Positions 1 through 64,000 of a stretch of 64,000 nucleotides of DNA are shown here, in pieces. The DNA lies in contig JAJEEV010000009.1 in NCBI GenBank assembly GCA_022820805.1, positions 62,001-126,000 on the forward strand, read 5' to 3'. The notes beneath the pieces were generated by a model. The model was not told where the DNA came from. It did no database searches and was given only the letters and a program-made list of their open reading frames with translations. Each line of letters starts with the position of its first letter. The stretch's first letter is position 1. Source of the stretch: Acidimicrobiia bacterium (lineage in GTDB: Bacteria > Actinomycetota > Acidimicrobiia > Acidimicrobiales > Aldehydirespiratoraceae). The position numbers were made by a program, and so were the translations under genes.

Positions 1-138
1 GGGCTGGTGCTCAACGTTTGCGACTACATCCACATGCTGGTGTTCGGCCAGTTGACGGCCTCGGGCACCCCCGACGAGATGCGCAACAACCCCGAGGTAA
101 TCGCGGCCTACCTGGGCCACAGCGGGGTCGAGTCATGA
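1..138 (+). CDS. LivG-type ABC transporter ATP-binding protein, 3' end only
   Basis: The window opens inside this gene; 45 codons and a TGA remain. The tail (VCDYIHMLVFGQ, then PEVIAAYLG) matches the usual C-terminus of LivG-type ATPases of branched-chain amino acid/amide uptake systems, just before the protein ends. Walker motifs lie outside the window. It is followed on the same strand by a LivF-type ATPase, a binding protein and a fused permease, so it is probably the first ATPase of that importer. An ATGA at 135-138 overlaps the stop, but the frame opened there closes at once, so the next gene starts at 170. Confidence 0.8.
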   Translation, partial: GLVLNVCDYIHMLVFGQLTASGTPDEMRNNPEVIAAYLGHSGVES

Positions 139-169
139 GCCGGCGGCCAGTCATGGTGGGAGTCGAGTC

Positions 170-892
170 ATGAGCGAGCGCCTCCTGACCATCGAGAACC
201 TCGACACCGGATACGACGGCGTGGCCGTGGTGCGCGGTCTGAGCCTGCACGTCGACGCGGGCGAGGTGGTCGCGTTGCTGGGACCCAACGGTGCGGGCAA
301 GACCACCACGCTGATGACGATCTCGGGCATGGGCCAGATCCTGGACGGCTCGGTGACCATCATGGGCCGGCCGGTGCCGCGGCTGCGCCAGGCCCACCGG
401 GTGGCCCGCTGGGGTGTGATCCACGTGCCCGAGAACCGGGGCCTGCTGTACCAGCTGACCGTGCGCGAGAACCTCCAGCTGGCCAAGACCAGCGGCAAGG
501 TCGACATCGACCGGGCCGTCGACTTCTTCCCCGCCCTCGGCCCGTTGATGAACCGCAGGGGCGGGCTGCTCAGCGGCGGCGAGCAGCAGATGCTCGTCCT
601 CGGCCGGGCCATCGTGGCCGAGCCCAAGCTGATGATGGTCGACGAGATGAGCCTGGGCCTGGCCCCGGTCATCTATGAGGAGCTGATGCCGGTGGTACGC
701 CGTATCGCCGACGAGACCGGCGCCGGGGTGCTGCTGGTGGAACAGCACGTGGACCTGGCCCTGGAGGTGTCCGACCGGGGCTACGTGCTCAACCACGGCG
801 ACCTGGTGATGCAGGGAGACGCGCGTGACCTGCTGGCCGACCGGGCCCTGCTCGACGCCAGCTACCTGGGTGTCGAATCGCTGGAGGCCTGA
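170..892 (+). CDS. livF: LivF-type ABC transporter ATP-binding protein
   Basis: This is a 240-residue ATPase of the branched-chain amino acid/amide (HAAT) importer family, the normal LivF length. Walker A GPNGAGKT lies at about residues 38-45, the signature LSGGEQQ at 134-140, and the Walker B region MMVDEMSLGLAP follows. The catalytic Glu is kept, but the usual DEP is DEM here. The family hydrolyses ATP to drive solute uptake through LivH and LivM permeases. It sits 31 bp after the LivG stop. The ATG at 170 follows a 14-bp repeat of the sequence around the LivG stop. The substrate cannot be read from an ATPase; the neighbouring Rieske and luciferase-like oxidoreductases argue that it need not be an amino acid. 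Confidence 0.88.
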   Translation: MSERLLTIENLDTGYDGVAVVRGLSLHVDAGEVVALLGPNGAGKTTTLMTISGMGQILDGSVTIMGRPVPRLRQAHRVARWGVIHVPENRGLLYQLTVRENLQLAKTSGKVDIDRAVDFFPALGPLMNRRGGLLSGGEQQMLVLGRAIVAEPKLMMVDEMSLGLAPVIYEELMPVVRRIADETGAGVLLVEQHVDLALEVSDRGYVLNHGDLVMQGDARDLLADRALLDASYLGVESLEA

Positions 893-915
893 CGGCCTGG
901 CTGACGATCGCCGGG

Positions 916-2055
916 TTAGTCGAGCAGGCCGGGAACCGCTTCGAGTTGCCGGGTCAAGAACCGCTGGAACTCCCACAGGGGGCGCTCCAGCGGAGAGATC
1001 GGACTGCGGGCGCCGAACGAGCTGCGGATTCGCATGAGGTTGACGATGGTCTCGTCCTCGTCGAGGGTGCCCTCCATCTGCTCTGCCATGTTCTCGGCCC
1101 AGAAGGCGGCTGGATCCGCATCGCCCAGGAAGTCAGGGTGGACGGCGACGGAGTAGCGCACCCTGGTTCGGTCGATGGTGTCAGGTTGGAAGGTCAGGAA
1201 CGAGCTCTGCGTGGGGGACACGGCCAGGAACGAGTTGGGAAAGATGCCGATCTGGAAGAACGCGTCGCGCTTGTCCTCGGGAACCGCCATGTCGCTCAGA
1301 GCCTGCATTCCTGATTCGGGGGTGGCCTTGAGGTCGTGGAATGTGAAGTTGGCTGAGGTCTGCTCGCCGAATTCCATGGCCTGCAGGGGTCCGACGTAGG
1401 GCAGGAACGTCTCGGGGTGGACCATGAAGGTGTGGAGGCTCTCTATGAAGTTCTCGACGAAGGCCTTCCAGTTGGTCGAGAACGTGCGCTCACCGGAGTT
1501 GAGGATGATGTGATCGGTCAGCCCGAATCCCTCCAGGACCGACGGCAGGCCGGCCGCGTAGCGTTCCAGCGGCTCGGCCGAGTCGTTCAGGGACACGAAC
1601 ACCAGCCCGTGCATCGTCTCCGTCCTCAATGCGTGCAGGCCTCGCCCGGTGATGTCGAATCCGTTCATGTACGGAGCGGCCAGCAGGCTCCCGTCCGTGC
1701 CGTAGGTCCATCCGTGGTACGGGCACTCGATCCGGCTGACGTTGCCGCAACCCATGAGGAGATGCGACATCCGGTGCAGGCAGACGTTGGGGAACGCCTG
1801 CAGGGTCCCGTCGCGCTGGCGGAGCACGATGATGGGCTCACCCGCGACCTCGAGCGTCAGGTAGTCGCCCGCATCGGGAAGCTCGGCCGCCCGGCAGACC
1901 CCTGTCCAGTGGGGCCGGAGCACGTGCTCCTGCTCGAGTTCGTAGAGTTCGGAGGACCGGTACGCAGCTGGAGGCAGTGTCAGGGCTTCGGTGAGAGGTC
2001 CTCGGGCTGACTCGCCGATCTGGCTGACGATTTCTCTGAGACCCGGGTCCGCCAT
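916..2055 (-). CDS. Rieske non-heme iron oxygenase, large subunit
   Basis: A 379-residue protein with an N-terminal Rieske [2Fe-2S] domain (CLH at residues 92-94, CPYHGW at 111-116) and a C-terminal catalytic domain. The mononuclear iron motif is seen in NWKAFVENFIESLH followed by MVH, giving probable ligands H208 and H213. Members hydroxylate or demethylate aromatic rings, quaternary amines and similar small organics, taking electrons from a separate reductase, and no reductase gene is visible here. The gene is divergent from the binding-protein gene at 2232 and ends 23 bp from the LivF stop. A second Rieske gene at 21227 sits in the same arrangement with another binding protein. Family assignment is firm; the substrate is unknown. 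Confidence 0.9.
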   Translation of the reverse strand: MADPGLREIVSQIGESARGPLTEALTLPPAAYRSSELYELEQEHVLRPHWTGVCRAAELPDAGDYLTLEVAGEPIIVLRQRDGTLQAFPNVCLHRMSHLLMGCGNVSRIECPYHGWTYGTDGSLLAAPYMNGFDITGRGLHALRTETMHGLVFVSLNDSAEPLERYAAGLPSVLEGFGLTDHIILNSGERTFSTNWKAFVENFIESLHTFMVHPETFLPYVGPLQAMEFGEQTSANFTFHDLKATPESGMQALSDMAVPEDKRDAFFQIGIFPNSFLAVSPTQSSFLTFQPDTIDRTRVRYSVAVHPDFLGDADPAAFWAENMAEQMEGTLDEDETIVNLMRIRSSFGARSPISPLERPLWEFQRFLTRQLEAVPGLLD

Positions 2056-2140
2056 GAGAAAACGGTAGTCGCCGTTAGTCAGCCGGTCAAGACCTGTGCC
2101 ACAGAAAGTGCGGTATTTTCCTCTGCCAAGCTAAGAACGA

Positions 2141-2170
2141 TTGGAATACTCGCAGATATGCCACTATAAG
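2141..2170 (+). promoter_or_regulatory. Candidate sigma70-type promoter for the binding-protein gene
   Basis: TTGGAA (2141-2146), an 18-bp spacer and TATAAG (2165-2170) lie in the divergent gap and read toward the gene at 2232. A short inverted repeat CGGGC-TCTT-GCCCG (2181-2194) falls in the predicted 5' leader. This AT-richer stretch stands out from its GC-rich surroundings. The match is by eye only. Confidence 0.45.
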
Positions 2171-2231
2171 TACACTCAAGCGGGCTCTTGCCCGAGGTTC
2201 TGGCGACGACCACCACCAGGGGGGAATGCAA

Positions 2232-3632
2232 ATGTTCAGAACATCACGACAATTGCCGATACTGAGCGCTGTGCTGGCCGTCTGCCTGATAGCGGCGGCC
2301 TGCGGCGACGACGCTGGCGAGGATCCGGCGGACTCCCAGGCGCCGGCTGTCTCAGAGGAGGCAGCCGCAGCCGACACGGACAGCGCCTCGGAGGCCGACA
2401 GCACTGCTGAGGCCCCCGATGACGCTGACACGATGGACGACACCGAGACTCCCGATGATGCGGGCACGGCCGACGACGCCGCGCCGGATGCCGCGGAACC
2501 GGCGCCCGAGGAGCCGAAGGCCCCGATCAAGTTCGGGGCGATCAACATGCAGGACGGCGTGATCGCGTTCCCCGAGGTCGGTGAGAGCATCGAGATCTGG
2601 GTCGACTATTGGAACGCCAACGGCGGCATCAACGGTCACCCGGTCGAACTCGAGTTGTGCACGGCCGGCGACGATGCCGAGTCGGCTCTGGCCTGCGCGC
2701 AGCGGTTCGCCAACGACGACTCCGTCGAGTTCGTCTATCTCGGTGTGGTCATCAACAGCGCAGCCGTGTATGAGACGCTGGGCCCGGCAGGGGTCAACAA
2801 GCCCATGCTCGGCAACCTGTTGTTCGACGTGCCCGACCAGCTCCAGCCAGGGCTCTACTCCACCGATCCCGGCACCCTCGCCCTCGCGTACGAGGCGCTG
2901 AGGTACGCGGTCGAGGAGGGCACCACCAGCATGGCCGTGGTCGTGGACGACAGCGATGTCGGCGAGGCGACCCTCGGTCTGGTGGACTTCGTGTTCTCGT
3001 CGTTGGGCGGAGAGACGACGACCGCCGTCAAGGTCGCGACCGGCCAGGCCGACTTCCTGCCCGCTCTGACCGCGGCAGGGGTGGCTGACACCCAGGGGCT
3101 GATCCTGCTGATCGGCGAGTCGGCGGCCTGCCAGCCGACCCGTGACGGTCTGGAGGCGCTCGGCCTGGGCGACCTGCCCGTCTACCTCGGCGAATGGTGT
3201 GTGGGCGAGGAGTTCCGGGAGGCCGGGACCTCCGAGGGCTGGCGCACAGTCATCGGTCACAACGGTCCCCTCTTCGGGTCCGATCCGGACTCCGACCTGG
3301 TCCATCAGGTCTATGATGACGCGGGGGCGGGAAAGCCCTTCGGCCTGATCCTGCCGAATCTGGTCAACATGGACTTCGCCTTCCAGGTGCTGGAGGCTGC
3401 AGCCGCCGAGGCGGGAGGACTGCCGACCGCCGAGCAGGTTCACGCCGCTGCCACCGCTCGTCCCTACGAGCTGCTGCTCGGGCCGACGGTCTCCTGCCCC
3501 GGTCCCGGCCTCTGGGTGAGCACATGCAACTCCGGGGCTCGGGTGATCACCCTCGAGGACGGCCAATGGGTCGGCCTCAGCCCCTTCAATGCAGCCCCGA
3601 TGACGTTCTTCGACGTGCTGTTGGAGGGCTGA
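2232..3632 (+). CDS. ABC transporter substrate-binding lipoprotein (Peripla_BP_6 type)
   Basis: A 466-residue exported solute-binding protein of the branched-chain amino acid/amide type. The ATG at 2232 has AGGGGGG seven bases upstream; an in-frame ATG at 2226 is too close to it. The N-terminus has basic residues, a hydrophobic core and a lipobox-like LIAAAC with Cys 24 as lipidation site. A linker of about 70 residues made almost only of Ala, Asp, Glu, Pro and Thr precedes the ligand-binding fold (from about APIKFGAINMQ). The C-terminus carries SCPGP and paired Cys residues also found in the paralog at 22643. The permease follows at 3718, so this is the receptor of the LivFGHM-type importer. 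The ligand is unknown. Confidence 0.88.
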   Translation: MFRTSRQLPILSAVLAVCLIAAACGDDAGEDPADSQAPAVSEEAAAADTDSASEADSTAEAPDDADTMDDTETPDDAGTADDAAPDAAEPAPEEPKAPIKFGAINMQDGVIAFPEVGESIEIWVDYWNANGGINGHPVELELCTAGDDAESALACAQRFANDDSVEFVYLGVVINSAAVYETLGPAGVNKPMLGNLLFDVPDQLQPGLYSTDPGTLALAYEALRYAVEEGTTSMAVVVDDSDVGEATLGLVDFVFSSLGGETTTAVKVATGQADFLPALTAAGVADTQGLILLIGESAACQPTRDGLEALGLGDLPVYLGEWCVGEEFREAGTSEGWRTVIGHNGPLFGSDPDSDLVHQVYDDAGAGKPFGLILPNLVNMDFAFQVLEAAAAEAGGLPTAEQVHAAATARPYELLLGPTVSCPGPGLWVSTCNSGARVITLEDGQWVGLSPFNAAPMTFFDVLLEG

Positions 3633-3717
3633 GCCCTACGCTGCAGGAGTCGTTCCGCAAGGGCTGGGCGGGCCGCGTCGGCGCCTGCCCAGCCCCGAAT
3701 CCAGGTGAGGTGAGGGC

Positions 3718-5769
3718 GTGGGGCCGTACGCGCAGCAGGTGCTCCTCAGCTCGGGGGCGGGCGCGATCTTCGCGGCGCTGGCCATCGGCCTGGTTCTCAC
3801 CTACCGGGCGTCGGGCGTAATCAACTTCGCCCACGGCGCCATCGCTACCTGGGTCGCCTACACCTACACCAGCCTCCAGAACGATGGCGACATTCCGATC
3901 CCGCCGCTGCCCAACCCGGTCGCGCCCATCGAGGGCATCTTCGACGTCGAGATCTTCGACTTTCCCACGTTCGTCAGCATGGGCGGACCGTGGCCCGAAG
4001 GGTGGGCGGTACTGGGCGCGCTGACCATCGCGGCCCTGCTCGGGCTCCTGCTGCACTTCGGCGTGTTCCGCGCGCTGCGGTACCAGCCGCCGCTGACCAA
4101 GGTGGTGGCCTCAGTCGGCATCATGCTGGCCTTCCAGAGCGCGATCGTGCTGCGCTACGGGGGTACCCGCCCGCCGAGGATCGAGCCGATCATCCCCGAC
4201 GGTCTGCGGACCAGCACCGCCAACGTGTTCGGCAGCATCGTGCCCTGGGACCGGTTCGCGCTGCTGGCCATCACGCTGGCGATGACGGCCGGTCTGTGGT
4301 TCCTGTTCCGGTACAGCCGCTACGGCCTCCACACCCGGGCCTCTGCTGAGAACGAGCAGTATGCGACGCTCCTGGGGATCGCCGCCGACAGGCAGGCCGC
4401 CCTGTCCTGGATGCTGGGGACGGTGCTGGCTGGGTTCGTAGGGATCCTGGTGGCGCCGACGACGAGCCTTACCCCGACGAACTTCACGCTGTTCATCGTT
4501 CCCGCGCTGGGAGCGGCGCTGCTGGCCCGCTTCACTTCATTCTGGGTCGCGGCGCTGGGGGCCGTCGGCATCGCGATGGGCCAGAACGTGTTGCTGTTCG
4601 CGGAGATAGATCAGGACTGGTTCCCGAGCCTGAACCTCGACGCCGTGCTGCCTCTGGCCATCATTGTTGGCGCGATGGTGGTGCGGGGCGAGGTGCTGCC
4701 GGGCCGCGGCGCCATTGAGGCTGGGCGACTACCTCAGGCCTTCGTCGCCCGATGGCGGCCGACGCTGGCCGGGTTCTGGGTGGCCGCGGCGGCCGCGGTC
4801 GTCGTATGGGGCCCCTTCGACTACCGGATCGGCATGACCAACACCATGATCGGCGCCATCCTGGTGCTGTCGCTGGTGGTCGTCACCGGCTATGTGGGCC
4901 AGATCTCCCTTGCACAGCTGGCGTTCACCGGCGTGGCTGCAGCCGGCCTCGCCGCGTTCGGCACGGATGCCGGAATTCCGTTCCCCATCGCTCCACTGCT
5001 GGCCGCGGCGGTGGCGACCCTGTTCGGGCTGGTCGTGGCGCTGCCTGCTCTGAGGGTGCGGGGCGCCTCGCTCGCCATCGTTACTCTCGCGGCTGCGGTC
5101 GCCATCGACCAGCTCGTCTTCCGGGGAGACGGCTGGTTCCGGATAGAGGGCGTCCCGAACCGCAGCTTCGACGATCCTTCCCTCTTCGGGGTGGAGTTCG
5201 GGCCCTCCTCCAGCTTTCCCATCAACGGCGACGAGTTGCCTACGCCCGCCTTCGGCCTCTTCGTCCTAGTGGTCCTGGTGTTGCTGGCGATCATGGTGAG
5301 CCGGCTGAGGCAGAGCCGGCTCGGTGAGCAGATGCTCGCGGTCAGGGCCAACGAACGGGCCGCAGCCGCGGCCGGCGTGAACGTGGCGGGGATCAAGCTC
5401 GCCGCGTTCGGCATCGCCGCATTCATCGCGGCCGTCGCGGGGACGCTCAACGCCTACAAGCTCGGAACGATCCAGATCACCAACTACACGGTGTTGACCA
5501 ATCTCGCCATCCTGGCGTTCGCCTACCTGGGAGGAATCTCCAGCATCACCGGGGCTCTGTACGCGGGCACGCTGTTCTCGGCCGGGATCGGGGTCGTGGT
5601 GGGGGAGGAGTTCATCGACCTGGGCCGCTACGAGGCCTACGTCGCCGGGGTCGCGCTCGTGCTGACCGCGATAGTGAACCCGGAAGGGATCGACGGGTTC
5701 GACCGGGCGCAGCGTGAGCGGCTCCGGAGATGGTGGCGCCGGCGGCGGGCAGCGATGGCGCCGGCATGA
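3718..5769 (+). CDS. Fused branched-chain-type ABC permease (LivH-LivM)
   Basis: A 683-residue polytopic membrane protein. The first 300 or so residues resemble LivH (LTYRASGVINFAHGAI near the start is a family hallmark). The second half resembles LivM (VVTGYVGQISLAQLAF and GVNVAGIKLAAFGIAAFIA). In most systems these are two proteins of roughly 300 and 350 residues; here they form one chain with no internal stop. The GTG at 3718 has AGGTGAGG just upstream, which decides the start. It forms the membrane channel for the binding protein at 2232 and the ATPases at 1 and 170. Only one permease gene is present in the window, while there are two binding proteins. Confidence 0.9.
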   Translation: MGPYAQQVLLSSGAGAIFAALAIGLVLTYRASGVINFAHGAIATWVAYTYTSLQNDGDIPIPPLPNPVAPIEGIFDVEIFDFPTFVSMGGPWPEGWAVLGALTIAALLGLLLHFGVFRALRYQPPLTKVVASVGIMLAFQSAIVLRYGGTRPPRIEPIIPDGLRTSTANVFGSIVPWDRFALLAITLAMTAGLWFLFRYSRYGLHTRASAENEQYATLLGIAADRQAALSWMLGTVLAGFVGILVAPTTSLTPTNFTLFIVPALGAALLARFTSFWVAALGAVGIAMGQNVLLFAEIDQDWFPSLNLDAVLPLAIIVGAMVVRGEVLPGRGAIEAGRLPQAFVARWRPTLAGFWVAAAAAVVVWGPFDYRIGMTNTMIGAILVLSLVVVTGYVGQISLAQLAFTGVAAAGLAAFGTDAGIPFPIAPLLAAAVATLFGLVVALPALRVRGASLAIVTLAAAVAIDQLVFRGDGWFRIEGVPNRSFDDPSLFGVEFGPSSSFPINGDELPTPAFGLFVLVVLVLLAIMVSRLRQSRLGEQMLAVRANERAAAAAGVNVAGIKLAAFGIAAFIAAVAGTLNAYKLGTIQITNYTVLTNLAILAFAYLGGISSITGALYAGTLFSAGIGVVVGEEFIDLGRYEAYVAGVALVLTAIVNPEGIDGFDRAQRERLRRWWRRRRAAMAPA

Positions 5770-5786
5770 TCTGTCCCATTCCGCGA

Positions 5787-5844
5787 GCCGGAGCGTCCGG
5801 TGAGCAGACGCTCAGGTTCCGGTACCTGAGCGTCCGACTCCGGC
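5787..5844. other. Two-tier intercistronic hairpin
   Basis: Between the permease and the luciferase-like gene an outer 7-bp stem (GCCGGAG at 5787-5793 with CTCCGGC at 5838-5844) encloses a perfect 11-bp stem (GACGCTCAGGT at 5807-5817 with ACCTGAGCGTC at 5824-5834, loop TCCGGT). There is no T-run, so it is not a canonical terminator. It stops 9 bp before the AAGGAG ribosome binding site of the next gene and could set transcript stability or the expression ratio. Confidence 0.6.
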
Positions 5845-5864
5845 CCCCGAGCAAGGAGTAGAGA

Positions 5865-6737
5865 GTGACTGCCTTCTCGCTGATCGACATGCCCGCAGTC
5901 GTCGCTGACGGGGTGCACAGCGCTGCCCGGGCCGAGGCCGCGGGCTTGCATCGCTACATGGTGGCGCAGGTGGAGCGTGCCGACTGCGTGGCCGTGCTGG
6001 CTGTCGTGGCCGATCGCGTGCCCGGGATCGAGCTGGCCACCGCGGTCATGGCGATCCAGTCGACGCTGCCGCAGTATGTCGCCCAGCAGGCCCGCACCCT
6101 GAACCAGATCAGCGGGGGACGCTTCACGCTGGGGCTCGGTGTGAGCCACGAGCCCGTTGCCGTAGGGATGCTGGGACTCACCTGGGACCGCCCGTACCGC
6201 CACATGGTGGAGTATCTCGACGCGGTGCTGCCCCTGCTGGCCGACCAGCGGGTTGATGTCGACGGCTCGAAGGTGTCGCACCACACCGAGATCGACGTGC
6301 CAGGGCCTGCACCGAAGGTGATGCTGGCCGCGATGGGCCCGCGGATGCTGGCGCTGGCACGTGACCGCACCGAGGGCACCGTGCTGGGCTGGACGGGGCC
6401 GCGCACCATCGAGAGCCATGTGCGCCCCACCATCGGGTCCGGCTCATGGGTGTCGGCCATCGTGTCGGTGTGCGTGACCAGCGATCCCGAGGACGCCAGG
6501 CGCAGGATCGGCGAGGAGCTCGCGATCTACACGATGCTGCCGTCGTATCAGGCCATGGTGGAGCGCGAGGGCACAACCCACATGATGGACCTGGTGGCGG
6601 TGGGCGATCCCGACCAGGTCCGCGCCGAGCTGGCCCGCTACGCGGCCGCGGGCGCCGACGAGGTGGCGATCGATGTCCAGGGCACCCCCGAGGAGCGCGA
6701 GCGGGCCTGGCAGATGATCGAAGAGGGACTGGAGTGA
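5865..6737 (+). CDS. Luciferase-like (F420/FMN-dependent) oxidoreductase
   Basis: A 290-residue TIM-barrel flavin or F420 oxidoreductase of the bacterial luciferase superfamily. Recognisable segments are ISGGRFTLGLG (family barrel motif), PRMLALARDRTEG, and a C-terminal VAVGDPDQVRAELARYAAAGADEV helix-strand repeat. The GTG at 5865 has AAGGAG six bases upstream. Its closest relative in the window is the gene at 24286, of identical length and mostly identical sequence. It follows the permease gene by 95 bp with a strong hairpin in between, so it belongs to the transport operon. Family members oxidise or reduce small organics with F420 or FMN; substrate and cofactor are not decided by sequence alone. 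Confidence 0.85.
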   Translation: MTAFSLIDMPAVVADGVHSAARAEAAGLHRYMVAQVERADCVAVLAVVADRVPGIELATAVMAIQSTLPQYVAQQARTLNQISGGRFTLGLGVSHEPVAVGMLGLTWDRPYRHMVEYLDAVLPLLADQRVDVDGSKVSHHTEIDVPGPAPKVMLAAMGPRMLALARDRTEGTVLGWTGPRTIESHVRPTIGSGSWVSAIVSVCVTSDPEDARRRIGEELAIYTMLPSYQAMVEREGTTHMMDLVAVGDPDQVRAELARYAAAGADEVAIDVQGTPEERERAWQMIEEGLE

Positions 6738-6762
6738 CCCCGGCCCCGGGGCCATCCCCGAG

Positions 6763-7602
6763 TCAGCGCGGCAATACCCAGTCAGCGTCGACGTGGAGTC
6801 GTCCGCGTTTCATGGCCTCGTACCGGGGATCGAGTATCTCGAACGTCATGTCGGGGTGGGGTAGCAGCCAGAAGTCCCCGGCTCCGATGCCGGCCAGTGC
6901 GAGGCGCCCCACCTCGTCGGGGTCCATGCCGCGGGCCAGGTAGTCCGCCACCTCAGCCGCCCGCCGGCCCTCGGCGGAGGGCTGACCACCGGAGTCGACG
7001 AGGTTCTTCGAGGAGGTGGCCATCAGGTCGGTTGCGACGGGACCGGGACACAGGACCGAGCATGAGATCCCCGGGTGGTCGCGCCGCATCTCGATGGCGA
7101 GCCCCTCCATGATTCCCACCACCGCGAACTTGGTGCCGCTGTAGGCCACCAGGTCGGGGTCGCCGGCCAGGCCCGACAGCGAGGCGGTGGAGCAGATGTG
7201 GCCCCGGCCCTGCTCGATCATCGCGGGCAGGAAGGTCTGGATCCCGTTGATCACGCCCTGCACGTTCACTTCGAGCAGCAGCCTCCAGTCGGCGTGACTG
7301 CACTGCGGCACGGGTCGGGCAAGCCCGACGCCGGCGTTGTTGAACAGCAGGTCGACAGGCCCGCCGTGCTCTGTCGCGGCCCGCTGCAGCGCGTGGACCT
7401 CGCTGAGGTCTCGCACGTCGCAAGGGTGCGCCCAGACACTCCCGCCCTCGGCGCGCAGCGCGCTCGCGGCCTCCTCCAACCGGCCACCATCGATGTCTGA
7501 CATGACCACGCTCATGCCCTCGGCGACACATGCCCGCACGAGTCCCAAGCCGATGCCGCTGGCGGCGCCGGTGACGACCGCGGTCCCTGATGCTGGATCC
7601 AA
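6763..7602 (-). CDS. Short-chain dehydrogenase/reductase (SDR)
   Basis: A 279-residue classical SDR. The cofactor motif TGAASGIG lies near the N-terminus, NNAG in the middle, and the catalytic YSGTK (Y-x3-K) follows a Ser-rich strand. The TTG at 7602 is chosen because AAGGAG lies seven bases upstream and the domain begins right after it; in-frame codons further upstream lack a ribosome site. It faces the luciferase-like gene at its 3' end, with a GC palindrome between the stops, and is divergent from the alcohol dehydrogenase at 7754. The substrate is unknown; the C-terminus is slightly longer than in typical 250-residue SDRs. Confidence 0.87.
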   Translation of the reverse strand: MDPASGTAVVTGAASGIGLGLVRACVAEGMSVVMSDIDGGRLEEAASALRAEGGSVWAHPCDVRDLSEVHALQRAATEHGGPVDLLFNNAGVGLARPVPQCSHADWRLLLEVNVQGVINGIQTFLPAMIEQGRGHICSTASLSGLAGDPDLVAYSGTKFAVVGIMEGLAIEMRRDHPGISCSVLCPGPVATDLMATSSKNLVDSGGQPSAEGRRAAEVADYLARGMDPDEVGRLALAGIGAGDFWLLPHPDMTFEILDPRYEAMKRGRLHVDADWVLPR

Positions 7603-7716
7603 TGGGCTTCTCCTTCGTCGAGCGCGTGCAGCCATGGCGAAGGCTAGGTGGTCGATCCGTCCCGGCGCGAATAGCCCATTCGCCCGTCAAGCGCCGCCGG
7701 CGCCCACGGAGGCTGT

Positions 7717-7746
7717 TTGACCTCCCCCTTCGCCGTCGACTATCAC
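7717..7746 (+). promoter_or_regulatory. Promoter for the alcohol dehydrogenase gene, apparently leaderless
   Basis: TTGACC (7717-7722), an 18-bp spacer and TATCAC (7741-7746) end seven bases before the ATG at 7754. No Shine-Dalgarno sequence precedes that ATG, so transcription probably starts at or next to the start codon. Upstream, an inverted repeat GCGAAT-AGCCC-ATTCGC (7667-7683) in the same divergent gap could be an operator. Confidence 0.45.
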
Positions 7747-7753
7747 GGCACGA

Positions 7754-8875
7754 ATGACGGCGAAGACCAACACCATCCTGACCATCCCCGAGCCCCGCAC
7801 CGCGGCTCTGGCCACCAAGCCGTACCCGGTGGCCGGACCCGGGTTTGTGATCGTCGAGGTGGCGGTGGCGCCGGTGTGCAACGAGGGCCGCATCTACCGC
7901 GACCACCAGTTCGAGTGGCACGACAGCCCCGAGCACCTCGGTCACGAGGGGGTCGGCACCATCGTGGAGACGCAGCCGGGGTCGCGGTTCAGCGTCGGCG
8001 ACCGGGTGATCGTCTACCAGGCGAACGGCTGCCAGGAGTGCTTCGTTTGCACCCAGGGGCTGTCGCCCACCCACTGCCTGGGCATCCCGTACGAGTCCTA
8101 TGAGGAGGGGATGGCCCCCCAGGACATCGAAGCCGGCCTGCTCGGCATCGAGAAGGTCAACGGCAGCGCCTCGGGCGGCTTCGCCATGGTGCAGTACCGG
8201 CTGGCGCCCGAGCACATGATCCAGCTGATCCCCGACCAATTGTCGTTCCATCACGCCGCCGCGGCCAACTGCCTGCTGGGCTGCACCTACACCGCCGCCG
8301 AGGAGGCCGGCGTGCGTCCCGGCGACGTGGTGCTCGTCGGCGCGATCGGCTTCATCGGCCTGGGCGCGGTGGTGAACGCGCTGTACCGGGGGGCCACGGT
8401 GGTGGTGCTGGGCCGGCACCCGTACCGCATGGAGCTGTGCCGCCGGCTGGGGGTGCAGCACATCATCGACCCCGACGACGGCGACTGGCTCGAGCGGGTC
8501 CACGCCCTCACCGGCGGGCGGCAGGGCGCCGACGTGGCCTTCGAGTGCGCCGGCGTGCCCTTCTACCTCGACCGGTGCATGGCCGGTCTGCGCCGTTACG
8601 GCACGATGTACTCGCTGGGCCACGACGAGGGCTCGGTGCTCTACTCGCTGAGCATCCTCAACGACCTGATGGAGCGCCACATCAACTGGACCGGCGGCCA
8701 CGACGTGCGCCACCGCGACCGCGACGGCCTGCTGAGAATGCTGTGCGACCCGCAGGTGCAGGGCTGGATCGACACCATCGTCACCCACACGTTCCCCATG
8801 AGCCGGGCCGGCGAGGCCCTCGAGATCACGCTCACCAAGGAGTGCGGCAAGGTCTACCTGCTCCCCCAGGAGTGA
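7754..8875 (+). CDS. Zinc-type medium-chain alcohol dehydrogenase (MDR)
   Basis: A 373-residue medium-chain dehydrogenase. It has the catalytic-zinc region (APVCNEG and HLGHEGVG), a Cys cluster C-x2-C-x2-C-x8-C (GCQECFVCTQGLSPTHC) where the structural zinc binds, and a Rossmann glycine motif VGAIGFIGLGAVV. The catalytic Cys context CNEG differs from the common CGSD. The family oxidises alcohols or reduces aldehydes with NAD(P). The gene is divergent from the SDR at 6763 and 62 bp ahead of the TetR gene. Whether it belongs to the TetR regulon is unclear, because the first operator lies after it. Confidence 0.86.
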   Translation: MTAKTNTILTIPEPRTAALATKPYPVAGPGFVIVEVAVAPVCNEGRIYRDHQFEWHDSPEHLGHEGVGTIVETQPGSRFSVGDRVIVYQANGCQECFVCTQGLSPTHCLGIPYESYEEGMAPQDIEAGLLGIEKVNGSASGGFAMVQYRLAPEHMIQLIPDQLSFHHAAAANCLLGCTYTAAEEAGVRPGDVVLVGAIGFIGLGAVVNALYRGATVVVLGRHPYRMELCRRLGVQHIIDPDDGDWLERVHALTGGRQGADVAFECAGVPFYLDRCMAGLRRYGTMYSLGHDEGSVLYSLSILNDLMERHINWTGGHDVRHRDRDGLLRMLCDPQVQGWIDTIVTHTFPMSRAGEALEITLTKECGKVYLLPQE

Positions 8876-8902
8876 GAACCGTCCTCTGGACCGGCCCGAG
8901 CG

Positions 8903-8933
8903 TTGACCGATAGTGGGTCTTGACCCATAATAG
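8903..8933 (+). promoter_or_regulatory. tetR promoter with operator 1
   Basis: TTGACC (8903-8908), a 17-bp spacer and CATAAT (8926-8931) form a good promoter whose -10 ends six bases before the ATG at 8938, so the message is probably leaderless. The 26-bp operator (8908-8933) has arms CGATAGTGGGTC and GACCCATAATAG around TT, filling the spacer and -10. Bound repressor would block RNA polymerase, which is classic autoregulation. The same inverted repeat recurs at 13852, 16921 and 22514. Confidence 0.7.
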
Positions 8934-8937
8934 TGGG

Positions 8938-9531
8938 ATGCCGCGAGTAACCGAGGCGACCAGAGCCGTGCACCGGCGCAGACTGCTGGAGGCCGCCACC
9001 GCCGAGTTCGCAGCCAAGGGCTTCGACGGGGCCAGGGTCGACGACATCTCCATAGCCGCGGGACTCGGCAAGGGCACCATCTACAACTACTTCGAATCGA
9101 AGCACGAGGTCTTCCGCGAGGCGGTAGCGGCCTGGTTCGCACGCATCGTCAACACTCTTGAACCGCTCCCCGCCGATGCGACCATCCGCGAGCAACTGTT
9201 GACGATCCTGCGAACTGATCTGAAGGTGTCCGCAGAGATCGAGGAGTTCGCCCGAGTCGTGTACCGGGAGACGCTCAGGCCAAACCGTGATGAGGTGGCC
9301 GCGCTCCTGCCGGACGTCGACCCGTCCGATGAGGCCCTGGAGGCCGTCATCTCGCGGGGCCAGTCGGCGGGAGAGATCCGGGCCGACCGGTCGGCCGCCG
9401 AGTTGACCCGCGTCCTGCGCAGCCTGTTCAATGGCTTGATCTTCGAACGGTGGATGCCCGATTCGGCCATCGAGCTCTACGACATTCCAGAACTGGCCGT
9501 CGACCTGTTCCTGCAGGGCGTGGGGACCTAG
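8938..9531 (+). CDS. TetR/AcrR-family transcriptional regulator
   Basis: A 197-residue repressor. The N-terminal helix-turn-helix is typical (LLEAATAEFAAKGFDGARVD, then ISIAAGLGKGTIYNYF). The C-terminal ligand-binding domain is divergent, as usual for the family. The ATG at 8938 is only six bases after the -10 box. An inverted repeat covering its promoter is repeated ahead of three other units in the next 14 kb, so this is the likely local repressor, with the inducer presumably a pathway substrate or CoA ester. Its stop codon TAG directly abuts repeat element copy 1; downstream genes encode an SDR and a 2-oxoacid dehydrogenase set. Confidence 0.9.
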   Translation: MPRVTEATRAVHRRRLLEAATAEFAAKGFDGARVDDISIAAGLGKGTIYNYFESKHEVFREAVAAWFARIVNTLEPLPADATIREQLLTILRTDLKVSAEIEEFARVVYRETLRPNRDEVAALLPDVDPSDEALEAVISRGQSAGEIRADRSAAELTRVLRSLFNGLIFERWMPDSAIELYDIPELAVDLFLQGVGT

Positions 9532-9666
9532 AGGCCGAGCGCATAGATGCACATGAACGGCCCATACGGCGCGAGGCTGTGGCCCGAGCGGCCCGTGAGC
9601 GCAGCGAACAAGAGCGGGAATGGCACCGCCGCACCGCGACCGGCTCTCGCCTATCCGCGTGGCCCC
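9532..9666 (+). repeat. 135-bp dispersed element, copy 1
   Basis: It begins AGGCCGAGC and ends CCGCGTGGCCCC; the ends pair imperfectly (GCATAG against CTATCC). It contains the shared core with GTGGCCCGAGCGGCCC and GCAGCGAACAAGAGCGGG. The left flank is CTAG (part of the tetR stop) and the right flank TCAG, so the 4-bp flanks are similar but not identical, unlike copies 2, 3 and 5. An ATG at 9547 opens a 50-codon frame to 9699 through the core, in the same frame as the small ORF at 33508. No clear ribosome site supports it. Confidence 0.8.
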
Positions 9667-9721
9667 TCAGGTGCGGCAGGGGCCCGGGTCCAGCCTTGAT
9701 CGCTCGGACGGCCGGCAGGCG

Positions 9722-10492
9722 ATGTTCTCGGTGAAGGACAAGGTGGCGGTGGTCACCGGGGGTGGAAGCGGGATCGGCCTCGCCACCGTCAAGCGCATGC
9801 TGGCCGCGGAGGCCCGCGTGGCCTTCTGCACCCGCTCGGACAACTCCGAGCTGGCCGAGCAGCTTGGAGCCCTCTTCATCCGGGCCGACGTGAGCGACGA
9901 GGGGCAGGTCAGGGCGCTGATGAGCAAGGTGCGCGACCGGCTGGGACCGATCGATGTGCTGGTCAACAACGCAGGCATCTGGGACATGGACAGCCCTGTC
10001 GAGACAGGCGACAGCGGCGCCTTCAGACAGAACCTGGAAGTCAACGTGCTGGGGACGCTGCACTGCATCAAGCACGGCGCGCCGCTGATGAACGACGGCG
10101 GCGTGATCATCAACATCTCGTCGCTGGCAGCCCACATCGCCTTGCCCGGCTACGGCCCCTACAGCGTGTCCAAGGCCGGTCAGAGCGCCGTGACCCGCAC
10201 CGCGGCCATCGAACTGGGCGACCGCGGCATCAGGGTCGTCGACATCGCGCCGGGCACCGTGGCCACCGAGAACATCGCCAACGAGACCGACACAGAGGCC
10301 GAGATCGCCGCGTTCAACAACCTCACCCCGCTGCGGCGCATCTGCGAGATGGACGAGGTGGCCGCGGCGGTGCACTTCCTGGCGTCCGACGACTGCCGCT
10401 ACATCAGCGGCAGCGCCATGATCCTCGACGGCGGGATGCTCGCAGGGCTGTCCGTCGGCCTGTGCGAGATGCTCGTTCCGGCGAGTGAATGA
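9722..10492 (+). CDS. Short-chain dehydrogenase/reductase
   Basis: A 256-residue classical SDR with cofactor motif TGGGSGIG, NNAG, and catalytic YSVSK (Y-x3-K) after INISS. The ATG at 9722 is chosen because the family start (MFSVKDKVAVVTGG) falls there; upstream in-frame sequence is repeat element. Its stop overlaps the E2 gene by ATGA, so the two are translationally coupled. Located in the tetR unit, it probably oxidises a hydroxy intermediate before or after the 2-oxoacid dehydrogenase step. It most resembles the SDR at 29951 in the DGGxLxAGxSV ending. Confidence 0.87.
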   Translation: MFSVKDKVAVVTGGGSGIGLATVKRMLAAEARVAFCTRSDNSELAEQLGALFIRADVSDEGQVRALMSKVRDRLGPIDVLVNNAGIWDMDSPVETGDSGAFRQNLEVNVLGTLHCIKHGAPLMNDGGVIINISSLAAHIALPGYGPYSVSKAGQSAVTRTAAIELGDRGIRVVDIAPGTVATENIANETDTEAEIAAFNNLTPLRRICEMDEVAAAVHFLASDDCRYISGSAMILDGGMLAGLSVGLCEMLVPASE

Positions 10493-11769
10493 GCCAGATG
10501 AGCACGGAAGTACTCATGCCCAAGGTCGGCATGTCGACCAGCGAGATCACGTTGAACGAGTGGCTGGTTGCGTCCGGGGACGAGGTCGCCACCGACCAGG
10601 TCATCGCCACCGTCGAGAGCGAGAAGACCGAGGTCGAGGTCGAGGCGGTCTGCGACGGGTTCATCGACATCCGGCTCGATGAGGGCGGGGAAGCGAAGCC
10701 CGGCGCCCTGATCGCCGTCATCGGCGACAGCCGGGAGGCGGCCGCCGAACATCGCGACCGGGCCGTGTCCGCCGAAGCGGCTCCCCCGGACGCTCATCGG
10801 ACTCCTGGCACTGATGCCGCCCCGCTGGCAACGCCGCCCCGCGAGCCGGTCACCGGCGGCACCGACCGTGTCGAGGCGACGCCCATCGCCCGCAAGCTGG
10901 CCGCCGAGAACCGGATCGACCTCTCGCTGGTGACCCCGACCGGTCCCCAGCGGCGGGTGGTGCGCGCCGACGTCGACCGGGCCATCGCCCTCGTCCGATC
11001 AGCAACCGAAACAGGCTCCGGCCGGCGCCCGGATGCCGGCGGTTACGAGGTCGCGCCCGAGCAGGTCGCCGGTCTCACCGCCGCGAGGGTGCACCGGCTG
11101 AGCGGCATGACCGGAGCCATCTCCGCTCAGATGATGGCCAGCCTGCACGGGATGGCTCAGCTCACCATCGGGGGCCGGTGGAACGCAGACCGCTGGGTTG
11201 CCCACCGCGACGGGCTCCTCGCCCGGCAGGATCAACTCGGCTGCCGGGTCAGCTACACCGCGATGATGATCTTCGCGCTGTCGCGGGCCCTGGGCCGGCA
11301 TCCGAATATGAACGCCAGCATCGTCGGCAGCGAGGTCGTCGAGTGGGCCGAGGTCAACATCGGTGCTGCCGTCTCAGCCGGCGTCGCCCACCTCTCGGTT
11401 CCCGTCATCCGCAACGCCGACCAGAAGGGCCTGGTCGAGATCGCCCGGGAACTGGCGGATCTGGCGGCCAGGGTGCGCAACGGCACCATCACCGCTCCTG
11501 AGCTCACCGGCAGCACGTTCACGTTGACCAGCGTCACCGGCAGCGCCAACAGCTGGGGCACCCCGGTGATCAACCCCCCCAACGCCGCCATCCTCGGAAC
11601 CCAGCCCATCGTCGACGCGCCCGTGGTGCGCGACGGGCGAGTCGTCGCCGGCAAGGTCCTGCCCGCCTCGCTCACCTTTGACCACCGGCTTGTGAACGGG
11701 GTCGGCGCCGAGGAGTTCTGCCTCACTGTCAGCCACTTCGTAGAGAGTCCCGAAGAGCTCTTCGACTGA
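10489..11769 (+). CDS. 2-oxoacid dehydrogenase complex E2 (lipoyl acyltransferase)
   Basis: A 426-residue dihydrolipoyl acyltransferase. The N-terminal lipoyl domain has the acceptor Lys in ESEKTEVEVEA (K46). A peripheral-subunit-binding domain spans about residues 125-163 (ATPIARKLAAENRIDL). The C-terminal catalytic domain ends with DHRLVNG. The active-site motif is normally DHRxxDG; here Asp is Asn, so the His is kept but the partner residue is altered. E2 moves the acyl group from E1-bound thiamine to CoA. E1 alpha and beta follow at 11816 and 12787. The ATG at 10489 overlaps the SDR stop. An E3 (lipoamide dehydrogenase) is not in the window. Confidence 0.9.
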   Translation: MSQMSTEVLMPKVGMSTSEITLNEWLVASGDEVATDQVIATVESEKTEVEVEAVCDGFIDIRLDEGGEAKPGALIAVIGDSREAAAEHRDRAVSAEAAPPDAHRTPGTDAAPLATPPREPVTGGTDRVEATPIARKLAAENRIDLSLVTPTGPQRRVVRADVDRAIALVRSATETGSGRRPDAGGYEVAPEQVAGLTAARVHRLSGMTGAISAQMMASLHGMAQLTIGGRWNADRWVAHRDGLLARQDQLGCRVSYTAMMIFALSRALGRHPNMNASIVGSEVVEWAEVNIGAAVSAGVAHLSVPVIRNADQKGLVEIARELADLAARVRNGTITAPELTGSTFTLTSVTGSANSWGTPVINPPNAAILGTQPIVDAPVVRDGRVVAGKVLPASLTFDHRLVNGVGAEEFCLTVSHFVESPEELFD

Positions 11770-11815
11770 GACGCGTCGAGGGCCTGTCACCACAGAAGCG
11801 ACCGGAGCGAACATC

Positions 11816-12790
11816 ATGACAACCGACCAGGATCTGCAGATCGCCCTGCATCGCGAGATGGTGCGGGCCCGCGTCCTCGACGAGGGCCACATGAGGATGA
11901 TCCGGCAGGGGCGCTGCGAGAGCATGTCCCATCCCGCCACCGGCCAGGAGGCGATCTCGGCCGGGATCACCGCCGCGCTGCAACCGGAGGACATCCTCTA
12001 CCCGACATTCCGCGGCTACGGCGACTACCTGGGGCGGGGCACCGACATGAAGGCGCTCGTGGCCGAGCTGATGGGACGCCGGGGAGGCATCAACCGGGGC
12101 GTCGGCGGCATTCACCTCGGCGACCGGGAGCACAACACCCACGGAGTGTCGGGCTGCCTGGGCGCCAACCTGACCATGGCGGTCGGATCAGCGCAGGCGG
12201 TCAAGATGCGCGACGAGCGGCGGGTGGTGATGGTTCACGTCGGCGAGGGCGCGTTCAACACCCCCGACTCGCACGCCATGATGAACATGGCTGCGATCTG
12301 GAACGTCCCGCTGGTCATCATCGTCACCAACAACCAGTTCGTCGAGTTCAGCTACCACGACATCCACTTCCCGCCCAACGCCGAGGGCATCGGGACCCGG
12401 GCCGGGTACTACCGGATCCCCAACAAGTGCCTCGACGGCAACGATGTGGAGTTGGTCTACCGCGAGGCCCGCGACGCCACCGAGTGGGCCCGCGACGGCA
12501 AGGGGCCGGTCCTGCTGGAGTTGGTCACGTGTCGCATAGCCGGCCACTTCGACGCCGACCCCCTCGACTACATCGATGGGGAACTGATCGAGGAGTGGAA
12601 GCAGAAGGACCCGGTCAGCCGCTACGAGGCGGTCCTGGTCCGGCGCGGGACAATGGACTCGGACTCCATCGAGGCCGCCCACAGGGCGGCCCGGGCCGAG
12701 GTCGACGAGGCGTTCAAGCTGGCTCTCGAGGACGAGCCGGCGAGCGCCGGCTACCTGCTCGAGCATCTGGCCGAGACCGGGGTGCTGTGA
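11816..12790 (+). CDS. Thiamine-dependent dehydrogenase E1 alpha subunit
   Basis: A 324-residue E1 alpha of the acetoin/branched-chain 2-oxoacid dehydrogenase type. The thiamine-diphosphate motif is GEGAFNTP (143-150) through NN (172-173). Two conserved positions differ: GDG is GEG, and the Glu normally just after the HE pair of this motif is Ala (HAMMN). RGYGDYLGRG and GVGGIHLGD are typical of AcoA-like subunits. GGAG precedes the ATG at 11816 by eight bases. It overlaps the beta subunit by GTGA. The complex would decarboxylate a 2-oxo compound or cleave an acyloin; the exact substrate is open, and the altered motif residues make activity worth testing. Confidence 0.88.
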   Translation: MTTDQDLQIALHREMVRARVLDEGHMRMIRQGRCESMSHPATGQEAISAGITAALQPEDILYPTFRGYGDYLGRGTDMKALVAELMGRRGGINRGVGGIHLGDREHNTHGVSGCLGANLTMAVGSAQAVKMRDERRVVMVHVGEGAFNTPDSHAMMNMAAIWNVPLVIIVTNNQFVEFSYHDIHFPPNAEGIGTRAGYYRIPNKCLDGNDVELVYREARDATEWARDGKGPVLLELVTCRIAGHFDADPLDYIDGELIEEWKQKDPVSRYEAVLVRRGTMDSDSIEAAHRAARAEVDEAFKLALEDEPASAGYLLEHLAETGVL

Positions 12791-13785
12791 CCATGCCCCC
12801 CGTGAAGTACATGGATGCGCTGACCCAGGCACTGACCGAGGAGATGCGACGCGACGACCGGGTGTTCCTGCTCGGCGAGGACATCAGGGTCTCGAACCTC
12901 GGCATCACCGCCGGCCTGGTCGAGGAGTTCGGCCCCGAACGGGTCGTCGATACGCCCATCCACGAGAACGCTCTGGTCGGGGTGGCCATGGGGGCGGCGC
13001 TGGAGGGAATGAGACCCGTGGTCGAGATCATGTTCTCGGACTTCGCGCTGCTGGCCGCCGATCAGATCGTGAACCAGGTGGCCCAGTGGCGCTACATGAC
13101 CCAGGGCCAGTACGAGGTGCCGTTGGTGATCCGGATGCCGACCGGCGGCGGCTTCGCCTACGGGATGCACCACTCGCAGTCCACCGAGACCCACTTCTTC
13201 CAGACGCCCGGCCTGCCCATCGCCATGCCGTCGACCCCAGCCGACGCCAAGGGCCTGTTGAAGACCGCGATCCGGTCCAACGACCCGGTCCTGTTCCTCG
13301 AGCACATGCTGCTGTGCCTGCAGAACGACGAATCGGAGGTGCCCGACGGCGACCATCTGGTGCCGTTCGGGGAGGCGGCCGTCCGCCGGGAGGGCCATGA
13401 CGTCACCGTCGTGGCCTTCGGGGCCATGGTCAACCAGGCGCTGACCGCTGCTGATGCGCTGGAGGGACGGGGTGTCTCCGTCGAGGTGGTCGACCCCCGC
13501 ACGATCGTCCCGCTCGACGCCGACACGATCTTCGCGTCGGTCGCCAGGACCAACCGTCTGGTCGTCATCGAGGAGAGCCGCATACGCGGCGGCCTGGGGG
13601 CCGAACTGGCCGCCCAGGCCGCGACCGGCGACAACTTCTTCCTGCTGGACGCCCCCATCGAGCGGGTCGCGGCTCCCAATATCCCGGTGCCCTGCACGTC
13701 CCAGCTCGAACAGGCCTACCTCCCGGATGCCGAGACTCTCATCGAGGCGATCGACCGCACACTGGCCTACCGCGGCAGCTTCTAG
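12787..13785 (+). CDS. Thiamine-dependent dehydrogenase E1 beta subunit
   Basis: A 332-residue E1 beta with the family pattern FLLGEDIRV near the N-terminus, a conserved PIHENALVGVAMGAALEGMRP segment (seen as PIHENALVG and GAALEGMRP), and the C-terminal transketolase-like domain (VVDPRTIVPLD, VIEESRIRGG). The GTG at 12787 overlaps the alpha-subunit stop as GTGA; an ATG two codons later (12793) is the alternative. Beta pairs with alpha to form the decarboxylase that feeds the E2 at 10489. It is the last gene of the tetR-SDR-E2-E1 unit; the next gene has its own promoter and operator. Confidence 0.9.
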   Translation: MTMPPVKYMDALTQALTEEMRRDDRVFLLGEDIRVSNLGITAGLVEEFGPERVVDTPIHENALVGVAMGAALEGMRPVVEIMFSDFALLAADQIVNQVAQWRYMTQGQYEVPLVIRMPTGGGFAYGMHHSQSTETHFFQTPGLPIAMPSTPADAKGLLKTAIRSNDPVLFLEHMLLCLQNDESEVPDGDHLVPFGEAAVRREGHDVTVVAFGAMVNQALTAADALEGRGVSVEVVDPRTIVPLDADTIFASVARTNRLVVIEESRIRGGLGAELAAQAATGDNFFLLDAPIERVAAPNIPVPCTSQLEQAYLPDAETLIEAIDRTLAYRGSF

Positions 13786-13827
13786 CGGCAGGTCGCAGAG
13801 GTGTTCGTTCATCCCGCAGTCCACCGC

Positions 13828-13877
13828 TTGACACGTCGGGACTCCCCATGTCTAATGTGGGTCAAGACCCACATTAG
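13828..13877 (+). promoter_or_regulatory. Promoter with operator 2 (perfect 12-bp arms)
   Basis: TTGACA (13828-13833), a 17-bp spacer and TCTAAT (13851-13856) form a strong promoter. The operator at 13852-13877 has perfectly complementary arms CTAATGTGGGTC and GACCCACATTAG around AA and covers the -10 and predicted start point. This is the best copy of the 26-bp site also found at 8908, 16921 and 22514, and so the best reference for the consensus. Confidence 0.75.
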
Positions 13878-13895
13878 TGCGAACGGGGAGGACGT

Positions 13896-14279
13896 GTGAG
13901 GCCGGAACGGAAGCTGGCTGTCGAGAGGCTCTATGAGTGCCTGGCCGACGGGCGCTACGACGAGGCCCGGAGCCTGCTCCACCCGGATTATCGCTCCAAC
14001 ACCCAGCCCCACGAGACCAGCCCCGACGCACTGATCGAAGAGATCGACGCGATCAAGCGAGCCATGACCTCCCTGAAGCGCGTGACGATCCTGACGATGG
14101 CAGAGGGCGACATGGAGGTGATCCTTCACCGGACCGAGGGGACCGACCCGTCCTCGGGCGAGCCCGTCGCGTTCCGGGCAGCCGACTTCTTCCGGAAGGC
14201 TGACGACGGACGCTTCATCGAGCACTGGGACGCGGTGACCTTCGACGGCGGCGACCTCTTCGACACCATCGAGCTATGA
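13896..14279 (+). CDS. SnoaL-like / nuclear transport factor 2 fold protein
   Basis: A 127-residue protein of the SnoaL/NTF2 fold. It starts with a helix pair (VERLYECLADGRYDEARSLL), then HPDYRSNTQ, and ends with FFRKADDGRFIEHWDAV, the usual pattern of the polyketide-cyclase-like group. Such proteins act as cyclases, isomerases, hydratases or decarboxylases on small hydrophobic compounds; no catalytic residue can be named here. The GTG at 13896 has GGGGAGG just upstream. The promoter carries the best operator of the TetR set. Repeat element copy 2 lies between this gene and the SDR at 14433. Confidence 0.8.
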   Translation: MRPERKLAVERLYECLADGRYDEARSLLHPDYRSNTQPHETSPDALIEEIDAIKRAMTSLKRVTILTMAEGDMEVILHRTEGTDPSSGEPVAFRAADFFRKADDGRFIEHWDAVTFDGGDLFDTIEL

Positions 14280-14281
14280 GG

Positions 14282-14416
14282 AGGCCGAGCAGATAGATGC
14301 GCGAGTCCGGCCCATACGGTGCGAGGCCGTGGCCCGAGCGGCCCGTGAGCGCAGCGAACAAGAGCGGGAATGACACAGCTTCGACGCGACAGACTCTCAC
14401 CTATTCGCGGATGCTC
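14282..14416 (+). repeat. 135-bp dispersed element, copy 2
   Basis: It is flanked by TGAG on both sides (14277-14280 and 14417-14420); the match extends to TGAGGAGGC. The left flank contains the SnoaL-like stop codon, and the right flank supplies the AGGAGG ribosome site of the SDR at 14433. The core is intact, while the outer ends are the most diverged of the four full copies (CTATTCGCGGATGCTC). An ATG at 14297 opens a 40-codon frame ending at 14419. Confidence 0.82.
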
Positions 14417-14432
14417 TGAGGAGGCAGATTAC

Positions 14433-15230
14433 ATGAGCCTAGAAGGAAGGATCGCCGTGGTAACCGGCGCGTCGCACCCGCGGGGCATGGGCGCCGCGGT
14501 GGCGGCCAAGCTCGCCTCGGCGGGCGCGGCGGTGGGGTTGGTCGACCTCGAGAGCACTGCCGGCGCGCTGGCCGAGCGGACCGCCGGCATCGTGGCGTCC
14601 GGTGGCCGAGCCCTGGCCGTGCATGCCGACGCCACCGATCCCGATTCCGTGCAGTCATGCGTGGCCGCGGTCGTCGAGGGACTCGGAGCCCCGGACATCC
14701 TGGTCAACAACGCGGGGGTGGGGATCGGAAGCCACCAGTTGCTGGCGAACTCAGAGGAGATCTGGTCGCAGACCCTGGCCGTCAACCTCATGGGAGTCAA
14801 CCGGTTCAGCTGCGCGGTGATCCCCCACATGCAGTCGGCCGGCGGAGGCGTCATCGTCAACAACGCCTCAGTAGCGGGCCTGGGCGGGATGCTCGGCATC
14901 CCCGCGCCCTACACGGCCAGCAAGCACGCCGTGATCGGGCTGACCAAGGCCATCGCGGTGGAGTTCGGCCCGGACAACATCCGCTGCGTGGCCGTCTGCC
15001 CCGGGTCGGTCAAGACTCAGATGCACGCCCGGGTCCTAGATCTGCACATGACCACGTACGGCTTGACCTACGACGAGGCCGAGGCCTTCGAGGTCGACGC
15101 GATCCCGCTGGGCTACTCGTGCGAGCCCGAGGAGGTGGCCGGCGTGGTGGCCTTCCTGGTCGGCCCCGAGGGCCGCTACCTGACCGGGGTGAGCATCCCT
15201 GTCGCGGGCGGGATGGCGCCCGGCCTGTAG
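14433..15230 (+). CDS. Short-chain dehydrogenase/reductase
   Basis: A 265-residue SDR. The cofactor loop is TGASHPRGMG, longer and more polar than the standard TGxxxGIG and like the loop of the SDR at 16012 (TGASRPNGQG). NNAG and the catalytic YTASK (Y-x3-K) are present. AGGAGG nine bases upstream fixes the ATG at 14433. It lies downstream of operator 2 with the SnoaL-like gene and the AroM-like gene at 15276. Its C-terminal part (CEPEEVAGVVAFLVGPEGRY) is standard. The substrate is unknown. Confidence 0.86.
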   Translation: MSLEGRIAVVTGASHPRGMGAAVAAKLASAGAAVGLVDLESTAGALAERTAGIVASGGRALAVHADATDPDSVQSCVAAVVEGLGAPDILVNNAGVGIGSHQLLANSEEIWSQTLAVNLMGVNRFSCAVIPHMQSAGGGVIVNNASVAGLGGMLGIPAPYTASKHAVIGLTKAIAVEFGPDNIRCVAVCPGSVKTQMHARVLDLHMTTYGLTYDEAEAFEVDAIPLGYSCEPEEVAGVVAFLVGPEGRYLTGVSIPVAGGMAPGL

Positions 15231-15275
15231 GCGCTGAGAGGCACCGGCAGGCAGACCCGAACAAGGAGACAGACC

Positions 15276-15977
15276 GTGAGGAAAATGGGGGTGCTGGTCC
15301 CGTACCGCTCCGACCCGGAGATGATCGCCTTCGTCGAGGAGCACCTCGACCTTGAGGCCGATCTGGTGGTGCGGGGCTCTCAGGACGGCATGAGCGACGA
15401 GGAGCTGCGGGCCCTGTCGGAGGGGGTGGAGCCGAACTCGTACGCCGAGATCCTCGAGGACGGCTCGACGGTGAACATCACCCGCGAGGTCGTGCTCGAG
15501 GGAATGCAGAGCCAGGCGCGGAGGCTGCTCGACGACGGCTGCGAGGCGGTGATGATCTGCTGCACGCTGCCGTGGACCGAGCTCGACGCTATGTCTGATG
15601 TGGTGACCCCGTACACGATCCTCGAGGACACCGCGGCCACCATCGCCGGTTCCGGCGGCGCCATCGGCGTGATGCAGCCGGTCGAGGCGGCCATGGAGGA
15701 GGAGATCGAGCACTGGCTGGCCCTCGGTGAGCGCCGCGGGCTGGAGATCCACGCCCGCTACGCGGCCCCGCAGGTGCCGGGCGAGGACGTGGTGTTCAGC
15801 GACGACCAGTACGCCGAGGTGGCCCGGTCGCTGGCCGCCCAGGACGTGGACGTGATCGTCATGGACTGCATGGCCTACACCGAGCACCACCGGGAAGTGG
15901 TATCAGAGGCGTCAGGCAAGCCGGTCCTGCGGGCGATGCAGCTGACCGGAATGGTCGTCGAGCACGCCTACAGCTAA
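15276..15977 (+). CDS. AroM-family protein (Asp/Glu racemase-like fold)
   Basis: A 233-residue protein matching the AroM family along its length: SDEELRALSEGVEPNSYAEIL, then a strand ending MICCTLPW, then VDVIVMDCMAYTEHHREVV, comparable to the MLDCLGF region of E. coli AroM. AroM proteins resemble aspartate/glutamate racemases and maleate isomerases, with catalytic Cys residues in the two halves (here in ICCT and DCMAY). The biochemical role is not established even in E. coli. AAGGAG precedes the GTG at 15276. It is the last gene of the operator-2 unit, so an isomerase or amide-related step in the catabolic pathway is plausible. Confidence 0.7.
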   Translation: MRKMGVLVPYRSDPEMIAFVEEHLDLEADLVVRGSQDGMSDEELRALSEGVEPNSYAEILEDGSTVNITREVVLEGMQSQARRLLDDGCEAVMICCTLPWTELDAMSDVVTPYTILEDTAATIAGSGGAIGVMQPVEAAMEEEIEHWLALGERRGLEIHARYAAPQVPGEDVVFSDDQYAEVARSLAAQDVDVIVMDCMAYTEHHREVVSEASGKPVLRAMQLTGMVVEHAYS

Positions 15978-16011
15978 CTCGCGACGGCCCTGCCGCGGCT
16001 CGACAGCCCTG

Positions 16012-16878
16012 TCAGGCGCCGACGATGTTGATCCCGCCGTCCACCCGCAGGGCGATGCCGGTGATGAACTTGGCTCCGGGCGTGCACAGGAATGCGACCG
16101 CCTCGGCGATGTCTTCGGGGGAGGCGTAACGGCCCGCAAGATGGGCCATGTTCTCCATCATCTCGACGAGTTGCTCGGCGCTCTCGGCGAAGCCGCGCCT
16201 GGCGAACAGCTCCGCTTCAGGCTGGCTGATGTCGGTCCACACGTTGCCGGGGCACACCGCGTTCACCCTGATGTTGTCCGGGCCGAACTCCTCGGCCATC
16301 GTCTTCATCATCCCGACCGCACCGTGCTTGGTTCCGTTGTAGCAGCCTCCGCCCGAGAAGGCGGCGAGGCCGGCCACCGACGTGTTCTGCACGATCGATC
16401 CGCCGCCTCGCCGGCGCATGTGCGGCACCACGGCCGCCGCGAAGTCGACCGGCGCCTTGAGGTTGACCCGGTAGGAGGCGTCCCACATGTCTTCGGTGAG
16501 GTCGGCGATGAAGTGGCCGTGCAGCGACCCGGCGTTGTTGACGAGGATGTCGATCCCGCCGAAGGCCTCGAGCGCGGCATCGACGACTGTCTGGATCTGA
16601 GCCCTGTCGGTGAGGTCGGCGGTGACCCCGATGGCCTCGGTTCCGAGCGCCTTGACCTCCTCGACCGCCTCGGCCAATATCTCGGCTGAACCCACGCCCA
16701 GCCCTTCGTAGTTGTAGCGGGGGTCGTCGCCCTCGAGGTCGGTCATGACGAGTTGGGCGCCCCGCACCGCCAGCGCCTTCGAGATGGCCCTTCCCTGGCC
16801 GTTGGGCCGGGACGCCCCGGTGACGATGGCCACCTTGCCCTCCAGCGTCTGGGACTTGATCAGCTCCTCGATGTTCAT
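16012..16878 (-). CDS. Short-chain dehydrogenase/reductase
   Basis: A 288-residue SDR with cofactor loop TGASRPNGQG, an insertion around DDPRYNYEGLGVGS before the second helix, NNAG, and catalytic YNGTK (Y-x3-K). The insertion makes it longer than usual SDRs. The ATG at 16878 lies 43 bases from operator 3 (16921-16946), so it can be transcribed from its own repressor-controlled promoter as well as from the long minus-strand unit that starts at 22492. It converges with the AroM-like gene (34 bp between stops). It is probably NAD-dependent; the substrate is unknown. Confidence 0.86.
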   Translation of the reverse strand: MNIEELIKSQTLEGKVAIVTGASRPNGQGRAISKALAVRGAQLVMTDLEGDDPRYNYEGLGVGSAEILAEAVEEVKALGTEAIGVTADLTDRAQIQTVVDAALEAFGGIDILVNNAGSLHGHFIADLTEDMWDASYRVNLKAPVDFAAAVVPHMRRRGGGSIVQNTSVAGLAAFSGGGCYNGTKHGAVGMMKTMAEEFGPDNIRVNAVCPGNVWTDISQPEAELFARRGFAESAEQLVEMMENMAHLAGRYASPEDIAEAVAFLCTPGAKFITGIALRVDGGINIVGA

Positions 16879-16920
16879 GGTCAGGTTCCCCGCTTTCTGG
16901 GTCGGGCCGGCAACGACTGC

Positions 16921-16946
16921 TTATTGTGGGTCTCCACCCACTATAC
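16921..16946 (-). promoter_or_regulatory. Operator 3 with -10 box TATAGT
   Basis: Arms TTATTGTGGGTC and CACCCACTATAC around TC match the 26-bp repeat of the other operators with a few changes; the GTGGGT/ACCCAC core is intact. On the minus strand TATAGT (16945-16940) is a good -10, but no clear -35 lies 17 bp upstream. It sits between the MaoC-like gene and the SDR at 16012 and would allow separate control of that last gene. Confidence 0.6.
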
Positions 16947-16974
16947 GCAGGCGGCGGGTCACGCGGGTTGAGGA

Positions 16975-17490
16975 TCAGGCGGACGAGAAGTCCATGTAGA
17001 GGAGGTACTCGGCGTAGGTGGTGGTGACCTCCTCGTCATGGTGGCGCTGGAGGAAGGTGACCGAGAAGGTGAGAAGGACGCTGCCGTTGGCCTTGTCCTC
17101 CACCGAGAGCACCCCCACGGATGCCCGCACCGGGAGGTCGATGCGTGTCGGTGCCACGAAGCGCACCTTGTTGAAGCCGTAGTTCAGGGTGAAGCCGCGT
17201 TCCGGGTCGTCGTTGACGAAGGGGAGTGCGGTCAGCTTCTTCATCACCGACGGGATGAGGGCGACCATGTAGATCCCGTGGGCGATGGTGCCGCCCCACG
17301 GGGTGCCTCTGGCCCACCCGGGGTCATTGTGCATGTGGTCCCAGTCATCGGTGAGCGCCGAGAACACGTCAGCTTCGACCTGGGTCACCTGGAACCACTC
17401 GGTGGTGCGGAGCTCGCCGCCGACCATGGCCCGCAGCTCATCGAGGACCTGCCCGGTGTCGGCAACGGCCCTGTCCCCTCCGGTCGTCAT
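16975..17490 (-). CDS. MaoC-like hot-dog hydratase
   Basis: A 171-residue MaoC-type protein. The hot-dog active-site pattern is seen in DDWDHMHNDP, followed by GGTIAHGIYMVAL on the hot-dog helix. These enzymes hydrate enoyl-CoA or related thioesters. Its ATG at 17490 overlaps the stop of the upstream acyl-CoA synthetase as ATGA, so the two are translationally coupled, and the pairing suggests CoA activation followed by hydration. The substrate chain is unknown. It ends 28 bp before operator 3 in transcription order. Confidence 0.86.
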   Translation of the reverse strand: MTTGGDRAVADTGQVLDELRAMVGGELRTTEWFQVTQVEADVFSALTDDWDHMHNDPGWARGTPWGGTIAHGIYMVALIPSVMKKLTALPFVNDDPERGFTLNYGFNKVRFVAPTRIDLPVRASVGVLSVEDKANGSVLLTFSVTFLQRHHDEEVTTTYAEYLLYMDFSSA

Positions 17491-19619
17491 GGTTGGACGC
17501 CCGGTTGAGCAGTCGGCTCGCGCAACGAGAGGGCGATGTCGACGGCCGACGCACCGTCGGCGTGGACGATGAGCGGGTTGATCTCCGCGAACGAGATGTG
17601 GTGGTGGGCCGCCCACGCGAACTCCGACATGGCGAGGAGGGCCCGCGCGGCCGCATCCCGATCAGACGGTCCAGCCCCGCGGAAGCCGTCGATGAGCTGG
17701 CCGATGCGGCCGGTCGACACAATCTCCGCTGCGGTGTCCTCGCTGATCGGGACGGTGTGGATGGTGGCCTCGCTGATCAGGTCGACGAGCACGCCTCCGG
17801 GACCGACCACCAGCATCGGGCCGAATCCCGGCTCGTTGCGCACGCCGACGATGAGCTCCAAGCCGTCCTGGGCCATGGGCTGAGCCACGACGTGCGAACC
17901 GGGCAGGCTGAGTTCTCCGAGGACGGCGACGATGTCGTCGAAGGCCGCTTCAACGGCGACGGCCTCGGCCAGGTTGGTCTTGACGAGACCGTGCTCGGTC
18001 TTGTGGACCAGACCGGGTGCGCTCCCCTTGAGCACGATCGGGCGGCCCCACTGGTGCAGCGCGGTCACCGCCTCGGCGCGGTCGCCGACCAGCCGGCACT
18101 CCACCATCGGCACCCCCGCTCGGTTCATCACCTCGAAGCGTGCCGCCTCATCCAGCCCGTCCCAGCCGGTGAGACCGGCCGGGGCGGCCACATCGGCCAG
18201 CCTCGGCATTGCTGTCGTAGGAGCGGCGTCCCCGCACTTGGAGATCACCTCGAGTCCGGCCCGCAGGCCGTGGAGCACCACGCCGCCCAGCTCGCGGGCT
18301 CGCTGCTCGATCTGTGCATTCCGCCCGAGGGCTGCCACCGTGTTGACGATGACCAGCCTGGTGTCGTTGTCCGGCTCGGTCAGCAAGCCGTCCCGCATCA
18401 CGTCGAGCACGAAGGCGTCGTCATGGCCGCCGGCGGCGGGGGCACCGAAGACCACGGCCATCGTGCCGAAGGCGGTGTCGCCGGCCATGGCATCGCAGAC
18501 GGTGCGCACACCCTCGACATCGAAGCCGAGGGTTATGCCGTCCATCGGGTTGTTGGGCGAACGGAAGTCTGGCAGTAGTTCGTTGAGGCTGATCGCGCCC
18601 TCATCGGAGAACGGCGGCAGTTCCAGCCCGGCATCGTCGGCGAGGTCGGCAGCGAGCCCGGCCTCGCCGCCCGACAGTGTCATGACGCCCACCCCGCCGC
18701 GGGCGGGCGGATCCTTGAAGGCGAGCAGGTAGGCCCCGGCCTCCAGCAGAGCGTCGATGTCGTTGAAGCGGGGGATGCCGAGCCGCTGAAAAAAGGCCGA
18801 GTACACGGCGTCATCGCCGGCCAGCCCGCCGGTGTGGCCGGCGATGGTAGCCGAGCCGGTCTCGCTGCGACCGTTGCGCACCACGGCCAGGCGCTTGCCG
18901 TTGGCCCGGGACCGCTGGGCCGCGGCCGCGAAGGCGGCTGGGTTGCGGATCGTCTCGATGAACATCAGGACCACTTCGGTGGAGGGATCGTCGGCCAGGT
19001 GGTCCAGGGCATGAGCGGAGGTGACCACCGCTTCGTTGCCAGTGGAGAGGATGCTGGCGATCCCCAGGCCCCGGTCGTCTATGGACAGCATCTGGGCCAC
19101 CGAGCCGCTCTGGGCGATGATCGAGACCGGCCCCGGAGTCCCCAGCCGCTTCATGTAGGTGCCCCAGAGGGTGGCCTCGGTGTGGCGGTTCATGGTGCCC
19201 AGGCAGTTCGGGCCGACCACGGCCATCCCGGCGTTGTTGGCGATGCGGGCCAGCTCCGCCTCCCGGGCCTTGCCCTCAGCGCCCCCGTCGCCGAAGCCGG
19301 AGGCGAACACGATGGCGCTGCGAGCCTCGGTCGCGACGGCCTGCTTGAGGGTGTCGAGGACGCGATCAGCACCGACGGCCAGCACCACGGCGTCGAGCGG
19401 GCCCCGGCAGGCGTCGAGGCTTCCTACGCACTCCACCCCTCGCACCTCGCTGTGCCTGGGGTGGACCGCCACCAACTCGTGCCGGTAGCCGTGGGCCCGG
19501 AGGTTGTCGAGGCACTCGCCGCCGAACGAGCCCTCGCGGTCGGAGGCCCCGACGACGGCCACCGACCGGGGGTCGAGCAGGGCCCCGATGCCGCTGCGCA
19601 TCCGATCGCCGGCCCGCAT
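17487..19619 (-). CDS. Acyl-CoA synthetase (NDP-forming), fused alpha-beta
   Basis: A 710-residue acetyl-CoA synthetase (ADP-forming)-like protein. The N-terminal CoA-binding domain has VAVVGASDREGS and GPNCLGT. The succinyl-CoA-ligase-like domain carries the phospho-His candidate in AGHTGGLAGDD. The C-terminal ATP-grasp domain shows PIVLKGSAPGLVHKTEHG and FAEINPLIV. The family activates carboxylic acids to CoA thioesters with ATP. It starts 2 bp after the creatininase-like stop and overlaps the MaoC gene, so it is part of the minus-strand unit from operator 4. It probably activates an acid produced by the oxygenase and dehydrogenases. Confidence 0.9.
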   Translation of the reverse strand: MRAGDRMRSGIGALLDPRSVAVVGASDREGSFGGECLDNLRAHGYRHELVAVHPRHSEVRGVECVGSLDACRGPLDAVVLAVGADRVLDTLKQAVATEARSAIVFASGFGDGGAEGKAREAELARIANNAGMAVVGPNCLGTMNRHTEATLWGTYMKRLGTPGPVSIIAQSGSVAQMLSIDDRGLGIASILSTGNEAVVTSAHALDHLADDPSTEVVLMFIETIRNPAAFAAAAQRSRANGKRLAVVRNGRSETGSATIAGHTGGLAGDDAVYSAFFQRLGIPRFNDIDALLEAGAYLLAFKDPPARGGVGVMTLSGGEAGLAADLADDAGLELPPFSDEGAISLNELLPDFRSPNNPMDGITLGFDVEGVRTVCDAMAGDTAFGTMAVVFGAPAAGGHDDAFVLDVMRDGLLTEPDNDTRLVIVNTVAALGRNAQIEQRARELGGVVLHGLRAGLEVISKCGDAAPTTAMPRLADVAAPAGLTGWDGLDEAARFEVMNRAGVPMVECRLVGDRAEAVTALHQWGRPIVLKGSAPGLVHKTEHGLVKTNLAEAVAVEAAFDDIVAVLGELSLPGSHVVAQPMAQDGLELIVGVRNEPGFGPMLVVGPGGVLVDLISEATIHTVPISEDTAAEIVSTGRIGQLIDGFRGAGPSDRDAAARALLAMSEFAWAAHHHISFAEINPLIVHADGASAVDIALSLREPTAQPGVQP

Positions 19620-19621
19620 CG

Positions 19622-20395
19622 TCAGTTGCTCCCGTCCCCCTCAGGGCGAAACTCGGCCTCCAGGATGCGCACCATGCCCTGCACGCAGGCGTCGAAGATC
19701 TCCCGTCCGAGCGCCGCCGTTGCCCGGTGGGGATTCGACAGTGCCCCGGTCGCCGGTACCCAGTCGTCGTGGGGAGGGTGGCAGTCGTAGCTGGGGAACT
19801 CCTTGAAGGCCTGCTCCGGCGCGGCGTCCATGTCGACCAGGTCGCCGAAGAGGTGCAGGCACAGTGACGTCTCGAAGACCCCGGCGTGCTCGTAGGCGAG
19901 GTCCAGCGGAGGGCCACCGACGTGGCGCTCGAGGATCGCCTCGTCGAACTGCTCGAAGTAACGGGCCTGCACGATCTTGACGCCTTCCCGCCCGCTCTGG
20001 CGGAACTCCCGGATGGCCAGGTCGCACGCCTCGGTGAGGAACATCTGGTTCTCGTAGTGCCCGTCGATGATGGCAAGCTTGTTGGCCCCGCCGCGAGCGA
20101 GGCCGCGCAGCACATCGACGATCGCGCTCGACAGCGAGTGGCCGTCAAGGCCGACGGTGCCGGGGAACTGGGGTCCGCCGCCCGTGCGCAGCTGCGACTT
20201 GTAGCCGTAGACGAAAGGAGGGGCGACCACGGCATCGATGTGCTCGGCCGTGGCCAGCGCCACCGCCTCGGCCAGCATGTAGTCCACGCCGAGGGGCAGG
20301 TGGCGGCCGTGCTGCTCCAGCGCTCCCACCGGGAGCAGCACCACCGCACCGTCGGCGATCCGATCGGCGTGCGCCCGCCACGACAGGTGGGCCAT
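19622..20395 (-). CDS. Creatininase-family amidohydrolase
   Basis: A 257-residue creatininase-fold protein. The metal-binding motifs are EQHGRHLPLG near the N-terminus, IDGHYENQ in the middle (the family GHGGN position, altered) and HAGVFETS. Members hydrolyse cyclic amides (creatinine) or small amides and formamides in cofactor metabolism. The ATG at 20395 is chosen because the family begins there; AAGGG lies upstream. It is packed between an SDR (32 bp) and the acyl-CoA synthetase (2 bp), so an amide or lactam ring-opening step in the same pathway is reasonable. Confidence 0.87.
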   Translation of the reverse strand: MAHLSWRAHADRIADGAVVLLPVGALEQHGRHLPLGVDYMLAEAVALATAEHIDAVVAPPFVYGYKSQLRTGGGPQFPGTVGLDGHSLSSAIVDVLRGLARGGANKLAIIDGHYENQMFLTEACDLAIREFRQSGREGVKIVQARYFEQFDEAILERHVGGPPLDLAYEHAGVFETSLCLHLFGDLVDMDAAPEQAFKEFPSYDCHPPHDDWVPATGALSNPHRATAALGREIFDACVQGMVRILEAEFRPEGDGSN

Positions 20396-20427
20396 CGAGC
20401 TGGAGCCCTTGGAGGTTGGGCGACCGG

Positions 20428-21174
20428 TCACCCTTCGCGGACGCGGACGCCGGCCATGACGCCGCCGTCGATCAGGAAGTCGGCGCCGGTGGCGTAGCTC
20501 GACTGGTCCGAAGCGAGGAACAGGACGGCGTTGGCGATCTCGTGGGGCTGGCCGATGCGTTCGAGTGTCGTGATCTTGTGGGTGTAGGCCGCTTCCTCCT
20601 CGATCATCATCGGAGTGTCGATCATGCCGGGGCAGACGCTGTTGGCGCGGATGCCGTGGCGGCCCCATTCGAAGGCTGCGCTCCGGGTCAGGCCTCGCAC
20701 CGCGAACTTGCTGGTGACGTAGGCGCCGGCCTCGTCGGACGCGATGAACCCGTTCGCTGATGAGATGTTGACGATCGAACCGCCGCCGTTGCGCCTCATG
20801 GACTCGAACACGGCTCGCATCCCGAGGAACACGCCGGTCGCGTTGACCGCCATCGTCTGCTCGTACAGCTCCAGAGACGTGCTCTCGAGCGGCGAGAACC
20901 GTGCGATGCCGGCGTTGTTGACCAGGATGTCGGGCGGGCCGAACGTGTCCTCGCAGTGCTGGACGGCCGCGGCCCACTGGTCCTCGTCGGTCACGTCGAG
21001 CGTGAACGCTGCGGCTGCGGATCCGATCTCGGCAGCCACCGCCCGGCACGTCTCGGCGTTGATGTCGCACAGCAGGACGCGGGCCCCGTACCGGGCCAGA
21101 GTCCTCGCCGACTCGGCACCGAGACCTTGGCCGGCTCCGGTGACGATCGCGATCTTGCCCTCTACCTGAGTCAC
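20428..21174 (-). CDS. Short-chain dehydrogenase/reductase
   Basis: A 248-residue classical SDR with TGAGQGLG, NNAG, NISSANG and catalytic YVTSK (Y-x3-K). The GTG at 21174 follows a GGGGGG run and starts exactly at the domain. It lies 52 bp after the Rieske oxygenase and 32 bp before the creatininase-like gene. In pathways headed by a Rieske oxygenase an SDR often oxidises the hydroxylated product, which would fit, but this is inference. Confidence 0.87.
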   Translation of the reverse strand: MTQVEGKIAIVTGAGQGLGAESARTLARYGARVLLCDINAETCRAVAAEIGSAAAAFTLDVTDEDQWAAAVQHCEDTFGPPDILVNNAGIARFSPLESTSLELYEQTMAVNATGVFLGMRAVFESMRRNGGGSIVNISSANGFIASDEAGAYVTSKFAVRGLTRSAAFEWGRHGIRANSVCPGMIDTPMMIEEEAAYTHKITTLERIGQPHEIANAVLFLASDQSSYATGADFLIDGGVMAGVRVREG

Positions 21175-21226
21175 TCGCCCCCCTTTGGGGTCGGATGGCG
21201 GCGGCGGTGTGGACACGCCGCCGCGG

Positions 21227-22492
21227 TCACACCGACAGTGTCGCGGGCATTTCCACCTGTTGACGAAGTCGACGGACGTACCACCGCTGGAACTCCCCGA
21301 TGAAGCTCTCCTGGGGAGCGAGGCGGCCGGGACGGTAGGCCCGCGAGGTTGCACCCTGGTAGGTCCGCTCCCAGATCGGGAAGTCCTCGGCATTCACCTC
21401 GGCGTAGAACTCGCACACCTCGTCGATGTCGTAGTCCTGGCCCTCCTGGGCGTCCTTGTCGACCAGCCAGGTCGTCTGCCAGTAGATCTGGTCGTGAGCC
21501 AGGGGTCTGATGCTGAAGATGCTGGCGTGGTCCACCGATATGAACAGCGAGTCGAGCGGGTTGAGGTTGGAGAACACCGACGCTTCGTCAGACTCGGTGA
21601 ACTGGCCCATCAACGGTGCCACTCGCTTGCCGCCGATCGTCTCTGACTGGTACCCGGGGGCCAGCGGACCCCGCACCAGCCAACGGAACTGGTCGTCGTG
21701 CTCGCCGTCCTGGACGATCACTCCGGTCACATCGGGGAGTTGGGTCAGGGCGGCCTCCCACTCCTTCATCTCCTGCTCCGCCTGGGTCGCGGCCGCGATC
21801 ACCTCTTCGGTCCGGGTGGAGGCGGCCGCCTGCCAGTAGGCCGGCGTGCGCGTCCGTGTGAAGTTGGGGTGGACGACAGGCACGTGGTACGGGTCGATGG
21901 TGTTCTCGACGAGGGTCTTCCAGTTGGCGTTGGCCGAGAAGCCCTCGATCCGGATCACCTTGGCGTCGGCGATCCCGTAGAACCGGAAGATGTCTGAGAA
22001 GGGCTGGTAGGCCGCGTCGAAGTCGGTAGGGGTGTCCGACACGGACAGGAAGATCAGGCCTTCGAGGACGCGCAGATGGCACGGGCGGAGGTTGTGGGCG
22101 TCCGGGTCGAACGTCTCATCGAAGATCACTTCGAGCCGGCGCGACTTGACCTTGCCTTCCAGGCTGTAGCTCCAGTTGTGGTACGGGCAGGTGAATTGGC
22201 GCAGTCCCTTGGCGCTCTCACCGCACAGGCGGGCGGCCCGGTGGCTGCACACGTTGTAGAAGGCGCGAACGACCCGGTCGCTGCCGCGGACGACGATCAC
22301 CGACTCGCCGAACAACGATACGAGTTTGGTGTCGCCGGGTTCGGGTATCTCCGAGCTGTGGCCCGCCACGTACCACAGCGGCTCCAGAAGCCCTATGTCG
22401 GCTGGCAACAGGTCAGGGTTGGTGTAGAACCCTGCCGGCAACCCGTAGCCCGGCTGGTACTGCTCGATCAGTGCGTTGATTCTCTCCGACAT
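21227..22492 (-). CDS. Rieske non-heme iron oxygenase, large subunit
   Basis: A 421-residue oxygenase. The Rieske cluster is NVCSHRAARLCG and FTCPYHNWSY; the iron site region is NWKTLVENTIDPYHVPVVHPNF (ligand His pair in PYH and VVH). The ATG at 22492 has GGAGG seven bases upstream; a GTG one codon earlier is less well spaced. It is longer than the paralog at 916 and has its own insertion rich in Glu and Ala after the iron ligands. It heads a six-gene minus-strand unit and is preceded by operator 4. No ferredoxin or reductase partner is seen. Confidence 0.9.
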   Translation of the reverse strand: MSERINALIEQYQPGYGLPAGFYTNPDLLPADIGLLEPLWYVAGHSSEIPEPGDTKLVSLFGESVIVVRGSDRVVRAFYNVCSHRAARLCGESAKGLRQFTCPYHNWSYSLEGKVKSRRLEVIFDETFDPDAHNLRPCHLRVLEGLIFLSVSDTPTDFDAAYQPFSDIFRFYGIADAKVIRIEGFSANANWKTLVENTIDPYHVPVVHPNFTRTRTPAYWQAAASTRTEEVIAAATQAEQEMKEWEAALTQLPDVTGVIVQDGEHDDQFRWLVRGPLAPGYQSETIGGKRVAPLMGQFTESDEASVFSNLNPLDSLFISVDHASIFSIRPLAHDQIYWQTTWLVDKDAQEGQDYDIDEVCEFYAEVNAEDFPIWERTYQGATSRAYRPGRLAPQESFIGEFQRWYVRRLRQQVEMPATLSV

Positions 22493-22513
22493 CACTCTTC
22501 CTCCCGGTCCGTG

Positions 22514-22563
22514 CTAATGTGGGTCTTGACCCATATTAGCCACCCGAGGCTCGTCACTGTCAA
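22514..22563 (-). promoter_or_regulatory. Promoter with operator 4 for the Rieske unit
   Basis: On the minus strand TTGACA (22563-22558), a 17-bp spacer and GCTAAT (22540-22535) lead to the Rieske gene. The operator at 22514-22539 has arms CTAATGTGGGTC and GACCCATATTAG around TT. The layout is the same as at operator 2: the operator covers the -10 and start point. The site also lies about 100 bp upstream of the plus-strand binding protein at 22643 and may affect that gene too. Confidence 0.75.
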
Positions 22564-22642
22564 GCGATGGGCTGCGGGGAGAACCGACAGCTCGCCGGCC
22601 CCGGCGCCGGATGCCCGACCGGCGGGCGAGGAGAACCAGACA

Positions 22643-24076
22643 ATGAGGGACTCGAGGAAGAACATGTTCCGCCTGTCGGCGGTCGTACTGGTGTTCGCGC
22701 TGGTCGGGGCCGCCTGCGGTGACGACGAGGACGAATCACCGGCACCTGCGGCCGAACCGGTCGAAGCAGCACCGGCCGAGCCGGCCGAGGTCCCCGCCGA
22801 CGATGCCGATGACATGGCCGAGGCGGCCGATGACACGGTTGATGACGAGGCGGCCGATGACATGGCTGAAGAAGCGGCGGCCGATGACATGGCTGATGAC
22901 GAGGCGGCCGATGAAGCGGCGGCTGATGACATGGCCGACGACGCCGCAGGCCGGGCTGCTGATGACTCGCTTCCACCGGTGAAGATCGGGATGATCGCCC
23001 AGGAGGAGGAGCTCATCGCCTTCCCGGAGATGCGGGCCGCGGCCGAGGCCGTGGTGGCGTACTTCAACGCCGAGCTCGGCGGTATCGACGGTCACCCCGT
23101 GGAGATCGATGTCTGCGGCGCCGGCGATGGGCCGGAGAGCCACGTGGCCTGCGCCCAGCGGTTCGTCAACGCCGACGACATACACATCGTGGTAAATGGC
23201 GGCATCGGCACCAACACGGCGGCCTCGGGTGCGATCATGGCCGAAGCTGGCCTGGCATCGATGCCCCTAGGCAACGACTTCGTAGAGTACCTGACCCCGG
23301 GCGTGTACTCCTTCGAGCCCGGTATACCCGGCCTGTCCCAGGTGTTGTTCGTGTACTCCGCCGCTGGTGGAGCGACCAGCGCGACCCTGTTCCTGTACGA
23401 CGACCCCAGCGTCGAGGTGTTCGTGCCGGCGTTCAAGGCCATCGCGGCCGACAACGGCATCGACATGAACCAGCACATCCCGGTCGGGTTCGAGCCGGAC
23501 CTCACCGGCCCGATCGCAGCGGCCGACACGTCCAACGACGTGTGGATGTTCGTTCTCGCCGATGGAGCCCAGTGCCAGGCCGCGGCCAACGCGGCCAAGT
23601 CGATCGGCTACGACGGCCCCATCCTGACCCTGGACTCGTGCATGCAGGTCGATGTGCTCAGCACCGGCGACCTCGACGGCTGGGTTGCGCCGATGGTCTC
23701 GTCGGCGCCCACCATCGACGGCGGGGCCGATGTCGAGGTGATCAACCACATCTTCGACACCTACGGCTCGGCAGAGGCACACGGTGCGGGGCTCGGCGGC
23801 TGGGCCCTCGGCAACGTGATGATCGCCCGCGAGGTCCTGATCGCGGCCGGCGGCGCCGATGCCACCGACGAGTCGGTGATCGCCACCTTCGACGGCGGCT
23901 TCACCAGCGACACGATCCTGGGTTTCCCGGAGGTGTCCTGCCCCGGACCGGATCCCTGGATCGGCGCCTGCAACACTGCGCCGCTGATGGTGACGGTGGA
24001 CGGCACCGACCTGATCGCGCCCGACGGGTTCTTCCCCCTCGACTTCACCGAATTGAACTTCCTGCTTGAGGGTTAG
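22643..24076 (+). CDS. ABC transporter substrate-binding lipoprotein with long acidic linker
   Basis: A 477-residue solute-binding protein paralogous to the one at 2232. The signal peptide ends in a lipobox-like GAAC with Cys 25 as lipidation site. Residues about 26-110 are an almost pure Ala/Asp/Glu/Met/Pro linker with recurring ADDMA units. The type 1 periplasmic fold starts near LPPVKIGMIAQ. GAGGAG lies upstream of the ATG at 22643; an internal ATG at 22664, aligned with the paralog start, is possible. No permease or ATPase accompanies it, so it may use the system at 1-5769 or work as a sensor. Its stop TAG abuts repeat copy 3. Confidence 0.87.
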   Translation: MRDSRKNMFRLSAVVLVFALVGAACGDDEDESPAPAAEPVEAAPAEPAEVPADDADDMAEAADDTVDDEAADDMAEEAAADDMADDEAADEAAADDMADDAAGRAADDSLPPVKIGMIAQEEELIAFPEMRAAAEAVVAYFNAELGGIDGHPVEIDVCGAGDGPESHVACAQRFVNADDIHIVVNGGIGTNTAASGAIMAEAGLASMPLGNDFVEYLTPGVYSFEPGIPGLSQVLFVYSAAGGATSATLFLYDDPSVEVFVPAFKAIAADNGIDMNQHIPVGFEPDLTGPIAAADTSNDVWMFVLADGAQCQAAANAAKSIGYDGPILTLDSCMQVDVLSTGDLDGWVAPMVSSAPTIDGGADVEVINHIFDTYGSAEAHGAGLGGWALGNVMIAREVLIAAGGADATDESVIATFDGGFTSDTILGFPEVSCPGPDPWIGACNTAPLMVTVDGTDLIAPDGFFPLDFTELNFLLEG

Positions 24077-24211
24077 AGGCCGAGCGGATAGGCGGGACAA
24101 CGCGGCGCATACGGCGCGAGGCCGTGGCCCGAGCGGCCCGTGAGCGCAGCGAACAAGAGCGGGAATGACACCCCCGCCCCGCTACCGGCTCTCACCTATC
24201 CGCGTGGCCCC
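24077..24211 (+). repeat. 135-bp dispersed element, copy 3
   Basis: It is flanked by TTAG on both sides (24073-24076 and 24212-24215). The terminal inverted repeat is clear: AGGCCGAGCGGATAGG at the left end against the reverse complement of CCTATCCGCGTGGCCCC at the right. The core is identical to copies 2 and 5 over about 44 bp. The left flank forms the stop codon of the binding-protein gene. In the frame of the small ORF at 33508 it reads without stops after an in-frame TAG, but has no ATG. Confidence 0.85.
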
Positions 24212-24285
24212 TTAGCGCTTTCGGAACATGCTGGCCCCCGGGGGGATCGTCCGCTAGGTAATCCCCGGTCAGGCAGGAGTTGGAC

Positions 24286-25158
24286 ATGACGGTGTATTCG
24301 CTGGTTGACATGCCCAGGTTTGCGGCCGACGGAGTACGCAACGCGGCCCGCGCTGAAGCCGCCGGCCTTCACCGCTACATGGTTGCCCAGGTTGAGCGGG
24401 CCGACTGCGTGGCCGTGCTGGCGGTCGTAGCCGACCGGGTGCCGACGATCGAGCTGGCCACCACGGTCATGGCCATCCAATCGACGCTGCCGCAGTACGT
24501 CGCACAGCAGGCCCGGACACTCAACCAGATCAGCGACGGCCGTTTCACGCTGGGTCTGGGCGCGAGTCATGAGCCGATCGCGGTAGGGATGCTGGGTCTG
24601 GAATGGGACCGCCCGTACCGTCACATGGTCGAGTACTTGGACGCGGTGCTTCCGCTGCTGGCCGACCAGCGGGTGGATGTCGACGGCACGAAGGTGTCCC
24701 ACCACACTGAGATCGACGTGCCCGGGCCCGCCCCCAGGGTGATGCTGGCCGCGATGGGGCCGAGGATGCTGGCGCTGGCGCGCGACCGCACGGACGGCAC
24801 CGTGCTGGCGTTCACAGGGCCACGCACGATCGAGAACTACGTTCGCCCGACTATCGGTGAGGACGCCCTGGTGTCGGCCGCGGTCGGGGTGTGCGTCACC
24901 GCCGAAGTTGACGATGCGAGGCGCAGGATCCGGGAGGAACTCGCCATCTACCCCGCCCTTCCGTCCTATCGGGCAATGGTGGAGCGTGAGGGCATCGCCG
25001 ACATGATGGACCTGGTGGCGGTGGGCCGCCCCGACGAGGTGAGGGCCGAACTGGCCCGGTACGCGGCCGCGGGCGCGGACGAGATCGGGATCGAGATTCT
25101 TGGCACCCCCGAGGAGACGGAGCAGGCCTGGAGGATGATCGAGGAGGGTCTGGACTAG
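24286..25158 (+). CDS. Luciferase-like (F420/FMN-dependent) oxidoreductase
   Basis: A 290-residue protein nearly identical in layout to the gene at 5865: the same MTxxSLxDMP start, the same RPYRHMVEYLDAVLPLLADQ segment, and the same end. Most differences are conservative. AGGAG six bases upstream decides the ATG at 24286 over a TTG at 24280. It follows the second binding protein, as its paralog follows the first transport operon, and is separated from it by repeat copy 3. Oxidation or reduction of the imported compound is the obvious guess; not proven. Confidence 0.85.
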   Translation: MTVYSLVDMPRFAADGVRNAARAEAAGLHRYMVAQVERADCVAVLAVVADRVPTIELATTVMAIQSTLPQYVAQQARTLNQISDGRFTLGLGASHEPIAVGMLGLEWDRPYRHMVEYLDAVLPLLADQRVDVDGTKVSHHTEIDVPGPAPRVMLAAMGPRMLALARDRTDGTVLAFTGPRTIENYVRPTIGEDALVSAAVGVCVTAEVDDARRRIREELAIYPALPSYRAMVEREGIADMMDLVAVGRPDEVRAELARYAAAGADEIGIEILGTPEETEQAWRMIEEGLD

Positions 25159-25164
25159 CCGTCG

Positions 25165-25197
25165 GGCCCCGCTCGGCGGGTTCCCCAGCTAGCTGGC
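25165..25197. terminator. Candidate bidirectional terminator
   Basis: In the 43-bp convergent gap, a stem CCCGC-TCG-GCGGG (25168-25180) is followed by TTCC, and a 12-bp palindrome CCAGCTAGCTGG (25185-25196) comes next. The T-run is short, so the call rests mainly on the stem and its position between convergent genes. Confidence 0.35.
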
Positions 25198-25201
25198 TTC
25201 C

Positions 25202-26158
25202 TCAGCCGCGGCGGGACTCGGCCAGCAGGCAGAGGATCTCGTACATGAGGGTGGCCCCCACCAGGGCAGTGTTGCCCGACGGGTCGAAGGGCGGGGCCAC
25301 CTCCACCACGTCGCCGCCGATCAGGTTCATGTGCCGGAAGCAGCGCAGCAGCGACAGCGCCTCGCGGGTGGTGATGCCGCCCACCTCCGGGGTGCCGGTC
25401 CCGGGCGCATAGACCGGGTCGAGGCCGTCCACGTCGAAGCTGATGTAGGTGGGGCCGTCGCCCACGATGCGCTTGGCCTCGGCGGCTGCGCCCGCCACGC
25501 CCAGCTCCTCGAACTCCTCGATGAACATGACCCGCATCCCTGAGCTCCGGGAGAACTCCCAGCCGTCGCCCCAGTTCTGGGCGCCGCGGATGCCGATCTG
25601 GATGCAGCGGGCCGGGTCGATCAGCCCGTCCTCGGCCGCCAGGCGGAACGGCGCCCCGTGATGGAACTTCTCACCCCGGAACGGACCCCACGTGTCGGTG
25701 TGGGCGTCGACGTGGATCATCCCGATCGGAGCCTCCGGGCTGGCCAGGGCCCTGAAGATCGGGTACGTGATCGAGTGGTCGCCCCCGGCCGCCAGCGGCA
25801 CCGCCCCGGTATCGACGATCCGGCGGGCGAAGGCCTCGATGTCGTCGGTGGCCGCTGCGTTGTCGAACACTCGCGAGAAGCGGACGTCGCCGACATCGGC
25901 GACCCGAGCCTTGTCGAAGGGGTTGACGCCGGTGGCGTGGTTGATGGCCCGCATCAGCGACGACTGGTTGCGGATCTCGCGGGGGCCGTGGCGGGCGCCG
26001 GGCCGGTTAGTCACCCCTCCGTCGAAGGGCACCCCGAACATGGCGATGTCCACGCCGCCGGGATCGGGCACGTAGGGGGCCCGCATGAAGGTGGCGATCT
26101 CCGAGTAGCGAGGCTCGTAGAGAGGGTCGTCCCCGACGTCGATGCCGCGTGCAGCCAT
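25202..26158 (-). CDS. Ureohydrolase (agmatinase/guanidino-acid hydrolase family)
   Basis: A 318-residue binuclear manganese ureohydrolase. Metal motifs are all present: GGDHS, VDAHTD, and SFDVDGLDP. The family removes urea from agmatine, arginine or guanidino acids such as guanidinobutyrate. The N-terminal GVPFDGGVTNRPGARHGP is typical of the agmatinase branch. It is the last of four overlapping or nearly touching minus-strand genes (FMO, P450, C45 acyltransferase, this), with 10 bp to the preceding stop. The substrate is not decided by sequence; the context suggests a guanidino or amidino compound freed by upstream steps. Confidence 0.9.
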   Translation of the reverse strand: MAARGIDVGDDPLYEPRYSEIATFMRAPYVPDPGGVDIAMFGVPFDGGVTNRPGARHGPREIRNQSSLMRAINHATGVNPFDKARVADVGDVRFSRVFDNAAATDDIEAFARRIVDTGAVPLAAGGDHSITYPIFRALASPEAPIGMIHVDAHTDTWGPFRGEKFHHGAPFRLAAEDGLIDPARCIQIGIRGAQNWGDGWEFSRSSGMRVMFIEEFEELGVAGAAAEAKRIVGDGPTYISFDVDGLDPVYAPGTGTPEVGGITTREALSLLRCFRHMNLIGGDVVEVAPPFDPSGNTALVGATLMYEILCLLAESRRG

Positions 26159-26168
26159 GGCGAGAAGG

Positions 26169-27227
26169 CTAGGTGCTCGCCCCGGGGGACTGCATCCGGT
26201 AGGTCACCAGCTCGTCGGTGTCGAGGGGTCCGGGGGCGTAGTGGCACACCGGCTCGTCGCCCAACTCGAAGATCATGGTGCCGACGCTCATCTGGGTCCC
26301 GCGGCCAGACCGGCTCTGGCAGACCGGCCCGCCCGCGTACATCACAGCCAGATCCTCGACGGTCGAGTCGGGTCGCACCCGCTCGTCGAGCTGGCGCAGC
26401 CGGGCCACGGAGTGGTCGAAGCGCATGTAGGGGTGGACGGGCTCCTGGACCAGAGCGTGATTGGTGTGCAGCGCCCGGTCGCCGTCCGCCGACACCGCCA
26501 GCGCCTCCGAGGAGACCTCCACCGCGACTGAACGGTCGCAGGAGCCGATCACGAAGCTGTTCCCGCTGGCGACGGGCAGCCGGTCCAGCAGCGCCAGCGC
26601 CTCGTCGGTGGTGTTGCATCGCAGCAGCAGCGGAACCAGCAGCCCGGAAGCGACCCCCGAGGTGCTGTGGGGAAGCTGGCTCAGAGTGGTGATGCCCACC
26701 GCCAGCCCGACGCTGTTGACCCCGTTGAGCGCCAGCAGGCCCGCCAGCGACGGCACCAGGACCTCCAGACCGGACGGGTCGAGGTAGCGCAGCATCACCT
26801 GGGTGCCGTCGCAGTGGCGGTCCAGGTCCTGGGTCTGGGCGACGATGCCTCGGCCCTGGTGGTTGACGGCCAGAGCGCTGCAGCGCTCGCGCCCGTCGGC
26901 AGCCGCGCCGGAGGCCCGGGCCTCAGCGTCGTCGAGATACCACCAGCACTCGTCGATGAGCTGCCACGCGAACATCGTCTCGAAGTCCTGGCCGGCCCCC
27001 TCGGCGATGCCGGCCACCTCCGCCATCAGATCGGGGGCGTAGGCCTCGCCCGCGGCCCGCAGCCCGGCTCCGCCGGCGATCTCCGTCACGAAGGCGTGCG
27101 GGTCGGTGCGGGTAGCCAGATGCTCGAACCAGGCGCCGACCGCGGCCGCGATCAGGCCGCGCAACTCCTCGCCGTGCTGGCGGCCCCGATCCCGGGGAGC
27201 GCCGCTGAGGGTGAGTTCGGGGATCAT
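26169..27227 (-). CDS. C45-family Ntn acyltransferase/amidase
   Basis: A 352-residue protein of the acyl-CoA:6-aminopenicillanic acid acyltransferase (peptidase C45) family. The predicted self-processing site and nucleophile is Cys 116 in RERCSALAV, followed by GRGIVAQTQDLD and a central NGVNSVGLAVG, all family traits. Members autoprocess at this Cys and then hydrolyse or transfer amide-linked acyl groups. The ATG at 27227 overlaps the P450 stop as ATGA. Its position between oxidases and a ureohydrolase suggests cleavage of an N-acyl bond in a catabolic or small-metabolite pathway. Confidence 0.83.
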   Translation of the reverse strand: MIPELTLSGAPRDRGRQHGEELRGLIAAAVGAWFEHLATRTDPHAFVTEIAGGAGLRAAGEAYAPDLMAEVAGIAEGAGQDFETMFAWQLIDECWWYLDDAEARASGAAADGRERCSALAVNHQGRGIVAQTQDLDRHCDGTQVMLRYLDPSGLEVLVPSLAGLLALNGVNSVGLAVGITTLSQLPHSTSGVASGLLVPLLLRCNTTDEALALLDRLPVASGNSFVIGSCDRSVAVEVSSEALAVSADGDRALHTNHALVQEPVHPYMRFDHSVARLRQLDERVRPDSTVEDLAVMYAGGPVCQSRSGRGTQMSVGTMIFELGDEPVCHYAPGPLDTDELVTYRMQSPGAST

Positions 27228-28456
27228 CGCAGCGCCAGTCTGCACGGCAGCGGCCGGTCCGGGGCGAACGACAGCGCGAACTCCCGGCCCCACGGCGGCT
27301 CGGGGTCGAGCATCTCGTGGTCGAAGCGGGTAGTGAAGCGACCGACCGCCTCGGTGGCCTCCAGCAGGGCGAAGTGGCTGCCGACGCAGAACTTGGGGCC
27401 GGTCAGGAACGGGAAGTAGGCCCGCCGGTTCAGCCTCAGCGAGGCGTGATCGGCCCAGCGGTCGGGCAGGAACTCGCCGGGTCGCTCGAAGTGGCGCTCG
27501 TCGCGGTAGATCACGTACTCGGGGATCAGCACCTCCCACCCGGCAGGAATCACGAAGTCGCCGACATCGAAGTCGGCGACGACGGCCCGGTTGGTGACGT
27601 GCACCGGCGGGTAGAGCCGCAGCGTCTCGTCGACGATGTGGCGGGGCTCGCAACTGCGGGCGCCGGGATTGCGGCCCAGCAGGTCGACCGCGAACGAGAT
27701 GGTGTTGGTCACCGTCTCGTGACCGGCCAGGATCAGCGTGACCGCCTCGTCGCGGACTCCGGCGGTGTCCAGCGGCGGGTCGGGCTCGGTGGACGCAGCC
27801 ACGAGCACGCCGATCATGTCCTGGCCGGGGTCGGCCCGGTCGCGGGTCGCGATGACCGAGTCGATCAGGGCGTGCAGGTCGGCGATGGCCGACCGGAACG
27901 ACTCGGGCTCGTTGGCCAGGTCCTCGTTGGCCGGGTCGGACTCGGCCCAGGCGTGGATCTCCTCCACGGCCCGGTCGATCACCGCCACCGCCTCGGTGGT
28001 CAGGTCCGTGCTGAACAGCAGGTCGGCCACCACCCGCAGCGTGAGCCGGCGCACCGCGGCGTACAGGTCGAACTCCCCGGCCACCGGCCAGGAGCCGAGT
28101 TCGTCGTCGATGATGGCCGTCATCCGATCCCGGAACCGGCCCACCGAGCGGGCTCCGAGCGGCTTGACGATGCGGCGCCGGCGCGGGTGCCAGGTGGGCC
28201 AGTGGTAGTTGGTGAGGATGCCCGAGCCGGTGGCGTGGCTCAGCCGCTCGAACACCGGCGCCATGCCGACGTGCTGGAGTTTGTCGGCCAGCACCCGGTA
28301 GATCGAGTCGAGGTCGTACAGCACCGCGGTGCGCACCCCGGCGACGTCGACGGCCACCGCGTCGCCGTGTCGCTGCAGGCCGTGCAGGTAGCCGAACATG
28401 TCGGCGGCCAGGGCGTCGAACTGGTCGCCGCCCGGTCCGGCGCTCAGCTCAACCAT
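27224..28456 (-). CDS. Cytochrome P450
   Basis: A 410-residue P450. The I-helix AGHETVTN lies at 244-251, the K-helix ETLR at 277-280, and the heme loop FLTGPKFCVG has ligand Cys 357. Only about 28 residues separate the I-helix motif from ETLR, so the J-helix region is short. FLPDRW before the heme loop resembles class II-type enzymes. It overlaps the FMO gene by 8 bp upstream and the C45 gene by ATGA downstream. It would hydroxylate or demethylate a substrate with an external ferredoxin system, which is not encoded nearby. Confidence 0.92.
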   Translation of the reverse strand: MVELSAGPGGDQFDALAADMFGYLHGLQRHGDAVAVDVAGVRTAVLYDLDSIYRVLADKLQHVGMAPVFERLSHATGSGILTNYHWPTWHPRRRRIVKPLGARSVGRFRDRMTAIIDDELGSWPVAGEFDLYAAVRRLTLRVVADLLFSTDLTTEAVAVIDRAVEEIHAWAESDPANEDLANEPESFRSAIADLHALIDSVIATRDRADPGQDMIGVLVAASTEPDPPLDTAGVRDEAVTLILAGHETVTNTISFAVDLLGRNPGARSCEPRHIVDETLRLYPPVHVTNRAVVADFDVGDFVIPAGWEVLIPEYVIYRDERHFERPGEFLPDRWADHASLRLNRRAYFPFLTGPKFCVGSHFALLEATEAVGRFTTRFDHEMLDPEPPWGREFALSFAPDRPLPCRLALR

Positions 28457-29897
28457 CGATCAGGTCCCGCGGCTGGTAGGGGATCGGCGCCAGCGAACCG
28501 TGCGACGGCATCGCCAGCGGGCGGGGATTGTCGAGCCAGCCGTCGATGTCGATCTGCTCGGGAGCCTTGAAGTCGCCCGGATGGGCCAGCGGCTCGTACC
28601 CGAGGCTGCCGGCCAGCTCCTCGCAGTACCGGTCGAGGGCGGCCGCGTTCACGTAGTTGAGGTGGCCGGGCTTCTGGTAGTAGCTGTAGCCGCCGCTCAG
28701 GTCGGGCTCGGGTCCCTCGACGATGCCGCGCATCCGCTCCCAGCGCGACGGGTCGTGCTGCTGGTCGCGGACGTGGTTGGCGATCAGGTCGGCCGACGCG
28801 GCCAGCGCCCAGTAGCCGCCGGCGGCGAGGTTGGCCGGGCCCAGCACCATCATCTGCGGATGGCGGCGATGGAACATCCAGATGAACAGGTCGTTGTCGG
28901 CGTCGCGGCTGGAGATCCGGCAGTGCTCGGCGTCCACGAACGGCACCCTGTCCAGGTAGCCGGTGGCCCAGATGATCAGGTCGATCTCCTCGCTGGTGCC
29001 GTCGGCGAAGCGCACCGTGTTGTCGTCGAAGCGCTCGATCTCGGGGCGGGACAGGAGGTCGCCGTGGGACAGGTGGTGCAGGATCTGGTCGTTGAGGATG
29101 GGATGGTGCGCCAGCGGCTGGTGGTCCGGCGTCCCGAACCCCACCCGCCCGACGTCTCCCACGTGGATCTCTAGGAAGCGGCGCAGCCGCTCCTGGCTGG
29201 ACACTGAGTTGATGGCGAAGCAGTCGAGGGGGATGCCGCCGATCAGCTTCGGGAAGAACCAGTAGGCCCGCCGGGTGGAGATCACCGCCCGGTCGGCCGC
29301 GATGGCGGCGTCCACCGCGATGTCCACCGCGGAGTTGCCCGCGCCGACGACCATCGCCCGCCGCCCAACGAACTCGTCGGCCGACTTGTAGGTCTGGCTG
29401 TGGCGGGCCTCACCGCTGAACGTTCCCGGATAGGTCGGGACGTTGGGCACCCGCTGGAAGCCGGGGCAGGCCACCAGCCCCCGGTAGCGGTGGACCTCGC
29501 CGGTGGCCAGCGTCACATCCCAGAACTCGCCGTCGCCGGTCTCGACCGGGACGGCCTGCTCGACCCGGGTGTCGAAGGTGTAGTGGCGGCCCAGGCCGTG
29601 ATGGGCGGCCCAGGCGTGTATGTAGTCGCGGATCTCCCACCAGCGGGGGTAGGTGGGGTAGTGGTCGGGCATGGGCAGGTCGGCCCAGCCCGAGCGGGCC
29701 GCGGAGGAGATGAAGTGGGCCGACTCGTACATCCCGCTGCCCGGGTTGTCCATGTTCCACATGCCGCCGACCGTGGAGCCGGCCTCGATCCCCTCGAAGG
29801 CCACGCCGGCCTGTTGCAGCGCCAGCGACACCGACAGGCCCGACGGTCCCGCCCCCACGACCAGCCATCGATCGGTGCGGTCAGCGGGCTGGGTCAC
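28449..29897 (-). CDS. Flavin-containing monooxygenase (FMO/BVMO-like)
   Basis: A 482-residue class B flavoprotein monooxygenase. The FAD motif VVGAGPSGLS is at the N-terminus, the NADPH motif VVGAGNSAVDIA in the middle, and IIWATGYLDR near residue 320; HSQTYKSADEF matches the FMO-type linker region. Such enzymes oxygenate N or S atoms or insert oxygen next to carbonyls. It is the first gene of a four-gene overlapping operon with P450, C45 acyltransferase and ureohydrolase. It is divergent from the SDR at 29951 across a 53-bp gap that should hold both promoters. Confidence 0.9.
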   Translation of the reverse strand: MTQPADRTDRWLVVGAGPSGLSVSLALQQAGVAFEGIEAGSTVGGMWNMDNPGSGMYESAHFISSAARSGWADLPMPDHYPTYPRWWEIRDYIHAWAAHHGLGRHYTFDTRVEQAVPVETGDGEFWDVTLATGEVHRYRGLVACPGFQRVPNVPTYPGTFSGEARHSQTYKSADEFVGRRAMVVGAGNSAVDIAVDAAIAADRAVISTRRAYWFFPKLIGGIPLDCFAINSVSSQERLRRFLEIHVGDVGRVGFGTPDHQPLAHHPILNDQILHHLSHGDLLSRPEIERFDDNTVRFADGTSEEIDLIIWATGYLDRVPFVDAEHCRISSRDADNDLFIWMFHRRHPQMMVLGPANLAAGGYWALAASADLIANHVRDQQHDPSRWERMRGIVEGPEPDLSGGYSYYQKPGHLNYVNAAALDRYCEELAGSLGYEPLAHPGDFKAPEQIDIDGWLDNPRPLAMPSHGSLAPIPYQPRDLIDG

Positions 29898-29950
29898 GGC
29901 CCTGAACGGTAGCTATGGTGCGGTCTCGTGCCCGTACTGAGGAGCCTGCG

Positions 29951-30742
29951 ATGTTCTCGCTAGCCGGCAAGGTCGCCGTGGTCACCGGCGCGGCTTCGGG
30001 CATCGGCCTGGGAACGGCGCGCCGGCTGGCCGCGGCGGGAGCGACGGTCGTGCTGAGCGACATCAACGACGCGGCGGGCGACGCGGCGGCGATGGGAGCG
30101 GACTTCGTGGCCGCGGACGTGTCCGACGAGGATTCGGTCGCCGCGCTCGTCGACGAGGTGGCTGCCGCGCACGGGCGTCTCGATGTGATGGTCAACAACG
30201 CGGGGGTGCTGTTCACCGCGAAGGGGATCGAAGCGGACGCCGTCGAGGACACGCGCCGCATGATGGAGGTCAACCTGTTCGGGGTGTTGCACGGAATCAA
30301 GCACGCGACTCGGGTGATGACCGGGGGCGGGTCGATCATCAGCACCGCCTCGATGGCCGGGATCGTGGGGTTTCCGGGTCTCAGCGCCTACGGGGCATCG
30401 AAGTGGGGCGTGGTGGGCATCACCCGCTACGCCGCGGTCGAGCTCGGCCCGCGCGGCATCCGGGTGAACTGCGTGTGCCCGACCGGGGTGCAGACGCCGC
30501 TCGCGGGCGAGGGCGACCACTGGGCGTTCCGGGTGCAGGTACTGGCCCAGCAGCACCGCTCCACGATGGCCACCGTCGATGACGTGGCCGCGGCCGTCCA
30601 CTTTCTCGCCTCCGACGACGCCTCGATGATCAACGGCCACGCTCTTTGCGTGGACGGCGGTCTCGGCGCCGGAATGAGCGTCTCGCTGATCGAAGCCGCC
30701 CTCGGTGAGTCCATACACGACGGCGGGGCCTTCATCGAATGA
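29951..30742 (+). CDS. Short-chain dehydrogenase/reductase
   Basis: A 263-residue classical SDR with TGAASGIG, NNAG, STASM and catalytic YGASK (Y-x3-K). GAGGAG seven bases upstream supports the ATG at 29951. It shares MFSxxxKVAVVTG at the start and an extended ending (DGGLGAGMSVSLIEAALGES) with the SDR at 9722, so the two are probably paralogs. It is divergent from the FMO operon and may handle the same substrate. Confidence 0.87.
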   Translation: MFSLAGKVAVVTGAASGIGLGTARRLAAAGATVVLSDINDAAGDAAAMGADFVAADVSDEDSVAALVDEVAAAHGRLDVMVNNAGVLFTAKGIEADAVEDTRRMMEVNLFGVLHGIKHATRVMTGGGSIISTASMAGIVGFPGLSAYGASKWGVVGITRYAAVELGPRGIRVNCVCPTGVQTPLAGEGDHWAFRVQVLAQQHRSTMATVDDVAAAVHFLASDDASMINGHALCVDGGLGAGMSVSLIEAALGESIHDGGAFIE

Positions 30743-30798
30743 CGGGCGACACCTCGTTCGACCAGATCTAGACGCCCGGCCGGGCTGATCGACCCGCT

Positions 30799-32433
30799 CT
30801 AGCCGAGGAAGCGGTCGAGGACGTTGCGGGTGATGATCTCTACCTGGGTGTCGCCTACCGCCAGGGCGTGGCACCACTCGGTGGTCCCCGCGCAGAAGAC
30901 CTCGCCTGCTCCCTTGGACATGGCGGTGATGACTGCGCTGCCGCGACGGATGCGGTCGCGGTTCTCCGGCGTGTCCTCGGCGAAGAGGGCCTCGGCCGCG
31001 AAGGCCAGGTCGCCGTCGGCGATGGAGATCAGGTTGCCGGCCTGGCCGTGGTCCTCCTCCTCGAGCGTCACCGGGGTCAAGGCCAGGATCTCCAGGCCGT
31101 CGGGGGCGCCGTCCTCGCCGGTGGGATAGGGGAGGCCCCGGTGGAACGTGTAGGCGACGCCGTCGGTCTCGTAGCCCACGAGCGGGAGGTCGCTGCCCAG
31201 GACATCGCCGTAGTACACGTCGGCCCCGTCGAAGGCCCAGTGGCCGGGCCGGTACACGATGAACCCGCCCGCCCCTCGCGGCGACAGGCCGGCCATGCGG
31301 GAGTACACGCCCCGGAAGCCGTTGGCGCCGAAGGTGGTGACCGGAGGCCGGTCTATGTAGTGGGCCTCGAATGCCCCGGTGCGCCTGTCGATGTCGTCGC
31401 TGTGGCGCTCCGGGTCGGCGTGGGCCGCGTACTTATGGCACACCTGGGTGCTCATGCCATCCTCCATGCGCACCTGCCACACGATGTTGCCGCCCAGGCG
31501 GGCGTAGCCGCCGCCCCGCTCGATGAACCGGTCGAGGACGCTTCTGCCTGCGGCCGTCCAGTACTCGTCGTGGCCGGTGGTTACCACCGCCTCATAGGAG
31601 TCGAGCACGTCGGGGTCGCGGTCTAGGTCCCACTGCGACAGCAACTCGGGCCCGTACCCGTTGGCCTCCAGCCAGCGGAACGTCAGCGCGTCGTAGCGGG
31701 CCCAGCCCGAGGCCACCGTCCACACCGAGTAGCCGTGGCTGATGGCCCAGTCCGCGGCCGGGATCCCCACCGCCGCGCCCACCGGCGGGGGCGGCTGCGC
31801 GATTCGGGGAGCTCCCACCGGGGTGCGGATCAGGCCCCTCGACCACGGCCGGTGGAAGCTCAGGCGGGCCTTAAAGCTCTTCTCGCGCACCTCGAGCGGG
31901 TCGGCGGTGTGGTCGATGTACTCGTCGGAGAAGTAGCCGCAGCCCCCGCCCCAGTCGTTGTACTCCTGCCAGGTGTAGGTGGCCGCCACCATGGCCAGCT
32001 TCGAGCGTTCGCCGGGCACGGCGACCCGCAGCACGAAGAAGGCGTCCTGGGTGACCTCGCGGCCGTCCCGCTCGGCCCGCAGCACCACGATGTAGCCGCC
32101 CGAGGCCCAGCCGCCCGGGACCTCGAAGGAGGCACCCTGGGGCCAGCCGCATCCCGACGCGACCACGTCGTCGCCGACCCGATGGTGAGTGCCGGCCAGC
32201 CCGGTCTGCTCGTGCACCTTCTCGAAGGCGTGCCCGTCCCGCCACACCTCGAAGCCCCACACCGGCGCGGTGGTGGAGACGTGCAGCCCCACCGTCTCTC
32301 CGGGGGCGTAGCTGGGCCGGTCGGTGTAGCCCCAGATCTCCAGCGCCTCGGGATCGGAGCTGGGGCCTTCGGCGCTGATGCGCTCCAGCCAGGTGAGCCA
32401 CTGGCCCTCGGAGCTGCCCCGTTCGACGGTCAC
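30799..32433 (-). CDS. N,N-dimethylformamidase large (beta) subunit-like protein
   Basis: A 544-residue protein resembling the large subunit of N,N-dimethylformamidase. The C-terminal catalytic-like domain includes TTGHDEYWT, GGGYARLGGNIVWQV and GVTEWCHAL-type segments (here GTTEWCHAL); the N-terminal part (WGYTDRPSYAPGETVGLHVS) is a beta-sandwich. Characterised members are iron-containing amidohydrolases that split dimethylformamide into formate and dimethylamine with a small subunit. No small-subunit homolog is recognised nearby; the 58-residue ORF at 33508 is shorter than the known one and not clearly related. It is the last gene of the operon with alcohol dehydrogenase, VOC and LDH2-type genes. 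True substrate unknown. Confidence 0.72.
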   Translation of the reverse strand: MTVERGSSEGQWLTWLERISAEGPSSDPEALEIWGYTDRPSYAPGETVGLHVSTTAPVWGFEVWRDGHAFEKVHEQTGLAGTHHRVGDDVVASGCGWPQGASFEVPGGWASGGYIVVLRAERDGREVTQDAFFVLRVAVPGERSKLAMVAATYTWQEYNDWGGGCGYFSDEYIDHTADPLEVREKSFKARLSFHRPWSRGLIRTPVGAPRIAQPPPPVGAAVGIPAADWAISHGYSVWTVASGWARYDALTFRWLEANGYGPELLSQWDLDRDPDVLDSYEAVVTTGHDEYWTAAGRSVLDRFIERGGGYARLGGNIVWQVRMEDGMSTQVCHKYAAHADPERHSDDIDRRTGAFEAHYIDRPPVTTFGANGFRGVYSRMAGLSPRGAGGFIVYRPGHWAFDGADVYYGDVLGSDLPLVGYETDGVAYTFHRGLPYPTGEDGAPDGLEILALTPVTLEEEDHGQAGNLISIADGDLAFAAEALFAEDTPENRDRIRRGSAVITAMSKGAGEVFCAGTTEWCHALAVGDTQVEIITRNVLDRFLG

Positions 32434-32470
32434 CGCGGCCGCCCGAGGCTGTCGGCGCGGCGGAGGGCCA

Positions 32471-33505
32471 CTACGGCATCACCATGACCTTGCACTGGTC
32501 GGTGGGGGTCCGCAGCGCCTCGAAGACCGTCGGCAAGGCGTCGAGTCCGATGCGGTGGGAGATCATCGGTGTGGGGTCGACGCGTCCGGTCTCGATCATC
32601 TCCAGGATGAACCGGTTCTCGTCCTTGGTGTAGACGCGGGCGGTGCGGATGTGTGGCTCCTTGACGTAGGCCAGCAGGTGGTCGAACGAGTCGGGCTCCA
32701 TGCACACCCCGCCGGTCACCACCGTCCCGTGGGGCCGGACCGCCGCGACGGCTGCATTGAGCATCCCGGGTCGCCCCACCGCCTCGATCACCGCGTCGGG
32801 CTCCGCGCCGGTCAGCTCGGCGAACTGTTCGGCGACGTCGGTGCCGGAGCCGGCGTCGATGGTGTCGGTCGCCCCCAGGCGCATCGCCAGCTTCCGGCGG
32901 TGCTCGACCCGCTCGGCCACCACCACCCGCCGGGTGCCCAGGAACCGGGCCCAGATCGTAGCGGCCAGCCCGATCGGTCCGGCGCCCAGGATCAGCACCC
33001 GTTGGCCTATCTCCAGACGGGCCTGGCGGACGCACATCAGCCCCGTGGCCAGCGGCTCGCACAATGCGGCCACGTCCATGCCGATGTGGTCGGGAACAGC
33101 CAGCAGGTCCGAGAGCGACACCGTCAAATACTCGGCATAGGCGCCGTCGGGCTCGTCGGGCCCCAACGCCCCGAAGGTCACCTGGTTCGGGCACACCTCG
33201 GGGTGGTCGAGCCGGCAATGGGGGCAGCGCCCGCACGATCCGAGCGGGATGGCGTAGACCCGATCGCCCACGGTCCGGTCACCGACCGGGTCGGGGCCGA
33301 TCTCGACGATCTCGCCGGTGACCTCGTGGCCCAGCACCCCGCCCCGGCGGGCCAAGTCGCCCTCGGGGGTGGTGGCGTGCAGGTCTGAGCCGCACACCCC
33401 GCAGGCCGACACCCTGATGACGGCCTGACCGGGTCCAGGTCGGGGATCGGGCACATCGGCGATGCGCAGCGGCAGTCCGGGGGCGTCGTAGATGGCAGCC
33501 TTCAT
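32471..33505 (-). CDS. Zinc-dependent alcohol dehydrogenase (MDR)
   Basis: A 344-residue zinc alcohol/polyol dehydrogenase. The catalytic zinc site is ACGVCGSDLH and LGHEVTGEI; the structural zinc site is C-x2-C-x2-C-x7-C (CGRCPHCRLDHPEVC); the NAD motif is LGAGPIGLAA. AAGGAGG, inside the end of the small ORF 33508-33684, is its ribosome site and fixes the ATG at 33505. It resembles threonine or sorbitol-type dehydrogenases and would oxidise a secondary alcohol. It is encoded with a VOC protein and a formamidase-like protein. Confidence 0.9.
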   Translation of the reverse strand: MKAAIYDAPGLPLRIADVPDPRPGPGQAVIRVSACGVCGSDLHATTPEGDLARRGGVLGHEVTGEIVEIGPDPVGDRTVGDRVYAIPLGSCGRCPHCRLDHPEVCPNQVTFGALGPDEPDGAYAEYLTVSLSDLLAVPDHIGMDVAALCEPLATGLMCVRQARLEIGQRVLILGAGPIGLAATIWARFLGTRRVVVAERVEHRRKLAMRLGATDTIDAGSGTDVAEQFAELTGAEPDAVIEAVGRPGMLNAAVAAVRPHGTVVTGGVCMEPDSFDHLLAYVKEPHIRTARVYTKDENRFILEMIETGRVDPTPMISHRIGLDALPTVFEALRTPTDQCKVMVMP

Positions 33506-33507
33506 GC

Positions 33508-33684
33508 TTAGCGGCCTCCTTGAGTGGTACGTGGGTAGCTGAAGATGTCTAGTGGTGCGGCATAGTATTTCCCGCTCTTGTTCGCTTCGCTCACGGGCCG
33601 CTCGGGCCACGGCCTCGCCCGCATGTACGGCACCCACTCGCGTTCCCGCTCGGCCTCTCGGGGTCGAGCGGTGTCGGCGTTCAT
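33508..33684 (-). CDS. Small ORF (58 aa) built largely from the dispersed repeat element
   Basis: A 58-codon frame whose ATG overlaps the VOC stop as ATGA, with GGGAGG six bases upstream, and whose TAA ends 2 bp before the alcohol dehydrogenase ATG. Residues about 10-54 lie inside repeat copy 4. Its central ARPWPERPVSEANKSG matches the translation of the other four copies in the same frame (mostly RPWPERPVSAANKSG). The spacing to a later Tyr-Pro-Arg is also kept despite synonymous base changes (TAT CCG CGT against TAC CCA CGT). No known domain. It may be a real small protein, a translational coupler, or simply read-through of an insertion that stayed open. Confidence 0.5.
   Translation of the reverse strand: MNADTARPREAEREREWVPYMRARPWPERPVSEANKSGKYYAAPLDIFSYPRTTQGGR
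33523..33656 (-). repeat. 134-bp dispersed element, diverged copy 4
   Basis: It runs on the minus strand from AGGCCGAGCGG (33656 downward) to GTACCACT. The core is kept (GTGGCCCGAGCGGCCC and GCGAACAAGAGCGGGAA), but both ends have drifted (GCTACCCACGTACCAC against GCCTATCCGCGTGGCCCC) and the flanks CGAG and CAAG are not a clean direct repeat. It is one base shorter than the others, which restores an open frame from the left end through the core. It is the only copy that lies inside a convincing reading frame. Confidence 0.75.
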
Positions 33685-34673
33685 TGTTGCCTCCCGATCC
33701 TGTGCATCTGCAAGGCGGTGTCGCCCCGGCGGGGGAGCACCGCCGGGTTGCGCTTCCAGTCGTCCACCCATCCGTTGGCGCAGCGGCCATGGCGGTGGGC
33801 GTCGACCATCAGGTCGGCCGGCACCGGGCTCATCAACTCGATGTGGGTGCCGTCGGCGTCATAGAGCCAGGCGATGGTGCTGTCGTACTCCGGGTAGTAG
33901 GCGGGTTCGCTTAGCGGCTCCACCCCCCGGTCCACCGCCCGCTGCCAGGTGCCGGCCACGTCGCCGGTGGTGAAGCAGATGTGGTCGTAGCAGCTTCCCC
34001 GGCGCTCGAACACCGGCCCGTCGATGGCGTCGAAGGCGCCGCCGATGATCTCCAGGCTGAACTCGTGGCCGGCCGCATCGAAGAACGGGTCGCTCAGCAT
34101 CACGAAGCCCTGAGTGCCGCCGCCGGGAAGCGGGGCGGTGAAGTCGTAGGTCTTGACCAGCCCGAAGTGCTCGACCCAGAAGGCCTCGGCCCGGGCCAGG
34201 TCCGACGTCACGCAGCACACGTGGTGCAGGGCCAGGTCCTCCCGGGGGCCCCGGACTGGCCGGGGAACGGCCACGTCGCGATGTTCGACCAGGTCGATCA
34301 TGAGACCCTCGGGCGACCACACCCCCGCGGCCACGGCCAGGGTCACACCGTCGACGACGAACGGCTCGGGAGCCCAAGCCGACGGCACCCCGGCATCCAT
34401 GAGCCGGGCGTAGGCCGTCTCCACGTCCTCGCACACCAGCGCCACCCGCTCGATGCTCCAGGGCTGGCTCCTCAGGTACTCCTCGGACTCGGCCAGCAGG
34501 GGCGGACCCTGGAACTCGAGCAGCACGTCGGTTCCCGCGCCGCCGTAGGCCACGTCGTGGGAGCCGCGGCGGTAGGTCCGCTCGGTCAGCTCGCACCCCA
34601 GAGCCCGGTAGACGCCGAAGCTGAAGTCCACGTCGGGGGCCAGAAACCCCACATGGTCGAACCGGAACTCCAT
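33681..34673 (-). CDS. Vicinal oxygen chelate (VOC) protein, four-module
   Basis: A 330-residue VOC-superfamily protein with four beta-alpha-beta modules: RFDHVGFLAPDV, ERVALVCEDVETA, LALHHVCCVTSDLA and YDHICFTTGDVAG. Metal-ligand candidates are the module His residues and Glu in THIELM. Such proteins include extradiol dioxygenases, glyoxalases, epimerases and lactoylglutathione lyase-like enzymes. AAGG seven bases upstream favours the ATG at 34673 over a GTG one codon earlier. It follows the LDH2-type gene by 27 bp and overlaps the small ORF by ATGA. Confidence 0.82.
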   Translation of the reverse strand: MEFRFDHVGFLAPDVDFSFGVYRALGCELTERTYRRGSHDVAYGGAGTDVLLEFQGPPLLAESEEYLRSQPWSIERVALVCEDVETAYARLMDAGVPSAWAPEPFVVDGVTLAVAAGVWSPEGLMIDLVEHRDVAVPRPVRGPREDLALHHVCCVTSDLARAEAFWVEHFGLVKTYDFTAPLPGGGTQGFVMLSDPFFDAAGHEFSLEIIGGAFDAIDGPVFERRGSCYDHICFTTGDVAGTWQRAVDRGVEPLSEPAYYPEYDSTIAWLYDADGTHIELMSPVPADLMVDAHRHGRCANGWVDDWKRNPAVLPRRGDTALQMHRIGRQQ

Positions 34674-34700
34674 CACCGGACCTTCATAGCGGCTGCGTCC

Positions 34701-35843
34701 CTAGCCGGAGAACTCGGCTCGGAGGGTGTCGATGTCTAGGTCGACGCTCTCGACGACCTGCATGAACGAGTCCCAGTGGGCGGGCAGGATCTCGACCGGG
34801 TCGGATGAGGCCATGGCCCGCCAGCCTCGCTCTCCGGGCAGGAAGATCTCGTCCACTCCCGGGCGCCGTTTGGCGCCCTTCACCGCCTCGACCAGCCGGT
34901 CCGACTTGCGGCCCGCCTCGTCGGCGGGCATCCAGTGCGACGGGTCGATCACGATCACGCAGGCTCCGCCGGTGAGGGCCTCGTCGCGGGGCTCCAGCCA
35001 GTAGGACGGGGGTCCGGCGATCTCGGGGCTCAACCGGGCGCCCGGGTTGATGATCCCGGCCAGCATCTCAGTGAACAGGTTGAAGGCGTACAGCCGGGGT
35101 GTGCCGAACACCGACGGCGCCTCGCAGTCCGAGACCCGGCCGTAGTCCTCCATCTGCTTGAAGTAGGGGGCCGGATCGTCGGTGAGCTCGCCGGTTTCGG
35201 GATCGACCAGGAAGGGCCCGGAGAGCCGCTTGCCCTGGAAGTAGGCCTCGCTGAGGTCGCCGTCGTGGACCTCGACGGCCTGGATGTCGGAGGTGATGGG
35301 CGGGTGCTCGCCGCCTGGGGCCGCGGCCGCGAACGGCGCCCCCGACAGGACGTTCTCCATGCCGCCCCACGGTGACACCAGCGGCAGGCTGTTGTTGGTG
35401 GCCATGGCCATCATGCCTTCCCGGGCCGCCATCCGGACATAGGTGCCGAAGGCGCCGGCGTCGTTGAAGTCGCGCACGAAGGCGATGGCGATGGCGTGCT
35501 CGCGGGCCTTGGCGATGGCGGCGGTGGTCGCCATCGTGATGGCCCACTGGCCCGAGGAGCGTCGGGCGTCGATCACCAGCCACGTCGGCCCCTCGTCAAC
35601 CACCTCGGGAACCGCGGTGACGTCCATGGTGCCGGTGCGGGCCATCAGCACCGGGATCTCGAAGACGCCCATGCCCTGGGTGAGCTTGCCGTTGCGGTCC
35701 CCGTCGGACACGCAGCCGGCCACCACCGCGGCGTGCTCGGCCGAGAAGCCCAGCTCGCCCAGCACCCGGCGGTAGCAGTGCTCCAGAAAGTCAGGGTCCT
35801 CGCTCCGCATGGCCCTGCTTCGGACGGGATCGGGCTCAGTCAT
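34701..35843 (-). CDS. Malate/L-lactate/ureidoglycolate dehydrogenase family (LDH2)
   Basis: A 380-residue NAD(P)-dependent 2-hydroxyacid dehydrogenase of the LDH2/MDH2 family. Family traits are an N-terminal helix region with GVFEIPVLM, then AFGTYVRMAAREGMMAMATNNS, and ETGELTDDPAPYF. The ATG at 35843 is used because GAAGGGAG sits five bases upstream; an earlier in-frame ATG has none. It would oxidise a hydroxy acid to a 2-oxo acid. It is the first gene of the minus-strand operon continuing through VOC, small ORF, alcohol dehydrogenase and formamidase-like genes, and is divergent from the luciferase-like gene at 35893. Confidence 0.87.
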   Translation of the reverse strand: MTEPDPVRSRAMRSEDPDFLEHCYRRVLGELGFSAEHAAVVAGCVSDGDRNGKLTQGMGVFEIPVLMARTGTMDVTAVPEVVDEGPTWLVIDARRSSGQWAITMATTAAIAKAREHAIAIAFVRDFNDAGAFGTYVRMAAREGMMAMATNNSLPLVSPWGGMENVLSGAPFAAAAPGGEHPPITSDIQAVEVHDGDLSEAYFQGKRLSGPFLVDPETGELTDDPAPYFKQMEDYGRVSDCEAPSVFGTPRLYAFNLFTEMLAGIINPGARLSPEIAGPPSYWLEPRDEALTGGACVIVIDPSHWMPADEAGRKSDRLVEAVKGAKRRPGVDEIFLPGERGWRAMASSDPVEILPAHWDSFMQVVESVDLDIDTLRAEFSG

Positions 35844-35892
35844 GTCGGCTCCCTTCGTCGCCGGCTGGCTCACTACTCTAGGAATCCGTCCA

Positions 35893-36966
35893 ATGACTGA
35901 CTGCTCGCTCTACCTCTCCACCGCGGGCGCCGACTGGGAGCAGACCCGGGCGCTGACCCTGGCGGCCGAGCGCCTGGGCTATCGGGCTGTGTGGCTGATG
36001 GACAACACCGCCGGGTGGGCGGGTGCGCCTCACGAGACGCCGCTGCTGGAGCCGTGGGCCGCCATCCCAGCCCTGGCCGAGGCCACCGACCGCATCGCGT
36101 TGGGCACACTGGCGACACCTCCTGGACGGCGCCATCCGGCCATCCTGGCCCGCCAGATCGCCACCGCGGACCGCATCAGCGGGGGCCGGGTCGAGCTGAC
36201 GATGGGAGCCGGGGACGAGCCCCAGATGTATGAGCTGATGGGCCAGCCCCTGCTGGACCCGGCCCGGCGCATCGACCAGATGGTCGAGGAGATGGCGATA
36301 GTGCGCAGCCTGTGGACCCGATCCCGCACCACCCTCCACGGCTCCTTCTACGACATCGCCGATGGGGTGTGCGAGCCCAAACCGGAGGGACCGATTCCTC
36401 TGTGGATCCCGCTGGCGTGGGGCAAGAGCCGGATGCCGTCGGTGATCGCCGAATGGGCCGACGGGTTCTCCGTGGCCCCGCACCTGGCTGCGGCCGCCAT
36501 GGTGAGGAAGCAGATCGAGCGGGTACGCCGCGCCTGTGAGCACCGTGAGCGCGATCCGGCGTCGCTGCGAAGCAATCGGCTGGTCGGCGTGACCCTCACC
36601 GACAAGGCAGTGGACGTCGCGGTGGCCAAGCGCCGGTTGCTGGAGGGCGCCGACGAGCGAACCCGCCAGGTGATGGATGCCGCTGGCCAGTACTGGCGTG
36701 ACATCCTGCACCGTCAATGGCCCGACGATGTGCCCGCGGTGTACACGTTCGAGGACTTCTACGACGTGACCGAATTCCACTGCGTCGGAAACCCCGAACA
36801 GGTGGCCGAGCAGATCACAGCCGGGGTATCGGAACTCGGCATCCGGGAGGTGGTGGTGTGGCCCCACGGCATGCTCCGCTCCTGGGAACCGCCCTGCGTG
36901 GCTGCGCAGGCAGAATTGGTGGAACGCTTCGCGGTTGAGGTGATGCCGCTCCTGGAGGTTCAGTGA
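35893..36966 (+). CDS. Luciferase-like (F420/FMN-dependent) oxidoreductase
   Basis: A 357-residue member of the luciferase-like superfamily: TRALTLAAERLGYRAVWLMD near the start, then ISGGRVELTMGAG, and a C-terminal CVGNPEQVAEQITAGVSELG. It is more distant from the genes at 5865 and 24286 than those are from each other. It is divergent from the LDH2 operon and 57 bp ahead of the phytanoyl-CoA dioxygenase-like gene, so it likely forms a two-gene unit with that gene. The ATG at 35893 is 49 bp from the opposing start; no clear ribosome site is seen, so it may be leaderless. Confidence 0.84.
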   Translation: MTDCSLYLSTAGADWEQTRALTLAAERLGYRAVWLMDNTAGWAGAPHETPLLEPWAAIPALAEATDRIALGTLATPPGRRHPAILARQIATADRISGGRVELTMGAGDEPQMYELMGQPLLDPARRIDQMVEEMAIVRSLWTRSRTTLHGSFYDIADGVCEPKPEGPIPLWIPLAWGKSRMPSVIAEWADGFSVAPHLAAAAMVRKQIERVRRACEHRERDPASLRSNRLVGVTLTDKAVDVAVAKRRLLEGADERTRQVMDAAGQYWRDILHRQWPDDVPAVYTFEDFYDVTEFHCVGNPEQVAEQITAGVSELGIREVVVWPHGMLRSWEPPCVAAQAELVERFAVEVMPLLEVQ

Positions 36967-37023
36967 GCCCGAGCACGACAGGCAGGATCCGGGACCTGGC
37001 CGGGTTGGAGAGGACTGGCGAGG

Positions 37024-37857
37024 ATGGCTGAGGTGGGGCGGCTGCCCGCGGACTGCACGACCGACGACATCGTCGAGGCCAACGAGCGCGACGGTGGTGT
37101 GATTGTCGACGGCTGGCTCTCGCCCGACCTTCTGGGGCGGTTCAACGCCGAGCTGGAGCCGTGGCTCGATTCCCACGGCGGCACCGACTCGGGATCTGAC
37201 ACGTCCGACGAGTTCCTGGGGAGGCGAACCCGGCGGCTTCACGCGCTGTGCGTCAAGGCACCCAGCTTCGTGGAGATCATGCTCGACGAGCGCATGCTCG
37301 GCTTCGCCGAGGCGGTGATGGGGCCGATAAGCCCCACGATCATCCTCAACAACGGAGAGGTCATCGACATCGGCCCGGGGGAGTCGGCCCAGCCGTTCCA
37401 CCGGGATGACGACGCCTGGAACTTCGCCCGCACGGCCGCTCCGATGATCGTCAACTCCATCACCGCCCTGGTCGACATCACCCCCGAGATGGGGGGCACG
37501 CTCGTGGCGCCCGGCAGCCACCGCTGGGAGCCCGGCCGCGAGCCTGATCCCGGGGAGGTGGCCGCCTGCTCGCTGCCGGCCGGCTCGGTGCTGTTCTTCC
37601 GGGGCGACACCCTGCACGCCGGCGGCGCCAACCGCACCCGCGACCGCCGGCGGCGGGCCCTGTCCACCGGCTACTGCTGCGGCTGGCTGCGACCGGTGGA
37701 GAACAGCTACACCAACACCCCGCCCGACGTGGCCCGCAGGCTGCCCCGGCGGGCCCAGGAACTGCTGGGCTACGCCCTGTACGACGCTTCGTCGGTGGGC
37801 GGCGGCTACCTCGGCTACCACGACATGGGCGACCCGATGCGCCTCATGGGGGGCTGA
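37024..37857 (+). CDS. Phytanoyl-CoA dioxygenase (PhyH) family protein
   Basis: A 277-residue Fe(II)/2-oxoglutarate-dependent oxygenase of the PhyH family. The iron triad is HxD at 126-128 (PFHRDDD) and His 198 (DTLHAGGAN), with a basic stretch RRRRALS for 2-oxoglutarate. The family hydroxylates next to a carbonyl or at unactivated carbons in lipids and small metabolites. It follows a luciferase-like gene by 57 bp and ends 10 bp from the convergent VOC gene. Expansion of this family is common in environmental actinobacteria; substrate unknown. Confidence 0.87.
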   Translation: MAEVGRLPADCTTDDIVEANERDGGVIVDGWLSPDLLGRFNAELEPWLDSHGGTDSGSDTSDEFLGRRTRRLHALCVKAPSFVEIMLDERMLGFAEAVMGPISPTIILNNGEVIDIGPGESAQPFHRDDDAWNFARTAAPMIVNSITALVDITPEMGGTLVAPGSHRWEPGREPDPGEVAACSLPAGSVLFFRGDTLHAGGANRTRDRRRRALSTGYCCGWLRPVENSYTNTPPDVARRLPRRAQELLGYALYDASSVGGGYLGYHDMGDPMRLMGG

Positions 37858-37867
37858 CGGGATCGGG

Positions 37868-38335
37868 CTAGAGCTCGTCGAGTGATTCTGAGGACGAGCC
37901 GATGGACATGAACTCGATGATGGTGCCGAAGGGGTCCCGGCAGTAGACCGCCTCGCCGCCGTGGTCGTAGCCCAGCGGTTCTCCCATCCGGGAACCGCCC
38001 AGCTCGACGACCCGGTCGAGGGCGGCGCCCACGTCGTCCACCTCCATGGCTAGGTGGCGCAGCCCCAGCTCGTGGGCACCCCGATCGGCTGGATCGTCGC
38101 CCTCCCGTTCGGGGGCGTGGTACTGCCACAGCTCCAGGTAGCTGCTCGATCCCCGCATCATCACACCGTCGGCGGAGGATCCGACCAGTCCCACCGCGCT
38201 GTCGGCGTCGGGGAAGGGGTCACGCCACCGGTCCCGTGCGATGATCTCCATGTCGAGCAGCGCGCCGTAGAAGGCGATCGCCGCGTCCAGGTCGCGAACC
38301 ACCAACCCCGCGTGGTGGATCCCTCTGATGTTCAA
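37868..38335 (-). CDS. Single-domain VOC (glyoxalase-like) protein
   Basis: A 155-residue glyoxalase/VOC-fold protein: GIHHAGLVVRDLDAAIAFY (first module), LRHLAMEVDDV (second module) and DPFGTIIEFM with the metal-ligand Glu. Methylmalonyl-CoA epimerase and lactoylglutathione lyase have the same layout. The TTG at 38335 is inferred: it is one base after the stop of the upstream VOC gene and begins exactly at the domain, but no ribosome site is evident, so translation may be coupled. Function open. Confidence 0.8.
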   Translation of the reverse strand: MNIRGIHHAGLVVRDLDAAIAFYGALLDMEIIARDRWRDPFPDADSAVGLVGSSADGVMMRGSSSYLELWQYHAPEREGDDPADRGAHELGLRHLAMEVDDVGAALDRVVELGGSRMGEPLGYDHGGEAVYCRDPFGTIIEFMSIGSSSESLDEL

Positions 38336-38336
38336 G

Positions 38337-39209
38337 TCAGGCGGCCAGTCGCTCTCGTACCTGCACCAGGTTGCCGCTGGGCTCTCGCAGGTACCCGGTG
38401 CGGGCGCCGATGCGGTCGTCGTGAGCGGGGGCGGCCACCTCGCCGAAGCCGGCGGCTATGGCGTCGCGCCAGGCGGCGTCCACGTCGCCGGCCTGGTACA
38501 GCACGGTGGAGATCACCGGCCCGTGGCGCTCCATCAGGGCGTGCTCGGCCTCGGTGCTGGGGGTGGCCAGCACGTTCACGCACTGGCGGCCGTCGTAGGT
38601 GTGGTCGGCCAGGTACACGAGACCGTCGTTGCCGCTGCGGGCATCGAGGATGATCCGCTGGCCCAGCACGTCGGTGTACCACTCGACCTGGCTGTCGAGG
38701 TCGCGGCACAGCTGTACCACGCCCAGGGTCTGCAGACCGGGATGCCCCACCGGGCGGAACTCCACGTCGGGGGTCTTGAACTCGCTCGGGTACGACATGA
38801 TCTCCACCCAGCGGCCCTCAGGGTCGATGGCCACGAAGCCGTGGTAGGTGTCGCCGAACTCCTCGTAGGGCATTGCCACCGTGGCGCCGTTGGACTGCAG
38901 GTGGTCGACGGTGTCGTAGGCGCTGGGCACGATCCAGCAGATGTGGTTGATGCCCGAGTCGTGCTCGGCGAACCACCTGCGCTCGTACTCGAACTGGTAC
39001 GGCGGCGCCTCGAGCTGCATCTGGAAGGGCGCGCCGCAGGCCAGGAACGTGTAGTCCACGCCCCCTTCGCCGGTGTGGTGCATGTCGGCGACACCCTCCC
39101 AGTAGTAGGCGGGGATGGCGTGGTACCAGCGCAGCCAGTTCCACATGGCGTCGCGGGGCTGCTTCTCGTAGATGCACAGGTGGTGAAGCTGGTAGGTGGG
39201 CACAGTCAT
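38337..39209 (-). CDS. Two-domain VOC protein
   Basis: A 290-residue protein with four VOC modules: YQLHHLCIYEK, GINHICWIVPSAY, LGVVQLCRDLDSQVEWY and VISTVLYQAGDVDAAW. Metal ligands are the His of modules 1 and 2 and Glu in GRWVEIMSYP. GGGAGA lies upstream of the ATG at 39209. It forms a two-gene unit with the single-domain VOC protein at 37868 (1 bp between stop and start). Extradiol dioxygenase or isomerase activity is possible, but no substrate can be named. Confidence 0.8.
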   Translation of the reverse strand: MTVPTYQLHHLCIYEKQPRDAMWNWLRWYHAIPAYYWEGVADMHHTGEGGVDYTFLACGAPFQMQLEAPPYQFEYERRWFAEHDSGINHICWIVPSAYDTVDHLQSNGATVAMPYEEFGDTYHGFVAIDPEGRWVEIMSYPSEFKTPDVEFRPVGHPGLQTLGVVQLCRDLDSQVEWYTDVLGQRIILDARSGNDGLVYLADHTYDGRQCVNVLATPSTEAEHALMERHGPVISTVLYQAGDVDAAWRDAIAAGFGEVAAPAHDDRIGARTGYLREPSGNLVQVRERLAA

Positions 39210-39303
39210 CGGCGTCTCCCGGCGCGGTCGTTGCTGGTGCGAGCCCCACGATAGAAGCCGGCCAGACGCAAGGCCTGATCCGGCAAGCCTCCAGGCTCAA
39301 GCT

Positions 39304-39720
39304 TTACGGATCGTCGGGGACGACCAGGCGCTCCAGCGGCTGGCCGGTGATGCCGGCAATGAGTCTGAAGTCCTTGTCATAGTGCAGGACGGTCAGCCCA
39401 GTGCCCTCGGCGGTCGCGGCGATTAGAAGATCGGGAACCGAGGGCGCCCGATGATGGCCCGCCTGCGCCAGGGCAAGTTGCACGGCGACCGCACGGTCCT
39501 CCATGGCGGGCGTGAGGTACTCGACCGGCATGGCGCTTAGCGGCGGCTCGGCGAGACTGTGTTGGAGGTCTTGGGCTGAGCGGGCCGAGAACCCGATCTC
39601 AAGCCGGGTCACCGTGGAGATGCGGACCAGCCCGCGTTGGATTCTTGAGGCCCACTCCGCGGCGTCGGGACTCGAGTCGAGCCGTACCAGGGCTGATTTG
39701 TCGATCAGCCAGGCGGTCAT
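39304..39720 (-). CDS. vapC: VapC-like PIN-domain toxin
   Basis: A 138-residue PIN-domain ribonuclease. Acidic metal residues are seen at D7 (WLIDKSALV), E41 (TRLEIGF), D97 ([11 protein letters not shown]) and D115/D117 (HYDKDF). VapC toxins cleave RNA, often tRNA, and are held by VapB. The ATG at 39720 overlaps the antitoxin stop as ATGA, the usual arrangement. The gap after it (39210-39303) contains only weak stems. Confidence 0.87.
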
Positions 39721-39938
39721 GACCAGGCCGACCGCATCAGGTCGGGGTCGGCCAGGTCTGTGAAGGTCTCCTTGAAGCGCCGGAGAGACTCCACGGTCAC
39801 TTCGCCGGCAGAATCGGCGCGTTCCCGCTCAAGCGTCCTCCGCAGGTACTCGGCCCTCGACAGTCCGGCTTTCCTGGCGTTGGCCTCGATAGCCGCGACT
39901 ACGTCTTCGGGCACGCCGCGAATGAGAATGTCGGTCAC
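39717..39938 (-). CDS. vapB: VapB-like antitoxin (ribbon-helix-helix)
   Basis: A 73-residue antitoxin. The N-terminal [20 protein letters not shown] and [14 protein letters not shown] form the ribbon-helix-helix of the FitA/VapB type; the C-terminal tail would bind the toxin. The GTG at 39938 has AGGAGGAG upstream. It normally binds operator palindromes in its own promoter with VapC; an AT-rich inverted repeat lies at 39961-39976. The pair is isolated between metabolic genes. Confidence 0.85.
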
Positions 39939-39960
39939 GGCTCCTCCTCGGGTCAGGGTG

Positions 39961-39976
39961 GATATCTCATGATATC
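39961..39976. promoter_or_regulatory. Candidate VapB operator
   Basis: GATATC-TCAT-GATATC, overlapping a second palindrome ATGATATCAT (39969-39978), lies 23 bp upstream of the vapB start. It is by far the most AT-rich patch in this stretch. The placement over the promoter suits autoregulation by the VapBC complex. Confidence 0.55.
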
Positions 39977-40065
39977 ATCACCGGTTCGGGTTCGCCGCCG
40001 CCAGCCTGGGGACCCGCCCGGTAGCGTCCTCTCACCGCCGGAGGACGACATCGGAGGGTGCGCGA

Positions 40066-42084
40066 GTGGCCCCTGACCAAGACACCGCGCCGAGCTTCAG
40101 CGAGCCGGCGCTGCCCGACGGCGATTACGCCTGGCACAAGCTGATCGGTCTCGACGAACTCGGCGAAAGCCGGGTCATGACGGTGACCGTGGGCCACGAG
40201 AGCCTCTGCGTGACCCGGACCGCCGACGGCGGCTACGGATGCCTCGGCAACGCCTGCCCGCACCAGGGCGGGCCGCTGGGGGAGGGGTCCATAGAGGGAG
40301 GCTGGCTGCGCTGCCCGTGGCACGGCTACGACTACTCGCCCAAGAACGGCAAGCCCCCGCCGCCCTTCGACGATGCCCCGGCCGCCTACCGAACCGAGGT
40401 GCGCGACGACGGCGTGTACGCGGCCCTGCCGGTCGAGCGGCCCCGCAAGCGCACTGTCTCCGACGTGTTGGTGGAGACGATGGTCGCCTGGGGCGTCACC
40501 CACGTCTTCGGCATGGTCGGGCACTCCAACCTCGGCTTCGCCGACGCGGTTCGGGCCGCCGAGAAGCGGGGCGAGCTGACCTTCGTCGGCATCCGCCACG
40601 AGGGCGCGGCCTCGTTCGCGGCCTGTGCCTACGGCAAGCTCACCGGCTCGCTGGCCGCTTGCTTCGCCATCGCCGGCCCCGGATCCACCAACCTGCTCAC
40701 CGGCCTGTACGACGCCAAGATGGACCGGGCGCCGGTGCTGGCCCTGTCGGGGCAGGTGCCCTCGAGGGTGCGGGGCCGGGGCGCCTTCCAGGACACCGAC
40801 CTGTCGGCCGCCTTCGCCGATGTCGCCCGCTACACCGCCACCGTTCAGGCCGGCTCCACGCACGCCGAGCTGATGACCCTGGCCTGCAAGACCGCAACCG
40901 TGGAGCGGGATGTGGCCCACCTGGTGCTGCCCGACGAGGTTCAGGTCCTGCCCGCGCCCTCGGGCGCAGCCGGCTCGCCCGGCTCCCCGCAGGGACGCAC
41001 CGGCTCGCGGGCCGTCGAACCTCCGGCCGAGGCGCTGGCCGCCGCGGTCGATGCCGTAGCAGGAGCGGCCCGGCCGCTGATCATCGTGGGCCACGGCGCC
41101 CGCGGCTCCATGACCGACATAGTCGCCCTCGCCGAGCAGATCGGCGCGCCGGTGGCCACGACGTTCAAGGGCAAGGGCCTGATCGGCGACGGCCATCCGC
41201 TGGGCTGCGGCGTGCTGGGCCGCTCGGGCACGCCCATCGCAAGCTGGTTCATGAACGAGTCCGATCTGCTGTTGACCTTCGGCGTGTCGTTCGCCAACCA
41301 CACCGGCATCGCCGACTACAAGCCGACCGTGCAGGTGGACTTCGACCCGATGGCGTTGGGCCGGTTCCACCCGGTGGACGTGCCGGTGCTGGCCGAGGTG
41401 GGCGTGGCGGCCCGGGCTCTGGCCGAGGCCATGCCCGCTAGTCGCCGGTGCCAGGACCTGCGGCCCGAGGTGGCCGAGCGCTGGGCCATCTGGCGCGACG
41501 AGAAGGCCCGGCGCCGGTCCGACGACCGGGGCGAGGGCCTCAACGCGGCGTCGGTGTTCGACGCGCTCAGCCGGCTGGTGCCCGCCGACGCCATCGTCCC
41601 GGTGGACGTGGGCAACCACGCCTACTCGTTCGGGCGATACTTCGAGACCAGGGGCCAGACCGTGCTGATGTCTGGCTACCTGGGGTCCATCGGCTTCTCG
41701 CTGCCCGCGGCCATGGGCTGCTGGGCCGCCACCCAGAGCCGTCCCGAGCACGCCGGCCGGGCGGTCGTGTCGGTGTCGGGCGACGGCGGCTTCGGCCAGT
41801 ACGCCATGGAGCTCACCACCGCGGCCAAGCACGGCATGGACATCACCCACGTGCTGTTGAACAACAACGAGCTGGGCAAGATCTCCAAGGAGCAGCGGGC
41901 CGCCGAACTCGACGTGTGGCAGACCTCGCTGCACAACCCCGACTTCGCGGCCTTCGCCGAACTCTGCGGCGCCCGCGGCTTCCGGGTCTCGGCTCTCGAC
42001 CAGCTCGACGACGCCATCGAGGCTGCCCTCGACCACCAGGGCCCCGCCCTAGTAGAGATCCTCACCGACCCCCTCCTCGTCTGA
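40066..42084 (+). CDS. Rieske-domain fused thiamine-diphosphate enzyme
   Basis: A 672-residue protein. Residues about 20-122 form a Rieske ferredoxin domain (CPH at 64-66, CPWHGYDY from 83). The rest is a complete acetolactate-synthase/oxalyl-CoA decarboxylase-type ThDP enzyme: catalytic Glu 179 (GIRHEGAASFAA), central domain, and ThDP/Mg site GDG at 572-574 through NN at 599-600. Such fusion is unusual; the cluster could take electrons from the ThDP carbanion, making the enzyme an oxidative decarboxylase. The GTG at 40066 has CGGAGGG seven bases upstream, and the frame is uninterrupted across the junction. Substrate unknown. Confidence 0.88.
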   Translation: MAPDQDTAPSFSEPALPDGDYAWHKLIGLDELGESRVMTVTVGHESLCVTRTADGGYGCLGNACPHQGGPLGEGSIEGGWLRCPWHGYDYSPKNGKPPPPFDDAPAAYRTEVRDDGVYAALPVERPRKRTVSDVLVETMVAWGVTHVFGMVGHSNLGFADAVRAAEKRGELTFVGIRHEGAASFAACAYGKLTGSLAACFAIAGPGSTNLLTGLYDAKMDRAPVLALSGQVPSRVRGRGAFQDTDLSAAFADVARYTATVQAGSTHAELMTLACKTATVERDVAHLVLPDEVQVLPAPSGAAGSPGSPQGRTGSRAVEPPAEALAAAVDAVAGAARPLIIVGHGARGSMTDIVALAEQIGAPVATTFKGKGLIGDGHPLGCGVLGRSGTPIASWFMNESDLLLTFGVSFANHTGIADYKPTVQVDFDPMALGRFHPVDVPVLAEVGVAARALAEAMPASRRCQDLRPEVAERWAIWRDEKARRRSDDRGEGLNAASVFDALSRLVPADAIVPVDVGNHAYSFGRYFETRGQTVLMSGYLGSIGFSLPAAMGCWAATQSRPEHAGRAVVSVSGDGGFGQYAMELTTAAKHGMDITHVLLNNNELGKISKEQRAAELDVWQTSLHNPDFAAFAELCGARGFRVSALDQLDDAIEAALDHQGPALVEILTDPLLV

Positions 42085-42269
42085 TCCCATCGCCCTCCGG
42101 CTGGCTTCCTGGACCCACCCCTACGGCGGTGGTGGTTGTCGGGGGAAGTTCAGGGACATCCCCGAGTGGGCTGCAACCGGCCGATCGGCACCATGGGAGC
42201 GTGGATGAGGCCGTGCCGGAGACGCAGGCTGCCGGGAGCAACGGAGTCCCGCAGCCGTATGCTCGGCCG

Positions 42270-43193
42270 GTGACCATCGTCGAGACGCAGGCGTTGACGC
42301 AGCGTTTCGGCCCGACCGTCGCCCTCGACGGCCTCGACCTGCAGATGCAGCCCGGTGTGACCGGGCTCGTCGGGGCCAATGGCGCGGGCAAGACCACCCT
42401 GCTCAACGCCATGCTCGGCCTGCGGATCCCCACGTCGGGGTCGGTGACGGTGATGGGCTTCGACCCGCAGAAGGCGGGCCACAAGCTCAGGGCCAAGGTC
42501 GGATTCGCACCTGAGCGCAACGTGCTGCCCGACGAGATGCGGGCCGTCGACTTCGTCCGTCACCTCGCCGAGGTGCAGGGCCTGCCCCGCTCCGAGGCCC
42601 GCAACCGGGCCTCCGACAGCCTGTGGCTGGTCGGCCTGGGCGAGGAGCGGACCCGCACCCTGGGCACCATGTCGACAGGACAGCGCCAGCGGGTGAAGCT
42701 GGCCCAGGCCATCGCCTCGGACCCCAAACTGGTGCTGCTCGACGAGCCCACCGACGGCCTCGACCCGGTGCAGCGCAGCGAGATGCTTACCCTCATCGGG
42801 CAGATCAGCCGCGACTTCTCCATGAACGTGGTGCTGTCGTCGCACGTGCTCGAAGAGGTTGAGCGGATCTGCGACCACGTCGTGGCCCTCGACGCCGGCC
42901 GGCTGGTGGCCTGCGGGCCCATCACGGAGCTGATCGGCGCCGGCGACGGGATCACCCTCGAGCTGGTGGACGTGGCCGAGCCGGCCGGGTCGGTCGAGGC
43001 GGTGGAGTCGGCACTCCGGTCCGGCGGCCTCGACGTGCAGCGGACCGAGACCACCTTGAGGCTCCGGGGAGCGGATTTCGAGGAGCTCTGCGACCGGGCC
43101 CGTGACGCGGTGGCCGCAGCCGGGGCCCGCGTGCGCCGCTTGGAGACCCGGCGCCGCACGCTCGAGGATCTCTTCGAGGACGCCCCCCGATGA
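42270..43193 (+). CDS. ABC-2-type exporter ATP-binding protein
   Basis: A 307-residue ATPase. Walker A GANGAGKTT, signature STGQRQRVKLAQA, Walker B LVLLDEPTDGLDP and the switch His in SSHVLEE are intact. The DrrA/CcmA-like C-terminal domain is present. The GTG at 42270 is six bases after TATGCT (42258-42263), a plausible -10, and lacks a ribosome site, so the message may be leaderless; other in-frame GTGs lie up to 60 bp upstream. It is first of a four-gene chain with ATGA overlaps (ATPase, permease, ATPase, permease). Cargo unknown. Confidence 0.87.
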   Translation: MTIVETQALTQRFGPTVALDGLDLQMQPGVTGLVGANGAGKTTLLNAMLGLRIPTSGSVTVMGFDPQKAGHKLRAKVGFAPERNVLPDEMRAVDFVRHLAEVQGLPRSEARNRASDSLWLVGLGEERTRTLGTMSTGQRQRVKLAQAIASDPKLVLLDEPTDGLDPVQRSEMLTLIGQISRDFSMNVVLSSHVLEEVERICDHVVALDAGRLVACGPITELIGAGDGITLELVDVAEPAGSVEAVESALRSGGLDVQRTETTLRLRGADFEELCDRARDAVAAAGARVRRLETRRRTLEDLFEDAPR

Positions 43194-44164
43194 CCGACCC
43201 CGTGCCCGGCATCACACCCGGCGCCGATACCGCCGACACGGCCGACACCGCCCGGATCATCGATCAGGGCTACCGGTCCTACGACGGTCCGCGCTCCGGC
43301 CTGCCGGGTGCGATGCGCTCGGTCGTTCGCTTCTCGGTGCGCCACACCCTCGGGCTGGGCCGTTCGGCCCGTCACAAGATCCTGCCCTGGCTCGCGGTGG
43401 TGATCGCCCTGGTCCCGGCGGTGGTCTTCGTGGGGCTGGCGGTGGTGCTCGACATCGACATGATCGCGGACGAGATACTGCCCGACTACCACGAGTACTA
43501 CGACTTCATCGGCTTCGCCCTGCTGTTCTACTGCGGCATCGTGGTGCCCGACATCCTGGTGGCCGACCGCCGCAACGGCATGCTCCAGATGTACCTGTCA
43601 ACCCCCCTTCAGCGATGGAGCTACCTCGTCTCGAAGGGGCTGGCGGTGGTGCTGACGCTGGCGGTCCTGACGGTCGGGCCGGTGCTGTTCCTGCTGGTGG
43701 CCCGCACCATCGAGGGTTCGGGCCCCGACGGGTTCGCCGAGTGGATCACGGTGTTCGTGCGCATCGTCGCGGCCGGTGTGGCCATCTCCGCCGCGTTCAC
43801 CGCGGCCAGCCTGGCCGCTGCGAGCCTCACCGACCGCCGGGTCTTCGCCACCATCGGAGTGGTCGCGCTGCTGTGGGGCAGCGGCGGCCTGACGCTCGCC
43901 CTGGTGGACGTGGCCGACATGAGTGAGCGGCTCTACGCCTTCGACCTCGGCGGGATCTCCGACGAACTCAAGAACAGGATCTACGGCGTCGAGGGGCTGG
44001 CTCCCCTGGGTGGGGAGCCCGACCTGCCCGAAGGCGAGAGCCTCCCAGGGGCCGGACGGGCCGAACTGTCCACGCTGTTCGTGGTCGCGGCCAACCTCGC
44101 GTGGGTGGCTGTGGGCTCGGCGGTCGTGTGGTGGCGCTACCGGCGACTGGCGCTGAGCCGATGA
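43190..44164 (+). CDS. ABC-2-type transporter permease
   Basis: A 324-residue membrane protein with about six hydrophobic helices: LPWLAVVIALVPAVVFVGLA, FIGFALLFYCGIVVPDIL, GLAVVLTLAVLTVGPVLFLL and others towards the C-terminus. IVVPDILVADRRNGMLQMYL is the ABC-2 permease motif next to the coupling helix. An unusually long loop (about residues 250-285) precedes the last helix. It overlaps the upstream ATPase and the downstream ATPase by ATGA each. Paired with the ATPase at 42270. Confidence 0.84.
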   Translation: MTDPVPGITPGADTADTADTARIIDQGYRSYDGPRSGLPGAMRSVVRFSVRHTLGLGRSARHKILPWLAVVIALVPAVVFVGLAVVLDIDMIADEILPDYHEYYDFIGFALLFYCGIVVPDILVADRRNGMLQMYLSTPLQRWSYLVSKGLAVVLTLAVLTVGPVLFLLVARTIEGSGPDGFAEWITVFVRIVAAGVAISAAFTAASLAAASLTDRRVFATIGVVALLWGSGGLTLALVDVADMSERLYAFDLGGISDELKNRIYGVEGLAPLGGEPDLPEGESLPGAGRAELSTLFVVAANLAWVAVGSAVVWWRYRRLALSR

Positions 44165-45117
44165 GTACCGTCCCGCCCCCTCCGCCCCCGCCGTCCAACG
44201 GCTCGGCCATGGTCGAGGTGAACGGCGTGTCGAAGGTGTTCGGGGACGTGGTGGCGGTCTCGGACGTGAGCTTCTCGGTGCGGTCCGGGGTGACTGCCCT
44301 GCTGGGACCCAACGGCGCGGGCAAGTCCACCCTCTTCAGGGTCATGTGCGGGCTGACACCGCCCACCAAGGGCACCGTTCGGGTGCTCGGCGCCGACGCC
44401 CGCCGCGACCGCGACGTGCGGGGCCGCATCGGCCTCGTCCCCCAGCAGGACGGGCTGTTCGAACGGCTCAGCGCCCTGCAGTTCGTGACCCTGGCGGCCG
44501 CGACCGAAGCCGTCGCCGAGCCGCAGCGGGCAGCCCAGCGCGCCCTGGGAGTGGTGGACCTCGACGCGGACGACTCCAGGCCGGTGGCCGGGTTCTCCAA
44601 GGGGATGCGCCAGCGGGTGAAGCTGGCCGCCGCGCTGGTGCACGACCCCGAGGTGCTGATCCTCGACGAGCCCCTCACCGGGCTCGACCCGGTGCAGCGG
44701 CGCCGCATGATCGCACTGTTCCACGGGCTGGGCGACGAGGGCCGCTGCGTGCTGGTGTCGAGCCACGTCCTCGAGGAGGTCGCCCGTCTCGGGTCCCGGA
44801 TCCTGATGATCGCCCAGGGGCGCCTGGCCGCCACCGGCGACTACCGCGAGCTGCGCGAGCTGATGGACGACCGCCCCCACCGGATCCGCATCGCGGTGGA
44901 CCGGCCCCGGCAGTTCGCGGCGGCCCTGGTGGAGTCGGGCACGGCCGTGGGGGTGAGCGTCGGTCGAGACTCGATCGTCGTGGACACCCGCGACGTCGAT
45001 CGCCTCGGCCGGGAGGTCGCTCCGCTGGCGCAGCGTCTCGAGGCTCGCCTGTCGCGGGTCGCCCCCCTCGACGAGGACCTCGAGTCGGTGTTCCGCTACC
45101 TGCTGGAGAAGCGATGA
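44161..45117 (+). CDS. ABC-2-type exporter ATP-binding protein
   Basis: A 318-residue ATPase starting with a run of prolines (residues 5-11). Walker A GPNGAGKST, signature SKGMRQRVKLAAA, Walker B VLILDEPLTGLDP, switch His in SSHVLEE. The signature LSGGQ is SKGMR, as in DrrA/CcmA-like exporters. It is paired with the permease at 45114. ATGA overlap with the preceding permease stop fixes the ATG at 44161. With the 42270 ATPase it would form a heteromeric or two-part exporter. Confidence 0.87.
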   Translation: MSTVPPPPPPPSNGSAMVEVNGVSKVFGDVVAVSDVSFSVRSGVTALLGPNGAGKSTLFRVMCGLTPPTKGTVRVLGADARRDRDVRGRIGLVPQQDGLFERLSALQFVTLAAATEAVAEPQRAAQRALGVVDLDADDSRPVAGFSKGMRQRVKLAAALVHDPEVLILDEPLTGLDPVQRRRMIALFHGLGDEGRCVLVSSHVLEEVARLGSRILMIAQGRLAATGDYRELRELMDDRPHRIRIAVDRPRQFAAALVESGTAVGVSVGRDSIVVDTRDVDRLGREVAPLAQRLEARLSRVAPLDEDLESVFRYLLEKR

Positions 45118-45902
45118 CCGCGCCGCGGCCCGCCCCGACCCGCCGGAACGTGCCCAGCCTCCGGGCTGCGGCCCTGACCTACCGCGTGCTGGTCCGCCAG
45201 GTCGTCACGCCGGGCAAGCTCGTCGCGCTGGGCTCGCTGGGCGCGCTGATCATCCTGGTGGGCTGGCTGGTCGGCATCACCGCGGGCGACCGCGACCGCA
45301 GCGCCGCCGAGTTGCTGAGAGACGGCGCCGGCTACGCCGACGGCTTCGGCCTGATCATCCTCGTGCCCATCGTGGCGCTCGTGTTCGGCTCCTCGGTGCT
45401 GGGAGAGACCCGAGAGGACGGCACCCTCGTCTACCTGTGGCTGCGTCCCATGGGCCGAGCCCCGGTCGTGGCCGGCGCGGCCGCCGCAGCGGCAACCGCG
45501 GCGCTGCCGCTGACCGTGATTCCGACCGCGTTGGGCGGCCTGCTGGCCGCCGACAGTGTCTCGGGATCCGGCGACCTTGCTGTCGCCGCCGCAGCCGCGG
45601 CCGCGCTGGGAACCGCGGCCTACTCGTCGCTGTTCGTGCTCCTGGGACTGCTGGTGCGCAAGCCGATCATGTGGGGCATCGGTTACGTGCTGTTGTGGGA
45701 GGGTCTGGCCGTCGGCCTGGGCGACTTCGCGGCCCGGTTGTCGTTGCGGGGCTACACCCGGTCGGTGCTCAGCCGTGTCGGCGACATCGACTACGGCTTC
45801 GACGCCTACACAACCACCACCGCGCTGATCGTGCTGGCCGCGGTGGCGGTCGCGGGTCTGGCCCTGGCCGCAGTGAGGCTCAACCGCCTCGAAGTCGACT
45901 AG
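45114..45902 (+). CDS. ABC-2-type transporter permease
   Basis: A 262-residue membrane protein with about six helices, including LVALGSLGALIILVGWLVGI and FGLIILVPIVALVFGSSVLG. GETREDGTLVYLWLRPM is the usual coupling segment of ABC-2 permeases of the NosY/DrrB kind. It overlaps the ATPase at 44161 by ATGA. A hairpin at 45924-45962 follows in the convergent gap with the crotonase gene. Confidence 0.84.
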   Translation: MTAPRPAPTRRNVPSLRAAALTYRVLVRQVVTPGKLVALGSLGALIILVGWLVGITAGDRDRSAAELLRDGAGYADGFGLIILVPIVALVFGSSVLGETREDGTLVYLWLRPMGRAPVVAGAAAAAATAALPLTVIPTALGGLLAADSVSGSGDLAVAAAAAAALGTAAYSSLFVLLGLLVRKPIMWGIGYVLLWEGLAVGLGDFAARLSLRGYTRSVLSRVGDIDYGFDAYTTTTALIVLAAVAVAGLALAAVRLNRLEVD

Positions 45903-45923
45903 CGGGCCGCCCCCTGCCGGAAT

Positions 45924-45962
45924 CGATGGCGATGCGGCCCTGGAGGCACATGCCCGCCATCG
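45924..45962. terminator. Candidate bidirectional hairpin between convergent genes
   Basis: An 8-bp stem (CGATGGCG at 45924-45931 with CGCCATCG at 45955-45962) encloses a 23-base loop in the 72-bp convergent gap between the exporter and the crotonase gene. GGTTT follows on the plus strand, a weak tail. The large loop lowers confidence. Confidence 0.35.
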
Positions 45963-45974
45963 GTTTCGGAGGTG

Positions 45975-46751
45975 CTAGCGGCCGGTGAAGGTGGCCTTGC
46001 CGGGGCCCTGCTCGAGGAAGCTGGCCACCCCGATGGAGGCGTCCTCGGTGTCGAAGCAGGCGCCGAACTGCTCGGTCTCGCAGGCCACCGCATCGGCCAG
46101 CGACAGGGCCAGGCCGTCCATCACCGCCTGCTTGGCCATGCGCAGCGCGGCGGGGCCGGCGGCGTAGCCCGCGGCCATCTCCACCGCCGCGTCGTAGGTC
46201 TCCTCGGGGGGATGCACCGCCGAGACCAGGCCGATGGCGAGGGCCTCGTCGGGATGCACGTTGCGACCGGTGTAGATGATCTCCTTGGCTCGGGTGACGC
46301 CCACCAGGCGGGGGAGTCGCTGGGTGCCGCCGCCGCCGGGGATGATCCCGAGGCGGATCTCGGGCTGGCCCAGGACAGCGTCCTCTGCGGCCACCCTGAA
46401 GTCGGTGGCCATGGCCATCTCCATGCCGCCGCCGAGCGCGTAGCCGTTCACGGCCGACACCGTGACCTGGGGCATGTTCTCCACCGCGAGGAACGCGTCG
46501 TTGAAGACGCGCGACAGCGCTTGGGCCTCGGCTGCGCCGAGGCCGGTGAATCCTCCGATGTCGGCGCCGGCCGCGAAGATCCTCGGACCTCCCCACACCA
46601 CCGCAGCCCTTACGTCGCCGTCGGCCGCGATGGCGTTGGCGGCGTCGGTCAGCTCAGCGAGCATCTGCGGGTTTATGGCGTTCATCTTGGGCCGGTCGAT
46701 GCGGATGGTGGCTACACCCCCGCCGGTCTCGACTCGAACGAACTCTCCCAT
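45975..46751 (-). CDS. Enoyl-CoA hydratase/isomerase (crotonase)
   Basis: A 258-residue crotonase. The oxyanion-hole segment is AAGADIGGF, the second GYALGGGMEMAM, and the acidic active-site region QPEIRLGIIPGGGGTQRLPRLVG. Both catalytic Glu positions of hydratases are filled (GMEMAM and QPEIRLG). GGAGGG about 10 bases upstream and the family start fix the ATG at 46751. It is divergent from the SDR at 46848. A beta-oxidation-like hydration step is likely. Confidence 0.9.
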   Translation of the reverse strand: MGEFVRVETGGGVATIRIDRPKMNAINPQMLAELTDAANAIAADGDVRAAVVWGGPRIFAAGADIGGFTGLGAAEAQALSRVFNDAFLAVENMPQVTVSAVNGYALGGGMEMAMATDFRVAAEDAVLGQPEIRLGIIPGGGGTQRLPRLVGVTRAKEIIYTGRNVHPDEALAIGLVSAVHPPEETYDAAVEMAAGYAAGPAALRMAKQAVMDGLALSLADAVACETEQFGACFDTEDASIGVASFLEQGPGKATFTGR

Positions 46752-46847
46752 GCTGGTCTGCCCTCCCTGTCGCCGGCCGGCAAACCCTAGTGGCCACCGC
46801 GCGGCAGTATCGTCGCGGTGGCTCCAGGCCACCGGAGAGGAGACCCG

Positions 46848-47651
46848 TTGGACCCTTCCCCCGACAGCATCCTGCTCACTGACCGGATCGCGGTCGTGAC
46901 CGGCGCGGGCCGGGGGATCGGCGCGGCCACCGCGGTGGCCCTGGCCCGATTCGGTGCCGATGTGGCCGTGTTCGACATGGACCCCACGCACCTTCCCGAG
47001 ACCGTCGCCGGAGTGGAGGCGGCCGGGCGCCGGTGCCTGCCCGACGTACTCGACGCCCGCGACGACGAGGCGGTGGCCGGGTTCCTGCAGCGGGCGCATG
47101 ACGACCTCGGCCCCATCGACGTGCTCGTCAACAACGCGGGAGGCACCTTCAAGGCTCGTTTCGCCGACGTGTCGCCCAAGGGCGAGCACGCCTTGATCAG
47201 GGAGAACTTCGCCACCGTCACCAACTGCGTTCGCCACGGCGTGCCGCTCATGTCCGACGGCGGTGCCATCGTCAACGTCACCTCGGTGGAGGCCTACCAC
47301 TCGGCCCCCGGCTTCGGGGTCTACGCGGCCATGAAGGCGGCGGTGGCGCAGTTCACCAAGACCCTGGCCGTGGAGTACGGGCACCGGGGCATCCGGGTCA
47401 ACTGCGTCGCCCCCGACATGATGCCCACACCCGGCGACGAAGCCCTCGCCGAGGGCGGGACCCACCTCATCGAGGGCACGTTTCCCACCCCGTTGCGGCG
47501 AATGGGCGCGGCGGAGGAGTGTGCGGCCGCGATCGTGTTCCTGGCCTCCGACATGGCCAGCTTCATCAACGGGACGTCGATCCCCGTGGACGGCGGCACC
47601 ATCGCGTCCGGCAACTGGAAGACCCGCCTCGACGGCACCTTCGGCCTGTAG
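46848..47651 (+). CDS. Short-chain dehydrogenase/reductase
   Basis: A 267-residue SDR with TGAGRGIG, NNAG and catalytic YAAMK (Y-x3-K). The TTG at 46848 is selected because GAGGAG lies five bases before it and the domain follows at once. The gene is divergent from the crotonase and ends 21 bp from the convergent cupin gene. The C-terminus (NGTSIPVDGGTIASGNW) is typical. Substrate not known. Confidence 0.86.
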   Translation: MDPSPDSILLTDRIAVVTGAGRGIGAATAVALARFGADVAVFDMDPTHLPETVAGVEAAGRRCLPDVLDARDDEAVAGFLQRAHDDLGPIDVLVNNAGGTFKARFADVSPKGEHALIRENFATVTNCVRHGVPLMSDGGAIVNVTSVEAYHSAPGFGVYAAMKAAVAQFTKTLAVEYGHRGIRVNCVAPDMMPTPGDEALAEGGTHLIEGTFPTPLRRMGAAEECAAAIVFLASDMASFINGTSIPVDGGTIASGNWKTRLDGTFGL

Positions 47652-47672
47652 CCCGGCTCGCCCCCGCCCGGC

Positions 47673-48140
47673 TCAGGTGACGACGTTCGGTCGGGGCAGC
47701 CCCTGGGCCTCGCACATGGCGTAGTAGGCGGCCAGGACGCCCGGGCCGTCGGTGACCGACTCCACGTTGCCGTCGGCGTCGAGGTTGAGGTTCACGCCGT
47801 GGATCTGGAACCACACGTCGCTCGGCTCGGTGTTGTCGGCCGGGGTGGTGAGCGTGTGGACGCTGCCGGCCGGCTCGAACAGGAACGACCCGGCCCGGTT
47901 GACCTCCGGGTACTCGAGATACTTCCAGGCGCCGCTGAGCGTGTGGGCATAGACCGGACCGGTGTGGCGGTGCGTCTGGATGACAACGCCGGGAGCGAAC
48001 CGGTTCCGGAGGATCCACAGCCCCTCGTCGGAGCGCACCATCATCACCTTGAGCTCGATGCCGCCGCCAGCGTCCGCCCACGGCAGCTCCTCGTCGCCGC
48101 GGTGGGCGGCGGCTGCAGGCTCGGCGGACGCAGTAGTCAT
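47673..48140 (-). CDS. Cupin protein, 2,4'-dihydroxyacetophenone dioxygenase-like
   Basis: A 155-residue single-domain cupin. Metal-site motif APGVVIQTHRHTGPVYAHTL, then GAWKYLEYPEV, and FEPAGSVHTL match the 2,4'-dihydroxyacetophenone dioxygenase/ChrR-like group, which cleaves a C-C bond in hydroxyacetophenones using iron. The His pair and the later His are present. The ATG at 48140 begins the domain; a run of Ala and Glu follows. It lies 17 bp after the PAC2 gene in transcription order. Assignment to this cupin subgroup is by pattern only. Confidence 0.72.
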   Translation of the reverse strand: MTTASAEPAAAAHRGDEELPWADAGGGIELKVMMVRSDEGLWILRNRFAPGVVIQTHRHTGPVYAHTLSGAWKYLEYPEVNRAGSFLFEPAGSVHTLTTPADNTEPSDVWFQIHGVNLNLDADGNVESVTDGPGVLAAYYAMCEAQGLPRPNVVT

Positions 48141-48157
48141 CTGGTTCTCCTTCGATC

Positions 48158-49015
48158 TCAGTCGGAGGTGTCCTGCTGGCGCAGGAAGCGCTCGAACTCG
48201 GCGCCCAGATCGTCGGGGCTCGGCACGCTGCGCTTGGCCCGGGCGTCGGCGCGGGCCTCGAGACGCCGTACGTAGGCGACCACATCGTCGTCGGAGTTCA
48301 TGGCGTCGTTCACCCGCTGCTCCCACTCCTCTGCGGCCTCGTCGAGTTCCGGCCAGCCGGTCGGGATGCCCGTCACCCGCTCGAAGCGCTCCAGCAGGGC
48401 TCGAGCCCCCTTCGGGTTCGGGGCCCCCGACACGTAGTGGGGCACGGCCACCCTCAACGACACCGCCGGAACGCTGAGCCTCTCGAAGCGCTCGTGGAGC
48501 ACGCCCACGATCCCGGTCGGGCCCTCGTAGGTGGGACGGTCCAGGCCCCAAGCCTTGGCCAGGCCCGGGTCGGCGCTGGAGCCGGTCACAAGGAACGGCC
48601 GGGTGTGGGGGATGTCGGCGATGTGCGCACCCACGGTCACCAGCGTGGACGCCCCGGAACGGGAGGAGAGCTCCACGATGATGTCGGTGTACGTTCGCCA
48701 GCTCAGCTGCGGCTCGGCCCCCACCACCAGCACCAGGTCGTGCTGGCCGTCGGGCGGGCGGAGCACGAAGACGTCGTTGGAGGGCCATACGATCTCACGG
48801 CGGTCATCCCGCAACCGGACGTCGGGACGCTGCTCCGCGAAGTTGAAGAACTCCTCGGGGTCGATGTGGGCCACCTTGATCGCGTCGCTGCGCTCGCTCA
48901 GCCATTCGAGGGCGCCCGTCGCCGCACCGCCCACGTCGAACCAGCCCTGGAAGGCGGTCACCAGCATCGGCGACCGCAACTCCGGCAGCGTCTCCTCCCA
49001 CACCAGATGGCTCAC
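48158..49015 (-). CDS. PAC2-family (proteasome assembly chaperone-like) protein
   Basis: A 285-residue PAC2-family protein: LVTAFQGWFDVGGAATGALEWL near the start, DLVLVVGAEPQLSWRTY, and VTVGAHIADIPHTRP. Actinobacteria with a proteasome carry such proteins, although their role outside eukaryotes is not settled. The C-terminal 60 residues are Glu/Arg-rich helix. The GTG at 49015 starts exactly at the domain (SHLVWEETLPEL). It is divergent from the leucine leader and leuA. Confidence 0.84.
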   Translation of the reverse strand: MSHLVWEETLPELRSPMLVTAFQGWFDVGGAATGALEWLSERSDAIKVAHIDPEEFFNFAEQRPDVRLRDDRREIVWPSNDVFVLRPPDGQHDLVLVVGAEPQLSWRTYTDIIVELSSRSGASTLVTVGAHIADIPHTRPFLVTGSSADPGLAKAWGLDRPTYEGPTGIVGVLHERFERLSVPAVSLRVAVPHYVSGAPNPKGARALLERFERVTGIPTGWPELDEAAEEWEQRVNDAMNSDDDVVAYVRRLEARADARAKRSVPSPDDLGAEFERFLRQQDTSD

Positions 49016-49079
49016 CCCTCCAGCATGGCGCGGATCGCACCCCGATCGCACACCTGTCGCGGCCCGGGCGGTCGCGGCG

Positions 49080-49108
49080 TTGGACGCAGGCTGCGGCTCG
49101 GCTAACGT
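49080..49108 (+). promoter_or_regulatory. Promoter of the leucine leader
   Basis: TTGGAC (49080-49085), a 17-bp spacer and TAACGT (49103-49108, of the TANNNT type common in actinobacteria) lie just ahead of the leader-peptide GTG at 49117. The expected transcript start is at or beside that codon, so the leader peptide would be translated without a ribosome binding site. Confidence 0.5.
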
Positions 49109-49116
49109 ATGTGGCC

Positions 49117-49151
49117 GTGACCACCTTCGCCGACCTCCTGCTTCTCGTGTA

Positions 49152-49152
<1 letters not shown>
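49117..49152 (+). CDS. Leucine leader peptide (VTTFADLLLLV)
   Basis: An 11-codon frame read from GTG at 49117 to TAG at 49150 with four Leu codons in a row (CTC CTG CTT CTC at 49135-49146), a run expected of an attenuation leader. Ribosome stalling here when Leu-tRNA is scarce would decide which downstream hairpin forms. It sits 168 bp ahead of leuA. A longer form starting with GTG at 49111 is in frame. The gap contains no other gene. Confidence 0.75.
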
Positions 49153-51054
<1,902 letters not shown>

Positions 51055-51104
51055 TCAGAGCGGGAGAGCGGGCGGCATCCCGGTTAGGCGGGCAGACTGG
51101 GGCT

Positions 51105-52085
51105 ATGGCCTTCTCGCTGATCCGCTACAACTTCATGTCGCCGGACCCGTCGGACGCTCAGGCGATGAGCGACCGCTACCGGGCCGGCCTGGAGATCGCC
51201 CGCTACGCCGACAAGAACGGCTTCAACGCCGTGTCGTTGGAGGAGCATCACAGCAGCCCCATGGCGTGGTGCCCGACGCCGCTGCTCAACGCGGGCATGA
51301 TCCTGTCGAGCACCGACAGCCTCATGGTCACGATCTCGGCGCTGCTGCTGCCGCTGCACGACCCGGTCCGGGCCGCCGAGGACATCGCAGTGATCGACCT
51401 GGTCAGCCGGGGCCGGCTCGTGATCGTCACCGGAATCGGGTACCGGCCGGTCGAGTACGCCGCGGTGGGCAAGGAGTACAAGCGCCGGGGCAGGATCCTC
51501 GACGAGGCGCTGGAGGTGATGCTCACCGCCTGGAAGGGCGAGCCCTTCGAGCACAACGGCGAGATGGTGCAGGTGCTGCCCATGCCCTACACCCGGCCCC
51601 ATCCCATGGTGCTGGTGGGCGGGTCGTCGCCCGCCGCGGCCCGCCGGGCCGCCCGGCTGGGGCTGCCGATGCAGCTCCCGGGCCAGTTCCCCGAGATCGA
51701 GGCCCTCTACTACGCCGAGTGCGAGCGCCACGGCACCCAGGGCTTCTGCATCGCGCCCGACAACGTGGTCATGCTGAACGTGGCTGAGGATCCCGACCGG
51801 GTGTGGGCCACCTACGGGGAGTGCTTCATGCTGGAGGCCATGACCTATGCGGGCTGGCAGCCTCCGGGACAGACTTCGGCGGTGTGCTCAAAGGCCACGA
51901 CCGTCGAGGAGTTGCGGGCCGAGGGCATCTACCGGGTGCTCACACCGGACGAGGCCGTCGACCTGGCCCGCAGCACCGGCACGCTGGCCCTGCATCCGCT
52001 GGTCGGGGGCATGCCCATCGACGAGGCTTGGTCCAGCGTGCAGCTGACGGCCGAGCAGGTGCTGCCCGTTCTGGCAGACTCTTGA
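51105..52085 (+). CDS. Luciferase-like (F420/FMN-dependent) oxidoreductase
   Basis: A 326-residue luciferase-superfamily protein: ARYADKNGFNAVSLEEHHS in the first barrel strands, AVIDLVSRGRLVIVTGIGYRP, and LVGGSSPAAARRAARLGLPM. It resembles luciferase-like monooxygenases of the alkanal type but lacks the usual second subunit. The next gene, a crotonase, follows by 14 bp, so the two form a unit separate from leuA. No ribosome site is obvious. Confidence 0.84.
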   Translation: MAFSLIRYNFMSPDPSDAQAMSDRYRAGLEIARYADKNGFNAVSLEEHHSSPMAWCPTPLLNAGMILSSTDSLMVTISALLLPLHDPVRAAEDIAVIDLVSRGRLVIVTGIGYRPVEYAAVGKEYKRRGRILDEALEVMLTAWKGEPFEHNGEMVQVLPMPYTRPHPMVLVGGSSPAAARRAARLGLPMQLPGQFPEIEALYYAECERHGTQGFCIAPDNVVMLNVAEDPDRVWATYGECFMLEAMTYAGWQPPGQTSAVCSKATTVEELRAEGIYRVLTPDEAVDLARSTGTLALHPLVGGMPIDEAWSSVQLTAEQVLPVLADS

Positions 52086-52099
52086 CACAGGAGGATCTT

Positions 52100-52879
52100 A
52101 TGGACTACCGCAACCTGCTCTATGAGCGCGATGACCGCTACGCGACCATCACGCTGAACCGGCCCGAGCGTCGCAACTGCATGTCGTCGGAGCTACTCGG
52201 CGAACTCGAGGACGCCCTGCGCGCCACCGGCGGCGACGGCGAGGTGGCCGGCGTGGTGCTGGCCGCCAACGGCCCGGTGTTCTCCTCGGGTCACGACCTG
52301 GCCGAGATGGCGACCATGGGCGAGCCCGAGCTGCACGAGCTGTTCACCCAGTGCAGCTCCGCCATGACCGCCATGGCCGAGATTCCCCAGGTGGTGGTGG
52401 CCAAGGTGCATGCCCTGGCCACCGCGGCCGGCGCCCAGCTGGCCGCCAGCGCGGACCTGATCGTGGCCAGCACCGAGGCCGGCTTCGCGACGCCCGGCGG
52501 CAAGGGCGGCCTGTTCTGCCACACCCCGATGGTGGCGGTGGCCCGGCCCCTGGGCCGCAAGCGGGCGGTGGAGCTGGCCCTCACCGGCGACGTCATCGAC
52601 GCGGCCACTGCGCTCGACTGGGGGCTCGTCAACCGGGTCGTGCCGCCCGAGCAACTGGACGAGGCCACCATGGACCTGCTGGGCCGGGCCACCCGGGGCA
52701 GCCGCTACGCCAAGGGCATCGGCAAGCAGACCCTCTACGCCCAGATGGACATGGGCATCGGCGAGGCCTACAAGTTCGCCACCGACGTGATGGCGTCCAA
52801 CGCGGCCCGCGGCGACGGTGCCGAGTGGCCCAAGGCCTTCATCGAGAAGCGCCCCCCCACCTGGACCCACACCCACTAG
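52100..52879 (+). CDS. Enoyl-CoA hydratase-like protein (crotonase, ECHDC3-like)
   Basis: A 259-residue crotonase: FSSGHDLAEM as oxyanion segment, then VHALATAAGAQLAASADL and FATPGGKGGLFCHTP. The Glu positions of classical hydratases are replaced (AGAQLAA, GGKGGLF), as in ECHDC3-like proteins whose reaction is unclear. GGAGG ahead of the ATG fixes the start. It follows the luciferase-like gene with 14 bp spacing. Confidence 0.86.
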   Translation: MDYRNLLYERDDRYATITLNRPERRNCMSSELLGELEDALRATGGDGEVAGVVLAANGPVFSSGHDLAEMATMGEPELHELFTQCSSAMTAMAEIPQVVVAKVHALATAAGAQLAASADLIVASTEAGFATPGGKGGLFCHTPMVAVARPLGRKRAVELALTGDVIDAATALDWGLVNRVVPPEQLDEATMDLLGRATRGSRYAKGIGKQTLYAQMDMGIGEAYKFATDVMASNAARGDGAEWPKAFIEKRPPTWTHTH

Positions 52880-52909
52880 CGGCTCCCACCTGGCCCGGAG
52901 TGCCGCCGC

Positions 52910-54253
52910 TCAGCGGCCGTCGACCGACCAGTGCCAGGGCTCGCTGGGGAGGTTCTTGAGACCGAACTGGGGGGCCAGGCGTTGAAGCGCCTGGAACACC
53001 GGGCGGCTGCGGCTCGTGATGAGCCGGCCCGATTCGGTGAAGTCGATGGCCAGCCCCTTCTCGTGGTTGCTCCGTCCCGGTCGGGCCGTCGGCGGTGCGC
53101 AGGTGCTCGACGGCTTCTGCCAGATGGCCCATTCCGAGGTTCCGCAGTTGGACCTCCGCAGATCGATCTGCTCCTGATGGCTGCGGTACCCCCAGCCGCC
53201 CATGTCGAAGCCCTCGGCCTCCAGGGCCGCGACCAGCCCGTCGACGTCGTCCGCGATCTGTGAATTGACCTCGTAGCCGCGCACCCACACGAGCGTGAAG
53301 TTGACGCCGCCCGGTGTCACCGTCGGGACCGGCTCCGGTGCCCGTCCTGCCTCCTCGGCTCTGCGCCGGGCTTCCTCCTCGGCCCTGCGCCGGGCCTCCT
53401 CCTCAGCTCTGCGCCGGGCCTCCTCCGCGGCCTGCTGGCGGGCGAGGGCATCGATGATCTCGCGTTCGGCGGCCTCGATCTCCGCGGCCAGATCCGCATC
53501 GTGCTGCCTGATCAACTGGACCTCAGCCAGCCGCTGGTCGACCCGTTCCTCGGCTTGAACCAGTAGCAGAGCCTCGCGGTTGGCGGCCACGATCAGATCA
53601 GCGTGGACTTGATCCTCTCTCCGTCGACGGAAGTCGGCTTCAGCGGCCGCCTCGGTGGCCTGGAGTCGCCAGCGCTCCAACTCCTCACCCAGCCGCCGCA
53701 GGTCGTCGAGGTCGTCGATGCCGCTGCCGGTGGCGAACCCGGCGAGGGCCTCCTCGTGAGCGTTCTCCCAGGGGTCGGCGCCGAGCACGCTCAGGGTTCC
53801 GGTCGGGGCCTGGAACGATACATACGAGTTGATCACCGCCACTTTCAGCCGCTCGCGGGTGGAGATCAACTCCTCTTCCAGTTCGACGATCCTGGACTCG
53901 GCCTCCCGCACGACGGTCTCGGCGTCGGCCAAGGCCCGCTCCGCCTCGCTGAGGGCGGTCTCCTGGGCGTGCACCGCCTCCTCCACCTTCTTGAGCGCGT
54001 CGACAAGATCGTCAGCGTCGGCCGTGGCCACATCGAGGTTCTCGGTGGCGGCCTCGGCCACCTGCTGCAACTCCTCGCGCTGGGCCTCGCGATCCTCGAC
54101 GGTCCTCTTGCTGCGGTCGATGATCTCCTGGTCGCTCTGGGCGGCCACCGGGCCGGCCGCTCCCGCCACCGCGACCGCGAGCAACACGCCGAGCACGGTC
54201 GAGCGGCGCCGGTGGAGCGCAGGGAAGCGGCGGTAGGGGGATCTCACAGTCAT
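52910..54253 (-). CDS. Secreted coiled-coil M15/VanY-type peptidase
   Basis: A 447-residue exported protein. A basic N-terminus and hydrophobic core (VLGVLLAVAVAGAAGPVAA) form a signal peptide with likely cleavage before QSDQ. A long coiled coil of Glu/Ala/Arg follows (about residues 40-310), ending in three tandem EARRRAEE units. The C-terminal D,D-carboxypeptidase-like M15 domain has SNHEKGLAIDF (zinc His and Asp) and EPWHW. This layout suits peptidoglycan remodelling with a coiled-coil regulatory arm, as in NlpC/P60 or EnvC-like cell-wall proteins. The ATG at 54253 is preferred to a GTG four codons earlier. Divergent from the gene at 54325. Confidence 0.84.
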   Translation of the reverse strand: MTVRSPYRRFPALHRRRSTVLGVLLAVAVAGAAGPVAAQSDQEIIDRSKRTVEDREAQREELQQVAEAATENLDVATADADDLVDALKKVEEAVHAQETALSEAERALADAETVVREAESRIVELEEELISTRERLKVAVINSYVSFQAPTGTLSVLGADPWENAHEEALAGFATGSGIDDLDDLRRLGEELERWRLQATEAAAEADFRRRREDQVHADLIVAANREALLLVQAEERVDQRLAEVQLIRQHDADLAAEIEAAEREIIDALARQQAAEEARRRAEEEARRRAEEEARRRAEEAGRAPEPVPTVTPGGVNFTLVWVRGYEVNSQIADDVDGLVAALEAEGFDMGGWGYRSHQEQIDLRRSNCGTSEWAIWQKPSSTCAPPTARPGRSNHEKGLAIDFTESGRLITSRSRPVFQALQRLAPQFGLKNLPSEPWHWSVDGR

Positions 54254-54324
54254 GGTGGTGGTCACCGCCCGCCAAGAACCCTGGACACGCTACCAGCACC
54301 GGCCCCCGGCGTTAGCGTCTCTGC

Positions 54325-55338
54325 ATGCAGATCGGGCTGACACTCGGCTATTGGGGCCGGGCGATGCCCGACGGTCTGGTGGAGCTGGCCGTCGCGGCCG
54401 AGAGGTCGGGATTCGACGCGGCCTGGACCGGCGAGTCCTGGGGCTCCGACGCGTTCTCGCCCCTGGTGATGATCGCGGCCGCCACCGAGCGCATCCGGCT
54501 GGGCACCGGCGTGGTGCAGCTCGCGGCGCGAACACCCACGGCGACGGCCATGCACGCGGTGACCCTCGACCACATCTCCGGCGGGCGGGCCATTCTCGGC
54601 CTGGGCGTGTCGGGACCCCAGGTGGTGGAGGGCTGGTACGGGCGCCCGTCGGCCCAGCCCCTGGCTCGCACCCGCGAGTACGTGGAGATCCTGCGGCGGG
54701 TGTTCGAGCGGGCCGATCACCTCACGTTCGAGGGCGACCACTTCCAGCATCCCTACACCGGCGAGGGCGCCGAAGGCTTGGGCAAGCCGCTCAAGATCAT
54801 GACCCACCCGCTGCGCTCGATCCCGATCTGGATCGGTGCCGAGGGCCCCCGCAACGTGGCCCAGACCGTCGAGATCGCCGACGGCTGGCTGCCGCTGTAC
54901 TACTCGCCTCTGCGACCCGAGGTGTACGCGTCGCAGCTGGCCGCCGCCCCGGACGGCTTCGAGATCGCGGTGCACACCACGCTGCGGGTCTGTGACACCG
55001 CTGGCATCGCCGAGGCCCTCTGGCCGGTCCGGGCCAGCCTCGGCTTCTACATCGGAGGGATGGGGGCCGAGGGCCAGAACTACCACACCCGGCTCATGGC
55101 CCGGATGGGTTACGAGGAGGCGGCCTACGAGGTCCAGCGGCTGTTCCTGGAGGGCCGCCGCGACGAGGCCATCGCGGCCGTCCCCGAGGAGTTCGCCGAC
55201 GAGATCTCCCTAGTCGGGCCGGCCGAGCGGATACGGGAGCGGCTCCAGGCGTGGGAGGAGTCCCCGGTCACCATGGTGAATGTGGCCGCCCGATCCGAGC
55301 AGGAGTGCCGCCAGGCCGCGGAGCTGATCAAGGGCTGA
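54325..55338 (+). CDS. F420-dependent luciferase-like oxidoreductase
   Basis: A 337-residue LLM-family protein of the F420-dependent type: MQIGLTLGYWG, VELAVAAERSGFDAAWTGES, RIRLGTGVVQLAARTP and ISGGRAILGLGVSGPQV. The C-terminus contains EISLVGPAERIRERLQAW. A TAGCGT (TANNNT) lies six bases before the ATG, with no ribosome site, so a leaderless message is likely. It is divergent from the M15 peptidase and nearly abuts the convergent LLM gene at 55349. Confidence 0.86.
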   Translation: MQIGLTLGYWGRAMPDGLVELAVAAERSGFDAAWTGESWGSDAFSPLVMIAAATERIRLGTGVVQLAARTPTATAMHAVTLDHISGGRAILGLGVSGPQVVEGWYGRPSAQPLARTREYVEILRRVFERADHLTFEGDHFQHPYTGEGAEGLGKPLKIMTHPLRSIPIWIGAEGPRNVAQTVEIADGWLPLYYSPLRPEVYASQLAAAPDGFEIAVHTTLRVCDTAGIAEALWPVRASLGFYIGGMGAEGQNYHTRLMARMGYEEAAYEVQRLFLEGRRDEAIAAVPEEFADEISLVGPAERIRERLQAWEESPVTMVNVAARSEQECRQAAELIKG

Positions 55339-55348
55339 CGGGGCCGCC

Positions 55349-56563
55349 TCAGTGGTGGTAGGGGATCGGCATCGACGCGCTGGGAGGCGGAGTCGTCTTG
55401 ATGTCGGGGGGCGGCTCGTTCCACTCCGGGTACTTGCGCACCGCGTTGGCCCGGTACTTCTCGGTCGAGTGGACCCGGTCCTTGTCGAACTCGGGGATCA
55501 CCTGGTCGCCGAAGATCTCGATCATCTCGAGGATCTCCTCGTACTCGAAGCCCTCGTTCGGCAGGCCGAACACCAGCTGGTCGGTGCCCACGGCCACGTA
55601 CGACCTCTCGAGCTGCTCGCACACCTCCTCGGGCGTGCCGCACAGCATGTAGCCCGCGTCGATGGCGAAGTCGAGGGTGGCCTCGTCGGGCATGCCCTGC
55701 GGCGGCTCGGGCCAGGTGGCGGCTCCCTCGCGCTTGGGGATGGTGTCGTGGTAGAGGCACACCATCGAGTACAGGTAGCCCCGGCCGTTCATCAGGGCGA
55801 TCTCGCGGGCCCGGTCGCGGTCCTCCAGGCAGATCAGGGCGTTGGTCATCATCACGTTGTCGTTCATGTACGAGCCGTGGGGCTCGGTGCACCCCGCGAT
55901 GGCCTCCTTGTAGCTGTCGATGCGGCCCTTGAGCGCGGGGGCGGGCTCGAAGTTGAACGCGATCGCCCCGATGCCCATCTGTCCCGCGGTCGCGAAGGTG
56001 GCCAGGTTGCCGCAGGCCACCCACAGCGGAGGGTGGGTGCCGTCTAGCGGCTTGGGAAGCACGTTGTGGTTGGGCGGCACATGGAAGTGCTCGCCCTCGT
56101 ACGAGTAGTCCCGCTGGGCCCACATCCGGGGGATCTCCGCGATGACCTCGTTCCACATGGCCTTCGTCTCGGAGGTGACCGTGCCGTTGAACGTGGCCAC
56201 CTCGTGGCTGCCCGCACCCCGACCGGTGCCGAACTCGAATCGGCCCTCGCAGAAGTGGTCGAGCATCGCGGCCCGCTCCGCGATGCGAACCGGGTGCTCC
56301 TTGGTGGTGGGCAGGCTGGTGATGGCCGTGCCCAGATGGATGTAGTCGGTCTGGGCCGCGACCCACCCCATCACCACCTCGGGGGCGGACATGTGGCTGT
56401 ACTCGGTGAGGCAGTGGTGCTCTCCGAACCAGGCGAACTTCCAGTTGTGCTTGTCGGCGAGGATCGGGTACGACGCCTCGCGCATCAGCATCAGGTGCTC
56501 GTGCGCGGGGATGTGCGCCGACGGTCCCGGGATGTAGCCGTTCTGGAATAACCCGAACTCCAT
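55349..56563 (-). CDS. Luciferase-like monooxygenase
   Basis: A 404-residue luciferase-superfamily enzyme: FAWFGEHHCLTEYSHMSAPE is the family EHH segment, then IAERAAMLDHFCEGRFEFGTG and TPEEVCEQLERSYVAVGTDQ. The last 60 residues (VHSTEKYRANAVRKYPEW and a Pro-rich end) extend beyond most LLMs. GAGGAGGGC directly precedes the ATG at 56563. It is convergent with the 54325 gene (10 bp between stops). Probably FMN- or F420-using; substrate open. Confidence 0.85.
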   Translation of the reverse strand: MEFGLFQNGYIPGPSAHIPAHEHLMLMREASYPILADKHNWKFAWFGEHHCLTEYSHMSAPEVVMGWVAAQTDYIHLGTAITSLPTTKEHPVRIAERAAMLDHFCEGRFEFGTGRGAGSHEVATFNGTVTSETKAMWNEVIAEIPRMWAQRDYSYEGEHFHVPPNHNVLPKPLDGTHPPLWVACGNLATFATAGQMGIGAIAFNFEPAPALKGRIDSYKEAIAGCTEPHGSYMNDNVMMTNALICLEDRDRAREIALMNGRGYLYSMVCLYHDTIPKREGAATWPEPPQGMPDEATLDFAIDAGYMLCGTPEEVCEQLERSYVAVGTDQLVFGLPNEGFEYEEILEMIEIFGDQVIPEFDKDRVHSTEKYRANAVRKYPEWNEPPPDIKTTPPPSASMPIPYHH

Positions 56564-56710
56564 GAGCCCTCCTCTTCGACGCGCGGTTGGAGCAAGCGGC
56601 GGTCGCGACCGAGGCTAACGGTCCGCGGCTTCCTAGGGGCCGGCCCGCTGCGGGAGTGCGACGGCCCTGCCGGCGCGCCGGGGCGATTGCGGGCTCGGTA
56701 GGGTCGGCGC

Positions 56711-57310
56711 GTGAGCCGTTGGTGGGAGATCGCGGGGGCATCCCGGGGCGATGTCTACGACGACCGTTGGAAGCGCATGGAGGCCGCTGGCGCCTGGGTC
56801 CACGGCGAGGCCGATCTGGTGTGCTGGTTCCGGCCCGGCTCGGTGCTGGACGCGGGGTGCGGGACCGGCCGGGTCGCCGTCGAGCTCGACCGCCGAGGCA
56901 TCGATGTCGTCGGCGTGGACGTCGACCGGCGCATGCTCGACGAGGCCCGCAGCAAGGCCCCTAACGTGCCCTGGATCCTGGGCGATCTGACCGACGTGGA
57001 GGTTGCCGGAGCCGGCGTCGCCGGGCGAAGGGAGTTCGATCTGGTCGTGATGGCCGGCAACGTGATGGTCTTCGTGGAGATCGGCACCGAGGCGGCGATA
57101 GTCGCCAACATGGCCAGGCATCTGGCTCGGGGTGGCCGGCTCGTGTCGGGCTTCCGGCTGGGGCTCTCCCCGCTGACCTTCGACGACTACGACCGGTTCG
57201 CGGCCGCGGCCGGGCTCGAGTTGGAGCACCGCTGGACCACCTGGGACCGCGAGCCCTACGACGGCGGCCCCTACGCGGTGACGGTGCACCGCCGACCGCC
57301 GGCCGCGTGA
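56711..57310 (+). CDS. SAM-dependent methyltransferase
   Basis: A 199-residue class I methyltransferase with the SAM-binding VLDAGCGTGRVAVEL, acidic loop VVGVDVDRRML, and a later LVVMAGNVMVFV strand. The GTG at 56711 has TAGGGT, a possible -10, shortly upstream and no ribosome site. Its stop overlaps the cysQ start by GTGA, so the two are co-translated. The acceptor is unknown. Confidence 0.86.
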   Translation: MSRWWEIAGASRGDVYDDRWKRMEAAGAWVHGEADLVCWFRPGSVLDAGCGTGRVAVELDRRGIDVVGVDVDRRMLDEARSKAPNVPWILGDLTDVEVAGAGVAGRREFDLVVMAGNVMVFVEIGTEAAIVANMARHLARGGRLVSGFRLGLSPLTFDDYDRFAAAAGLELEHRWTTWDREPYDGGPYAVTVHRRPPAA

Positions 57311-58068
57311 GCGCGGCCCCCGGCGACCACGCTCTCGCGGCCCGTCTCGCCGACGAGACCGGCCGGCTGCTGCTCGACCTGTTGAACGATCCGGACGGGC
57401 CTCAGGGCTGGGCGCTGGAGATGGCGGGGGACCGGCAGGCGCACGAGTTCCTGGTCGGCGAGCTGGGCCGGCACCGGCCCGCTGACGCCGTGCTGTCGGA
57501 GGAGGGCCGCGACGACCGCCGGCGCCTGGACGCCGACCGGGTGTGGATCCTCGACCCGCTCGACGGATCCAGCGACTTCGGGGTGTCGGGCTCCTGGTCG
57601 GTGCATGTGGCGCTGTGCGATCGGGGGGAACCGGCCGCGGCCGCGGTGGCCGTCCCCGCGTGGGACACGACGTTCGCGACCGATCCCGCGCCCGTGCCGA
57701 CGATGTGCCGGGTGGGCCGGCGCCGGGTGGTGGTGGCCCGGTCCCGGGGCTACACCGACGGCCGCCGCCTCGCGGAGCGGCTCGACGCCGAGGTTGTGGC
57801 CATGGGCTCGGCCGGAGTCAAGGCGATGGCGGTGGTGCGCGGCGAGGTGGATGCCTACGTGCACACCGGCGGGCTCTACGAGTGGGACACGTGCGCGCCG
57901 GCCGGGGTGGCGCTGGCCGCGGGCCTGCACGTCTCGTGCGTCGACGGCGCGCCCCTTCGCTTCAACAACGCCCGCCCGCACACCCCCGGCCTGGTGATCT
58001 CCCGGCCCGACTTCGCGGACGAGCTCCTGGAGGCTCTCAGTCCGGTCAGCCGCCGGCCGCGAGGTTGA
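57307..58068 (+). CDS. cysQ: 3'(2'),5'-bisphosphate nucleotidase / inositol phosphatase (CysQ)
   Basis: A 253-residue inositol-monophosphatase-fold enzyme. Metal residues are E65/E66 (VLSEEG), D83 and D86 (WILDPLDGSSD) and D in YEWDTCAPAGV. Its overall sequence (ADETGRLLLDLL, EMAGDRQAHEFL, VDAYVHTGGLYEWD) closely resembles mycobacterial CysQ, which removes the 3'-phosphate of PAP/PAPS in sulfate assimilation and also hydrolyses inositol phosphates. The GTG at 57307 overlaps the methyltransferase stop. Its 3' end overlaps the convergent lipid kinase gene by 23 bp. Confidence 0.85.
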   Translation: MSAAPGDHALAARLADETGRLLLDLLNDPDGPQGWALEMAGDRQAHEFLVGELGRHRPADAVLSEEGRDDRRRLDADRVWILDPLDGSSDFGVSGSWSVHVALCDRGEPAAAAVAVPAWDTTFATDPAPVPTMCRVGRRRVVVARSRGYTDGRRLAERLDAEVVAMGSAGVKAMAVVRGEVDAYVHTGGLYEWDTCAPAGVALAAGLHVSCVDGAPLRFNNARPHTPGLVISRPDFADELLEALSPVSRRPRG

Positions 58069-58939
58069 CCGCGCCGGGCACGACCTCCAGGCTGATCGGC
58101 GCTGTTCCTATGGCCTCGCCGTCGCCGACCAGGTCCATGGGCTCGCCCTCGATGGTGACGGTCCGGCCGCGCCGCATGTGCACGTCGCGATGGCCCACAT
58201 GGCCGCCGTCGAACACCTTCGGCAGCAGCCGCAGCATCGTGGTGCGGCTGGCCGGGCCGACCACGCACACGTCGAGCAGCCCGTCGCAGGGGTCGGCGTC
58301 GGGGCAGATGGCCATCCCGCCGCCGAACGTGGGCGTGTTGGCCACTGCGAACAGGGCGCTGCGGTGCTCCGAGCGCTCCCCGTCCACCGTGACGGCCAGC
58401 TCCCGGTACCGCAGTCCGGGCATCGTGAGCAGGGTGGCCACCGTGTAACGGCTCGGACCCCTGGGGAAGCGCATCCGGTCAGCCCGGTCGTTGACGTCCA
58501 CGGTGAACCCGCCGGTCACGTTGAAGGCCACCCACCGCTGGCGGTCGGTCCTGATGACGTCCACGGGCCGGGCCGGGCCCAGGGCCCTGGCCGTAGCCTC
58601 CTCGGCGCTGAGCCCGAACAGCCCGAAGGCGCGGGCATAGTCGTTGCCGGTGCCCGCGGGCACCAGTCCCAGTACAGCGCCGGTGCCGGCCACGCCCTGG
58701 AGGGCGAGGTGCAGGGTGCCGTCCCCGCCCACGGAGATCACCCGCGACGCCCCCGCCTCGACTGCGGCTCGGACCGCATCGGCCGTTCCTCTCGCGGAGG
58801 CGCCGCTGATGTCCACCGGCGTGTGGCCGGCCTGCTCGATCACCCGGCGAACGGCGGGAGCAGCCGCCGCGGCCCGGCCCCGGCCGCCCCGGGGGCTGAC
58901 AACAAGATGAACCTCCGCCACCGTGCCCGGTTCTACCAT
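58046..58939 (-). CDS. Diacylglycerol/lipid kinase family protein
   Basis: A 297-residue DAG-kinase-catalytic-domain protein: LVVSPRGGRG, ISVGGDGTLHLAL (GGDGT nucleotide motif), and PAGTGNDYARAFGL. The C-terminal half (FGGGMAICPDADPCDGLLDV) matches the YegS/DgkB-type lipid kinases. They phosphorylate diacylglycerol or related lipids with ATP at the membrane. The ATG at 58939 is used; a GTG five codons later is the alternative. The coding end overlaps the cysQ end by 23 bp, tail to tail. Confidence 0.88.
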   Translation of the reverse strand: MVEPGTVAEVHLVVSPRGGRGRAAAAAPAVRRVIEQAGHTPVDISGASARGTADAVRAAVEAGASRVISVGGDGTLHLALQGVAGTGAVLGLVPAGTGNDYARAFGLFGLSAEEATARALGPARPVDVIRTDRQRWVAFNVTGGFTVDVNDRADRMRFPRGPSRYTVATLLTMPGLRYRELAVTVDGERSEHRSALFAVANTPTFGGGMAICPDADPCDGLLDVCVVGPASRTTMLRLLPKVFDGGHVGHRDVHMRRGRTVTIEGEPMDLVGDGEAIGTAPISLEVVPGAVNLAAGG

Positions 58940-58983
58940 CCGCCCACACCGCACGCGCCGGTGTGCCGTCTGCCGCCCGGTCT

Positions 58984-59778
58984 CTACAGGCCCAGGAAGC
59001 CGCCGCCGTCGGCGACGATGGTCTGGCCGGTGATGTAGCGGGCACCAGCGGAGGCCAGGAAGACCGCGACCGGCCCGATGTCGGCGGTGGCGTCGCCAAG
59101 GCGGCCCAGCGGCGTGCGGGCGACGAGGCGGGTCTCCAGGCTCGGATTGGCGGCTACGGCCGCGTCCATAGCCGGTGTGCGAGCCACCGGGGCGATGGCG
59201 TTCACACGCACGCCGAGGGGACCCCACTCCCGGGCCAGGCTCTTGACGATCCCGCGCTGGGTGGCCTTCACGGTCGCGTAGATCGGCAGGTTGGCCGACC
59301 CCTCCACGCCGGCGGGCGATGTCAGCAGGATCAACGTGCCGGGCCGCTGGCGCAGGTGGACCAGCGACGCCCGGGCACAGAGGAAGCTGGCGGTGGTGGC
59401 GGTGGCGATCTGGGGCCGGATCATGTCGCTGCGGGTGTACTGAACCCCTCCGGGTCGCCCCGCGGGCGCCACCGCGTTGTGGACCATGATGTCCAGGCCG
59501 CCGAACCGCTGCACGGCCTCGTTCACCGCGGCCTGCACGTCGACAGCTTCGGTGACGTCACACCGAACGAAGACGGCTGTCTGGCCGGCGGCCCGGATCG
59601 CCTCCGCTGCGGGCTCACCATTGGCGGCCCTGCGGGTGGCGACGACGACAGCGGCCCCCGCCGCGGCCAGCGCCGCGGCGATCCCGGCCCCGACGCCCTG
59701 CCCGGCCCCGGTGACCATGGCCACCTGGCCTTCGAGCACCCGGCCCCAGGGGGCCGCGACCGTTGCCATCTCCGTCAT
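58984..59778 (-). CDS. Short-chain dehydrogenase/reductase
   Basis: A 264-residue SDR with TGAGQGVG, an altered NNAG (HNAVAPAG), LLTSPAG and catalytic YATVK (Y-x3-K). The start ATG overlaps the stop of the degenerate SDR-like gene at 59775, so the two are coupled and could form a heteromer. They follow the P-type ATPase in one transcription unit. Substrate not known. Confidence 0.84.
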   Translation of the reverse strand: MTEMATVAAPWGRVLEGQVAMVTGAGQGVGAGIAAALAAAGAAVVVATRRAANGEPAAEAIRAAGQTAVFVRCDVTEAVDVQAAVNEAVQRFGGLDIMVHNAVAPAGRPGGVQYTRSDMIRPQIATATTASFLCARASLVHLRQRPGTLILLTSPAGVEGSANLPIYATVKATQRGIVKSLAREWGPLGVRVNAIAPVARTPAMDAAVAANPSLETRLVARTPLGRLGDATADIGPVAVFLASAGARYITGQTIVADGGGFLGL

Positions 59779-60443
59779 CCGGCCATCCAGGTGCCGCCGT
59801 CCATTACCAGCGACGCTCCGGTGAGGCCCGCGGTCGTACGGCCGTCGGCCAGGGCGTCGATCACCGCGGCTATCTCGGCCACGGAGGGCAGGCGAACCAG
59901 AGCGGGGTCGTGCAGGGCGGTGGCTTCGACGGCTGCCTCGGCGTGCTCAGATGCCAGGAACAGCGACGGGTGCAGGGTCACGGCGTGCGCGCGGATCTGG
60001 TCCGACCCCCAGCTGCGGGCCAGTGACCGGGCCAGGACCCGCAGCCCCTCGGCCAGCCCCGCCAGCGCCACCAGGTTGGCGGCGCCGGCCGCTCCGACCA
60101 GTGGCACGCAGACCACCATCGTCCCGTGACGGTCGGCTAGATGCCGGTGGGCGCCCCGGGCCACGCGGATGGCTGCCTCCAGGGGGTCGTCGCAGGCGGC
60201 GGCCCAGCGGTCGGCGGTCATCTCCTCGACGGGGGCCGGGGTTCGGCTCTGCTGCGGGTAGAGGGCGTGCACGACCAGATCGAGACCGTCGACCTCGGTG
60301 CCGTCGGCGCGGAGCAGACCGTCGACGAATCCGTCGTCGACCTCTTCAGCTTCGGGCGCGACCTGCACCACGTTCCCGGACAGCTCCGATGCCAGCGCAG
60401 CGGCCGGGTCGCCTCCGCCGACGACGAGGACGTCGCGAGTCAT
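59775..60443 (-). CDS. Degenerate SDR-like protein
   Basis: A 222-residue protein with an SDR-like fold but without the catalytic Tyr-x3-Lys (the region reads AANLVALAGLAEG) and without NNAG; the glycine motif is VVGGGDPAAALAS. Its C-terminus GLTGASLVMDGGTWMAG is SDR-typical. It resembles non-catalytic partners that pair with active SDRs; the active gene at 58984 overlaps it by ATGA. It overlaps the ATPase stop by ATGA too. It may be a structural or regulatory subunit. Confidence 0.75.
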   Translation of the reverse strand: MTRDVLVVGGGDPAAALASELSGNVVQVAPEAEEVDDGFVDGLLRADGTEVDGLDLVVHALYPQQSRTPAPVEEMTADRWAAACDDPLEAAIRVARGAHRHLADRHGTMVVCVPLVGAAGAANLVALAGLAEGLRVLARSLARSWGSDQIRAHAVTLHPSLFLASEHAEAAVEATALHDPALVRLPSVAEIAAVIDALADGRTTAGLTGASLVMDGGTWMAG

Positions 60444-62836
60444 GCGTCCGCCGGCTCGGTGCCGCCGATCCGCGCCCGCGTCTCGACCGCGCCCCAGGCA
60501 GCGACGCCGCCGACCGCGATGGCGCCCAGCACCCACACCCACGCGACCAGCGACGGGCTGTCGAGTTGAAAGAACTCGCGGACGAAGGGCAGGGCCATCG
60601 TCGCGCCGTAGGAGGCGGCTCCGGATGCGGCCAGACCCACCTTCCACGGTCTGAGGGGCCGGCTGATCAGCACCAGGATCACCAGGCCGATCCCCAGCAG
60701 GGTCATGGTGGCCGAGGTGCGGGCCTCGTAGAGGCTGACGCCGTCGAGGCGGCGCACGACCTCGTAGAGGGCGAAGGTCACCGCGGCGGCGGCCGTCCCC
60801 GCGGGCAGCGAGAACCGCAGCACCCGGCCCAGGAATCCGGGCCGCACGAGATGGTCGTCGGCGGCCAGGGCCAGGAAGAAGCCGGGAACGCCGACGGAGA
60901 AGGTGCCGATGAGCGTCAGGTGGCGGGGCAGGAAGGGGAACGGCGAGCCCACGATCCCGATGAGCACGGTGAGCAGCACCGCGTAGGCCGCCTTGGTGAT
61001 GAACAGGTTGGCGACCCGCTCGATGTTGTTGATCACGCGGCGGCCCTCGGCCAACACCCGGGGCATCGTCGCGAACCGGTTGTCGAGCAGCACCAGCTGG
61101 GCCACTGCCCTGGCTGCGGAGGATCCGGTGCCCATGGCGATGCCCATGTCGGCGTCCTTGAGGGCCAGCACGTCGTTGACGCCGTCGCCGGTCATGGCCA
61201 CTGTCCGTCCCCGGGACTGGAGGGCGTGGACCATGGCCCGCTTCTGGTGCGGGTCGACCCGCCCGAACACCGCGTTCGACTCCAGCGTGTCGGCCAGATC
61301 GCCGGGCTCGGAGGGAAGCCGGCGAGCGTCGACGGCGGGCACGGTGACCCGGCCCTCACCGTCGTCCGCCGGGCCGCTGGTGATTCCTGCTCGATGGGCC
61401 ACGGCGGCCACAGTGGCGGGGTGGTCGCCGGAGATGACCTTCAGGTCGACGCCCTGATCGCGGAAGTAGGCGAAGATCTCCGGCGCGTCGGAGCGGATCG
61501 TGTCGCCGAGATGCACCAGGCAGACCGGCTCCCGGTCGTCGGGAAGGCTGTCGTCGGATGATGCGGCCGCTGTGGAGCGGGTCACGACCAGCACCCGGCC
61601 CCCCTCGGCGGAGGCGGCTGCAGCCCTGGCTCGGGCCTCGTCGCCGGCCTCGCCGGTCCGCAGCAGCACGTCGGGCGCGCCCAGGTGAAACGTGCCCCGG
61701 CCCGCGAAGCTGGCCGCGGCCCACTTCCGGGCCGACGAGAACGGCACGCTGCTGGTCATCTTCCATCCGCTGGGCCGATCGCCGACGGCGGCCGCGATGG
61801 CGGCCAGGGTGGCGTTGGGGGCGGGGTCGGCCGAGGCGAGCGCGGCGAGCGTCTCCGTCGCGTCGGTCTCGGTGGTCGAGCCGAGGGGCTCGGCACGGCC
61901 GAACGAGATCTCCCCGGTGGTGATGGTCCCCGTCTTGTCGAGGCACAGCGTGTCCACCCTCGCCAGCAGCTCCACCGACGCCAGCTCCTTGGCGAGCGCC
62001 TTGCGGCGGGCTAGGGCGACGACGCCGGTGATGAACGCCAGGCTGGTCAGCAGCACGAGCCCGTCGGGCACCATGGCTACCGCGGCCGCGACCGTGCCCT
62101 GAAGCGCCTCCTGCCAGCGGTCCTCGGTCGCCAGCAGCCTGGCCAGCAGCAGCACCGTCGCCAGCGGGATGATCCACGTCAGTCGGCGCAGGATCACGTT
62201 GACGCCGCCCTTGAGTTCGCTGCCGGCCAGCTTGAAGCGGCGGGCCTCCTCCGACAGGCGGGCCGCATAGGAGTCGGCTCCGACGGCGGTGGCCCGGTAC
62301 CAGCCCGCCCCCGCGCTGACGAACGACCCCGACATAACACCGTCGCCGGGGGCCTTGTCCACCGGATCGCTCTCGCCGGTCAGCAGCGACTCGTCGACCT
62401 CCAGGCCCCGGGCCGCCACCACCTCGCCGTCCACCACCACCTGATCGCCGGGACGCAGCTCCAGGACATCGTCGGCCACCACTTCGCCGGTGTCGATCTC
62501 CAGCGCCCGGCCGTCGCGCACAACCCGGGCCCTCGGTGCCGACAGCACGGCCAGCCTGTGCAGCGTGCGGCGGGCCCTGAGCTCCTGGGCGATGCCGATC
62601 ACGCTGTTGGACACCACGACCCCGGCGAACAGGGCGTCGGCCGGGAACCCGGCCACCATGATGAGCACGAACATCGAGCCGATGATGGCGTTGACCGGGG
62701 TGAGCACGTTGGCCCGCACGATCTGGCCCACCGTGCGGACGGGCGCGTCGGGCACATCGTTGGTGCGTCCCTCGCGCCGGCGCTGATCCACCTCGGCCGC
62801 GCTGAGTCCTCGGGGCGCGGAGGTCAGATCAGGCAT
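60440..62836 (-). CDS. P-type ATPase, CtpE-like cation transporter
   Basis: A 798-residue P-type ATPase of nearly the same length as mycobacterial CtpE, a calcium-related ATPase. Actuator motif LTGESDP at about 153-159, phosphorylation site DKTGTIT with Asp 300, hinge MTGDGVNDVLALKDAD, and PDGL in the fourth helix at the place where metal pumps carry PEG or CPC. No Cys-Pro-Cys, so not a soft-metal pump. N-terminal helices and six C-terminal helices are visible. The ATG at 62836 is the first in-frame Met outside repeat copy 5; codons upstream belong to the repeat. Substrate inferred by similarity only. Confidence 0.87.
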   Translation of the reverse strand: MPDLTSAPRGLSAAEVDQRRREGRTNDVPDAPVRTVGQIVRANVLTPVNAIIGSMFVLIMVAGFPADALFAGVVVSNSVIGIAQELRARRTLHRLAVLSAPRARVVRDGRALEIDTGEVVADDVLELRPGDQVVVDGEVVAARGLEVDESLLTGESDPVDKAPGDGVMSGSFVSAGAGWYRATAVGADSYAARLSEEARRFKLAGSELKGGVNVILRRLTWIIPLATVLLLARLLATEDRWQEALQGTVAAAVAMVPDGLVLLTSLAFITGVVALARRKALAKELASVELLARVDTLCLDKTGTITTGEISFGRAEPLGSTTETDATETLAALASADPAPNATLAAIAAAVGDRPSGWKMTSSVPFSSARKWAAASFAGRGTFHLGAPDVLLRTGEAGDEARARAAAASAEGGRVLVVTRSTAAASSDDSLPDDREPVCLVHLGDTIRSDAPEIFAYFRDQGVDLKVISGDHPATVAAVAHRAGITSGPADDGEGRVTVPAVDARRLPSEPGDLADTLESNAVFGRVDPHQKRAMVHALQSRGRTVAMTGDGVNDVLALKDADMGIAMGTGSSAARAVAQLVLLDNRFATMPRVLAEGRRVINNIERVANLFITKAAYAVLLTVLIGIVGSPFPFLPRHLTLIGTFSVGVPGFFLALAADDHLVRPGFLGRVLRFSLPAGTAAAAVTFALYEVVRRLDGVSLYEARTSATMTLLGIGLVILVLISRPLRPWKVGLAASGAASYGATMALPFVREFFQLDSPSLVAWVWVLGAIAVGGVAAWGAVETRARIGGTEPADA

Positions 62837-62846
62837 GCCGGCTAAG

Positions 62847-62981
62847 AGGCCGAGCGGATAGGCGGCACAACTCGCTGCATACGGCGTGACGCCGTGGCCC
62901 GAGCGGCCCGTGAGCGCAGCGAACAAGAGCGGGAATGACACCGCTGCGACGCGACGGGCTCTCGCCTATCCGCGTGGCCCC
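62847..62981 (+). repeat. 135-bp dispersed element, copy 5
   Basis: It is flanked by TAAG on both sides (62843-62846 and 62982-62985). It has the cleanest terminal inverted repeat of the set (AGGCCGAGCGGATAGGCG against the complement of CGCCTATCCGCGTGGCCCC) and an intact core. It lies in the 187-bp gap between two minus-strand genes but is oriented opposite to both, so unlike copies 1-3 it is not in the sense strand of the flanking transcripts. The rest of this gap shows nothing else. Confidence 0.85.
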
Positions 62982-63023
62982 TAAGGGGGTGGGATCAGGG
63001 CTGTCGGCGGTCACCGGAACTGG

Positions 63024-63755
63024 TCACACCCGCTCGACACGCTTGAAGGCCTCACCGTGGCGCACACCGGCCCGGCGCCCGGCGGCGCCGCACTTGTCGA
63101 GGACCCGGGAGCGGAAGGCGGCCAGGTCCGTGCCGTCGTCGGTGGGGCCGATGCTGTGGGTGCTGCGGAACTGGCTCTCGTGCGCGAGCAGGGCGTGAAC
63201 CTTGGTCTCCATGTGGGCTTCGGCAACCTGCTCGACGTGGTCGGGGTCCTCGCACTCGAACAGCAGCAGCTCGACGGGCCGGTGGTGGGGGACTCCGTGG
63301 TCCTTGAAGAAGTGCGGGTCCCGGGCGGCGACGACTGCGTCCATGCACAGGAACCCGGCCGCCCGATGATCGGGGTGGAGGCGCCAGCGCTTGAAGGGGT
63401 CATGGCCCAGCACCACGTCGGGGCGCAGTTCCCGGATGATCTTGGCCATCCGGCCGCGCAGCGCCATGGTCACCTCCAGCTCCCCGTCCACCTCGCCGAG
63501 GAAGCGAACCTCGCCGGTGGCGCCGAGCCTGCGAGCCGCTTCGGCCTGCTCCGCCCGGCGGCGCTCCACGAGAGCTGCGATGTCGGCATGGGCGTCCCAG
63601 GTTCCCTTGGAGCCGTCGGTGCACACCAGCAGGCTCGCCTCGCAGCCGGCCGCAGCCCACTTGGCCAGGGTCGCCCCGCATCCGAACTCGATGTCGTCGG
63701 GGTGAGCGCCGATCGCCAGCGCCCGGCCCGGGACAGCGACATCGACGGTGGTCAC
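63024..63755 (-). CDS. PIG-L family deacetylase
   Basis: A 243-residue LmbE/PIG-L zinc deacetylase. Zinc motif ALAIGAHPDDIEFGCGATLA, then a TDGSKGTWD loop, and VLGHDPFKRWRLHPDHRAAG with metal His residues. Family members remove acetyl groups from N-acetylglucosamine-containing thiols or lipids (MshB, Mca, PIG-L); the C-terminus differs from MshB, so no specific substrate is named. The GTG at 63755 overlaps the cofC stop as GTGA, a translational coupling with F420 biosynthesis that may be chance or may reflect a glycosylated cofactor or metabolite. Confidence 0.86.
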   Translation of the reverse strand: MTTVDVAVPGRALAIGAHPDDIEFGCGATLAKWAAAGCEASLLVCTDGSKGTWDAHADIAALVERRRAEQAEAARRLGATGEVRFLGEVDGELEVTMALRGRMAKIIRELRPDVVLGHDPFKRWRLHPDHRAAGFLCMDAVVAARDPHFFKDHGVPHHRPVELLLFECEDPDHVEQVAEAHMETKVHALLAHESQFRSTHSIGPTDDGTDLAAFRSRVLDKCGAAGRRAGVRHGEAFKRVERV

Positions 63756-64000
63756 CGGCTCGTCACCAGCTCGTCGAGCCCCAGCGCCCGCCGGAGGTCC
63801 TCGGGCAGATGGCGCAGGTCCTCGGGATGGTCGATGTCCACCGAGAGGCTGTCGTCGGAGACGACGTTGACCTCGAGCCCGAGCCGTTCGGCCTCGGCGA
63901 GGTGCCGTCCGAACGAGCCCGGCCCGTACGAGAACCGGAACCCGGCGGCGGTCGGCACACACACCACGTTGGAGCCGTCCCGGCGACGGTCACCGGCGAT
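63752..64000 (-). CDS. cofC: 2-phospho-L-lactate/PEP guanylyltransferase (CofC/FbiD), 3' end
   Basis: The gene starts beyond the window; 82 codons plus TGA are visible. The tail VCVPTAAGFRFSYGPGSFG, then HLAEAERLG, then VDIDHPEDLRHLP is characteristic of CofC/FbiD, which makes the activated phospho-lactate or phospho-enolpyruvate for coenzyme F420. The nucleotide-binding N-terminus is not visible. It supports the presence of F420 in this organism, in line with the six luciferase-like genes in the window. The GTGA overlap with the PIG-L gene shows co-transcription. Confidence 0.85.
   Translation of the reverse strand: MAGDRRRDGSNVVCVPTAAGFRFSYGPGSFGRHLAEAERLGLEVNVVSDDSLSVDIDHPEDLRHLPEDLRRALGLDELVTSR

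Follow-up and report, generated by a model that had tools for sequence, protein, structure and literature searches.

The repeats scattered along the window, by which we mean the whole 64,000-nucleotide stretch of DNA analysed here, very probably represent a MITE family of the IS5 family, IS1031 type, moved in trans by IS5 transposases. The repeat family is mobile, and its copies carry a structured core that is a separate unit, spread through the class Acidimicrobiia more widely than the MITE ends. As a family the MITE is new, although its kind is known; the novel part is the core. The initial annotation had suggested a MITE moved in trans, a view sustained by loci that are empty in relatives, by flanking repeats in excess of those in shuffled sequences, and by IS5 elements with similar ends in relatives.

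Copies, ends and target repeats

The MITE is 136 bp long when its leading G is counted, and no transposase gene lies inside it. Four copies occupy the plus strand of the window, at 9531..9666 (copy 1, 136 bp with the leading G), 14281..14416 (copy 2), 24076..24211 (copy 3) and 62846..62981 (copy 5). These correspond to the 135-bp copies listed initially at 9532, 14282, 24077 and 62847, whose coordinates and ends were found as claimed on re-checking; to them we add a fifth, the diverged copy 4 on the minus strand at 33524..33657 (33524-33656 without the leading G), which lay outside those four coordinates. The inverted ends are imperfect and span about 17-19 bp. In copy 3, the left terminal inverted repeat (24076..24094, plus strand) reads GAGGCCGAGCGGATAGGCG, and the right one (24193..24211) reads GGGGCCACGCGGATAGGTG on the minus strand. 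A genome-wide search returned at least 42 matches, partial ones counted, with 40 of 199 candidates scored, while the left-end pattern, allowing at most one mismatch, gave 132 hits in the genome versus none for the reversed control; the high copy number that was to be checked is therefore confirmed.

The copies used for statistics were drawn from the window and from 72 stretches picked by BLAST match or by the left end, and so form a non-random sample. Together, the window and these stretches contain 90 copies, of which 70 are near-full, 19 are left-only and one lacks a left end. The statistics exclude partial copies, and their sample size depends on the limits set for flanks and ends: 70 or 71 for target repeats, 69 for stop codons and 75 for identity. 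Mean identity to the consensus over these 75 copies was 96.7% at positions 39-95, compared with 77.8% and 80.6% in the two arms, in agreement with the near-invariant core and variable outer parts originally described; it was 94.3% in the left 16 bases and 77.7% at the right end.

Re-reading the flanks returned the tetranucleotides first reported, namely TGAG/TGAG at 14282, TTAG/TTAG at 24077, TAAG/TAAG at 62847 and CTAG/TCAG at 9532. Target duplication was upheld, as the repeats exceed those in shuffles, but its proposed length of 4 bp was not, since the repeat is 3 bp and the following G is the first base of the element. Read in this way, copy 2 lies between TGA at 14277-14279 and TGA at 14417-14419, with an additional G at 14280 ahead of AGGCC; copy 3 lies between TTA at 24073-24075 and 24212-24214, and copy 5 between TAA at 62843-62845 and 62982-62984. 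The flanks of copy 1 differ (CTA at 9528-9530, TCA at 9667-9669). Among the sampled copies, the base preceding AGGCC is G in 71 of 71, and a 3-mer repeat at one fixed offset occurs in 24 of 71, versus 6.4 in shuffled flanks and a maximum of 14 in 1000 shuffles. When offsets 0-3 are allowed, exact 3-bp repeats are found at 29 of the 71 copies, still a minority; TAA, TTA, TGA and TCA account for 21 of them, and the remainder are CTA (5), CAA, CCA and GAG. The variable target base is the same on the left and right in 39 of the 53 copies (out of 70) with an anchor on either side, against 15.8 when shuffled. The target repeat is 3 bp long (YNA, in most cases TNA), and the element itself begins with the G that comes next. 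The TNAG rule put forward at first was too narrow: strict TNAG on the left fits only 33 of 70 near-full copies, whereas YNAG fits 61 of 70.

Pairing between the two ends was assessed in alignment A1, which holds 66 of the 75 copies, the nine excluded ones, among them the window copy at 33524, being unusually long or short, diverged, or truncated by a contig boundary. A 16-pair end helix, named by hand from one fold and then counted across copies, was 82.4% paired versus 26.7-48.9% on sliding. Coupled changes between the MITE ends numbered 30 cells versus 16.3 in shuffles, and still 24 when the coupling was slid by +1; end pairs with both sides changed numbered 6 versus 4.8, a value reached in 100 of 500 shuffles. 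The folded consensus of the whole MITE had a covariation term of -0.11, that is, almost none, and the end helix was absent from that fold.

Empty loci and insertion at stop codons

All five window copies are missing from the sister genome G008 at the matching loci, and the copies at 9532 and 14282 are each missing from nine genomes including G008, with both flanks joined. Reciprocally, the two elements found in the ten G008 stretches are both missing from G000. At two of the five loci the empty allele is identical to the target, and a few bases differ at the other three: at 62847, G008 has CTGCG instead of CTAAG, and its alleles at 9532 and 33524 likewise deviate from the plain repeat. The finding of no empty site in relatives, named in the initial annotation as a result that would speak against mobility, did not occur. 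Nor did the second such result named there, a lack of the flanking repeats in most other copies: repeats at the flanks exceed those in shuffles, although strict TNAG fits fewer than half of the copies. These empty loci also bear on the idea that the repeats are regulatory hairpins fixed long ago, which have not moved recently and whose flanks are duplicated in appearance only. The copies of the genome differ from one another by roughly 6-15%, which fits that idea and argues against a single recent burst. However, with G008 flanks up to 99.7% identical and lacking the element, and with nine empty genomes at each of two loci, the idea is refuted for the window copies and is scarcely credible for the family.

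Insertions are concentrated at the ends of genes. Exactly on a coding-like stop codon lie 26 of 69 copies, versus 71 of 5414 YNAG sites, as judged with a rough gene finder that misses genes equally in copies and controls. In the window, the stop codons concerned are TAG in a TetR-type gene (copy 1), TGA in a SnoaL-like gene (copy 2) and TAG in a periplasmic-binding-protein gene (copy 3). The target is often a stop codon (TAG, TAA or TGA), and because the duplication restores it, insertion there does not alter the protein encoded upstream. Selection and target choice acting jointly would account for the excess.

Candidate IS5 drivers and alternative movers

From relatives we fetched 30 IS loci, in 11 of which both ends could be placed. 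These 11 IS5 elements measure 945-998 bp, most begin with GAG, and 10 have exact 3-bp target repeats, 4 of the 11 being copies within one genome. Their 277-aa protein (one protein tested) exceeds the NCBIfam cut-off for the IS5 family transposase NF033580 and the Pfam cut-offs for DUF4096 and DDE_Tnp_1. MITE right ends match the left end of IS L304 and the right end of IS L300 at 18 of 19 positions each, and the MITE left end matches the left end of IS L300 at up to 17 of 19. Two right-end subtypes of the MITE, GGGTAGG and CAAATAGG, were noted beside the main right end, GGGGCCACGCGGATAGGCG, which reaches at best 16 of 19 among the seven IS ends compared, with an IS from another family. Subfamilies of the MITE differ in the IS lineage that their right ends resemble, a pattern that fits more than one driving transposase, and the left ends follow only partly.

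The IS1031 group prefers TNA targets and has exclusively 3-bp repeats, according to one account (PMC12016507). Our assignment of the relatives' IS to this group rests on the target repeat rather than on a tree, only an IS5-family model having been applied. IS L300 has TAA/TAT and some IS in relatives have CAA, while the four IS copies of G038 have CAG or CTG, not TNA. With the IS1031 group the MITE shares the 3-bp repeat and the TNA preference, but it has no transposase, and its interior does not derive from the relatives' IS. Eight IS loci searched for the core contained none; the MITE is therefore not just a deletion derivative of these IS. Two of 20 DDE_Tnp_1 loci scanned (L233 and L237) contain the IS, and an end-like hit in locus L226 is part of a MITE copy. 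Separately, 14 pairs of MITE-like ends that might frame a long element with a gene inside were listed; the three whose open frames were inspected were judged by eye to be short elements that neighbour each other around ordinary genes.

Transposases whose terminal repeats match, which were to be sought in the genome, were found in similar form in relatives but were not detected in the home genome (94.8% complete), where searches with PF01609 and with the IS protein returned no match; that protein matched in only 3 of 16 genus genomes (G001, G010 and G012). An IS5 transposase, plausibly of the L300/L301/L304 type, was probably supplied in trans from an element now missing from the genome or the assembly. 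It would bind both MITE ends and excise or copy the MITE, which would then be joined to a staggered cut, duplicating 3 bp.

Movement of the MITE by some other transposase, with the likeness to IS5 ends due to convergence or shared ancestry, would agree with the lack of a detected IS5 transposase in the home genome and of a close IS match for the main right end. We consider it unlikely, because MITE and IS have a common terminal layout, the 3-bp repeat and the right-end subtypes. A REP/RAYT-type origin, in which a hairpin unit spreads as single-stranded DNA by a Y1 (HUH) transposase, is suggested by a core that is a high-copy hairpin unit, sometimes tandem, with mostly GNA loops. It is nevertheless very unlikely: Y1_Tnp is missing from all 16 genus genomes and, beyond these, occurs in 2 of 29 that bear the core and in 1 of a further 5; moreover, the MITE produces target duplications, which the REP/RAYT family is not known to do. 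A driver of IS701 type that duplicates 4 bp (TNAG), as the initial parsing of the flanks would suggest, would explain the identical 4-bp flanks at three of the four copies first listed, and IS701 elements nearly all have exactly 4-bp repeats, as stated in PMC2266710. This mover is less probable still, given that DDE_5 (PF13546) matches nothing in any of the 16 genus genomes, that the G before AGGCC is invariant, and that IS with similar ends give 3-bp repeats. An IS5 transposase acting in trans is therefore the reading that we retain.

The structured core

The core comprises about 50 nt, and its fold is a short base stem that carries two hairpins. Hairpin 1 is near-invariant (GGCC-CGAGC-GGCC); hairpin 2 has a stem that is free in sequence yet paired, and a loop that is mostly GNA; and the near-invariant tail reads AGAGCGGG. 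GNA loops are very stable in DNA mini-hairpins, as reported in PMC4686876. Core positions were located by a covariance model (R1), which placed them in the window at 9571..9620, 14321..14370, 24116..24165 and 62886..62935 on the plus strand (copies 1, 2, 3 and 5) and at 33569..33618 on the minus strand (copy 4). At gathering scores Rfam gave no match in the window, nor any at 62800-63020 with E up to 1.

Among 296 genomes of the class Acidimicrobiia, 30 contain the core, and these span 13 families; in part of them it is present at high copy, and the units are sometimes in tandem. Of 40 loci read outside the genus, 29 showed no IS5 end next to the core, the loci from other families being the best-scoring or hand-picked ones and thus not a random sample. 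The covariation score of the core was 0.173 versus 0.039 when shuffled, and 33 cells had both sides changed versus 11.5 when shuffled, with 25 on sliding by -2, in an alignment that was structure-fitted and held several rows per genome. In an unfitted alignment the numbers were small, 6 cells versus 1.1 when shuffled and 2-5 when slid. This covariation argues that selection on structure maintains the core, whether in the form of RNA or of single-stranded DNA.

Our best guess is that the core is a REP-like element that acts within messages, in their 3' untranslated or intergenic regions. More tentatively, it may be an undescribed Acidimicrobiia structured nucleic acid at gene junctions, acting as RNA or single-stranded DNA, for which the IS5-MITE ends would in several families be the vehicle, placing it precisely onto stop codons. 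A covarying core unmatched in Rfam, with many copies per genome in part of the 13 families and coupled to a transposon that is often found on stop codons, would show clearly how a mobile vehicle can carry a folded element to the ends of genes while leaving the protein unaltered. It would also offer a new lineage in which to test the long-standing question of the role of REP-like repeats at 3' ends.

Bacterial MITEs in general, such as MITEAba12, are likewise short, with inverted ends, target repeats and an inferred mobilisation in trans; unlike them, the present family has a structured core that is more conserved than its arms and right end and that occurs without the ends in other families of the class. 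REP/BIME units with RAYT resemble the core as high-copy hairpin units, often near stop codons and sometimes tandem, but here the genus has no Y1 transposase match, and the units have MITE ends with DDE-type 3-bp repeats. Acidimicrobium ferrooxidans is a member of the same class. Its REP-like repeats, counted by RepRanger (PMC12306157), are palindromic like ours, a likeness drawn from counts alone and not from sequence. We also observed by eye an additional upstream hairpin of GGTAYCC type.

Copies, distribution and empty sites

The four 135-bp copies of the MITE reported in the initial annotation are present in the window at 9532, 14282, 24077 and 62847 with flanks as it described, and a fifth, diverged copy lies on the minus strand at 33524-33656. 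The home genome (G000; 3.40 Mb in 53 contigs, with the window at 62001-126000 of contig C23) holds at least 42 element matches, with 40 of 199 candidates scored, together with 132 left ends showing at most one mismatch against 0 for the reversed pattern. Matches also occur in all 15 other genomes of the genus (at least 14 each, except G004 with 1), in all four genomes of a second genus of the same family and in three genomes from other families of the order, for a total of 23 of the 61 genomes; in other families of the order the match is mostly to the core alone, the near-invariant two-hairpin unit of about 50 nt inside the MITE. The exact core pattern occurs at 80 or more loci (at least 106 stretches), and 79 of the 80 listed belong to MAGs titled Acidimicrobiia, Acidimicrobiales or Acidimicrobiaceae. 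The one listed locus outside these (L126, JAGWAT010000066.1) belongs to a bin titled Alphaproteobacteria 277c_14, and its contig may be misbinned, since an Acidimicrobiia bin has the similar name 277c_9. Copy 3 (24077) had no match in plasmid and phage collections, and the exact core pattern was absent from the viral contigs searched.

Several arrangements of copies were observed. A 92-bp short form, comprising the left end and core without the right arm, is repeated three times head to tail at 2039-2311 of L216 (G000 contig C17, near 36336), and in L018, L009 and L028 one element is followed within a few bases by another, or by the left end of another. Assembly contigs start or stop inside an element or a few bases away in L012, L034, L015, L187, L184, L185, L189 and L193; the elements are therefore likely to fragment the assembly and to lower the apparent number of copies.

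Comparison of empty and filled sites between strains, which the annotation had proposed as a check on mobility, revealed that the sister genome (G008) lacks all five window copies, with flank identities of 99.0/97.6% at 9532, 99.7/99.7% at 14282, 99.7/96.0% at 24077, 97.0/96.6% at 33524 and 94.0/89.3% at 62847. For the copies at 9532 and 14282, an element-free allele with both flanks joined was found in nine genomes each. The sister alleles carry a single target copy at 14282 (TGAGG) and 24077 (TTAG) and are less clean at the other three sites: CTAG at 9532, where the filled copy is flanked by CTAG and TCAG; CGAAGG at 33524, where the filled flanks are CGAG and CAAGG; and CTGCG at 62847. The flanks of copy 24077 lie about 4 kb apart in G012, G001 and G014, which gives no information on an empty site there. 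The reverse case was also observed: two elements, one a short form, were detected in the stretches of G008, and G000 lacks both, with flanks 82.7-94.0% identical. Mobility of the window copies is near certain, and the most parsimonious history at 9532 and 14282 is an insertion on the G000 side, because more distant members of the genus also lack the element. The copies differ from one another by roughly 6-15%, while the host stretch (window 8888-26000 against G008 contig C15) is 96-99% identical outside the elements; recent insertions thus seem to derive from several source copies. Where G008 has a short form (L287, 8770-8866, minus strand), G000 retains AGAGCGGGAG, the same letters as the tail of the core, reflecting either a deletion or an insertion next to a look-alike.

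Target repeat and probable driver transposase

The annotation had described the target repeat as 4-bp TNAG. Target statistics on near-full copies (n = 70 or 71; 53 of 70 anchored on both sides) uphold the duplication of the flanks but not the strict motif, which occurs at the left flank of only 33 of 70 copies, against 61 of 70 for YNAG. At the variable base the two flanks match in 39 of 53 anchored copies, against 15.8 in shuffled data; the match at Y is weaker (34 of 53, shuffles 25.3, P 0.007). All 71 copies have G directly before AGGCC. The 3-mer ahead of this G is repeated at one fixed right-hand offset in 24 of 71 copies, whereas shuffles average 6.4 and reach at most 14 in 1000 runs; at offsets 0-3 it is repeated in 29 of 71 versus 11.9 (highest of 2000: 22), with G directly following in 26 of these 29. 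We read the element as 136 bp with a 3-bp target repeat YNA, mostly TNA, and G as the preferred next target base, because the insertion sequences (IS) of relatives make 3-bp repeats and mostly start with the same GAG. A passage on the IS1031 group of the IS5 family describes a preference for TNA and an exclusive 3-bp repeat (PMC12016507), and another on ISLxx6 gives a single ORF and recognition of three nucleotides, both common in that group (PMC2516522).

Three of the five window copies lie on the stop codon of Pfam-matched genes (TetR_N, SnoaL_2 and Peripla_BP_6). Exact placement at a coding-like stop was found for 26 of 69 sampled copies versus 71 of 5414 YNAG sites (204 kb), and in controls outside gene interiors stops made up 81 of 648 TNAG or CTNA sites and 13 of 83 CTNAG sites. 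Genes were called with a crude finder, which makes the size of the excess rough. Part of the excess must stem from selection against disrupted genes. The periplasmic-binding-protein gene (22076-24076) contains tandem repeats of periods 15-54 at 22796-22943.

IS701 and Y1 transposases are unlikely drivers, as neither had a match in any of the 16 genus genomes. DDE_Tnp_1 matches were found in nine of these genomes, the home genome having none, and an IS with MITE-like ends was present at 2 of 20 DDE_Tnp_1 loci. The 277-aa IS protein scores above the cut-offs for the NCBIfam IS5 family transposase model, DUF4096 and DDE_Tnp_1; complete or partial relatives of it were found in 12 of 61 genomes, three of them in the genus (G001, G010 and G012), with none in the home genome. 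Both ends could be placed at 11 of 30 IS loci fetched, four of the 11 being copies from one genome (G038). These elements measure 945-998 bp, and 10 of the 11 are flanked by an exact 3-bp repeat. The repeated sequence is CAG or CTG in the G038 copies and TAA, TTA or CAA in the others. A transposase between terminal repeats similar to those of the MITE, which the annotation had suggested seeking in the genome, exists in relatives, and as many as 18 of 19 bases agree between MITE and IS ends. This best value is reached by MITE right ends of the CAAATAGG type with the IS at L304 and of the GGGTAGG type with that at L300. Left ends reach 17 of 19 for the GGGTAGG type with L300 and only 15 of 19 for the GAATAGG type, and the commonest right end reaches at most 16 of 19 with any IS end compared.

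On sequence evidence, the MITE is most likely mobilised in trans by an IS1031-type IS5 transposase. The two MITE ends co-vary (30 cells changed on both sides versus 16.3 in shuffles), with 25 of the 30 cells in three pairs, but end pairs with both-side changes number 6 versus 4.8 in shuffles, and sliding the pairing by +1 still gives 24 co-changed cells. The coupled changes fit ends that track two or more transposases, although this support is weak on its own because the events are few and shared by subfamilies. An IS5-family MITE is a known kind of element; literature searches on Acidimicrobi- repeats, sponge or Acidimicrob- insertion sequences or MITEs, and IS5 MITEs at stop codons, with subscription journals mostly outside their reach, showed no description of this family among the matches listed.

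Structure and wider occurrence of the core

The nearly invariant inner core and variable outer parts noted in the annotation are borne out across 75 copies, with 96.7% identity to consensus at core positions 39-95, whereas the two arms and the right end reach 77-81%. Within the limits of a fitted alignment and of the slides, the predicted core structure is well supported by covariation. On 35 matches, in an alignment that was fitted to the structure, 87.5% of cells are paired; shuffles reach 76.2% and slides of 1-3 give 26-45%. Both-side changes affect 33 cells, compared with 11.5 in shuffles and 25 after a slide of -2. For an unfitted alignment of 30 cores the score is 0.124, while shuffles give 0.090 and slid pairings 0.036-0.055; here 6 cells show changes on both sides. 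In RNA folding, the 52-nt core of copy 5 alone (z 1.12) and the G043 core alone (z -0.15) are no better than shuffles, so the case for the structure rests on covariation; the whole of copy 5 folds better than shuffles (z -5.03; other strand -2.92). Stems of the second hairpin include GTGAGC/GCGAAC (two G-A mismatches), GGCGGC/GCCGCC, GGCGCC/GGCGCC, GGCACC/GGTGCC and GTCGCC/GGCGAC, and its loop is GNA in 29 of the 33 rows having the hairpin and GNNA in two more. Such loops form very stable DNA mini-hairpins, according to a passage in PMC4686876, and hint that the core may act as single-stranded DNA; G-U type changes in the first hairpin would fit a core acting as RNA too.

None of the eight IS loci searched contained the core, an Rfam search returned no family match, and a literature search with the core's letters found no paper. 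A covariance model built from 30 varied cores matched 30 of 296 genomes in a draw of Acidimicrobiia (23 of 149 genera, 13 families) and 4 of 396 in a phylum-wide draw whose share outside the class is not given, the four including the home genome, all belonging to the same order and two having one match each. Of 40 core loci taken from other genera, 11 have an IS5-type left end, one of them weak, within the 90 bp ahead of the core; these 11 fall in families f8, f25, f48, f56 and f58. Other core loci have, by eye, a different upstream hairpin around GGTAYCC. In L337, L342, L344, L346, L369-L371, L374 and L381, from other families, an additional hairpin turning at GGTAYCC (or GGCACCC) precedes the core, again by eye. 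Among the core-bearing genomes, 2 of 29 have a Y1 transposase match, as does 1 of 5 genomes without the core. At the four loci read in G041, an ATG lies two bases past the core, and a stop is seen by eye ahead of the core.
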